In this document: piece after piece, positions 1-37,840 of the stretch
Layout: each line of letters begins with the position of its first letter
How positions within the stretch are numbered: position 1 is the stretch's first letter
Origin: Candidatus Woesearchaeota archaeon
Lineage (GTDB): Archaea; Nanobdellota; Nanobdellia; Woesearchaeales; GW2011-AR9
Reading direction: 5' to 3'
Assembly: GCA_018302605.1 (NCBI GenBank)
Contig: JAGVZN010000010.1
Location: 129,013 to 166,852, forward strand
Length of the DNA: 37,840 nucleotides
Notes under the pieces: generated by a model
Seen by the model: only the letters and a program-made list of their open reading frames with translations
Told to the model about the DNA's origin: nothing
The model's database searches: none
Made by a program: the position numbers and the translations under genes

Positions 1-551
1 TCCAGTGCACGAAGATGTTCCTGACATCTCTGTTTTGCCGCCCGCCCCATTCTTTCTTCTTTCAAGTACTCGGGCATGACCGCCAGTTGATGCCTGTATG
101 CACGCGCTTTCATGATTCCGATGATCGTTTTCTTCAGGAATTGCGGCTCTTCTTCGGCGGTTATGCGCCGCGTAGCGTTGATGGGAATGCCGTCAAACCA
201 ATCTTGGACATGAACGTATTCGTGATCTTTGAGCAGGGAGATGCATTCCTCCGGCGAATATTCTTTAACTACAGGATACACGATAATTAAAGAAGGCGTA
301 TGCAGTCCAAGACGATAAGGATCTGAGACCGTTGTGGCAACCTGGTTTCTCGTCTTTGTCCTTCTCCACTGTAGGGCTACGACCTGCTCGTTCTGATAAT
401 GATCCGGCAGATGTCTTCTCAACGCAGAGCCGTACTCTTCTAATGTTGGGCAGTAGACAAGCTCAGCGACGGCTTCGGAAGGATGCTCCCGAATCATCTC
501 TTGAAGAAAATTTTCTAATTTTTCATCCGACCAGCGGTGTTGTCCTGCCAT
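1..551 (-). CDS. Hypothetical protein with HEYVH (HExxH-like) motif, truncated by the window start
   Basis: Manual reverse-strand translation from ATG at 551 is open to position 1: MAGQHRWSDEKLENFLQEMIREHPSEAVAELVYCPTLEEYGSALRRHLPDHYQNEQ...LLKDHEYVHVQDWFDGIPINATRRITAEEEPQFL... The ORF track misses it because the stop lies outside the window. TATA-like CTTTTATAAG at 572-581 on the minus strand. Confidence 0.75.
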   Translation of the reverse strand, partial: MAGQHRWSDEKLENFLQEMIREHPSEAVAELVYCPTLEEYGSALRRHLPDHYQNEQVVALQWRRTKTRNQVATTVSDPYRLGLHTPSLIIVYPVVKEYSPEECISLLKDHEYVHVQDWFDGIPINATRRITAEEEPQFLKKTIIGIMKARAYRHQLAVMPEYLKEERMGRAAKQRCQEHLRAL

Positions 552-595
552 ATCTTTTGAAAAATCACGATCTTATAAAAGATTTTGGGCTGTTT

Positions 596-723
596 GCATG
601 TATTAAGTCTGTGCTGGGCAGGTCGGCCTGCCTCGTCTCGCCCAGAAGCAGAGATCAGTTGAACTGAAGAGTTATTCTCAAAGATAAGCGAGACCATTCA
701 CACAGACTTAACTTAATACATAC
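596..723. mobile_element. Element D: palindromic cloverleaf-like element (128 bp) with 8-bp TSD
   Basis: GCATGTATTAAGTCTGTG... / ...CACAGACTTAACTTAATACATAC arms; inner stems GGCAGG/CCTGCC, GTCTCGC/GCGAGAC (635-641/688-694), TCAGTT-G-AACTGA; perfect direct repeat GGCTGTTT at 588-595 and 724-731. Confidence 0.75.
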
Positions 724-764
724 GGCTGTTTCGCCCATTAACCCTTATTTCATAGTAAATAATG

Positions 765-774
765 TTTATATAAA
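765..774 (+). promoter_or_regulatory. TATA box for the 794 CDS
   Basis: TTTATATAAA about 20 nt upstream of ATG 794. Confidence 0.5.
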
Positions 775-793
775 AAAACAACATCAGACATCT

Positions 794-1774
794 ATGCCGC
801 GACCTAAAGTTTTTATCACGCGAAAAATACCGAATGCTGGCGTTGTACTCCTTAAGAAATCTTGTGATGTTCGCATCTATCCACGGGATCAGGCCATTTC
901 CCGCCAAGACTTACTCAAAGGGGTGAGATGGTGTGATGCCCTGTTGCCTCTGCTGACGGAAAAGATCGACAAAGAAGTACTTAATGTCAATCCTAACCTG
1001 AAGATTGTTGCCAACTATGCTGTCGGTTTTGATAACATCGATGTCAAATCTGCAACCAGCAGAGGTATTCCGGTAACCAATACACCTGGTGTATTAGAAG
1101 ATGCCGTCGCCGAGCATACGTTTGCTTTATTGTTCGCAATTACCAAACATCTTGTCGAAGCAGACCACTTCACGCGTACAGGAAAATACAAAAGCTGGGA
1201 ACCGCTGCTTTTCCTCGGTCCGCAGCTGAAAAGCAAAGTCTTGGGCATTGTTGGATTGGGCAGGATCGGCAGCAGCGTTGCCCAGAAAGCAGTTGCTATG
1301 GGAATGCACGTGATTTATACTGATGTCCAGCGTAATCTACCATTTGAAAAGAAATTCCATGCTCGCTTCGTTTCCAAAGAGATGCTGCTCAAAACTGCTG
1401 ATTTTGTCAGTCTGCATGTCCCGCTTCTTCCGGCGACACGTCATCTCATCGGCGCAAAAGAATTGAGGCTGATGAAACGGACGGCCTACCTGATCAATAC
1501 TTCTCGCGGCTCGGTCGTTGATGAAAAAGCGCTTGTCCACGCGTTGAAAACAAAGATGATCGCCGGCGCCGCCCTCGATGTCTATGAGTTTGAGCCAAAC
1601 CTTTCTCCGGGATTAAACAAGCTGTCTAATGTTGTCCTGACACCGCATACGGCCTCGGCAACATGGGAAGCGCGCCAGGCGATGTCGGAGATTGCCGCAA
1701 AGAATATCCTGGCTGTTCTCACTGGAAAGAAAGCGCCCAATATTGTCAATCCAGAAGTGTACCAAACCCGATGA
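794..1774 (+). CDS. D-isomer-specific 2-hydroxyacid dehydrogenase (glyoxylate reductase/phosphoglycerate dehydrogenase-like)
   Basis: Rossmann GIVGLGRIGSSVAQKA; NYAVGFDNIDV; LINTSRGSVVDEKALVHAL; TPHTAS motifs. Confidence 0.9.
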   Translation: MPRPKVFITRKIPNAGVVLLKKSCDVRIYPRDQAISRQDLLKGVRWCDALLPLLTEKIDKEVLNVNPNLKIVANYAVGFDNIDVKSATSRGIPVTNTPGVLEDAVAEHTFALLFAITKHLVEADHFTRTGKYKSWEPLLFLGPQLKSKVLGIVGLGRIGSSVAQKAVAMGMHVIYTDVQRNLPFEKKFHARFVSKEMLLKTADFVSLHVPLLPATRHLIGAKELRLMKRTAYLINTSRGSVVDEKALVHALKTKMIAGAALDVYEFEPNLSPGLNKLSNVVLTPHTASATWEARQAMSEIAAKNILAVLTGKKAPNIVNPEVYQTR

Positions 1775-1799
1775 AGCGACTTCACGCACTTTTACGGTC

Positions 1800-4319
1800 T
1801 TACTCCTCGCATGTGCCTTTCTTTTCCACATATTTCCCATCGACGCACTGCGTCCATGATTGCAGTGGTTCGTTCTCCACGATCTCGGCGGCAACGATTC
1901 CCGCCAGAGTTGAAGTTGAAGAAGAGTTGTAAAACTTATACACTGACGCAGTCGGTTTGCTCCCTTCCTGATACTTGCTTTCAAACAGGGCCATGTCTTC
2001 AAAGCCATACCCAGAACTGGAAAAGCTAATCCCAATGTAATTTATCTTTTCTGCGACAAATTGCTGAGCAATATTCGTAATCGTTAATCCTGTCGAGTAA
2101 GTGGTCCCATCTCCATCTTTATGCCAGGCAGCATCAGTCATATGAATTGCATAGACGCTTACTTCGCCTGGTCCAGCTACTCCGACAATCCCCGCCCAGT
2201 CCTTTCCCAGCATCTCCTGGAGGGAATTGAGAGAGGATTCAGGAGAGTCGCCACCCCCATCTGCTTTAATGCTTTGAACAACAATTTTCCATTCCCCATA
2301 AAGCAGAAGACCGTACTCTACCTGTTCTGCTTTTGCATCTCTAAATGTCCCCAATCCAAAATTTACTTTATCCATGGACGAGAAAATAGTTGTGCCAATC
2401 TCTTTCGAAAGCTGGCCTGCTTGATAGATTGCCCCATACATACTGCCCGTATCGTCTATCTTAAAATAGAGGACCAGTTCTTTACAGGCAACAATATCTT
2501 TGATCGGTTCACCATCATCGCAGCAGTTTTCATCAACATTGCCATCACAGTTATTGTCAATATGATCATTACAGATCTCTTCTCCCGGCTGGCCTTCAAC
2601 GGCATTGCAGACAATACTTTTACCATCTTCCGTACATACATAATTTCCTTTATCATAACATGCGCCGATGCCTACTTCGCAAGGTTTCCCCAAACCCATC
2701 TGCACATAATCCTCATCGATCAGCCCGTCACAATCATCATCCAGGCCGTTGCATACTTCAACATTTGGTTCCGGAGCATTACAAGCGATGCTGCCTTGGA
2801 AACAGATATATTCACCTGGCCCGCATTCAGTCTGACAGATGCCGTTTTCTGCCAAAGATTTATCAAGATGATGCTGGATGTCAGGCAATTCATCGGTATA
2901 GAGATCACAGTCATTATCGATTCCATCACACCACTCCAATTCTGGTTTTCCCGGTGCGGCGTTGCAGATTGTGCTCAATCCGCTTGGTGTGCAGACCATC
3001 TCGCCGATGTCCATGCACGCGCCAGCTCCCAGTGTGCATGACTGGCCAACATTATACCCATTGTCAATAACTTTGTCACAATCATCATCATAACCGTTGC
3101 AGATCTCTTCTTTCGGAAGAGGCGCACTGCAAGAGATCTGTCCGTCAATGCAAAGCCAGTCGCCGGATCCGCACGCAGAAGTGCATAGTTCTTCAATCGA
3201 TTTCAACTGGGGGGCAATATCTTCATATTCATCCGTCTGCCCGTCACAATCGTTGTCTTTCCCATCACAGATCTCTTCGCCGGAGTCTTTGGGCATCGCA
3301 TCACAATACACCTGCACCATATCGAAGAGGCATTCAAACTGCCCTTTATTGACGCATTCTCCGATGCCCACATAACAAGGCTCGCCGACCATGAAATCTT
3401 CATCTGTTTCGCCGTCGCAATCATTATCATACTTATCACAGATTTCTCCCTGTGGATAAACCGCATCACAGGCGGTAGTCGTCATTTTTCCCGCCAGAGA
3501 GTCGCAATACGTGACACTCACTCCCGGCTTGCAGATGCCGACCGTGATGTAGCTTCCCTGCTCATCCTGCAGCCCGCATTGTTGCTCGGTAAGCGGTAGG
3601 CCATCATCAATAAAGTTGTTACAATCATTATCTTTCCCATCACACACTTCTGGAGTTGGTTTTTGGGCATCACAGACCATTTTACCATCGATGCATTCTT
3701 CGTAGCCTTTCCCACAGATTGTGGAACATTTCGCGAGGAGGCCCTCATCCGTTTGCCCGTCGCAATCATCATCAACTAAATTACATAACTCTGGTGCCCC
3801 GGGGTAAACATCAGCGCCAGATACTCCCCATTCATTCTGTTCAGGATGGTCATTGCAATCATTACACTTGTTCGTATAGTTGACTTCACCTTGCGGGGGG
3901 AAGCAGTCAAAGACATTCTCACTCTTATTTCCAAAACTATCTCCATCCCGGTCAGCGCACCATGTATGTTTATTGCTGTCTGGGCAATTTTCTGGATCGT
4001 ATCCCGGCGAGACGCGCGTTTCTCCATCGTTATCTTCTGGTGTATCGGGAAAAGAAAGAATGTGAATATCCAAAGGAGAAAACGAGATACCAAAGTTGTA
4101 TCCTCCATCATCAGTGTCGATTCCGTCGCCCGATTGACCGTCTTTGGCAGATGCATCCTGCGTCGAATCGCTTGTTTTATCGTATAGTTGTGCAGTGTCT
4201 CCTTCCGGAGAGCCGGAAGAAAGAAAGTTTGGCTCATAATGGCATCCTGCTGTCAAAGCTAACGCTAGAACCAGACGGGATGTTCTTCTGGTAAAACGAT
4301 TAACTAAGGTTTCCAGCAT
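1800..4319 (-). CDS. Secreted lipobox protein with eight MopE-type Cys/Asp-rich repeats and C-terminal vWA-like domain
   Basis: N-terminus MLETLVNRFTRRTSRLVLALALTAGC (lipobox-like); repeats of the form EICDGKDNDCDGQTDE (8 counted); C-terminal LVLYFKIDDTGSMYGAIYQAG resembles a MIDAS DxxGS motif. Confidence 0.85.
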   Translation of the reverse strand: MLETLVNRFTRRTSRLVLALALTAGCHYEPNFLSSGSPEGDTAQLYDKTSDSTQDASAKDGQSGDGIDTDDGGYNFGISFSPLDIHILSFPDTPEDNDGETRVSPGYDPENCPDSNKHTWCADRDGDSFGNKSENVFDCFPPQGEVNYTNKCNDCNDHPEQNEWGVSGADVYPGAPELCNLVDDDCDGQTDEGLLAKCSTICGKGYEECIDGKMVCDAQKPTPEVCDGKDNDCNNFIDDGLPLTEQQCGLQDEQGSYITVGICKPGVSVTYCDSLAGKMTTTACDAVYPQGEICDKYDNDCDGETDEDFMVGEPCYVGIGECVNKGQFECLFDMVQVYCDAMPKDSGEEICDGKDNDCDGQTDEYEDIAPQLKSIEELCTSACGSGDWLCIDGQISCSAPLPKEEICNGYDDDCDKVIDNGYNVGQSCTLGAGACMDIGEMVCTPSGLSTICNAAPGKPELEWCDGIDNDCDLYTDELPDIQHHLDKSLAENGICQTECGPGEYICFQGSIACNAPEPNVEVCNGLDDDCDGLIDEDYVQMGLGKPCEVGIGACYDKGNYVCTEDGKSIVCNAVEGQPGEEICNDHIDNNCDGNVDENCCDDGEPIKDIVACKELVLYFKIDDTGSMYGAIYQAGQLSKEIGTTIFSSMDKVNFGLGTFRDAKAEQVEYGLLLYGEWKIVVQSIKADGGGDSPESSLNSLQEMLGKDWAGIVGVAGPGEVSVYAIHMTDAAWHKDGDGTTYSTGLTITNIAQQFVAEKINYIGISFSSSGYGFEDMALFESKYQEGSKPTASVYKFYNSSSTSTLAGIVAAEIVENEPLQSWTQCVDGKYVEKKGTCEE

Positions 4320-4453
4320 CTGCTGAGAAGACAGGCATTCCCTATTTTAAAGTGAGGCATATGCTGTATTTTGGTCTGTGCCGTCTTTGGTGGGCTCTCT
4401 GTCAAAGTAGGCAGGAGAGCTTGGATGTTTTAGAGGAGTTTGAAAAAGAGTAA

Positions 4454-4515
4454 TTTTGGTAAATATACTAAAAAGAATTAGGTTTCGAACCTAATTCTTT
4501 TGGTATATACCAAAA
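4454..4515. repeat. Long near-perfect hairpin overlapping the stop codon of the 4491-5552 CDS
   Basis: ttttggtaaatatactaaaaagaattaggttt-cg-aacctaattcttttggtatataccaaaa; AAAAGAATTAGGTTT pairs with AACCTAATTCTTTT, ATATAC with GTATAT, TTTTGGT with ACCAAAA. Confidence 0.8.
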
Positions 4516-5552
4516 TCCATAGATTTCTGTTTCCGCATTGTCTTCCATTCGATAAGCTGTTTGATCAGTCCGGGAAGAATACCGGTCCAGACAAAATGGT
4601 GGTATACCAAAATCCCGTTCCATTTCCCCAAGCTGATCACCATCGGCCGTGCTTTTGAGACGTACTCCCGCAGTTTTCTCCCTTCGGCCAGTGCTCGAAG
4701 ATTGTCGATTACTACTTCTGCCTGCTTTTCCGCTGCCTGCGCGGTCTTCTCTTCTTTGATATTGGTAATATCTCCCGCCGCGAAGATATTTGGACAGTTC
4801 GTGACTTGAAGATGTGCATTAACCTGCACGAAGCTGTCTTCAGCGAGGGTGATCTTTCCGTTTTTTTTGAGAAATTGCGAGTTGGGGGCAATACCCGTAC
4901 AGAGAAAAGCCAGATCAGCGAAAATCTCTCTTCCTTTATTGGTGGCATATTTTTTTGCCGCTGTGTCAACCACCCGCTCTTCGAAAATAATCTTGACACC
5001 GCGCCGCTGCAGAAAGCGCCGCGCATATTTCTGCGCTTTTCTTGGATTCCTTTCTAAAAGATCTTTTTTAGAGTGAATCAACGTGATTTCTTTTTCAGGA
5101 AATCTCTCGACAATTTCCGCAGCCAATTCCGTACCGACGATTCCGCCGCCGACGATTAAGACATTTTTTGCTTTTTCTAATTGGTGCGCCCATTGTTGTA
5201 ATTCACGCCCTCGGGCGGCGATGACGATGTTCTCTTCTTTGATTGGCACGGTATATCGTGATCCCGAGGCGATCACCAGGTAATCAAAGAGGTACTCCTT
5301 TCCTCCGCCAATTACCTCGTTATCGGTCACTTCTGTCACTGGTTTCCGGATGATCATCGCCGTATGGAGATAAGCCTGATGCGGCACTTCGATCCTCTGG
5401 AGATGTTTTGGCTCGACCAATGTCCGCAGTACAGACGGCGTAAATTCAAAATAATCTTTGGTGTCGAATAAAGTAACTGCAAATTCTGATTCTAATTTCC
5501 GAGCGATGTATGCTCCGGCAAATCCCCCGCCAATGATGATCAGTTGTTTCAT
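4491..5552 (-). CDS. FAD-dependent pyridine nucleotide-disulfide oxidoreductase (NDH-2-like)
   Basis: MKQLIIIGGGFAGAYIARKLE FAD-binding motif; NVLIVGGGIVGTELAAEI NAD-binding motif; NIFAAGDI motif. Confidence 0.9.
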   Translation of the reverse strand: MKQLIIIGGGFAGAYIARKLESEFAVTLFDTKDYFEFTPSVLRTLVEPKHLQRIEVPHQAYLHTAMIIRKPVTEVTDNEVIGGGKEYLFDYLVIASGSRYTVPIKEENIVIAARGRELQQWAHQLEKAKNVLIVGGGIVGTELAAEIVERFPEKEITLIHSKKDLLERNPRKAQKYARRFLQRRGVKIIFEERVVDTAAKKYATNKGREIFADLAFLCTGIAPNSQFLKKNGKITLAEDSFVQVNAHLQVTNCPNIFAAGDITNIKEEKTAQAAEKQAEVVIDNLRALAEGRKLREYVSKARPMVISLGKWNGILVYHHFVWTGILPGLIKQLIEWKTMRKQKSMDFGIYQKN

Positions 5553-6970
5553 TTTTCGTAATAGAAGCGGTCTAATGTTTTGTCACCGAAGGGGTTGATG
5601 ATGAACTCACCCGTGAACGTTAAACGAGCCCATCCTTTAATGTTTTCCCGCTCAAAGATTGGAAGGCCGAAGAGATCCGGTTTCTCGCTTTGATGTGGTT
5701 TCTTGTTTCGGATAAACGAGGAGATTAATTCAAAAATCTGCCGCAAGGCAATCTTAAGGTCTGGGTCGGCGTCAAAATGAGGCTTAATATGTGGAAATCG
5801 TTTCAGGGCTATTTCCACTGCCGTGCTTGGCGGCAGGAGATCTTTTACAGCATACATACTGATTGAGTCCATGGCTCCTTGCTCCACACTTGGCTCTATC
5901 CTTTTCCCTTTTTGCGCTCGTTCAAAAAAAAGATGGAAGCCACTAGCAACGACATAATCTTTTTCCGCAAAACTAATGGAATCAAAAACCAGAACATTAT
6001 CTGGATAAATACTTCTGTTGATAAGATCAACTAACCCCTGCAATTCTGACCACTTTTTTGGATTTACAATCACCTCAGATTCAGAGGAATATATCTCTCT
6101 TCCTCCACCGCAGGTGTGCCGTAGGAGGTACCCTTTTTTTAGCTTAGGGTAAAATTCTTGGTCCCAGAGTTCTTCTGAAACAACAGGTCTATCTGTTGCG
6201 ACCCAGCTGGACCAGCTCCCATGGCCAAAAATCACGAGATGCTGGATTGTATCATCTACCAACACGTCAAACAAGTCTTTGCTTGTCGCCGCTCGCTTGA
6301 TGATATTTGCTTTCTGCCCAAAAGCGAGTTCTAAGCGGGCAACATACAGGGGGATCAATGCTATTTGAAGAGGCCCAATCGCTTTCATGACAAAAGAATT
6401 TTCTCCATAACTGATCAGGATCGCCAGCCCTTCCTTCTTCTTAAGAGGGAGCCGTTGAGCACGTTCCAGTAATTCCCCAGCTGCCAGAGAGCTTCCACCT
6501 AAGAGCATCAACAGCAAACTGTCCCCGCTCTTCATGAAAAACTGCCTTCTACTTTTCTGTTTTTCTGTCAAATTTTTTGTTTCTTCTTCCTCACGCAACA
6601 ATTCGTCCAGCAGGGCAATAATCTGTTTGGCGTGCTTGATTTTGGCAGCCATCGTCTTCTTCTGTGCAGAAAAAGCGGCGGGCGAAATGGTCTTCGGCGC
6701 TGCGGCATTCATTTTCATCGCTGTTAATTGCTTTTGAAGATGATCTAAGTCCGTCCAAAGGCTGATGGATGCGTTCTCTATTTCTGTAGGGGCTGTTTTT
6801 TTCTGCCAGCGAAGAATAAGATTCGCTAACACTTCTATCTGATTACAGAGATCAGGCAATGCCTTTCCATCGTGTTTCAATCTGTTAAAATTGCGGATAA
6901 ATGAGATCCAGACATTCTTGAAGTCTGAACCGAACCGCTGAAGTGTACTGCGCGAGCCAATAAAAACCAT
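5549..6970 (-). CDS. Uncharacterised protein with possible clan-CD (caspase-fold) His/Cys dyad
   Basis: Segment HLVIFGHGSWSSWVATDRPVVSEELW...KGYLLRHTCGGGREIYSS: strand + GHG, then strand + Cys, as in caspase-like peptidases. Overlaps the NDH-2-like CDS by 4 bp. Confidence 0.55.
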   Translation of the reverse strand: MVFIGSRSTLQRFGSDFKNVWISFIRNFNRLKHDGKALPDLCNQIEVLANLILRWQKKTAPTEIENASISLWTDLDHLQKQLTAMKMNAAAPKTISPAAFSAQKKTMAAKIKHAKQIIALLDELLREEEETKNLTEKQKSRRQFFMKSGDSLLLMLLGGSSLAAGELLERAQRLPLKKKEGLAILISYGENSFVMKAIGPLQIALIPLYVARLELAFGQKANIIKRAATSKDLFDVLVDDTIQHLVIFGHGSWSSWVATDRPVVSEELWDQEFYPKLKKGYLLRHTCGGGREIYSSESEVIVNPKKWSELQGLVDLINRSIYPDNVLVFDSISFAEKDYVVASGFHLFFERAQKGKRIEPSVEQGAMDSISMYAVKDLLPPSTAVEIALKRFPHIKPHFDADPDLKIALRQIFELISSFIRNKKPHQSEKPDLFGLPIFERENIKGWARLTFTGEFIINPFGDKTLDRFYYEK

Positions 6971-7112
6971 AACTGAACCAAGAACAAAGTACTATATAAT
7001 CATTTCTCTCACAAAATATCCCGGTAGTATCCCGATATTATTACATGGGGTTACTTACCATTTAACCTAAACCCACATTGAAAAAATAAAAAAAATAGAA
7101 AAATCAAAATCT

Positions 7113-7286
7113 TTATTTTTTAGCGCCCATGATCCGGAACATTGTCGTGCCGCATTTTGGACACTTGCCTTTCATCGCCCTGCGCGCGACGCCGCCTTTT
7201 CCTTTCATCGCAACTTCTTTAGCATCAGCCATCTGGCGTTTTGCTTTACATTTTACACAATATGCTTCTACTGCAACTCCTGCCAT
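7113..7286 (-). CDS. Small zinc-ribbon protein, DUF5679-like
   Basis: Manual translation (57 aa, below the ORF-track cutoff): MAGVAVEAYCVKCKAKRQMADAKEVAMKGKGGVARRAMKGKCPKCGTTMFRIMGAKK; two CxxC pairs. Confidence 0.85.
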   Translation of the reverse strand: MAGVAVEAYCVKCKAKRQMADAKEVAMKGKGGVARRAMKGKCPKCGTTMFRIMGAKK

Positions 7287-7520
7287 TATTCACACCTCGA
7301 CTATTTTTTGAAGAACGTAAATTTCACGCCCCTTTCCCCCTATAAGCACCTTTCCCCTTAAAAAGCTTTCGTAAGATCGGGCTTAAATAGGGGTTAGAAG
7401 ATCCTTTTTTCATTATTTGGCTGATCTTTAATTCCTTCTTTAATCCCTGTCTACCCCCCCCATATTCTCATTCGAATATTTCTCACCATCATTTTTTTAA
7501 AGAATTGCTTATTTTTACAG

Positions 7521-8240
7521 ATGATGACCGCACAATTTACCACCGCTGATCTTCTGGCAAGCTATGGTCCCGTACAAGAATATACTTCCCCCCGCGGAAA
7601 TGAGCTCATGGTCCTTCCGACCTGCCCAGTTCCCAGCGAACAACTATTTGAAGAAAATTGGCATCCCCTCGACCGAAAGATTGACCACGGAAATTGCCGT
7701 CGTGTCCGGCACATTGCTAAACTAGCCGATGGTTCTAAAACAAATCTTTATGTCAAGTCCCCCGAAGTATTGTTTACTGCTTCTTTCTCCGTCTTGGAAA
7801 AAGGACGCTACTGGTGGGGCGGACGGCGTTCTGGAGAGAAATATGTGGCAATTGTTGATCAACCTCTGGTGCAGGAACAGAGCGAGTGGGAAGCGTTGAT
7901 TCTTCTGGGATTACACGCCGCTCGAATCCCGGCGGAGATTCCCTACGCGCTCTCTTTTACCCCGCAGGGCGGAACAGAATTAATCGTCGGTGAAGTGAGA
8001 GAAGGGAGTCATTCTCTAAGCTACTACCCACTTCGAACCTACACGGAGTTAAGTTCCGCCATTGATGACGCCGGTTTCAGCAAGGATGATTTTGGCAGCC
8101 ATAATTTGCTGCGCCCTCAGGATGGTCTTACGACGATTATTGATGTTAACCGTTGGCGTTGGTCCCCTTATACTGATTTTTTTGATCAACAACTTCTTGC
8201 CCTGGTGCGGGAAAGAGCAGAACTAGCTTCCAGAAAATAA
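7521..8240 (+). CDS. Hypothetical protein, possibly a divergent kinase-like fold
   Basis: 239 aa ORF; QSEWEALILLGLHAARIPAEIPYAL...DDFGSHNLLRPQDGLTTIIDVNRW loosely resembles a kinase catalytic loop/DFG region. Confidence 0.6.
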   Translation: MMTAQFTTADLLASYGPVQEYTSPRGNELMVLPTCPVPSEQLFEENWHPLDRKIDHGNCRRVRHIAKLADGSKTNLYVKSPEVLFTASFSVLEKGRYWWGGRRSGEKYVAIVDQPLVQEQSEWEALILLGLHAARIPAEIPYALSFTPQGGTELIVGEVREGSHSLSYYPLRTYTELSSAIDDAGFSKDDFGSHNLLRPQDGLTTIIDVNRWRWSPYTDFFDQQLLALVRERAELASRK

Positions 8241-8255
8241 CTTTCTGACAGAAAA

Positions 8256-10778
8256 TTACTTGACGATCCCCACTTTGATCCCAAATTTTTCCGAAACCAG
8301 TGTCGTTGGGCCGGCGAAGACGATGTTCTTGGTATTCAACACCGCCTGTAAGTCGCTTTTAATTTTTTCAATCATTTCTGGAAACCCTTTCTCTTCACTG
8401 ATGACAACTAATTTGGCAATCTCTTCTTTTAGCGATACTTTTTGTTCCGACTTCCATTTCCGGACAGCACTAATGACATCCACGGCAACATCACCGGCCA
8501 ATTCCGCGTGCTCATCAATCAGTTGAGGATGGACCGCCGGCCAAGCAGAGAGATGAATGCTTTTTGCTCCTTCCTTCGCGGCGAAAAACAGCTGATAAAC
8601 CTCCTCCGTAATATGGGGCGTGATCGGTGCCATCATCTTCAAGATTGTTAATAAAGTGTGGTATAACGCATATTGCGCGCTTCTCCTCCCGGCCGCTCCG
8701 CGTGCTTCAGGATTATATAATCTCTCTTTGACAATTTCCAAATATTGATCACAAAAATCGTGCCAGAAGAAATGTTCTACTTTTGTTTTTGTCTTCGAAT
8801 ATTCATAGCGTTCGAAACTCTCTGTACCTTCTGTGATTACTTTTTGTAATTTGCTTAACAGCCAGGCATCCATTGGTTCGGTTAAGGGGACTCTTTCTGC
8901 GACATCAAAATCTTCCAGATGCATGATACAGAATTTCGCCGCATTCCATAACTTTGTCGCAAATTTCTGGCCTGTCACCAAATCTTTTTCCTGAAACGGC
9001 AAATCATCTCCGAGTGTTGAACCTGCTGCCCAAAAGCGGAGTGCATCAGCAGAATATTTATCTACCATCAATTGTGGTTCTATCACATTTCCTTTTGACT
9101 TCGACATTTTCTTACCGTGGGGATCCTGTGCATGTCCTGAAATTACGACGTCTTTCCAGGGATTAACCCCGTAGTGAAGTTGTGACTTCACTAACGTATT
9201 AAACAGCCAAAAGGTAATAATATCATGAGCTTGTGGCCGCAAACTCATCGGAAACAATTTTTTCCTTAACTGTTTGTCGTCAAATAATTCTATCGCTAAT
9301 TGCGGCGTCATCGATGACGTTGCCCACGTATCCAATACGTCCTTTTCCGCCGTAACCTTGCCCTTGTAGCTCTGAGGCTTGTCTTTTAATGGGTCAACGG
9401 GCAATTGCTCTTCAGCGGGTAAAATGACTTTTCCTTTTTCATCATACCATACGGGTATGGGGATGCCAAAATGTCGCTGTCGGGATATGCACCAATCCCA
9501 GTTTAAACCTTTGATCCAATTGTCATACCGTACTTTCATGTGGGGGGGGTACCAATGTAATTGCGCTCCTGCTTCTAGGAAAGTTTCTCTTAAATCAAGA
9601 TACTTCACAAACCATTGTTTCGTTGCAATATATTCAATGTCGGTGCCACAACGTTCATGAACATTAACAACATGGTGTAATGGCTCTTTCTTAAGTAACA
9701 CTCCTTTCTTTTCTAAATCCTGAAGAATCTCTTTGCGTGCTTCTGTCGAATTCATCCCCCTGTAAGGGCTTAATTCGTTATACACTCCCGATTCATCCAT
9801 AATCAATATTGGTTGAACGTCGGGATGTCGTACCATCCATTCTACACAATCCAAGCCCCCATAGGTACAATAAAATACGATCCCTGAACCATACCCTGTT
9901 TTTGCTGAAACATCATGGGTGATCAGAACTGGCTTTTGACTGAAAGAAATTTCAACTTTTTTCCCAACAAGTTCTTTCCCTTTAAACTTCTTTAACACGC
10001 TCATCGGGAAATCTTTATTCATCTTCTCGACAGCATCCCCACTAATAATCCATTTTTCTCCTGTTTCACGTAGTACAGTGACGTAATCCCCGTTTTCATC
10101 AAGAGAGATACCTACGCATCCGGGATGTAATTCGGGTCTTGTCGTAGCGTAGATAATATACTCTCCCGTTTCGATTTTTGCTTTGATATAATTTAAAGTA
10201 GTATCTTTTTCTACATCTTCCATCTCTACCTGTGCAATTGCAGTTTTACATCCTGGACAGAAAATGATCGGGGCTTTTTTTTGGTAAATACGGCCATTTT
10301 TATACAAATCTACAAATGACTTCTGTGAAATTCTGCGGCAGTGATCATTAATTGTAGAATAGAAAATCGAGAAATCACAACTCATCCCTATCCGTTTCCA
10401 ATCTTGGACAAATCCCGGTCGTAGTTCATTTAACGTTTCCAAGCATAGTTTAATGAACTCATTTCGCTCCATCTTTTTAGAAACGACTTTTCTCGTTTTT
10501 TCAACAAGTTTTTCCGTGGCCAACCCATTATCGTCCGTACCAAACGGATAAAATACATTATTCCCTTTCATCCGTTGATAACGCGCAATGAAATCTCCTT
10601 GAGAATAACTAAATGCATGACCTAGATGCATCTTTCCTGATACGGTGGGTGGAGGCGTATCGATTGAATAAATCGGTTTGGGGGAATGTGGATCAAATTT
10701 GAAGACTTTCTGGTCTTCCCAATACTTTTGCCACTTTGGCTCTGCTTCTTTGGGATCGTAGCGTTGGGGAAGTTCCAT
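8256..10778 (-). CDS. valS: Valyl-tRNA synthetase
   Basis: MELPQRYDPKEAEPKWQKYWEDQKVFKF...PPPTVSGKMHLGHAFSY (HIGH-like) and KKMSKSKGNVIEP (KMSKS). Confidence 0.95.
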   Translation of the reverse strand: MELPQRYDPKEAEPKWQKYWEDQKVFKFDPHSPKPIYSIDTPPPTVSGKMHLGHAFSYSQGDFIARYQRMKGNNVFYPFGTDDNGLATEKLVEKTRKVVSKKMERNEFIKLCLETLNELRPGFVQDWKRIGMSCDFSIFYSTINDHCRRISQKSFVDLYKNGRIYQKKAPIIFCPGCKTAIAQVEMEDVEKDTTLNYIKAKIETGEYIIYATTRPELHPGCVGISLDENGDYVTVLRETGEKWIISGDAVEKMNKDFPMSVLKKFKGKELVGKKVEISFSQKPVLITHDVSAKTGYGSGIVFYCTYGGLDCVEWMVRHPDVQPILIMDESGVYNELSPYRGMNSTEARKEILQDLEKKGVLLKKEPLHHVVNVHERCGTDIEYIATKQWFVKYLDLRETFLEAGAQLHWYPPHMKVRYDNWIKGLNWDWCISRQRHFGIPIPVWYDEKGKVILPAEEQLPVDPLKDKPQSYKGKVTAEKDVLDTWATSSMTPQLAIELFDDKQLRKKLFPMSLRPQAHDIITFWLFNTLVKSQLHYGVNPWKDVVISGHAQDPHGKKMSKSKGNVIEPQLMVDKYSADALRFWAAGSTLGDDLPFQEKDLVTGQKFATKLWNAAKFCIMHLEDFDVAERVPLTEPMDAWLLSKLQKVITEGTESFERYEYSKTKTKVEHFFWHDFCDQYLEIVKERLYNPEARGAAGRRSAQYALYHTLLTILKMMAPITPHITEEVYQLFFAAKEGAKSIHLSAWPAVHPQLIDEHAELAGDVAVDVISAVRKWKSEQKVSLKEEIAKLVVISEEKGFPEMIEKIKSDLQAVLNTKNIVFAGPTTLVSEKFGIKVGIVK

Positions 10779-10796
10779 GAATTTTAAAGTGAGAGG

Positions 10797-11249
10797 TTAT
10801 ATCTTTAAAAATTGTTGCATATCTTTGGCACACTGCTTTACGTTCTCCCATCTCTCCGCCATTTTTCTTTCGATGTTATCAAGGGGCGGCCGATCTCTCC
10901 GTGTCGGAAGGTTGGCCATCTGTCTCCGCGCGAGTTTGTACAGACTCTGAAATGGCTTTCGGTCGAGAAGAGGCAGGCTTGGCCCTTGAAGACGGATGAG
11001 GGCAAATCTGTTCTGGTCGGCATACGGCGGTTTTTCTTCTTCAATGATCGGTTCGGCATCTGCTTTTATTATTTGTTCAGTGGTCCGGGCATTGACGTAG
11101 CACAGTGCTTCGTCTCTTCCGAGCGTATGGCTGTCTGGCCGGACATAGAATCCGGAAAAGTCCATCGCCACAACACCGCTTCCCGCCTGCGCCCGCCAGG
11201 GATTCAGTTTTGGATCCCAGTGGTCTTCCCCGCTCTTTGCATAATCCAT
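10797..11249 (-). CDS. Hypothetical protein
   Basis: 150 aa ORF directly upstream of valS on the same strand; no recognised motif. An overlapping plus-strand ORF of similar length makes this less certain. Confidence 0.5.
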   Translation of the reverse strand: MDYAKSGEDHWDPKLNPWRAQAGSGVVAMDFSGFYVRPDSHTLGRDEALCYVNARTTEQIIKADAEPIIEEEKPPYADQNRFALIRLQGPSLPLLDRKPFQSLYKLARRQMANLPTRRDRPPLDNIERKMAERWENVKQCAKDMQQFLKI

Positions 11250-11308
11250 AAGTTGATAATCTTTTTCTGATTTATATTATTTTCTGGTGTGGTAAGACGG
11301 CGATTTCC

Positions 11309-11461
11309 GGCACAATCCATTTTGTGAGTGATGGTGAGCCGTCGCTGAAGCCAATTTTAAGAAATTTCAGAGATACAGAAGAAAATTGGCCCAGTTCTAG
11401 TATTATAGCTATCCTTCAGCGACCATTTGGCGCCACCATCACTCACTTTTCGGATTGTGCC
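11309..11461 (+). mobile_element. Element A1: palindromic element (153 bp) with perfect 8-bp TSD
   Basis: GGCACAATCC...GGATTGTGCC termini; nested stems GTGAGTGATGGTG/CACCATCACTCAC, GTCGCTGAAG/CTTCAGCGAC, CCAATTTT/AAAATTGG; direct repeat CGATTTCC at 11301-11308 and 11462-11469. Confidence 0.85.
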
Positions 11462-11475
11462 CGATTTCCGAATCA

Positions 11476-11483
11476 TTTATATA
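11476..11483 (+). promoter_or_regulatory. TATA box for the 11506 CDS
   Basis: TTTATATA, 23 nt before ATG 11506; TATA core begins 17 bp after the end of A1. Confidence 0.6.
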
Positions 11484-11505
11484 CCACAAAATATTCTCCA
11501 AAAAT

Positions 11506-12234
11506 ATGGTGGTAGAGCAGTTAAGCAATGTTCTTTATCTTACAACCGTCTCCCTCGCTCTTCTTACGGCTGTCTCCGGTCTGTTTATGCTTAACCAGCT
11601 CTTTAAGAATAAGATTAAAGACCTTTTTACAGACAAGACTTTCTTCATCTATTTCTCTTTAGTGATCGGCTACTCGCTGTATGCTTTAGGTGAATTAACC
11701 TACTACCTGATCTTTACGGTCTATGACGAAGTCCCGCCAGCGAGTATGCCCGATGTTTATTGGACATTAGGTGCTGCAACTTTGATCTTGTCGTTCTTTG
11801 CTTTTGCCTGGACTTTCCATAAGATGCATCGAGAATCCTCTAAATTAGTTATGATGGCCGTGGGTGGAGTCGTTCTTTTTGGGGCCGTGCTTTTGTATCT
11901 CCTGCAGAGCGATTTAGCTAAACTTGCGACCAGTCAAGGTCATCTTTTTGTCTCGTTCTTCTACCCGCTCGCCGACTGTTTGATCATCACCTTCGGTTCA
12001 ATCATTCCTTTATATTATTCCAAAATAGAAAATTTCCGCAGCAGCCTGTTGATGCTCTTCATCACGAGCGTCGGTATCCTGATCGCCGATCTCCTCTATA
12101 TCTCGTCGACAGCTGGATTAGAAATCGATGCATCAGGCATCCTCCATAACATCTTCTATAGTTCGGCTTATCTTCTTGCCGCGCTCGGTTTCATCACGAT
12201 GATCTTCTCAGCACGAAGAAAAATGAGTGCGTAA
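11506..12234 (+). CDS. Multi-pass membrane protein of unknown function
   Basis: MVVEQLSNVLYLTTVSLALLTAVSGLFML... about seven hydrophobic segments. Start set at 11506 because the ORF-track start (11455) lies inside element A1. Confidence 0.75.
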   Translation: MVVEQLSNVLYLTTVSLALLTAVSGLFMLNQLFKNKIKDLFTDKTFFIYFSLVIGYSLYALGELTYYLIFTVYDEVPPASMPDVYWTLGAATLILSFFAFAWTFHKMHRESSKLVMMAVGGVVLFGAVLLYLLQSDLAKLATSQGHLFVSFFYPLADCLIITFGSIIPLYYSKIENFRSSLLMLFITSVGILIADLLYISSTAGLEIDASGILHNIFYSSAYLLAALGFITMIFSARRKMSA

Positions 12235-12253
12235 ATTTAGGTTTAAATCTGCA

Positions 12254-12874
12254 ATGAAGAAAGTTCAAATCTTGATTATTCATGGCGGAATGACATTTAA
12301 GCGCAGAAAAGATTATCTTCGCTTTTTAAACACCAGAAAAATATCCCTCGAAGAGAAGATACGCTGGCGTGATGAATATCTGAAGAGAAAATGCAAAGAT
12401 TTTCAAATCCTAAAACCAGATATGCCCTCTCCTGACAACGCAAAATATGCCGATTGGAAGATCCATTTTGAAAGGCATTTTCCGTTATTAAGAAACAATA
12501 TCATCCTCATCGGAATATCATTGGGAGGGATTTTCCTGGCAAAATATCTTTCCGAGAATAAATTTCCCAAAAAGATTCTCTCCACTTTTTTGATTGCTCC
12601 TCCTTTTGATAATACGCTGTCCCATGAAGACCTCGCCGGCGGCTTTAAGCTTAAATCAAATCTATCTCTGCTGGAAAAAAATTCTCCCCATCTTACCCTG
12701 TTATTTTCAAAGAATGATGATGTTGTTCCGGTATCTCATGCGAAAAAATATCGCCGGAAATTAAAGAAAGCCCAGATCATCGTCTTTAACCGGATCACAG
12801 GACATTTTAAGATTGCTCAGTTTCCCGAGATTATTGAAATGATAAAACGAGAAGTACTTCAGCTTAGAAAATAA
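12254..12874 (+). CDS. Alpha/beta hydrolase-like protein (RBBP9/YdeN-like)
   Basis: IIHGGMT; GISLGG nucleophile elbow; SKNDDVVPVSHAKKY; late GHF histidine. Confidence 0.75.
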   Translation: MKKVQILIIHGGMTFKRRKDYLRFLNTRKISLEEKIRWRDEYLKRKCKDFQILKPDMPSPDNAKYADWKIHFERHFPLLRNNIILIGISLGGIFLAKYLSENKFPKKILSTFLIAPPFDNTLSHEDLAGGFKLKSNLSLLEKNSPHLTLLFSKNDDVVPVSHAKKYRRKLKKAQIIVFNRITGHFKIAQFPEIIEMIKREVLQLRK

Positions 12875-12927
12875 CTTTGGCCTAGAGAATAGAAACTAAT
12901 TTATACCCTTTCTTTCTTTGTAGATTT

Positions 12928-13239
12928 ATGTGTCAAGCATACGAAGGAGAACGTGCAGCGATGGTCGCGTTAGAAGACGGGGTAACCATCAGAGGATTTG
13001 CTGCGGCGAGAAATGGGGTCAGTAAAGATGCAAATCCCTACGCTTGGAGTAAAAGTTATCAAAATGCGTGGGATCACGGTTGGGGATGTTGGCAAGAGAA
13101 GCTTCTTCCTTGGGCTTTAGAACAACAATATCGTAAGATGACTGATATTCCCACATCCATCAGCGCACGCGAGAAATTCAAAGAGACGCGGGATTTACCT
13201 CCTGAATTAGAAAGAATTGTTGCAATTTATAACTCTTAA
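12928..13239 (+). CDS. Small protein with ribosome-modulation-factor-like motif
   Basis: IRGFAAARNGVSKDANPYAWSKSYQNAWDHGWGCWQE resembles the RMF pattern GYxAGxxG...CPYxxxxxxxxWxxGW. Confidence 0.6.
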   Translation: MCQAYEGERAAMVALEDGVTIRGFAAARNGVSKDANPYAWSKSYQNAWDHGWGCWQEKLLPWALEQQYRKMTDIPTSISAREKFKETRDLPPELERIVAIYNS

Positions 13240-13245
13240 ATCTCT

Positions 13246-13327
13246 GGTAGTGCGAACAAATGACTGATACGCTGGACTTATTTGGGAGTAACCAGTGAGA
13301 ACCCATCAGTCAAATATGTGCATCTCC
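13246..13327. mobile_element. Element E: short palindromic element (82 bp) with perfect 8-bp TSD
   Basis: GGTAGTGCGAACAAATGACTGAT / ATCAGTCAAATATGTGCATCTCC arms; inner CTGGACT/AGTAACCAG stem; direct repeat AAATCTCT at 13238-13245 and 13328-13335. Confidence 0.65.
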
Positions 13328-13335
13328 AAATCTCT

Positions 13336-14763
13336 TCACTCACTCAGCTTCTGTCCTCTTTCTTTACTCTCCTCCCAACCAGCAGAAGTGATCTGGATAA
13401 ATTCTGCGTTAGCCTGCATTTCCTGGATTGTCCGCGCGCCGCAGTAGCTCATCCCACTCTGTACGCCTTTGAGCAAACTGTTGATGACATCACGCACGGG
13501 CCCTTTATAATCAACAAGAATGGCAACTCCCTCGACAAAGACATCTAAGCGTTCTTTGACTTGTTTTCCTTGCGATAATTCACGCCGCTCATGGCTGCTG
13601 TCATATGATGCACTGCCCATGTATTTCTTATAGCGCTTGCCATCTTTCATGATGATCATCCCCGGCGCTTCATCCGTTCCGGCAAAAAGATATCCGGAGA
13701 AAATGGAACTCGCGCCGGCCGCCAGTGCCTTTGCCACATCGCCAGGGAACTTCATCCCGCCGTCAGCACAGACCGGCACGTGATATTTTTGGGCAACTTC
13801 CATCACGTCTATGATTGCCGTTATCTGCGGTACGCCTGCTCCGGCGATAATCCGCGTCGTACAGACTGGTGAAGGGCCGATCCCCACTTTTAACCCATCT
13901 GCGCCGGCCTCAATCAAATCACGGGCGGCTTCTCCCGTGGCAATATTTCCGGCCATCACATCAATGGAGAAATGGGCTTTGAGTTCTTTTAGTCTTTGAA
14001 TCGCATAATCCGAATGGCAATGAGCTATATCCAAAACCAAAACATCTGCGCCAGCTTCGATGACTGCTTTGGCGCGCTCTAATGTGTCTTTCACACCGAC
14101 GGCTGCGCCGACCAACAATCTTCCTTTGCTATCGCGTGCGGCATTTGGCCATTGTTCTAATTTCTTGATGTCTTTTGTCGTGATCAACCCTTTGACGACA
14201 TTATCTTCCACCAAAGGCAGTTTCTCGATCCGGTGCTTATGCAGGAGTTGTTTCGCTTCTTCCAGCGGAATCAGTAGAGGTGCAGTAATCAATTTTTCCT
14301 GCGGCGTCATCACTTCGCTGATTTTTTTTGCTAAATCCGTTTCAAAAAGATAATCCCGTGAGGTGAAAATTCCCACTAATTTTCCGCTGTCTACAACCAA
14401 AAGACTGGTAACTTCTTCTTCTTTCATCTTCTGCGCCGCATCAGCGATGGTCGTTATTGGTGGCACCGAGATCGGATTTTCAATAACATAACTCGTACTG
14501 CGTTTCACTTTCTTGATTTCGGTAACCTGTTCTTCAATAGTACTAAATTGATGGATGACTCCCAAGCCACCCTCTCTGGCTAACGCAATGGCCATCTTAT
14601 GCTCCGTTACTGTAGACATATTAGCGCTGACCAGCGGGTTGTTGAGAACAATATTTTTGGTAAAATGGGTCTTAAATGTGGCCTCGGTCCGGGAGGATAA
14701 TGGTGTCCGTTTGGGAACGAGAAGAACATCTGCAAATGTCAAACCCAAGCGTGTCGTAGCCAC
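13336..14763 (-). CDS. guaB: Inosine-5'-monophosphate dehydrogenase with CBS domains
   Basis: [47 protein letters not shown]-type insert; YMGSAS. Confidence 0.95.
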
Positions 14764-14827
14764 GTGATTTTAAAATGGTTTAACCGTTTAAATAGATTAT
14801 GAGAATAGAGAAGATAGATGTTTGGGA

Positions 14828-14922
14828 GCACAATCCATTTGGTGAGTGATAGTTCTGGAGAGTGCTGCTTGGCCAAGATGTTCGGTCAGTTTTGGGACTA
14901 CCACCCCTTCCACGGATTGTAC
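14828..14922 (+). mobile_element. Element A3: degenerate family-A palindromic element
   Basis: GCACAATCCATTTGGTGAGTGATAGT ... ACTACCACCCCTTCCACGGATTGTAC; imperfect 9-bp flanking repeat TGTTTGGGA / TTTTTGGGG (7/9). Confidence 0.6.
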
Positions 14923-14937
14923 TTTTTGGGGCAAATC

Positions 14938-14945
14938 TTATAAAC
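14938..14945 (+). promoter_or_regulatory. TATA box for the 14979 CDS
   Basis: TTATAAAC; TATA core begins 17 bp after the end of A3. Confidence 0.5.
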
Positions 14946-14978
14946 TTCCCCTCCAAACCCATTTTCACTGAACTGTCC

Positions 14979-15983
14979 ATGGCCCTCTTTGATTACTTGA
15001 TTATCACTTTCTTGATAGGGCTTTCGGCTTTATTTTCCGGCTTGTCGTTAGGCTTAATGAGCTTGGGGCCCTATGCTTTACAACGGAAAATAAAGTTGGG
15101 GAATAAAGATGCGCAGAAAGTATACCCCCTCCGTAAGCGGGGAAACCAGCTCTTATGTACTTTATTATTAGGAAATGTCGCCGTAAATTCCACCCTTGCT
15201 GTTTTTTTGGGTTCGTTAACCCAAGGCATCATCGCCAGCCTTACCGCTACCGGATTGATTGTCATCTTCGGCGAGATCCTGCCTCAGGCTGTCTTTTCCC
15301 GCCACGCGCTGGAGTTCGGCGCGCGTTTTGCCTGGCTGGTTTCTTTTTTCTTTTACCTCTTTTATCCAGTTACCTGGCCAATTGCCTATGGCCTTGATCG
15401 CATGCTGGGGAAAGAACTTCCTGCCGTCTTTACCAAAAAAGAGTTCTCCCTGTTCATCGAACAGCAGAAAAAATTTCAGAAATCGGATATCAGGGAGCAG
15501 GAATTTTCCCTGCTGCAGCGCGGCCTGCATTTTTCAGATAAAAATGTTGGGCAAGTGATGACTCCCTGGAAGAGTACCTATCACCTCCGTCCTTCGATGC
15601 GCCTCACTCCCTCTTTGCGCGTAGAGATTCAACTGCAGGGCTGTTCGCGTATTCCCGTATATGACCCTCATGAGAAGAAAGTAGTCGGCATTTTCTTCAC
15701 TAAAGATCTGGTCAGTAAAGAATATCTTCTTCCCCTCACGGTTCGTGAGATCATGCGGCCGATAATCTTTTATATCCAGGAATCGGACAAACTTGATAAA
15801 GTATTGAATCTATTTAAAAAAAATCGTGTCCATCTCTTCGTCGTTCTCAATAGATCAGATAGAATTGTCGGCATTATTACTTTAGAAGATGTTCTGGAAG
15901 AGATTGTCGGGGAGATCCTCGATGAGCATGAAGATGAGGAGGAGATCAAAAAAGCAGCGATCCAGAGCCAAGTATTTGTTTAG
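14979..15983 (+). CDS. CNNM/CorC-type transporter (DUF21 + CBS pair)
   Basis: MALFDYLIITFLIGLSALFSGLSLGLMSL; VMTPWKSTYHL; CBS motifs VVLNRSDRIVGIITLEDVLEEIVGEILDE. Confidence 0.85.
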   Translation: MALFDYLIITFLIGLSALFSGLSLGLMSLGPYALQRKIKLGNKDAQKVYPLRKRGNQLLCTLLLGNVAVNSTLAVFLGSLTQGIIASLTATGLIVIFGEILPQAVFSRHALEFGARFAWLVSFFFYLFYPVTWPIAYGLDRMLGKELPAVFTKKEFSLFIEQQKKFQKSDIREQEFSLLQRGLHFSDKNVGQVMTPWKSTYHLRPSMRLTPSLRVEIQLQGCSRIPVYDPHEKKVVGIFFTKDLVSKEYLLPLTVREIMRPIIFYIQESDKLDKVLNLFKKNRVHLFVVLNRSDRIVGIITLEDVLEEIVGEILDEHEDEEEIKKAAIQSQVFV

Positions 15984-16090
15984 CTTTTCTGGCAGGTCGT
16001 GAGTGAGAGCGGAAAATTGGTTATTCTTCCTGCTTCAAAATGAGCTACGTCCTCATCATTTTCCGCACATAGCCGTTCTCTCCACATCAG

Positions 16091-17287
16091 ATGTCCATTT
16101 TCAGCACTAAATACGCCCCTCAGCATTCCTCGGAAATAATCGGGCAGGATCTTGCCGTCTCCCAACTAAAAGATTTTATCCTCCATCATCAGCAGAAGAG
16201 ACAGAATGCTGCCCTATTATCCGGACCGACCGGTGTGGGAAAGACTTCTTCCGTGTATGCGCTGGCCAACGAACTACAATACGATCTTCTTGAATTAAAC
16301 TCTTCCGATCTGCGTAATGCTGCGGCGATCCACACCTTTCTCGGATCCGCGCTGGGCCAGCAATCTCTTTTCTTCCGGCCAAAGATCATCCTCATCGATG
16401 AGATCGATGCCCTGTCTGGAACAAACGATCGTGGCTGCATCCCAGCATTGGTCAAAGCATTAGAAAAGGCGGCTTTTCCCGTCATTCTCACGGCAAATGA
16501 TCCTTATGACGATAAGTTGAAAGCACTGCGTAAGATCTGTTTGGAGATTGAATTCCCTAAGGTTGACCACCATTCGATCTTTCTCTTACTGCAGCAGATC
16601 GCTGCAAAAGAGCATTTTTCTTCTGAAGAAAGTGCATTACGTTCTTTGGCCCGCCAGGTTGACGGTGATGTTCGCGCAGCTTTACTTGATCTGCAGATAA
16701 CTTCTGCAAATGGACCGGTCACTTTTGCGGCGGTCACCAAGCTCTCCGACCGCAAGCGCACGGCATCGATCCTCCAGGCGCTGAGCCTGATTTTCAAGTC
16801 TTCTCTGATCGAGAACGCCCTCCCCGCATTAGAAGACGTTGATGTTGATCTTGACGAAGTTTTTCTCTGGCTGGATGAAAATCTGCCTCGGGAATACACC
16901 TCTTCCCTTGCCTTGGCTTGCGCTTATGAACATCTTGCCCGGGCTGATGTTTTCCGCGGCCGGATCAAAAGGCAGCAGCATTGGCGGTTTCTGGTTTATA
17001 TCAATAATCTTCTCACGGCGGGAATCTCTTCTGCCAAAGAGGGACGCAACCCGAAATTCACCGAATATAAACGTACGATGCGTCTATTAAAGATCTGGCA
17101 GGCTAATCAGAAATATGCCAAGCGCAAAGAAATCGCCGCCAAAATTGCCCGGAAAATACACGCTTCACGTAAGAGCGTGGTCGCGGAATTTCCTTACTAT
17201 CAGACTATTTTTGCCGGAAGCGCGCAGACTGAACTGATCAGAGAATGGGAACTGACCGAAGAAGAAGCAGAGTGGCTGGGGCAGTGA
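16091..17287 (+). CDS. rfcL: Replication factor C large subunit
   Basis: MSIFSTKYAPQHSSEIIGQD; Walker A SGPTGVGKTSSVYALA; IILIDEIDAL; AAA+ clamp-loader signature. Confidence 0.9.
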   Translation: MSIFSTKYAPQHSSEIIGQDLAVSQLKDFILHHQQKRQNAALLSGPTGVGKTSSVYALANELQYDLLELNSSDLRNAAAIHTFLGSALGQQSLFFRPKIILIDEIDALSGTNDRGCIPALVKALEKAAFPVILTANDPYDDKLKALRKICLEIEFPKVDHHSIFLLLQQIAAKEHFSSEESALRSLARQVDGDVRAALLDLQITSANGPVTFAAVTKLSDRKRTASILQALSLIFKSSLIENALPALEDVDVDLDEVFLWLDENLPREYTSSLALACAYEHLARADVFRGRIKRQQHWRFLVYINNLLTAGISSAKEGRNPKFTEYKRTMRLLKIWQANQKYAKRKEIAAKIARKIHASRKSVVAEFPYYQTIFAGSAQTELIREWELTEEEAEWLGQ

Positions 17288-17288
17288 A

Positions 17289-17831
17289 ATGACCAGTAAT
17301 TCCCCTGATGAGAAACAGGCAGATGCCGAAGAAGAGCATCGGCAGTTTGTCGACACGATGTTTTCTTGCTATGGAATAGAAAAGCATCCGGGATATTTTC
17401 CAATCACGATTAGACCATTACTCAGCGCGGGTGGTCTCGGTCACGCTACGATTTATCTCTGTGATGATCTCGATCCAAAGCGTTTACCCTATGTCATTTG
17501 GCACGAATCCAGTCATTATCTGCATCGGATCGTTAATCCGGCGCTCTTCGCCATTCCTGAAGAAAAAAGAGAATTTTTTCTGGCGGTAGCTGCTTGTGAA
17601 ATGATTGCTGAATTGGCTGCTTTGCTTTATTTGAAGTCCTATGCTGATCTGGCCCCCGCAACGCTGATTGCCCATTCCATCGGAAATGGCATGAATGATG
17701 CTTTGGAAGACCGGGAGATTGATGCTCTGATCAAGATCGCCCGGACTTCAGACCAGATTCTGGAAGAGCTGGTTTCGCTGGATGGGGCTGCGGTGGTGAA
17801 ACGGGTCTGTTCTTATTCTGGATCAGGCTGA
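17289..17831 (+). CDS. Putative zincin-like protein (HESSH motif)
   Basis: LPYVIWHESSHYLHRIVNPALF...ACEMIAELAALLYLKS: HExxH followed by a Glu-containing helix. Confidence 0.65.
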   Translation: MTSNSPDEKQADAEEEHRQFVDTMFSCYGIEKHPGYFPITIRPLLSAGGLGHATIYLCDDLDPKRLPYVIWHESSHYLHRIVNPALFAIPEEKREFFLAVAACEMIAELAALLYLKSYADLAPATLIAHSIGNGMNDALEDREIDALIKIARTSDQILEELVSLDGAAVVKRVCSYSGSG

Positions 17832-17874
17832 CTCCAGAAATGGAGAAGATAAAGAACCAATTATAACCAATCCC

Positions 17875-19653
17875 TCATCTCTTGCTTGTTGTCTTGGTGT
17901 ACTTCTTCCACAATATCCTAAACGGCTCTGATTCTCGTAATAATTGATCAAATGTTCCGGAATGGATGATTTTTCCATTCTTGAAATAATAGATTGTGTC
18001 AAAGATGGTAAGGAGATGAAGCCGATGCACCGAGGAAATAATTGTCTTCTCTTTAAACAGCTTAAAAATATTTTGGTAGATTAGCAATTCATTTTTGACA
18101 TCTACACTGCTGGTTGGCTCGTCTAATAAGATGATCTCTTTATCTTCCGAAGCCATCAAGCCTCGCGCGAGAGCAAGACGCTGTCTTTGCCCGCCGCTCA
18201 GACTTACTCCTTTTTCAACGATAGATGATTGCAAGCCGCGGGGCAATTGTGCGATGACTTCGGTGAACGTGGCCATATCTGTATATTTCTTTATTTCTTC
18301 TTGAGAATGTCTCACCCCAAAGGTAATATTCTCTTTGATCGTCGTTGCAAAAATTTCCGGATCCTGGGGGATCAGGGAAATCATCGTGCTGATGTACTTA
18401 AACCCTTTGGGAAGTTCTTTCCCATCCAAGACAATTTTACCAGACTTGAGATGGTAGATATCCCTGATCACTTTCAAGAGTGTCGTCTTCCCGCTCCCAC
18501 TGTCGCCAATAAACGCGATCTTCTCCCCACGCTTGATCGTAAAAGAAATATTCTCCAGATGCAGATCGGCTCCTTCTTCCGTATGATAAGAGAATGATAG
18601 GTCTTTGATTTCAATTGATTTCCAGTCGGACGCTGTCGCCCTCGTTTTGAATTTTTCTTGATCTTTGAACTCCCTGGCGATCTTTTCTCCATTTAGAACT
18701 GCCGTTTTTTGCTTGATGATGTCGCTATATTTATACGCGAAGCGGTAGAAGAGAGTGTTGATATTATATAAGTACCCATACAAAGCATAGACAGTTCCGA
18801 TGAGGATTGTCGCCTCCACCTTAGCTTGGGAATAAATGTAGGTAAACAAAACCAACGCCGTCATCGTTGAAGCGAAGAGCGAAACCAGAAACCACTTTAC
18901 TTCATTGATCTTGTTGTTGCGCAGAAAAAGCTTGAAGGGCTGCAGCATCTTGCGGAAAATGACATTGGAAAGCAGTTTCTCAATGCGTAAGATGATGACC
19001 GTGGTGATGTTGCTCAGCGTATCAAAGATCTTTGCCGAGATACCATTCTCCGCTTCATAGAGTTCAGAATATTGTCTCACGAGAATCTTGTCAAAGCGGA
19101 GGATCATATAGACAGTCAGGATGACCATCAGCAGGACGAGATAACTTGCCTGAAGATTAAAATAAACCAAAGCGAGATACGAGCCGATAAACCGGACGAT
19201 CGTTTCAATAACCTCGAAAGACTCGGAGGAGAATTGAAACAGCGCTGTTGTCGCTTTCTCAACCTTATCAATCGTATCTCCGGAATGATGTTCTGTATGC
19301 CATTCTACCGGAAGGCTCATCGTTCCATCCAACAGATACCTCTTGTAATTTGCTTTGGCGAGAAAAGCATTTTTATTTTCAATGACACGTGCTGGACCGT
19401 GAAACATCCAGAATCCGATGGTGAGTACCAGGAAAAAGGACAGATACCAGATCAGTGTCGAGATATTTTCCGCGGTAACGCCATTCTCCTGAATGAAATT
19501 AAGAATCTTGGCGATGAGGAGCGGCCATAATAGATCGATGGCATTTGCCATGACAAACAGAATGACATACAAGACGATTTTTGGCCTGTTCTCACCAGAA
19601 TACTTCCATGTTTTTCGCGTGAGAAACACGACCGGCTCATCTTTCCACCCCAT
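17875..19653 (-). CDS. ABC transporter, fused permease/ATPase
   Basis: N-terminal TM segments; Walker A IGDSGSGKTTLLKVI; VSLSGGQRQRLALARGL; Walker B EIILLDEPTSSVD. Confidence 0.9.
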   Translation of the reverse strand: MGWKDEPVVFLTRKTWKYSGENRPKIVLYVILFVMANAIDLLWPLLIAKILNFIQENGVTAENISTLIWYLSFFLVLTIGFWMFHGPARVIENKNAFLAKANYKRYLLDGTMSLPVEWHTEHHSGDTIDKVEKATTALFQFSSESFEVIETIVRFIGSYLALVYFNLQASYLVLLMVILTVYMILRFDKILVRQYSELYEAENGISAKIFDTLSNITTVIILRIEKLLSNVIFRKMLQPFKLFLRNNKINEVKWFLVSLFASTMTALVLFTYIYSQAKVEATILIGTVYALYGYLYNINTLFYRFAYKYSDIIKQKTAVLNGEKIAREFKDQEKFKTRATASDWKSIEIKDLSFSYHTEEGADLHLENISFTIKRGEKIAFIGDSGSGKTTLLKVIRDIYHLKSGKIVLDGKELPKGFKYISTMISLIPQDPEIFATTIKENITFGVRHSQEEIKKYTDMATFTEVIAQLPRGLQSSIVEKGVSLSGGQRQRLALARGLMASEDKEIILLDEPTSSVDVKNELLIYQNIFKLFKEKTIISSVHRLHLLTIFDTIYYFKNGKIIHSGTFDQLLRESEPFRILWKKYTKTTSKR

Positions 19654-19735
19654 GATTGTTCAGAATGCGGGAGAATTTAAAAAGGTGTCGCCATCCATTT
19701 TAAAGATAGCTCAAAAAACAGAATCCCCCAAAATA

Positions 19736-20428
19736 TTATTCGCGCAAAAGCCATTCTATGACACTATTTTCTAAAACTGCAGTTGAATTAATCAGGGGCA
19801 GGGTAACATCTTCCGGTTTTACGGCTAAAAAGAGATCCGTGCAACCGAGAATAATCGCCTCTGCCCCACTTTCCTGCAATCGTTCCAGAATCTCGATTAT
19901 TTTTTGTTTATCTTCTTTTTCCAAATGACTATTTAGAATCTTAATGATGCATTCGCTAAGGAAATCTTGTTGTTGTTCATCGGGTATTAATAATTCAATT
20001 CCATTTTCCCGTAGTTTTTCATTGTAGAGCTTCTGCCTTACGGTTGTTGAAGAGGCTAGAAGTCCGACCTTTTGAAAGCCATGTTTTACACATTCTTTTG
20101 TTGTTTCTTCAATGATACTGAGAAGTGGAACTGTTGATTGTTGTCGTAGTTCGTCAATAAAGACATGAACGGTGTTGCAGGGTATTACAATTAAGTGTGC
20201 GCCTGATTTGTCAAGCCTTCTCACGGAACTTTTTAGTAAAAAAAACATTTCTGGGGAATGTTCGCCATGGGCGATTGCTCTCTCTACTTCTTTTGGAACC
20301 GGCACGTTATCCATAATAATATGTGGTTGACCTGGTGAAATATCTTTGACCTGTCGGTTGACATTAAAGCAAAAGCTACAACTGGTCTCTGTGCCTAGTC
20401 CTCCAACAATGCCAAGTGTTTTGTTCAT
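19736..20428 (-). CDS. Aspartate/glutamate racemase family protein
   Basis: MNKTLGIVGGLGTETS; LIVIPCNTVHVF; EAIILGCTDLFLAV: two-cysteine racemase signature. Confidence 0.85.
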   Translation of the reverse strand: MNKTLGIVGGLGTETSCSFCFNVNRQVKDISPGQPHIIMDNVPVPKEVERAIAHGEHSPEMFFLLKSSVRRLDKSGAHLIVIPCNTVHVFIDELRQQSTVPLLSIIEETTKECVKHGFQKVGLLASSTTVRQKLYNEKLRENGIELLIPDEQQQDFLSECIIKILNSHLEKEDKQKIIEILERLQESGAEAIILGCTDLFLAVKPEDVTLPLINSTAVLENSVIEWLLRE

Positions 20429-20536
20429 TTTACTACTTTAGGGTGTTAAACAAGATATAAAATTACCTCTTTATTTTTACTTAAAAAAGATAATATTTAT
20501 ATAGTAAATTTAAAATATCGGTAAAATAATCTTAAA

Positions 20537-21535
20537 ATGTACAAATTAGACCAGAAGAACCGGCGGATCGTCTTCGAACTAGATCGTAATTCCCGCCAGT
20601 CCATCAACGAATTAGCAAGCATTACGAAACTAAGCCGGGATGTCGTCTCGTATCGTATGAAGCAATTAGAAAAAGCGGGAATTATTCAAAAGTACATCGC
20701 AGTTATTGATTATGGGCGTTTTTCTTATCAATTTATTCGTCTTTATGTGGGATTGCAGAATACTACTCCAGAGATTGAAGAAAATATTGCTCGTTTTTTT
20801 GTTGAGGAGAAGCATTGTCAGATCGTTTTTCGCAGTAGTGGTCGACATGATCTTGTTGTCGGCTTTCTTGTAAAGAGTTTGGCGGAATATCAACAAATTT
20901 ATGATCGATTTCTTCAACAATTTCGTGCACATGTTGCTCATCGGTTCATTAGTCTTTTCCTCAGCTATCATCATTTTTGCCGCAATTATCTGGTTGATAA
21001 AAAGCAGCAAGATCACTCTATTATAATTACGGGGAATCAAGACCCCTTCGTTTATGATGAGAAAGATCTTCAGCTTCTTAATATCATTAAAGAGAATGCG
21101 AGAATTACTTTGTTAGATTTAGCTCATGAATTGAAAATGACTCCGGCGGGGGTGAAATATAAGTTACGCGGTCTTGAGAAACAAAAAGTGATTTTGGGAT
21201 ATAAGATATTACTTGATTTCTCTCAGTTGGGTTATCAATATTTTAAAATCGACTTAGAATTAGAAGATCTTTCTATTATTCCCGCACTTGCACAATATAT
21301 TCTTCAACACCCAAATATCATCTATCGTGAGATTACTCTTGGGGGATCTGATTTTGAATTCGATGGTGAATTTAAGAATGATTTGGAATTTTATCAATTC
21401 ATGGATGAGTTAAAAAAATTATTCCCTCAACAAATTCGACATTATTCTTTTTATCAGGCTCTTAAAATCTACAAGTATTCTTATTTCCCTGAAGAATTCC
21501 TCAATTCCAAGACTAAAAAGCCACAAAAACATTAA
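20537..21535 (+). CDS. Lrp/AsnC-like regulator with two HTH modules
   Basis: SINELASITKLSRDVVSYRMKQLEKAGII and ITLLDLAHELKMTPAGVKYKLRGLEKQKVI. Confidence 0.85.
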   Translation: MYKLDQKNRRIVFELDRNSRQSINELASITKLSRDVVSYRMKQLEKAGIIQKYIAVIDYGRFSYQFIRLYVGLQNTTPEIEENIARFFVEEKHCQIVFRSSGRHDLVVGFLVKSLAEYQQIYDRFLQQFRAHVAHRFISLFLSYHHFCRNYLVDKKQQDHSIIITGNQDPFVYDEKDLQLLNIIKENARITLLDLAHELKMTPAGVKYKLRGLEKQKVILGYKILLDFSQLGYQYFKIDLELEDLSIIPALAQYILQHPNIIYREITLGGSDFEFDGEFKNDLEFYQFMDELKKLFPQQIRHYSFYQALKIYKYSYFPEEFLNSKTKKPQKH

Positions 21536-21561
21536 TAAACCTCCTTTCTTCCCTATGGCAA

Positions 21562-23043
21562 ATGACCCATACCCCCGCGGATTTGGCCACTTTCTGCAAA
21601 AAGAAGGGCTTTATCTATCCTTCTTCCGAGATCTATGGCGGATTAGCCGGTTTCTACGATTATGGTCATTTAGGCACTTTGCTCAAACATCATTTTGAGA
21701 ATGTTTGGCGGGATTATTTTCTGGGATTAGATCGTCATTTCTTTGAGATTGATACTGCTCAGATCATGCACGAATCTGTCTTTAAAGCATCGGGTCATCT
21801 GGAAAATTTTAGTGATCCTTCCGTTGATTGTTCCAGATGTGAGTTTAGGGAAAGAGCAGATCACTTTGTCCAGCAGGCGACGAGACAGCGCACAGAAGGT
21901 TTTTCTCCTCAAGAATTAACTTCGTTAATTGAAAAGCATCATTTAGCCTGTCCGAAATGCAAATCCAAGCTCAAGCCGGTTACTGCAGTTAACATGATGT
22001 TTCCTCTGCAATTAGGCGTGGGCACAGCACAACGCGCTTTTCTCCGTCCGGAAACTGCCCAATCCCCCTACGTCAATTTTAAGCTGCAATATGAATTACA
22101 GAGAAAGAAACTGCCTCTGGGCCTGGCGCTCATCGGCAAGGCGTTTCGTAATGAGATTTCACCGCGTAATCTGACCTTGCGCCTGCGTGAAATCACTCAG
22201 GCAGAACTCCAGATTTTCTTCAATCCGAGCACGATCAGCAAACATCCTCTTTTCTCTTCAGTCAAGAATTACAAACTCCGTGTCTTGCTGGAGGAAGATC
22301 GTAAAAAGAATCAGCCGGGAGAAAGAACCGCTGCTGAACTCGTCAAGAAAGGCTTGCCGGAATTTTATGTCTATCATCTGGTAGTTATCCAGAAATTCTA
22401 TTTGGATACGCTGAACATTCCTCCCGCAAAATTCCGCCTCTATCAATTAGATGACCAAGAAAAAGCATTCTACAACAAATATCATTTTGATATTGAAGTA
22501 GAATTAGCCAATCACGGCTTCACGGAGATGGGTGGTCTGCATTACCGCACCGATCATGATCTGGGCGGCCATCAGAAAATCTCTAAACAGAGTATGGAAG
22601 TTTTGGAAGAAGCGACCGGGGAACGGTTCATCCCTCACGTCTTGGAACTCAGCTTCGGTGTTGACCGTACTGTCTATGCGTTATTGGATTTGGCGTACGA
22701 TGACGATAAAAAGCGCGGCAATATTGTTCTTCACTTGCCTTCATCTTTCACGCCTTTCTTCTGTGCTGTCTTTCCGCTGGTGAAAAATAAAGAGGAGGTC
22801 GTCACAAAAGCCGAAGAGGTAGATGCGCTCTTGCGCCGCCATCATCTGAAACCACTCTACGATGAAGTCGCTTCGATCGGCCGGCGCTATGCCCGGGCGG
22901 ATGAGATCGGCGTCAAATACTGCATCACCATTGATTTTGATTCTTTGACAGACAATGCTGTCACTGTTCGTGACCGTGATACGACGGAACAGAAAAGGGT
23001 GGCGATTGAGAAGCTGGCGGGGTATTTGGAAAAGTTGAGGTAG
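21562..23043 (+). CDS. glyS: Glycyl-tRNA synthetase
   Basis: CKKKGFIYPSSEIYGGLAGFYDYGHLG; FLRPETAQSPYVNF; GKAFRNEISPRN class II motifs. Confidence 0.95.
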   Translation: MTHTPADLATFCKKKGFIYPSSEIYGGLAGFYDYGHLGTLLKHHFENVWRDYFLGLDRHFFEIDTAQIMHESVFKASGHLENFSDPSVDCSRCEFRERADHFVQQATRQRTEGFSPQELTSLIEKHHLACPKCKSKLKPVTAVNMMFPLQLGVGTAQRAFLRPETAQSPYVNFKLQYELQRKKLPLGLALIGKAFRNEISPRNLTLRLREITQAELQIFFNPSTISKHPLFSSVKNYKLRVLLEEDRKKNQPGERTAAELVKKGLPEFYVYHLVVIQKFYLDTLNIPPAKFRLYQLDDQEKAFYNKYHFDIEVELANHGFTEMGGLHYRTDHDLGGHQKISKQSMEVLEEATGERFIPHVLELSFGVDRTVYALLDLAYDDDKKRGNIVLHLPSSFTPFFCAVFPLVKNKEEVVTKAEEVDALLRRHHLKPLYDEVASIGRRYARADEIGVKYCITIDFDSLTDNAVTVRDRDTTEQKRVAIEKLAGYLEKLR

Positions 23044-23106
23044 AATTCTGGAAATTTGTTCTTGTGAGACGGGAAGCCCCCGGGTTAGTTAGAATAGTGC
23101 AATTTT

Positions 23107-23265
23107 CAATTTGTTTACTAAAGAGAAGTCTGGAGTTCAATAATTGAATTATAGTAACTGTGAATTATTTTCGAATGTTTGTTCACAGTTACTAATCGTA
23201 AATGTGTGAACAAATGTTCGATGACTTAACACATTTACGATATGCAAACTTCTCTAAACAAATAC
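23107..23265. repeat. Element C1: cloverleaf-like palindromic element
   Basis: Arms ATTTGTTTA(ctaa)AGAGAAGT... / GCAAACTTCTCTAAACAAATAC; internal stems TTCAA/TTGAA, AGTAACTGTGAA/TTCACAGTTACT, CGTAAATGTGT/ACACATTTACG. Confidence 0.7.
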
Positions 23266-23274
23266 CTTTTGCCG

Positions 23275-23572
23275 ACACAATCCCTTTGGTGAGTGATGGT
23301 GAGCCGTCGCTGAAGCCGATTTTAAGAAATTTCAGAGATCCAGAAGAAAATCGGACCAGTTCCCGTAACGAAAACTCGCCACTCGAGCCTATCCACGGAC
23401 TTCGTCCGTGGCTTTACGGCTCTCGTATCAATTGGCGAGTTTTCGGAACAGAAAATGCGAGCTAGTGTTATTAACTCCGCACTTTGTGCGGAGCCATCTC
23501 GCATTTTCTAGTATTATAGCTATCCTTCAGCGACCATTTGGCGTCACCATCACTCACGTTTCGGATTGTGCC
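23275..23572 (+). mobile_element. Element A2: family-A palindromic element carrying a 146-bp block of two extra compound hairpins
   Basis: ACACAATCC...GGATTGTGCC termini and the same inner stems as A1, interrupted after ACCAGTTC (23362) and resuming at TAGTATTATAGCT (23509); degraded 9-bp flanking repeat CTTTTGCCG/CTGCTGCCG (7/9). Confidence 0.75.
23363..23508 (+). repeat. Two compound hairpins inserted in the A2 loop
   Basis: CGAAAACTCGCCA/TGGCGAGTTTTCG enclosing CGAGCC..CCACGGAC/GTCCGTGG..GGCTCTCG; then GAAAATGCGA/TCGCATTTTC enclosing CTCCGCA/TGCGGAG. Absent from A1. Confidence 0.75.
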
Positions 23573-23587
23573 CTGCTGCCGACAAGG

Positions 23588-23595
23588 TTATAAAT
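23588..23595 (+). promoter_or_regulatory. TATA box for the 23613 CDS
   Basis: TTATAAAT; TATA core begins 17 bp after the end of A2; ATG at 23613. Confidence 0.55.
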
Positions 23596-23612
23596 CAGCT
23601 CAATTTCAGCAA

Positions 23613-24197
23613 ATGACGATGAACTCGCGCTTTCCTTCACTCATTGTTCTGTTAGTCGTCGGCCTGTTTGTGCCCCTGCTCCTATTGGTAGCCTATTTTG
23701 TCTTGGACAATCCGATCCTGCGCATGCTAAGCCTGGCGCTAGCCGTAGCCCTTGCTCTTCTTGATTTTCTTTACTTTCCCGTCAAATGGCCTTCCGCATC
23801 GCACCGACTTTCTTCCCGTCTGGATCATCTCCAATCGCTTCTCTTTACAGAATCGCTCACCAGCCTTAAACAAGAGTATGAAAAAATGTATCACCATTAC
23901 GAGAAACTCTCGGAGAGCAGGAAAGAGAAATGCTATGGTCCGCTGCTGCAGATCCGCGGCAGGATAGAAGACATTATGCATTCCGTCAAGCGTCTGGAAG
24001 TTCTGGCGCAGCAAGTCAACCAGGGCACGTTGCAAGGACAGCAGCAGCGCTATGCTGAAATGGGTGAGATTTACCAGAAATTGCCGCGTAAAGAGCAGAA
24101 GCAGTGGTATCCTCAGCTGCGGCAGGCGCTGGAAGTGCTGGAGAAAGGCGTATCTGAAGAAATGAGCCATAATTCTTTTAAACAGGATCAATCTTGA
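23613..24197 (+). CDS. Membrane-anchored coiled-coil protein
   Basis: MTMNSRFPSLIVLLVVGLFVPLLLLVAYFV... two TM segments then charged helical region. Upstream ORF extension lies inside A2. Confidence 0.7.
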   Translation: MTMNSRFPSLIVLLVVGLFVPLLLLVAYFVLDNPILRMLSLALAVALALLDFLYFPVKWPSASHRLSSRLDHLQSLLFTESLTSLKQEYEKMYHHYEKLSESRKEKCYGPLLQIRGRIEDIMHSVKRLEVLAQQVNQGTLQGQQQRYAEMGEIYQKLPRKEQKQWYPQLRQALEVLEKGVSEEMSHNSFKQDQS

Positions 24198-24204
24198 GAA
24201 ATTT

Positions 24205-24789
24205 ATGCTTTTCTCTCTGATCGGCGCGCATGGTACGGGAAAAACGACTGTTTTCAACGCCTTGCAAACACAGCATCCCGAATGGCAGTTTTTCAGCGAA
24301 GGGGTTCGGCATCAGATTCCCGCCTTTGGTTATCGTACCCCGTATGAACTGATCGATGATGTCGGTATCGGTGTGTTTGAAGCGATGAACATCAATTCAT
24401 GGAGTGTTATCGATCCCCAAACAAATCCACTATTCAATCCGGATACCATCACCGTCACGGATCGTTCTGCGCTGGATAATTGGGGATATTTCCTGACGTT
24501 AAAACAAAAATCTGACGCAAGATTAGAACCACTCCTGCGGAAAATGGTCACCCATTACGCTTCACTTACCAATCATTGGATCTATTTTCCGATCGGTGTT
24601 TTCCCGCTCGTTGGGGATCAAATGCGTCCGGAAGATATTTCTTACCAACAAGCCCTCGATCTGAATATCCGCCGTGCTTTACATGAGCTGAAGATTCCTC
24701 CCGAAAAGATTCATTTTCTGTCATCCCCTGATCTCGAAGGAAGAATCGGGGAAGTGCTCACCATCATTCAATCTTCTTCATCACCCTGA
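24205..24789 (+). CDS. P-loop ATPase/kinase (AAA_28/NadR-like)
   Basis: MLFSLIGAHGTGKTTVFNAL Walker A; VTDRSALDNWGYF. Confidence 0.75.
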   Translation: MLFSLIGAHGTGKTTVFNALQTQHPEWQFFSEGVRHQIPAFGYRTPYELIDDVGIGVFEAMNINSWSVIDPQTNPLFNPDTITVTDRSALDNWGYFLTLKQKSDARLEPLLRKMVTHYASLTNHWIYFPIGVFPLVGDQMRPEDISYQQALDLNIRRALHELKIPPEKIHFLSSPDLEGRIGEVLTIIQSSSSP

Positions 24790-24844
24790 TTCTACTGCTC
24801 CACAAGCGAAAACTATAAATAACCGATTTCTTCCATCTCTCGCC

Positions 24845-25306
24845 ATGGAAATCAAAGATGTGAAACCAAACCAGGGAAATATTGATCTTGTTGCTGAAGT
24901 GAAAACCAAAGAAGCAGCGCGCACATTTGAGAAATTTGGCAAGAAAGGAAAAGTCTGCAATGCCACGCTTAAAGACCAATCTGGTGAAATAACGTTAACT
25001 CTCTGGAACGACGATGTTGATTCTGTCAATGTCGGCGACAAGGTTCATCTCCAAAATGGCTGGTGTTCCGAGTATAAAGGAGCAAAACAGCTTTCTACGG
25101 GCAAATTCGGAAAGATTGAAATTCTGGGAGAGACCGCGGCTGGTACAGCACCCAAAGCGGCCATTTCCTCCCCAACAGCAGCAGCGAAAACTGTCTTCAC
25201 CAACGATCCAGGCATGCTTGCCGGAAAGATGTCTGGCGGTGATGAGGATGACGACGGCGATGATGGAGACGGAGAAGAAGAACCAGAAGAAGAGTTTATT
25301 GATTGA
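24845..25306 (+). CDS. Archaeal OB-fold single-stranded DNA-binding protein with acidic tail
   Basis: VCNATLKDQSGEITLTLWNDDVDSVNVGDKVHLQNGWCSEYKGAKQLSTGKFGKIEI; tail DEDDDGDDGDGEEEPEEEFID. Confidence 0.85.
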   Translation: MEIKDVKPNQGNIDLVAEVKTKEAARTFEKFGKKGKVCNATLKDQSGEITLTLWNDDVDSVNVGDKVHLQNGWCSEYKGAKQLSTGKFGKIEILGETAAGTAPKAAISSPTAAAKTVFTNDPGMLAGKMSGGDEDDDGDDGDGEEEPEEEFID

Positions 25307-25322
25307 GCAGCCACGATTTTTC

Positions 25323-25462
25323 GGCACAGTTCGAAAAGTGAGTGATTTTCCCATTTTTAAAATAGTTGCCTATGGAGCGCATGGAGATTCTGATGAATTA
25401 TGCGGCCTTAGCCCGTGTATCTGATTTTAGATTTTTTCATCACTCAGAAAATGAACTGTGCC
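25323..25462. mobile_element. Element A4: divergent family-A element (140 bp) with perfect 8-bp TSD
   Basis: GGCACAGTTC...GAACTGTGCC perfect 10-bp TIR; GTGAGTGA / TCACTCA; direct repeat GATTTTTC at 25315-25322 and 25463-25470. Confidence 0.8.
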
Positions 25463-25476
25463 GATTTTTCATATAT

Positions 25477-25484
25477 TTTATAAG
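25477..25484 (+). promoter_or_regulatory. TATA box for the 25506 CDS
   Basis: TTTATAAG; TATA core begins 17 bp after the end of A4. Confidence 0.5.
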
Positions 25485-25505
25485 CGATCCCGCTTTCCCA
25501 TCTTG

Positions 25506-25835
25506 ATGAAACTGCTTCCCTCGCTCAAGCAACGCAAGCGCTATCTTGTTTTTAAGATCAGGGCAGAAAAAACCTTTTCCGCTTCAGAGATTCAGGAAGC
25601 CGTTGAACAGGCGTTGCAGGATTTCCTGGGGCAGTTGGGTGTGGCCAGAGCAGCTCCCCTCTTCTTTAAAGATCTCTCTCAAAACAATCAATTTGTGCTC
25701 AAAGTCAATCACCATTATGTGGATGAAGTCAAATCAGCGCTCATCCTAATCAAAAAGATTAAAAACACTCCCGTTCTCCTTCACTCAATCACTACTTCAG
25801 GCATCCTCAAGAAGGCTGCCGGAAAGATGAACTAA
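25506..25835 (+). CDS. rnp2: RNase P component Pop5/Rpp14-like
   Basis: MKLLPSLKQRKRYLVFKIRAEKTFSASEIQEAVEQALQDFLGQLGVARAAPLF. Confidence 0.75.
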   Translation: MKLLPSLKQRKRYLVFKIRAEKTFSASEIQEAVEQALQDFLGQLGVARAAPLFFKDLSQNNQFVLKVNHHYVDEVKSALILIKKIKNTPVLLHSITTSGILKKAAGKMN

Positions 25836-25869
25836 AGATCAAATTACGCAGAAAGCGAGGTGTTGTATA

Positions 25870-26595
25870 ATGAATCCACAAAAACAAATGATTGATAAGA
25901 TGGGCTATGATCGTTCGATCACGATGTTCTCTCCTGATGGAAGATTACTTCAGGTAGAATATGCTAAAAAGACGGTGCGGCAAGGTTCGACGGCGTTAGG
26001 AATAACCTGTAAGGATGGTGTCGTTCTTGTTGCCGATAAGCGCATCGGCTCAAAATTGATGGTTCCGGAAGCGATTGAAAAGATGTTCCGGGTTGATGAC
26101 CATATTGCGGCGACGGCGGCCGGCATCATTTCAGATGCCCGAGTCTTGATCGATCGCGTACAGTTGAAAGCGCAGCAGCACGCGGTTACCTACGATTCAA
26201 AAATAGATCTTCTGTCTGTGGTAAAAGAAATCGCTGATTTAAAACAGGTCTGCACGCAGAGTGCCGGCCTACGCCCCTTTGGCGTTTCTTTACTTGTCGG
26301 AGGCGTGGAAGATGACGGCAGCATCAAGTTGTTTCTCACCGAACCTTACGGGCTTTATTACCAATTTCGGGCCGCAGTCATCGGTGAAGGCGAAGCGGAG
26401 ATTGATGCTATTCTCCAAAAAAAGTACAAGCCCAATCTTTCGCTCGAAGAAGGGATCAAGCTAGGCCTTTCCGCGATGAAAGAATTTCTTGGTGCTGAAT
26501 TTAACGTAGAACGTGTTGATGTTGTTTATGTTGATTCCAAGAATCGGCGCTGGACAAAGCTGAGTGACGATGAGATCCGGAAGATGCTGAAATAG
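25870..26595 (+). CDS. psmA: Proteasome subunit alpha
   Basis: GYDRSITMFSPDGRLLQVEYAKKTVRQGSTALGITCKDGVVLVADKR. Confidence 0.95.
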   Translation: MNPQKQMIDKMGYDRSITMFSPDGRLLQVEYAKKTVRQGSTALGITCKDGVVLVADKRIGSKLMVPEAIEKMFRVDDHIAATAAGIISDARVLIDRVQLKAQQHAVTYDSKIDLLSVVKEIADLKQVCTQSAGLRPFGVSLLVGGVEDDGSIKLFLTEPYGLYYQFRAAVIGEGEAEIDAILQKKYKPNLSLEEGIKLGLSAMKEFLGAEFNVERVDVVYVDSKNRRWTKLSDDEIRKMLK

Positions 26596-26602
26596 ACAGA
26601 AA

Positions 26603-26660
26603 GTATTTGTTTAGAGTGAATAATTCAATTATTGATCTGCAAACTTCTCTAAACAAATAC
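26603..26660. repeat. Element C2: short family-C palindrome
   Basis: GTATTTGTTTAGAG...AATAATTCAATTATT...CAAACTTCTCTAAACAAATAC. Confidence 0.7.
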
Positions 26661-26689
26661 GAAAGAAGAGAAAAGAGTGGAGGTCTATA

Positions 26690-27250
26690 ATGGGCTGGTT
26701 TGGGTTTGGAAAAAAAGAAAGGATGGTGGTGGACAAGCGGGAGTTAGTTGGGTTAGAGGCTGATCTTCATGAAAATTATCAACGCCTTATTGCAAGATTG
26801 CAAGTAGAATTTAATAAAGATAAAGGAATTAGAAATAAAGAGGGTAGTATTGTTAAGTTTTCAGGTGGTAAAACGAGCTTTTATCCAAAAGCGGTGTCGA
26901 TTGAAGAAGACAAAGCAGGACGCATGGTTCCTGGTGTAAAATATGTTAATCTTGAATTTGGGGTTTATAGATTTGTTTCTGGTAGAGAGAGGCCTTCACA
27001 ACTTCTTAAACAGTATGTTTCAATTGTGCCCGTGATTAATAATGGGACACATCGTTGGGCTATTGATTATGGGATACAGGGGAGAGGTGGTGGGGTCGGA
27101 ATGACATCCGCTCGGAAATATAATAGTCTTGGAGATCCTGCTTTAGTGTATGCCGTGAAACAAATCGTCGTAAAACATTCTGTTGGTTCTTTCGAGGAAA
27201 CTGAGGAAGAACTTAAACGCCAAATCAGAGAGTCTCTGAAGGAGAAGTAG
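26690..27250 (+). CDS. Hypothetical protein
   Basis: 186 aa ORF preceded by ribosome-binding-like ggaggt; between psmA and rrp4. Confidence 0.7.
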   Translation: MGWFGFGKKERMVVDKRELVGLEADLHENYQRLIARLQVEFNKDKGIRNKEGSIVKFSGGKTSFYPKAVSIEEDKAGRMVPGVKYVNLEFGVYRFVSGRERPSQLLKQYVSIVPVINNGTHRWAIDYGIQGRGGGVGMTSARKYNSLGDPALVYAVKQIVVKHSVGSFEETEEELKRQIRESLKEK

Positions 27251-27492
27251 CAGAAATAATCTCAGATCTATACTGAAGTTAGGACGGTTTTGGCGAATTT
27301 CTCTCACTGGCCTCATGGCAAAACTTAATAGTAAAAACCGTTACATTTTTAAATAAGAAGCCAATCGGAGTACAAACAGAGAGATAAGAAGGAGGAAATC
27401 CGCTGACGATGGCCTTTCTCATCATATTGCGCCATCATCACCAACGTATCAAATCAGACAAAGAGTCTCTCCCAGCGGATAAAAAAAGAAAC

Positions 27493-28227
27493 ATGAGTAA
27501 TATCAGTAATGTTGTCGTTCAAGAACGCGCCGTGGTCGTCCCCGGAGAAATTCTCGCCGAGGGAATGGACTATCTTCCCGGCGATAATACATATCGCTTA
27601 GGTGATAAGATCCACGCCAAAATACTTGGCTTGGTATCGGTCGCCGGCCGCGTGCTAAAAATAACACCCCTTGCCGGCCCTTACCTTCCCCAGATAGAAG
27701 ACAAGATTATCGGCAAGGTAACGGACATCACGATGAGCGGTTGGCGGGTTGATACCGCTACAGCTTATTCAGCGATGCTTAATGTTAAAGATGCCACGAC
27801 CCGGTTTATCAAGAAAGAAGAAGACCTCAGTAAGATCTTTGCCATCGGCGACTATCTCATCGTTAAAATCATCAATGTTACTTCCCAAAACTTAATTGAC
27901 CTGACTCTGCGTGAGCCTGGTCTGCGTAAGATTAGCGAAGGGCGAATTATCAAAGTCAATGCCCAGAAAGTACCGCGGATCATCGGCCGGAAAGCGAGTA
28001 TGATCACTCTCTTAAGAGAGAAAACGGGATGTGAAATTACTGTCGGTCAAAATGGTTTGGTGTGGCTTAACGGAACTCCCGAAGGGGAATTACTTGCCGA
28101 GAAAGCAATCAAGCTGATCGAGGAAAAATCACATCTGGAAGGTCTTACTGAACGTGTAGAACAATTCCTTGGCGGGCAAAAGCTCCCGGAACGAAAAACA
28201 GTCAGCGCCGCGCCGGAGGATGCCTAA
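27493..28227 (+). CDS. rrp4: Exosome complex RNA-binding protein Rrp4
   Basis: VVVPGEILAEGMDYLPGDNTYRLGDKIHAKILGLV; S1 and KH regions (VPRIIGRKASMITLLREKTGCEITVGQNGLVW). Confidence 0.9.
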   Translation: MSNISNVVVQERAVVVPGEILAEGMDYLPGDNTYRLGDKIHAKILGLVSVAGRVLKITPLAGPYLPQIEDKIIGKVTDITMSGWRVDTATAYSAMLNVKDATTRFIKKEEDLSKIFAIGDYLIVKIINVTSQNLIDLTLREPGLRKISEGRIIKVNAQKVPRIIGRKASMITLLREKTGCEITVGQNGLVWLNGTPEGELLAEKAIKLIEEKSHLEGLTERVEQFLGGQKLPERKTVSAAPEDA

Positions 28228-28954
28228 GATGACCTATAAATCACGATTAGATGGACGAAAAGATAATGATCTGCGTCCGATGGAAGCAAAAGTGGGAGTT
28301 ATCCCCAATGCTGAAGGATCAGCTTGGTTCAAGATTGGAAATACCTGGGCAATCGCCGGCGTTTATGGACCGCGGGAAATATTCCCGCGTTTTCTGGCCA
28401 ACCCGAAGAAAGGGGTTCTGCGCTGCTATTACACGATGATGCCTTTTTCCGGTTCCGGAGAGCGTATCCGTCCGGGAACAAGCCGCCGCGCCCAGGAAAT
28501 TGCCATGGTGATGAAAGAATCTCTGGCGCCGCTCGTTGATCTTTCTGCTTTTCCCAATTCGGTTGTTGATGTTTTTGTGGAATTACCGCAGACTGATGCC
28601 GGGACGCGCTGTGCCGCCATCTCCGCTGCAGCCATGGCCCTTGCTCATGCCGGCATTCCGATGAAAGACATGGTCAGCGCTGTTGCCGTCGGCCGTGTTG
28701 ATGACCGTCTCGTCGCTGATCTTGATTACCGTGAGGAGCATATCGGAGAATTCAATCCGGATTCTCATGGTGCGCCAGTTGCCGACACGCCCATTGCCAT
28801 GCTTCATGCAACCAAGCAGTTGACCTTGTTGCAGATGGACGGCGAACTTTCCAAAGAGATGCTGTTGAAACTATTGAAGCTGGGAGAAGAAGCAACTGAA
28901 AAAGTCTATCAGGTGCAGGTCAAAGCATTAAAAGAGAATTACTCTTCAGAATAA
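28220..28954 (+). CDS. rrp41: Exosome complex exonuclease Rrp41
   Basis: YKSRLDGRKDNDLRPMEAKVGVIPNAEGSAWFKIGNTWAIAGVYGPRE; PGTSRRAQEIAMVMKESL. Start overlaps the rrp4 end. Confidence 0.92.
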   Translation: MPKMTYKSRLDGRKDNDLRPMEAKVGVIPNAEGSAWFKIGNTWAIAGVYGPREIFPRFLANPKKGVLRCYYTMMPFSGSGERIRPGTSRRAQEIAMVMKESLAPLVDLSAFPNSVVDVFVELPQTDAGTRCAAISAAAMALAHAGIPMKDMVSAVAVGRVDDRLVADLDYREEHIGEFNPDSHGAPVADTPIAMLHATKQLTLLQMDGELSKEMLLKLLKLGEEATEKVYQVQVKALKENYSSE

Positions 28955-28975
28955 AGACAAAGGAGCTTATCAAAA

Positions 28976-29767
28976 ATGATCGTCAATCAAGAAACAATAA
29001 AAACCCTGGCCGCACAGGGAAAACGTCTGGACGGACGCGGACTGCATGATTACCGCCAGCCACTGGCTATTGAAACGGGTATTTCCTGGACTGCGGAAGG
29101 TTCAAGCCGTGTGCAGATCGGAGAAACGGTCGTGCTTGCGGGAGTGAAGCTTTCTCTGGAAAAGCCTTATCCGGATACCGCTGATCAAGGCGGGATCATG
29201 ATCAACGTCGAACTTACTCCCCTTTCCAGCCCGGAATATGAACCTGGTCCGCCGGGGATCAAAGCCATTGAACTTGCCCGCGTCACTGATCGAGGCATCC
29301 GGGAAGCAAAAGCCATCGATCTCCAGAAGCTCTGCATCACGCCGGGAGAAAAAGCCTGGTTTGTAATCATTGACATCATCACGTTGAATGATGCCGGAAA
29401 TCTATTTGATGCAGCCAGCCTGGCCGCACTTGCTGCCTTGCGTTCTGCTAAATTTCCTTACGTCGATCCGAAAACCGGTGTCATCGATTACAAGAAGAAA
29501 ACGGATGTTTCTCTTCCTTTGGTCAAAGAACCGATTGCGATTACTGTTTCTAAAGTCAATGGCAGCCTGCTTGTTGATCCGACGGTCGAGGAAGAGAAAG
29601 TTGCGGAAGCCCGCTTAACAGTTGCTTTGGATGTGAAAAATGTTCTCTCGGCCATGCAGAAAGGCGGCGAGGGTCCGCTTACCGCAGAGGAAGTTGGCGC
29701 AATGGTTGATCTTGCCTTTGAAAAAGCAAAAACACTCCGAGAGGTCCTGCATAAACACATACCATGA
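28976..29767 (+). CDS. rrp42: Exosome complex component Rrp42
   Basis: GKRLDGRGLHDYRQPLAIETGISWTAEGSSRVQIGETVVLAGVKL. Confidence 0.92.
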   Translation: MIVNQETIKTLAAQGKRLDGRGLHDYRQPLAIETGISWTAEGSSRVQIGETVVLAGVKLSLEKPYPDTADQGGIMINVELTPLSSPEYEPGPPGIKAIELARVTDRGIREAKAIDLQKLCITPGEKAWFVIIDIITLNDAGNLFDAASLAALAALRSAKFPYVDPKTGVIDYKKKTDVSLPLVKEPIAITVSKVNGSLLVDPTVEEEKVAEARLTVALDVKNVLSAMQKGGEGPLTAEEVGAMVDLAFEKAKTLREVLHKHIP

Positions 29768-29985
29768 AAAAATCTGCCTCAGTTACCCCCGAATTTGAAT
29801 ATACCAAATATGAAAAAGCACGAATGATCGGCTCACGTGCCCTGCAACTATCGATGGGTGCGCCTTTCCTGATCAAGCTCGATGCTGCGGAGTTGAAGAA
29901 GATCAATTACAATTCGATCGAGATTGCCCTGCGGGAATACGACCAAGGTGTCCTGCCGATCACGGTCAAGCGGCCGGTAAGGTAG
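29764..29985 (+). CDS. rpoK: DNA-directed RNA polymerase subunit K
   Basis: YTKYEKARMIGSRALQLSMGAPFLIKLD...IALREYDQGVLPITVKRP; ATGA overlap with rrp42. Confidence 0.92.
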   Translation: MKKSASVTPEFEYTKYEKARMIGSRALQLSMGAPFLIKLDAAELKKINYNSIEIALREYDQGVLPITVKRPVR

Positions 29986-30048
29986 AAAAGTATATCTCAA
30001 CGTTTTTCTTTGCTATATTTTTTAAATCACTTCTTTTTTCTTTCCTAA

Positions 30049-30339
30049 ATGAATAACCTGATCACTGAAGAGAAACTGCACAAATACTTCTCCGTCACCG
30101 AAAAAGCCTTGGCTTTAGCCAAACAGGCCTTCGATCCGGCGCGTAACGAGCAAGCCGTGGATTTCTTCCAGATGGCCCAAGCTTATTTCAGCGATGCCCG
30201 CCATTTCCATCGGGACAAGCAGGATTTTGTCCTGGCGTTTGCTGCGCTCAATTACGCCCACGGCTGGCTGGATGCCGGCGCCAGGATCGGCTTGTTTCAG
30301 GTCAGCGATAATACGCTTTTTACTGTTGATAATCAATAG
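30049..30339 (+). CDS. DUF357-like archaeal protein
   Basis: TEEKLHKYFSVTEKALALAKQA...DFFQMAQAYFSDARHFHRDKQDFVLAFAALNYAHGWLDAGARIGLF. Confidence 0.75.
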   Translation: MNNLITEEKLHKYFSVTEKALALAKQAFDPARNEQAVDFFQMAQAYFSDARHFHRDKQDFVLAFAALNYAHGWLDAGARIGLFQVSDNTLFTVDNQ

Positions 30340-30454
30340 AATACTACTAAACAGTACTAAAACCACAAAAGATTTATATAGTACTCCTCTATTTTACCAA
30401 TAATTATCGTGAAAAGGGGTTCTTAGAGGCATTCAATAATTGGAGGAAAAGACC

Positions 30455-31243
30455 ATGATCGTTCAAAAAGATTTCCTGAATAAACTGAAGGACTTCGGCT
30501 TAAATTCGTACGAGAGCAAGCTCTGGGTAGCACTTCTCTCACGCGGTGTTTCTACTGCGGGAGAATTATCTGACATCTCTAATGTTCCCCGTTCCCGGGC
30601 GTATGATGTCCTGGAATCACTGGAAAAGAAAGGCTTTATCATCGTCAAAGTAGGCAAGCCAATTAAATATTTGGCCGTCCCTCCCACTGAAGTTATCGAA
30701 CGCGTCAAAAAACATATTGCTGAAGACGCAGAAGAGAAAGCAAAAATCCTTTCTCACCTTCATCAAAGCGAGCTCTTAAGTGAACTGAATACGCTTCATA
30801 CGGTCGGGATCAAATTAGTCGATCCTACGGATCGCAGCGGTGCATTCCGTGGTCGGGATAAAGCTTATGATCATCTGGCATCGATGATCAAGCGGGCAAA
30901 GAAAAACATCACCCTGATGACTTCTAAAGAAGGCATTGAACGCAAGCATGAGCTGTTAGGCAATCATCTTAAACGTGCTGCAAAAGCTGGCGTGGAAGTT
31001 CGGGTTTCTGTTCCGGCAACCATCGACCGGAATCTCCTTGACGAATTAAACAAGTTTGCCAAGACCCGCCAGCATAAAAATGAAACTGCCCGGTTCTGTG
31101 TTGTCGACAACAAAGAATTAATGCTCTTTTTGACCGACGACAAGGATGTGCACAAAAGTTACGATTGTGCTGTTTGGATCGAAGCGCCGTACTTTGTGGA
31201 TTACTTTAGTGCCCTCTTTGATAAAGAGTGGAAAATGAAATGA
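30455..31243 (+). CDS. TrmB-family transcriptional regulator
   Basis: LKDFGLNSYESKLWVALLSRGVSTAGELSDISNVPRSRAYDVLESLEKKGFI; C-terminal PLD-like region. Confidence 0.88.
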   Translation: MIVQKDFLNKLKDFGLNSYESKLWVALLSRGVSTAGELSDISNVPRSRAYDVLESLEKKGFIIVKVGKPIKYLAVPPTEVIERVKKHIAEDAEEKAKILSHLHQSELLSELNTLHTVGIKLVDPTDRSGAFRGRDKAYDHLASMIKRAKKNITLMTSKEGIERKHELLGNHLKRAAKAGVEVRVSVPATIDRNLLDELNKFAKTRQHKNETARFCVVDNKELMLFLTDDKDVHKSYDCAVWIEAPYFVDYFSALFDKEWKMK

Positions 31244-31261
31244 ACCGGAGAGTAAAATAAA

Positions 31262-31450
31262 ATGAATGGGATCCTGAAATCTCTTGGTGTTGCTCTTGTT
31301 GGTGCAGGGATTGGCTATGGAATTGTTAAAGCTCTTGAAGAGAGACCGCAATATACTGCAATGATGAAAGATGCGAATAATGATGGCTTCTCTGATCTAG
31401 TTATCCTCGATGATGAGAGGGGCATTATTGGTTCTGTTTTTATTCAATGA
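31262..31450 (+). CDS. Small hypothetical protein with N-terminal hydrophobic helix
   Basis: 62 aa: MNGILKSLGVALVGAGIGYGIVKALEERPQYTAMMKDANNDGFSDLVILDDERGIIGSVFIQ. Confidence 0.55.
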   Translation: MNGILKSLGVALVGAGIGYGIVKALEERPQYTAMMKDANNDGFSDLVILDDERGIIGSVFIQ

Positions 31451-31463
31451 AAATGGGTCTAAT

Positions 31464-31536
31464 ACAAGAAAGCCTAAGCTTTCTGTACAGAAATGAAATC
31501 GCGGTTTCATTTCTTGTACCCCGCAGTTCTACTGCG
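31464..31536. repeat. Cluster of consecutive hairpins
   Basis: GAAAGCctaaGCTTTC; GTACAGAAATGAAA-tcgcgg-TTTCATTTCTTGTAC; CGCAGttctaCTGCG. Confidence 0.65.
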
Positions 31537-31768
31537 ACTTACTCAAAGAAGACAGGACCATCTTTTTGTCAAGACCGATGTTGTCATGAATGACGGTATT
31601 CCTTTTTTTGTAACAAGGGATGGGTTCTATGACCCCTGGGGAACGTTCCACGATAATCAGGGGATAAAACCTGCGATGGAAGATTATTGTCCTCAATAAG
31701 ATATTTGAAGAAAATCCCGAAAAGCAGGCATCTTCAGCGATGAATGAAAGAATTTCTACTCTTTTAAT

Positions 31769-32527
31769 TTAAAATAAGCGTTCAAGACAACTGCTGATTT
31801 CATCAGATCTCTTACAAACATAAATCTCAGCTTCTTGGAGATATTCGATTGAAAGATTTCTTCTTTGTAATTGTTCTTTTATTCTCCAATTCTGCGCATC
31901 TTTTTTTGCTTCACAGATCAAAGCAGCAGCGCCTCCAGAGTCTTCCATAACGATGAGCGGGACAGAAGTTCCCACTGCGTTAAATGCCTCGTCAAGCGTC
32001 CCACTGCCGCCATTAACTAAGACCAAGACATCGGCAATTCCAGCGACATATTCCCTTCTTTCCATCATATTTTCCCCTGCCCTAACGATATCTAAGCGTC
32101 CCCGGCTGGACGATTCACCCAATTTTAAATATTCTCTCGGTGGACGATAGATTGATCTTTTTGTGATGGATGAAACAGTTTTCCCACTGAAAAATTGTGC
32201 TAGGGATTTTGGAAGCTGTATGTCCTCATCATACATTGGAACGAGAACAAAGAATCGGTCATCAAATCGGTTTTCTCCATCAAGGGGAGAGTAATAACCA
32301 TTTCTGACACATTCTCGGATTACGCCCTCATAAATATCTACGCCCACTCCAAGAACGCCTCCCGTGAAAATAAATCCTTCTCTACTATCAAGATATTTCC
32401 TCAATCGCTGTCCTATTTCGATTCCACTATCTGAGTCATATTTTGGTGATGGCATCGTGGCGCCGATAACCCCGATGAGGGTGCCCTTTTTCTGGTTACG
32501 TATCTTCCGAATGAGTTTTGGATCCAT
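31769..32527 (-). CDS. SLOG/LOG-like Rossmann protein
   Basis: GVIGATMPSPKYDSDSGIEIGQRLRKYL...FIFTGGVLGVGVDIYEG...VLVLVNGGSGTLDEAFNAV. Start taken at the internal Met (32527), 1 bp after the upstream PRTase gene. Confidence 0.8.
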   Translation of the reverse strand: MDPKLIRKIRNQKKGTLIGVIGATMPSPKYDSDSGIEIGQRLRKYLDSREGFIFTGGVLGVGVDIYEGVIRECVRNGYYSPLDGENRFDDRFFVLVPMYDEDIQLPKSLAQFFSGKTVSSITKRSIYRPPREYLKLGESSSRGRLDIVRAGENMMERREYVAGIADVLVLVNGGSGTLDEAFNAVGTSVPLIVMEDSGGAAALICEAKKDAQNWRIKEQLQRRNLSIEYLQEAEIYVCKRSDEISSCLERLF

Positions 32528-32528
32528 T

Positions 32529-33431
32529 TTATTTAAAATTATAAACATGAAAGCCGCTTTTGCCAGTTGTTTCCTTCAAACAAAAGCCACAATCACTAGA
32601 ATTTCTGACCGATGCTCCTCGAACGGAAGCTGCGCCGTATCCTTCTACTTTTCTCATAACATCATGCAATGATCTCCCCGTACAGACATAATCTTCAATA
32701 CAGATAACCCTCTTGTCTCGTGCGGCTTCCTGGATCATGGGCTCTTGTTCTGGAATGACGAGGGCACGGCTATCTCCTCTTCGCTTTGACTTTCGGATAA
32801 AGCCGACATCAACACCCAAGAGACCAGCTAATGGCATAGCGACTTCACTTGAGCCGCACGCAGCGCCCACAACATAATCAGTATGTGGTTTGTTTCCATC
32901 CAGAGAATGTTTCAAATATTCTTGAAGAAATAGAACAATATCGTTTGGGAAAATAGCGTTTCTACCAATATTACGATCTTTTTGCAAATAATTGGTAAAT
33001 GATAGTTCCTCGAACCCCAGCTTAAGTAAAGCAACACCTTCCTTAAATCTTTTTTTGTCCGGTTCTCCGGAATAGTATCCTGTCAGAAAATCAACACCCA
33101 CAGCGATTAAACCATTTAATACTGCTACTGCTTTTTTTCGTGGCTCAATCCCCATTTTTCTATTATCTATTAGACAATCATACAATGGCTGGAAAGCAGC
33201 ATAGATTGCAGCCCTGATCGTATCCGGATTGGTTATCGATTCCGCAAACGAAGCCCAGTTTCTGAAACCTTCAAACAGGCCATAGGCATTTGGGTTTCCC
33301 GAATACGGCAGTCGTCCATCAGAAATTTTCCGAAGGTTTTGTTCAATACGTCGTTTCTGTTCGCTATCCGATAGAGGTGGAAAGTGATTCCCCCCCGTTA
33401 ATGCGGTTTGAAGTAAATCTACAATGCTCAT
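32529..33431 (-). CDS. Phosphoribosyltransferase-like protein
   Basis: YVVGAACGSSEVAMPLAGLLGVDVGFIRKSKRRGDSRAL...KRVICIEDYVCTGRSLHDVM: PRPP-loop-like motif. Confidence 0.75.
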   Translation of the reverse strand: MSIVDLLQTALTGGNHFPPLSDSEQKRRIEQNLRKISDGRLPYSGNPNAYGLFEGFRNWASFAESITNPDTIRAAIYAAFQPLYDCLIDNRKMGIEPRKKAVAVLNGLIAVGVDFLTGYYSGEPDKKRFKEGVALLKLGFEELSFTNYLQKDRNIGRNAIFPNDIVLFLQEYLKHSLDGNKPHTDYVVGAACGSSEVAMPLAGLLGVDVGFIRKSKRRGDSRALVIPEQEPMIQEAARDKRVICIEDYVCTGRSLHDVMRKVEGYGAASVRGASVRNSSDCGFCLKETTGKSGFHVYNFK

Positions 33432-33540
33432 CTGAAGTGATATTTGACAGTTCTTTATAAATATTTTGTTGAATACTCCTCAATAATAGTAACCAAATTG
33501 CCCCGACACGTTTATATTCTCTGATCTTCTCCTTCTCTGT

Positions 33541-33885
33541 ATGCCACTCAAACAAGTCATCCTTGTCCGTCAGGATCTCAAGCTTCCCAAAGGCAAACTC
33601 GCTGCCCAGGCAGCCCATGCTTCTGTGGAAGCTGTCTTGAAATCAGATCCGAAAAATGTCAAAGCCTGGCGTAATGAAGGGATGGCCAAGATCGTGCTTA
33701 AAGTCAAAGACGAAAAAGAATTAATCGCTTATTTCCAGAAAGCAAAAGAGTGCGGGCTTGTTTCTTCGCTGATTACTGATGCCGGCAGAACTGTCGTCGC
33801 TCCGGGCACAAAGACCTGCGCAGCTATCGGGCCGGCTGAAGAAGAGGAGATTGATGCACTTACCGGAACATTATCTCTTCTTTAA
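33541..33885 (+). CDS. pth2: Peptidyl-tRNA hydrolase Pth2
   Basis: MPLKQVILVRQDLKLPKGKLAAQAAHASVEAVL; TDAGRTVVAPGTKTCAAIGPAEEEEIDALTG. Confidence 0.95.
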   Translation: MPLKQVILVRQDLKLPKGKLAAQAAHASVEAVLKSDPKNVKAWRNEGMAKIVLKVKDEKELIAYFQKAKECGLVSSLITDAGRTVVAPGTKTCAAIGPAEEEEIDALTGTLSLL

Positions 33886-33888
33886 TGT

Positions 33889-34404
33889 CTATTCATTCCA
33901 TGTTCGATATTCCGTTGCTTTGAGAACGAGGCATGCTGGTTCGAGCAGGATGTCGGCAAGCTCCAGCACTTTTTGTTGATTTTTTACTTGATATTCCTGC
34001 GGAGGATCACTCTCGATCTTCACGAGAAGGCGCGCGTTATTTCCATCGTTGATATCGGGGAAAACGAGATGATATTCGGCGAAAACTCCCCTCTGTTTTG
34101 AACGCAGATCCAGCTGAAGCATTGGTCTTTCATAGGCAAAAAGGTCGAGGCGCATTTCTGCACCGCCTTCAATAGAAAGCCCGTGAATTAACGCATCTGC
34201 ATTCCTCCGTGGCGTTCCAAAACGCTTTACTCCCTGATAGGTTGCTTTGATTTTCTCTACCCGGTCGTAATCGGAGCAGACTCGTGCGGCATATTGTTGG
34301 GCGTTTTCATTGGGAAGCGGGGCAATCACTTGCGGACTGCTGCAACCCACAATCAGTGCTGCTAATCCGGTCATCGTCCATTTGTGAAGTACAGAATAGC
34401 TCAT
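33889..34404 (-). CDS. Putative lipoprotein, paralogue of the 34513-35001 protein
   Basis: MTGLAALIVGCSSPQ lipobox-like start; shared VCSDYDRVEKIKATYQGVKRFGTPRR / QVCSGYSRTRKLEIVYDIVKRKGNSRR region. Confidence 0.65.
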   Translation of the reverse strand: MSYSVLHKWTMTGLAALIVGCSSPQVIAPLPNENAQQYAARVCSDYDRVEKIKATYQGVKRFGTPRRNADALIHGLSIEGGAEMRLDLFAYERPMLQLDLRSKQRGVFAEYHLVFPDINDGNNARLLVKIESDPPQEYQVKNQQKVLELADILLEPACLVLKATEYRTWNE

Positions 34405-34512
34405 TGTCAGTAGCGGTGAGCAGCGTGTACATAAATATTTCCTATATGCTTTATTTCTTTCTCGAGAACGGCTTTCTGCAGCTTGCTACTGTTGGTTTTT
34501 TCATTTCTTAAC

Positions 34513-35001
34513 TCAATCTGCTTTTTTCTGCAAGGCAGTACAGGATATGTAAAGAAGAGTATCAGCCAAGCGTTCAATAACTGCTCGCTCTTTCTCTTCA
34601 TAGGAAAGAGCATCATGCGGGGCGATCGCCAGATGCATTTCATTTTCATATTTTACATCCGGAAAAGAGAGGGCATACTCCGTCGTCCCGCCCTCATCTT
34701 GTTGGGAAAGGATCAGATACAAAGAGGCATCTCCGTATGCTAGAAGTTCGATGGCCGTGTCATCATCCCTTTGAATCACAATTTGATGAAGCAATCCATC
34801 CCGACGGGAATTACCTTTCCGCTTTACAATATCATAAACTATTTCCAATTTTCTGGTTCTGCTGTAACCGCTACAGACCTGTTCTGCTTCTTTGGCGACA
34901 TCCACCAATGGAAATAGTTCTCTCTGTGGTGTTGCACTACAGCCGAGGACCAATGCTGCCAATCCGTTAACCGCTGCTTTTTTGAGGGTCAAATAATTCA
35001 T
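34513..35001 (-). CDS. Putative lipoprotein, paralogue of the 33889-34404 protein
   Basis: MNYLTLKKAAVNGLAALVLGCSATPQ lipobox-like start; start set at internal Met because the upstream ORF extension overlaps element C3. Confidence 0.65.
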   Translation of the reverse strand: MNYLTLKKAAVNGLAALVLGCSATPQRELFPLVDVAKEAEQVCSGYSRTRKLEIVYDIVKRKGNSRRDGLLHQIVIQRDDDTAIELLAYGDASLYLILSQQDEGGTTEYALSFPDVKYENEMHLAIAPHDALSYEEKERAVIERLADTLLYISCTALQKKAD

Positions 35002-35037
35002 TAAAGCCCGGGTAGAACAGTTCTTCATAAATGTTTC

Positions 35038-35078
35038 GAGAAGTTTGAATAATTCAATTATTTGTTTACAAACTTCTC
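35038..35078. repeat. Element C3: short family-C palindrome
   Basis: GAGAAGTTTG-AATAATTCAATTATT-tgtttaCAAACTTCTC. Confidence 0.7.
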
Positions 35079-35132
35079 TTTCCTCTTGGCGTAGGGAAAT
35101 AGTTTCGGGATAACACATACGTACGCTTCGTC

Positions 35133-35285
35133 GGCTCTGTAGAAAATCTCGAAAAAGTCAGCCTGGCCGTTGCCTTCGTGCTTCTCCAGCTACTCAGAGG
35201 ATAGTTAAGAAGCACCAATAACTGTTGGAGATTGCAGTTCTCAGGCAACCTCTTGGCCAGGCGGCTGAATTTTTTCTACAGAGCC
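35133..35285. mobile_element. Element B1: palindromic cloverleaf-like element (153 bp) with perfect 9-bp TSD
   Basis: GGCTCTGTAGAAAAT...ATTTTTTCTACAGAGCC termini; inner TCAGCC/GGCTGA, GTTGCC/GGCAAC, TGCTTCT/AGAAGCA, AACTG/CAGTT stems; direct repeat CGCTTCGTC at 35124-35132 and 35286-35294. Confidence 0.85.
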
Positions 35286-35300
35286 CGCTTCGTCAAAAGC

Positions 35301-35308
35301 TTTATAAA
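35301..35308 (+). promoter_or_regulatory. TATA box for rpl44e
   Basis: TTTATAAA; TATA core begins 18 bp after the end of B1; ATG at 35332. Confidence 0.65.
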
Positions 35309-35331
35309 TAAGCTGTATTCCTAAGACCGAT

Positions 35332-35640
35332 ATGAAGATTCCCAAGACGATCAAGCGGGTCTGCAAGTTCTGCAAGAAACACACAGAACAAAAAGTGGCG
35401 CAAAATAAAAAACGCGCGCCCAGCCCACTCAGCCATGGATCTAAATATCGTGCCCGTCTGCGCGGCCGTGCCCGGGGAATCGGCAATCTTGGCCGTTATT
35501 CCAAGCCAGCAGTGACCAAGTTTAAGCGCACTGGGGTCAAAAACACGAAAAAAACTGATTTGCGCTATACCTGCAATGTCTGCAAGAAAACAACGTGCCA
35601 GCCGTACGGGCTGCGCGTTAAAAAAATGGAGTTAGTCTGA
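35332..35640 (+). CDS. rpl44e: 50S ribosomal protein L44e
   Basis: MKIPKTIKRVCKFCKKHTEQKVAQNKKRAPSPLSHGSKYR...CNVCKKTTCQPYGLRVKKMELV. Confidence 0.92.
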   Translation: MKIPKTIKRVCKFCKKHTEQKVAQNKKRAPSPLSHGSKYRARLRGRARGIGNLGRYSKPAVTKFKRTGVKNTKKTDLRYTCNVCKKTTCQPYGLRVKKMELV

Positions 35641-35825
35641 TGGAACGCCAAACTGAAACAAAGAGTAAATTTATCAAAGTCCGTTGCGCTAAATGCAAAA
35701 ATGAGCAGATCATCTTTGGCAATGCCAGCCGGAATGTTTTATGTTTGGTCTGCAACAAAGAAGTGGCTTATTCTACTGGTGGCAAATCACGGATTTCCGC
35801 AAGAGTGCTGGAAGTTTTGGAATAG
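35640..35825 (+). CDS. rps27e: 30S ribosomal protein S27e
   Basis: SKFIKVRCAKCKNEQIIFGNASRNVLCLVCNKEVAYSTGGKSRI zinc ribbon; 1-bp overlap with rpl44e. Confidence 0.92.
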   Translation: MERQTETKSKFIKVRCAKCKNEQIIFGNASRNVLCLVCNKEVAYSTGGKSRISARVLEVLE

Positions 35826-35895
35826 GAGCGGGGGCTATTAAGCGGGCTATTGTCTTGAGGAATAATCTGATTTTTGGTTTGTGAATATCCTCGGG

Positions 35896-36693
35896 TTATG
35901 GGTGCAAATTAGTAAAGCACATCACCCTGCGTTGAAAGAGATTTCCGAAATAGCCAGCGGCAATGTTGATAGTTCCTCCCGTCCAGGAATCTTCGTCAAA
36001 GACAATAATCTCTTTTCTTTCCGCTTTTTCTCTAAGCATTTCTCTTTCTCTTTCATTTAATCTCGGTTCGTGATCTAATTTTTTGCATCTCGAAAAACGT
36101 ACCACATAGAATTCAGAATCTCTGGAATCAGCCAAAGCGCAATAGCGCAAGAAGACATCCATCCCCGCAGCTACACCCCCGTGAGCTAAGGCAATGAATA
36201 AGAGGTCTTGTTGAGTGGTTGTTCCCTGAATATTTCTGGCGGTTTGTACTGAATAGTTTGGTGCGGACGAGGTAAAAGTCGTTTTATCTGGGGGTTGGTA
36301 TACATTTTCAAAAAGCAAATCTTCATCCATTTCTCCAATGCCTCGTTCTAACTTGGCGATAAGCGCTGAAGTATCTTCGCCCCTATACGTACGCAAACCA
36401 ATTTGAAGAGCATCACAAAATAATCTACCCCCTTCCGCTAGGTAAGATGTATCGCGCTTAGTGCCAAGCTTATGATCTAAGAGCTTTCTGATCACTCGGG
36501 GCGGATGGAATACTCTCTTTTCCAAATTTTCAAAATCCGAATCAGGTGTCCTTACTGATACTGCCGATTGAAGTTCTGATAACAATTCTTTAAAAATAGC
36601 AAGGTAACAAAGATCATCCTTCCTACCTCTAAAATAATCATTATTACCCATCAATCCTTTGTCCAACTCATCAAACAATGATTGGTATGTCAT
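35896..36693 (-). CDS. Phosphoribosyltransferase-like protein
   Basis: LLFIALAHGGVAAGMDVFLRYCALADSRDSEFYVVRFSR...KEIIVFDEDSWTGGTINIA: PRPP-loop-like motif; paralogue of 36759-37580. Confidence 0.7.
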   Translation of the reverse strand: MTYQSLFDELDKGLMGNNDYFRGRKDDLCYLAIFKELLSELQSAVSVRTPDSDFENLEKRVFHPPRVIRKLLDHKLGTKRDTSYLAEGGRLFCDALQIGLRTYRGEDTSALIAKLERGIGEMDEDLLFENVYQPPDKTTFTSSAPNYSVQTARNIQGTTTQQDLLFIALAHGGVAAGMDVFLRYCALADSRDSEFYVVRFSRCKKLDHEPRLNEREREMLREKAERKEIIVFDEDSWTGGTINIAAGYFGNLFQRRVMCFTNLHP

Positions 36694-36758
36694 TATTCCC
36701 TATTTTGGTGGATATTTTTAAATAATTTCTGATTTAAATTGCCATTCTCTCTTCCCAG

Positions 36759-37580
36759 CTAAATCAATGATCCGTACAGTTTGCCTTTCGCTTCCCTTGT
36801 CATGATATTTGCAACTACACGCACTTCTTGTTTTGGAAAGAGTTTTTGGAAATACTTTTTCGCTGATCTTAATGTGTCTCCTGTATGGCTATCCTCATCA
36901 AGGACGATAACATCTTTTCCTAATGCCCATTCTTGAAGCATTAACCTCTCACTTCTGTTTAGTTTTGGGCGTTTATCATCATGTTTAGTTTGAGAAAGGC
37001 GTACCGCATAAAAAGAAGACCGAGAGGATTCAACTTGGTCGCAATAGCGTAAGAAGACATCCATCCCCGCAGCTACACCACCGTGGGCTAAGGCAATCAA
37101 GAGAACATCATTTTGTGTTATTTTGGCAATCCTCTGAGAAGTGAGATTGGAATATTGCGGATTTGACGCTTCCCATGTTACAGCATCTTTTAGTTGCAGA
37201 ACATATTCTTCTAATAAAGCAGCATCCCGCTCGATGATGTCTAATTTCAACCGGCTAATCAAAGGAGAAGTATCTTCACCGCAATATGTTCTGAGACCAA
37301 TTTCAAGGGCATCAACAATAAGACTTTCAAAATCACCGGTGCGCTTCTGTATTTTATGATTAATGAGCGCTCTGATGATTCGTGGTGGGTGGAGGACTCG
37401 CTTCAGCGTTTCGGGTAAGGTTTGGTCGTTCCCGCCGATAGATACTACCACTTGTGTTTCTTCTAAGAGAACATCAAGAGTACCACTATATCCTTGAAGA
37501 TTGAGATCACGGTCAAGGTATCCTAAGGAATCAAAAAAGATCCCTCTTTTCTTTAAATCATCAAATGGTGACTCATACAT
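36759..37580 (-). CDS. Phosphoribosyltransferase-like protein
   Basis: VLLIALAHGGVAAGMDVFLRYCDQVESSRSSFYAVRLSQ...KDVIVLDEDSHTGDTLRSA; paralogue of 35896-36693. Confidence 0.7.
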   Translation of the reverse strand: MYESPFDDLKKRGIFFDSLGYLDRDLNLQGYSGTLDVLLEETQVVVSIGGNDQTLPETLKRVLHPPRIIRALINHKIQKRTGDFESLIVDALEIGLRTYCGEDTSPLISRLKLDIIERDAALLEEYVLQLKDAVTWEASNPQYSNLTSQRIAKITQNDVLLIALAHGGVAAGMDVFLRYCDQVESSRSSFYAVRLSQTKHDDKRPKLNRSERLMLQEWALGKDVIVLDEDSHTGDTLRSAKKYFQKLFPKQEVRVVANIMTREAKGKLYGSLI

Positions 37581-37640
37581 TAGCTTTATTTTCTCAATTT
37601 CATTTAAAAATATTTCCCCCGAGAATTGTTAACTCCAACC

Positions 37641-37729
37641 GGCTCTGTCAAAAATCTCGAAAAAGTCAGCCTGGCCGTTGCCTTCGTGCTTCTCCCGCTA
37701 CGAGGAGGATAGTTAAGAAGCACCAATAT
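37641..37729. repeat. Element B2: 5' part of a second family-B copy
   Basis: GGCTCTGTCAAAAATCTCGAAAAAGTCAGCCTGGCCGTTGCCTTCGTGCTTCTC...AGGATAGTTAAGAAGCACCAATA, nearly identical to B1; identity stops where a C-like sequence starts. Confidence 0.75.
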
Positions 37730-37765
37730 AGCAAATGTGTTAAGAGAAGTTTGCATAATTCACTT
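37730..37765. repeat. Element C4: family-C-like arm abutting B2
   Basis: CAAATGTGTTAAGAGAAGTTTGCATAATTCAC matches the reverse complement of the C1 right arm (TTTAGAGAAGTTTGCATA). Confidence 0.5.
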
Positions 37766-37840
37766 TTTTAGAAAATAGGTTCAATTTTATCCTCTAATCT
37801 CTTAAAATGTCTCTTTTTTTGGTTATGTTTCTTTCTTTTT

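Follow-up and report, generated by a model that had tools for sequence, protein, structure and literature searches.

Promoter-targeted insertion is already known in some bacteria, a precedent that the original prediction did not name, and in yeast. At sigma-A promoters, the elements TnGBS, ISLre2 and some ISKra4 insert 15–17 bp ahead of the −35 box; by analogy with Ty3, they were proposed to contact the initiation complex (PMC3942029). The Ty3 integrase contacts TBP and Brf1 (PMC8632968). For ISH6, a preference for AT-rich promoter regions in archaea has been put forward but not demonstrated (PMC3942029). No report of promoter-targeted transposition in archaea was found in the literature, with few subscription papers covered.

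The DNA under study (the window) is a stretch of 37,840 nucleotides from a Candidatus Woesearchaeota genome (C2:129013-166852; host genome of 1.16 Mb in 32 contigs). As shown in Table 1, it carries six hairpin elements, A1 to A4, B1 and D, whose predicted coordinates agreed with the sequence to within 1 bp. The predicted spacing between element and TATA (17 bp for A1–A4, 18 for B1 and 19 for D) agreed with the sequence too. Inverted-repeat ends and a flanking direct repeat could be seen in 6/6 elements; the direct repeats of A2 and A3 are imperfect (6/8). Four strands were folded (A1, D, B1 and A4, with A1 and B1 taken without the outermost 3 bases). The hairpins of A1, D and B1 were far stronger than those of shuffled sequences (z of −8.8, −5.9 and −5.1, respectively), and that of A4 was weaker (z of −3.6).

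Table 1. Elements, target duplications and BRE+TATA motifs of the window, with motif scores and offsets from the register
Feature	Position	Strand	Description
D	596..723	-	128 bp, tips GYATGTATTAAGT
D duplication GGCTGTTT	588-595 / 724-731		exact, 8 bp
BRE+TATA at D	573..586	-	minus-strand gene below position 551; motif 5.7, offset +1
A1, MITE	11309..11461	+	153 bp, tips GGCACAATCC, inverted ends
A1 left target duplication CGATTTCC	11301..11308	.	same letters as 11462-11469
A1 right target duplication CGATTTCC	11462..11469	.	adjoins BRE
BRE+TATA next to A1, GAATCATTTATATA	11470..11483	+	motif 7.9, offset 0; then ORF 11506-12234
F, IS1-type MITE	13246..13327	.	between convergent genes, not promoter-placed
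F duplication AAATCTCT	13238-13245 / 13328-13335		exact, 8 bp
A3, degenerate A-type	14827..14923	+	97 bp; imperfect duplication TGTTTGGG/TTTTGGGG
BRE+TATA CAAATCTTATAAAC at A3	14932..14945	+	promoter of CNNM/CBS gene 14979-15983
A2, A-type with additional inner hairpins	23274..23572	+	299 bp; imperfect duplication CTTTTGCC/CTGCTGCC
BRE+TATA GACAAGGTTATAAA at A2	23581..23594	+	motif 4.0, offset 0
A4	25323..25462	+	140 bp, tips GGCACAGTTC
A4 duplication GATTTTTC	25315-25322 / 25463-25470		exact, 8 bp
BRE+TATA ATATATTTTATAAG at A4	25471..25484	+	RNase P Rpp14/Pop5 gene 25506-25835; motif 3.2, offset 0
B1	35133..35285	+	153 bp, tips GGCTCTGTAGAAAA
B1 duplication CGCTTCGTC	35124-35132 / 35286-35294		exact, 9 bp
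BRE+TATA AAAAGCTTTATAAA at B1	35295..35308	+	ribosomal protein L44e gene 35332-35640; motif 8.5, offset 0
B-family left half, truncated	37641..37728	+	93% identity to B1 left half

A genome of the same genus (G002) is collinear with the window and lacks all six elements, which are therefore insertions; empty sites in 6/6 cases bear out what the original prediction had held in this respect. At the A1 and B1 sites the homology to G002 is regained at the TATA-side duplication or beside it, and at the A4 site the alignment runs on across the empty site. The D locus aligns weakly. BRE/TATA sequences are kept in the orthologous G002 promoters of A1 (there GAATCCTTTATATA, without the element), A3, A4 and B1, and none was found in the ortholog of A2. 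Among other features of the window, the 839-aa minus-strand ORF at 1800-4319 has regular internal repeats about 170 nt apart (D2/D3) and no NCBIfam match. The neighbouring minus-strand ORFs 35896-36693 and 36759-37580 have a common 125-nt stretch of 74% identity; the former belongs to no Pfam family found and the latter gave a weak phosphoribosyltransferase match, while neither matches NCBIfam.

A sequence search of the 1.16-Mb host genome gave 33 matches to A, 31 to B, 8 to the A4 type and 40 to D. Verified copies were catalogued as paired tips flanked by a target duplication, 8 bp long for A and D and 9 bp long for B, with no more than 1 mismatch. This yielded 58 pairs, of which 57 were kept (15 A, 20 B, 18 D and 4 of E, a D-like set with tips GTATTTGTTTAG); an A pair at C26:12644, whose tips are unlike A, was attributed to chance and left out. 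Given their inverted ends, duplications of fixed length and dispersed copies that are missing at orthologous sites, A, B and D are MITE-like non-autonomous DNA transposons. Database matches carrying the A tip came mostly from Woesearchaeota MAGs. In the MAG DeMMO3_35, many contigs (L133-L229) start or stop inside an A element, indicating that A repeats fragment the assembly. An A-tipped stretch of 823 bp was also noticed in G000 (C20:3580-4402; L020, L067), with a near-exact duplication and promoter motifs on both sides. It encloses a 207-codon lipoprotein-like ORF and is possibly a cargo-carrying or composite element.

To relate the insertions to promoters, we trained a 14-bp motif by EM on 82 upstream regions of genes without a catalogued element within 300 bp. 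The learned motif, RAAANNTTTATAWA, corresponds to a BRE plus TATA box and starts 35–38 bp before the ATG in most genes having it, a distance which suggests that transcripts are largely leaderless. On the flanks of the elements, the motif begins at the first base past the duplication. For copies having a motif, the ATG of the next ORF (at least 55 aa) mostly follows 34–40 bp after the first base of the motif, and free promoters show the same spacing. Among the 53 duplication-verified A, B and D copies in the host, 33 have it in exact register with a score of at least 5, and 45 with a score of at least 2. The fixed spacing to TATA claimed from the window is thus seen genome-wide as a sharp peak: at a score of at least 2, the outer edge of the duplication is no more than 2 bp away from the first base of the BRE in 48/53 copies. 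When all 57 verified copies are taken, the motif lies against the duplication (≤3 bp, score >2) in 50. Controls were confined to a 226-kb mosaic of loci around the elements. Here, exact register with a score of at least 5 occurred at 0.33% of 59,643 noncoding positions and at 0.88% of the 12,881 noncoding positions lying ≤120 bp upstream of an ORF; within 2 bp and at a score of at least 2, the rates were 4.5% (noncoding) and 8.6% (gene-upstream). Comparison of 33/53 with 0.88% gives a binomial p of about 2e-54, with copies treated as independent and controls coming from the same neighbourhoods. A can face the promoter with either end and its orientation is free, which indicates that the target, not the element, sets the position.

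The same peak in distance was found in other Woesearchaeota genera. Across 115 genomes, A-type ends were detected in 9 further genera within the same family. Scored with the host-trained motif, 12 of 17 paired A copies from other genomes exceeded 5 and 9 of these 12 lay at offset 0, as did 33 of the 44 single A ends (117 in total) that exceeded this score. A D copy in G014 had a motif of 10.8 at offset 0. We did not count E as targeted, since only 2/4 of its host copies (the exceptions being C25:5588 and C32:27838) and 0/5 copies in another genome are at promoters. By eye, the sequences after two E-type sites read as intron-containing tRNA genes; ARAGORN found no tRNA genes on the loci covering these two sites. 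In the window, the E hairpin repeat (GTATTTGTTTAG...AGAGAAGTTTGC) occurs at 26603-26660, 23120-23262, 35040-35081 and 37735-37757, and elsewhere only some E copies have a target duplication or are at promoters.

A motif is lacking on both sides of five of the 53 A, B and D copies (C12:7201, C17:105, C2:50510, C4:5986 and C2:94300). Four of them adjoin the tip of another element exactly across the 8–9 bp duplication, and C17:105, at a contig start, is separated by 7 bp from a further A-type end. In total, 11 catalogued elements adjoin another tip at the duplication edge, and at C12:7012-7361 two elements are surrounded by three copies of the 8-mer GCTGGTTA. Such stacks would be expected if one promoter were hit repeatedly; the promoter past the neighbour was seen only at C12 and C4, where the neighbouring element is itself catalogued with a motif.

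An internal contrast to the promoter-placed A, B and D elements is provided by IS1-type copies of the same genome, two in number. One of them, F, lies in the window (Table 1), has tips GGTAGTGCG...GACTGATA and resembles IS1; its motif score, determined on one side, was −2.9 at offset 0 and did not exceed 1.6 at offsets of up to 3 bp. The second copy is located inside a D element (L091:1362-1487). Several sequences similar to F were seen in G003. A 785-bp IS1 element in G019 (L234:1134-1918) has an 8-bp duplication, ACTTTATA, and is apparently inserted in a TATA-like sequence.

In our preferred reading, which we consider probable, DDE transposases act in trans on the MITEs and find the target via the transcription machinery. 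The transposase would dock on promoter-bound TBP-TFB and make staggered cuts 8–9 bp apart immediately upstream of the BRE, so that the duplicated target would end at the first BRE base. The BRE/TATA and the TATA-side duplication would survive, and the promoter could therefore be hit again, giving rise to tandem stacks. By analogy with Ty3, we infer that the ruler is DNA-bound TBP-TFB instead of bare sequence. In favour of this reading, the duplicated targets share only a weak consensus. Selection removes insertions on the TATA-gene side, and we count this against steering.

Alternatively, the transposase may read the BRE/TATA DNA itself, by its sequence or bendability, with no need for transcription factors. 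We regard this as rather unlikely. In its favour, the motif alone predicts the register, and the information sits in the BRE and TATA positions. At position −1, all of 47 sites have C or A and none has T, a preference slightly stronger than at free promoters. Against direct reading, true promoters are more frequent among occupied motifs than among free noncoding motifs of equal score. An ORF starts 26–75 bp downstream of 34/43 occupied motifs vs. 85/180 unoccupied noncoding ones (score of at least 5; Fisher p of 1.6e-4). At the same time, occupied promoters are no stronger than free ones (median score of 6.8 vs. 7.4), and the register is common to families with different tips. Reading of a near-symmetric TATA alone would not in itself confine insertions to the upstream side; selection, however, could do so.

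It is very improbable that the elements are regulatory cassettes kept for gene control with a functional spacing, the other explanation offered by the original prediction. The fixed distance to TATA, the strong hairpins and the presence of several copies per genome are what such cassettes would show, but target duplications are exact and 6/6 orthologous G002 sites are empty, with the promoter kept at four. The copies are specific to lineages and free in orientation, and one promoter can carry a stack of two different elements that share an 8-bp duplication. The targets are mixed housekeeping genes: Pfam matches were obtained for 9/10 downstream proteins scanned, including methionyl- and class II tRNA synthetases, tRNA nucleotidyltransferase, iPGM, class II aldolase and a RIO-domain protein, and the window targets are RNase P Rpp14/Pop5, L44e and the CNNM/CBS protein. 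A later effect of the elements on expression is compatible with these data. Least probable is random insertion with selection sparing harmless places, which in a compact genome lie just upstream of promoters: no verified element is in an ORF (0 catalogued elements inside ORFs of at least 90 aa) and housekeeping genes are among the targets, but a one-to-two-base register in 48 copies is unexpected against 0.9% at random gene-upstream positions, a spike is observed in place of the predicted broad offsets upstream of the BRE, identical 8 bp are re-used in stacks, and the IS1-type elements of the same genome are in a convergent gap and inside D.

As to transposases, no match (E ≤ 0.001) was found in the host for PF12762 (IS1595), PF01610 (ISL3), PF03400 (IS1), PF00872 (IS256) or PF13610 (IS6), which means that the partner is missing from the 90%-complete assembly, was lost, or is of another family. 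PF00872 had no match in 13 genomes. Loci of relatives with tips 500–3500 bp apart and an exact duplication contained no A-type autonomous copy, and none of the long ORFs behind unpaired tips was recognised as a transposase. G002, in turn, contains a 1013-bp element (L287:1077-2089) with an 8-bp duplication, TGGGTGCG, and an IS240/IS6-type DDE domain (PF13610, E of 2e-14). Its transposase has a stop among the codons after the likely start and matched the NCBIfam IS6 model NF033587 with an E of 2e-22 and 79.8 bits, under the 125-bit cut-off. The element deviates from the BRE register by no more than 1 bp (motif of 7.9 at −1 and 7.4 at +1), and a gene starts 37 bp further on. Its 26-bp tip is identical to the A4 tip at 17/26 positions (shuffle p of 2e-4) and to other A tips at 13–16/26. 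The flanks of other IS6-like loci (L286, L288-L291) had no convincing ends. In viral contigs, neither an exact match to the A tip nor a match to the L287 transposase by its peptide patterns was found.

According to a review, IS6 elements have tips starting from GG that contain the motifs cTGTt and caaa, and their repeats are of 8 bp (PMC7986276); a 9-bp duplication is given for the archaeal IS6 member ISH15 (PMC6807381). These tip motifs are close in B, partial in A4 and none in D; the duplication is 8 bp in A, D and the L287 element and 9 bp in B. No IS6 transposase is present within A, B or D. On the basis of the tip and register likeness of the L287 element and of these descriptions, A and B are plausibly IS6-like and driven by an IS6-like transposase. 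The claim of three unrelated families is thus only partly right: the tips of A and B are both plausibly IS6-like, and those of D are not. IS1 was also considered as the source of A and rejected: IS1 tips likewise end in GA[CG]TGAT, but those of IS1 in relatives match A at ≤11/26 positions, the host lacks PF03400, and true IS1-type copies are not at promoters. We tentatively entertain, with some doubt, that at least two unrelated DPANN transposon lineages have TBP-TFB-guided integration, evolved independently or shared.

Insertion at the upstream edge of the BRE lets the elements spread without breaking genes. The insertions form a natural footprint of the promoter complex, with most verified copies marking BRE/TATA to 1–2 bases, and promoters of uncultured archaea can thus be read from the elements. 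The system is a simple one for studying how a transposase reads an initiation complex, and a candidate gene-sparing, site-directed insertion tool for archaea.

Compared with known systems, the elements are, like the archaeal MITEs of Sulfolobus (SM1–SM4) and Haloquadratum, small, non-coding and present in many copies with inverted repeats; for the latter, the accessible text describes intergenic placement, with no fixed promoter spacing found there (PMC10969869). Archaeal IS6 tips (GG..cTGTt..caaa) resemble the B tips GGCTCTGTCAAAAA and, less closely, the A4 tips GGCACAGTTCGAAA (PMC7986276, PMC6807381); promoter-register targeting for IS6 was not found in the parts of these two sources that were covered. 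TnGBS/ISLre2 (p-MULT 3) and some ISKra4 (p-MULT 4) elements, which are DDE-type, likewise insert at a fixed distance upstream of promoters, and those with near-symmetric ends insert both ways, as seen here (PMC3942029). In contrast, they combine sigma-A promoters with Mutator-superfamily transposases, whereas here BRE/TATA promoters are combined with MITEs and, for A and B, plausibly IS6-like tips. Ty3 is similar in that a TBP-containing promoter complex positions integration upstream of the gene body (PMC8632968), a role that TBP/TFB may play here. Yet, Ty3 is a retrotransposon that integrates at Pol III genes, 2–3 bp upstream of the start, while here a DNA transposon integrates upstream of the BRE. 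Targeting of promoter-bound factors, as in yeast Pol III and bacterial sigma-A systems, is thus suggested for archaeal TBP/TFB promoters too; if true, DNA transposons of archaea would have a Pol II-like counterpart of Ty3/TFIIIB targeting.
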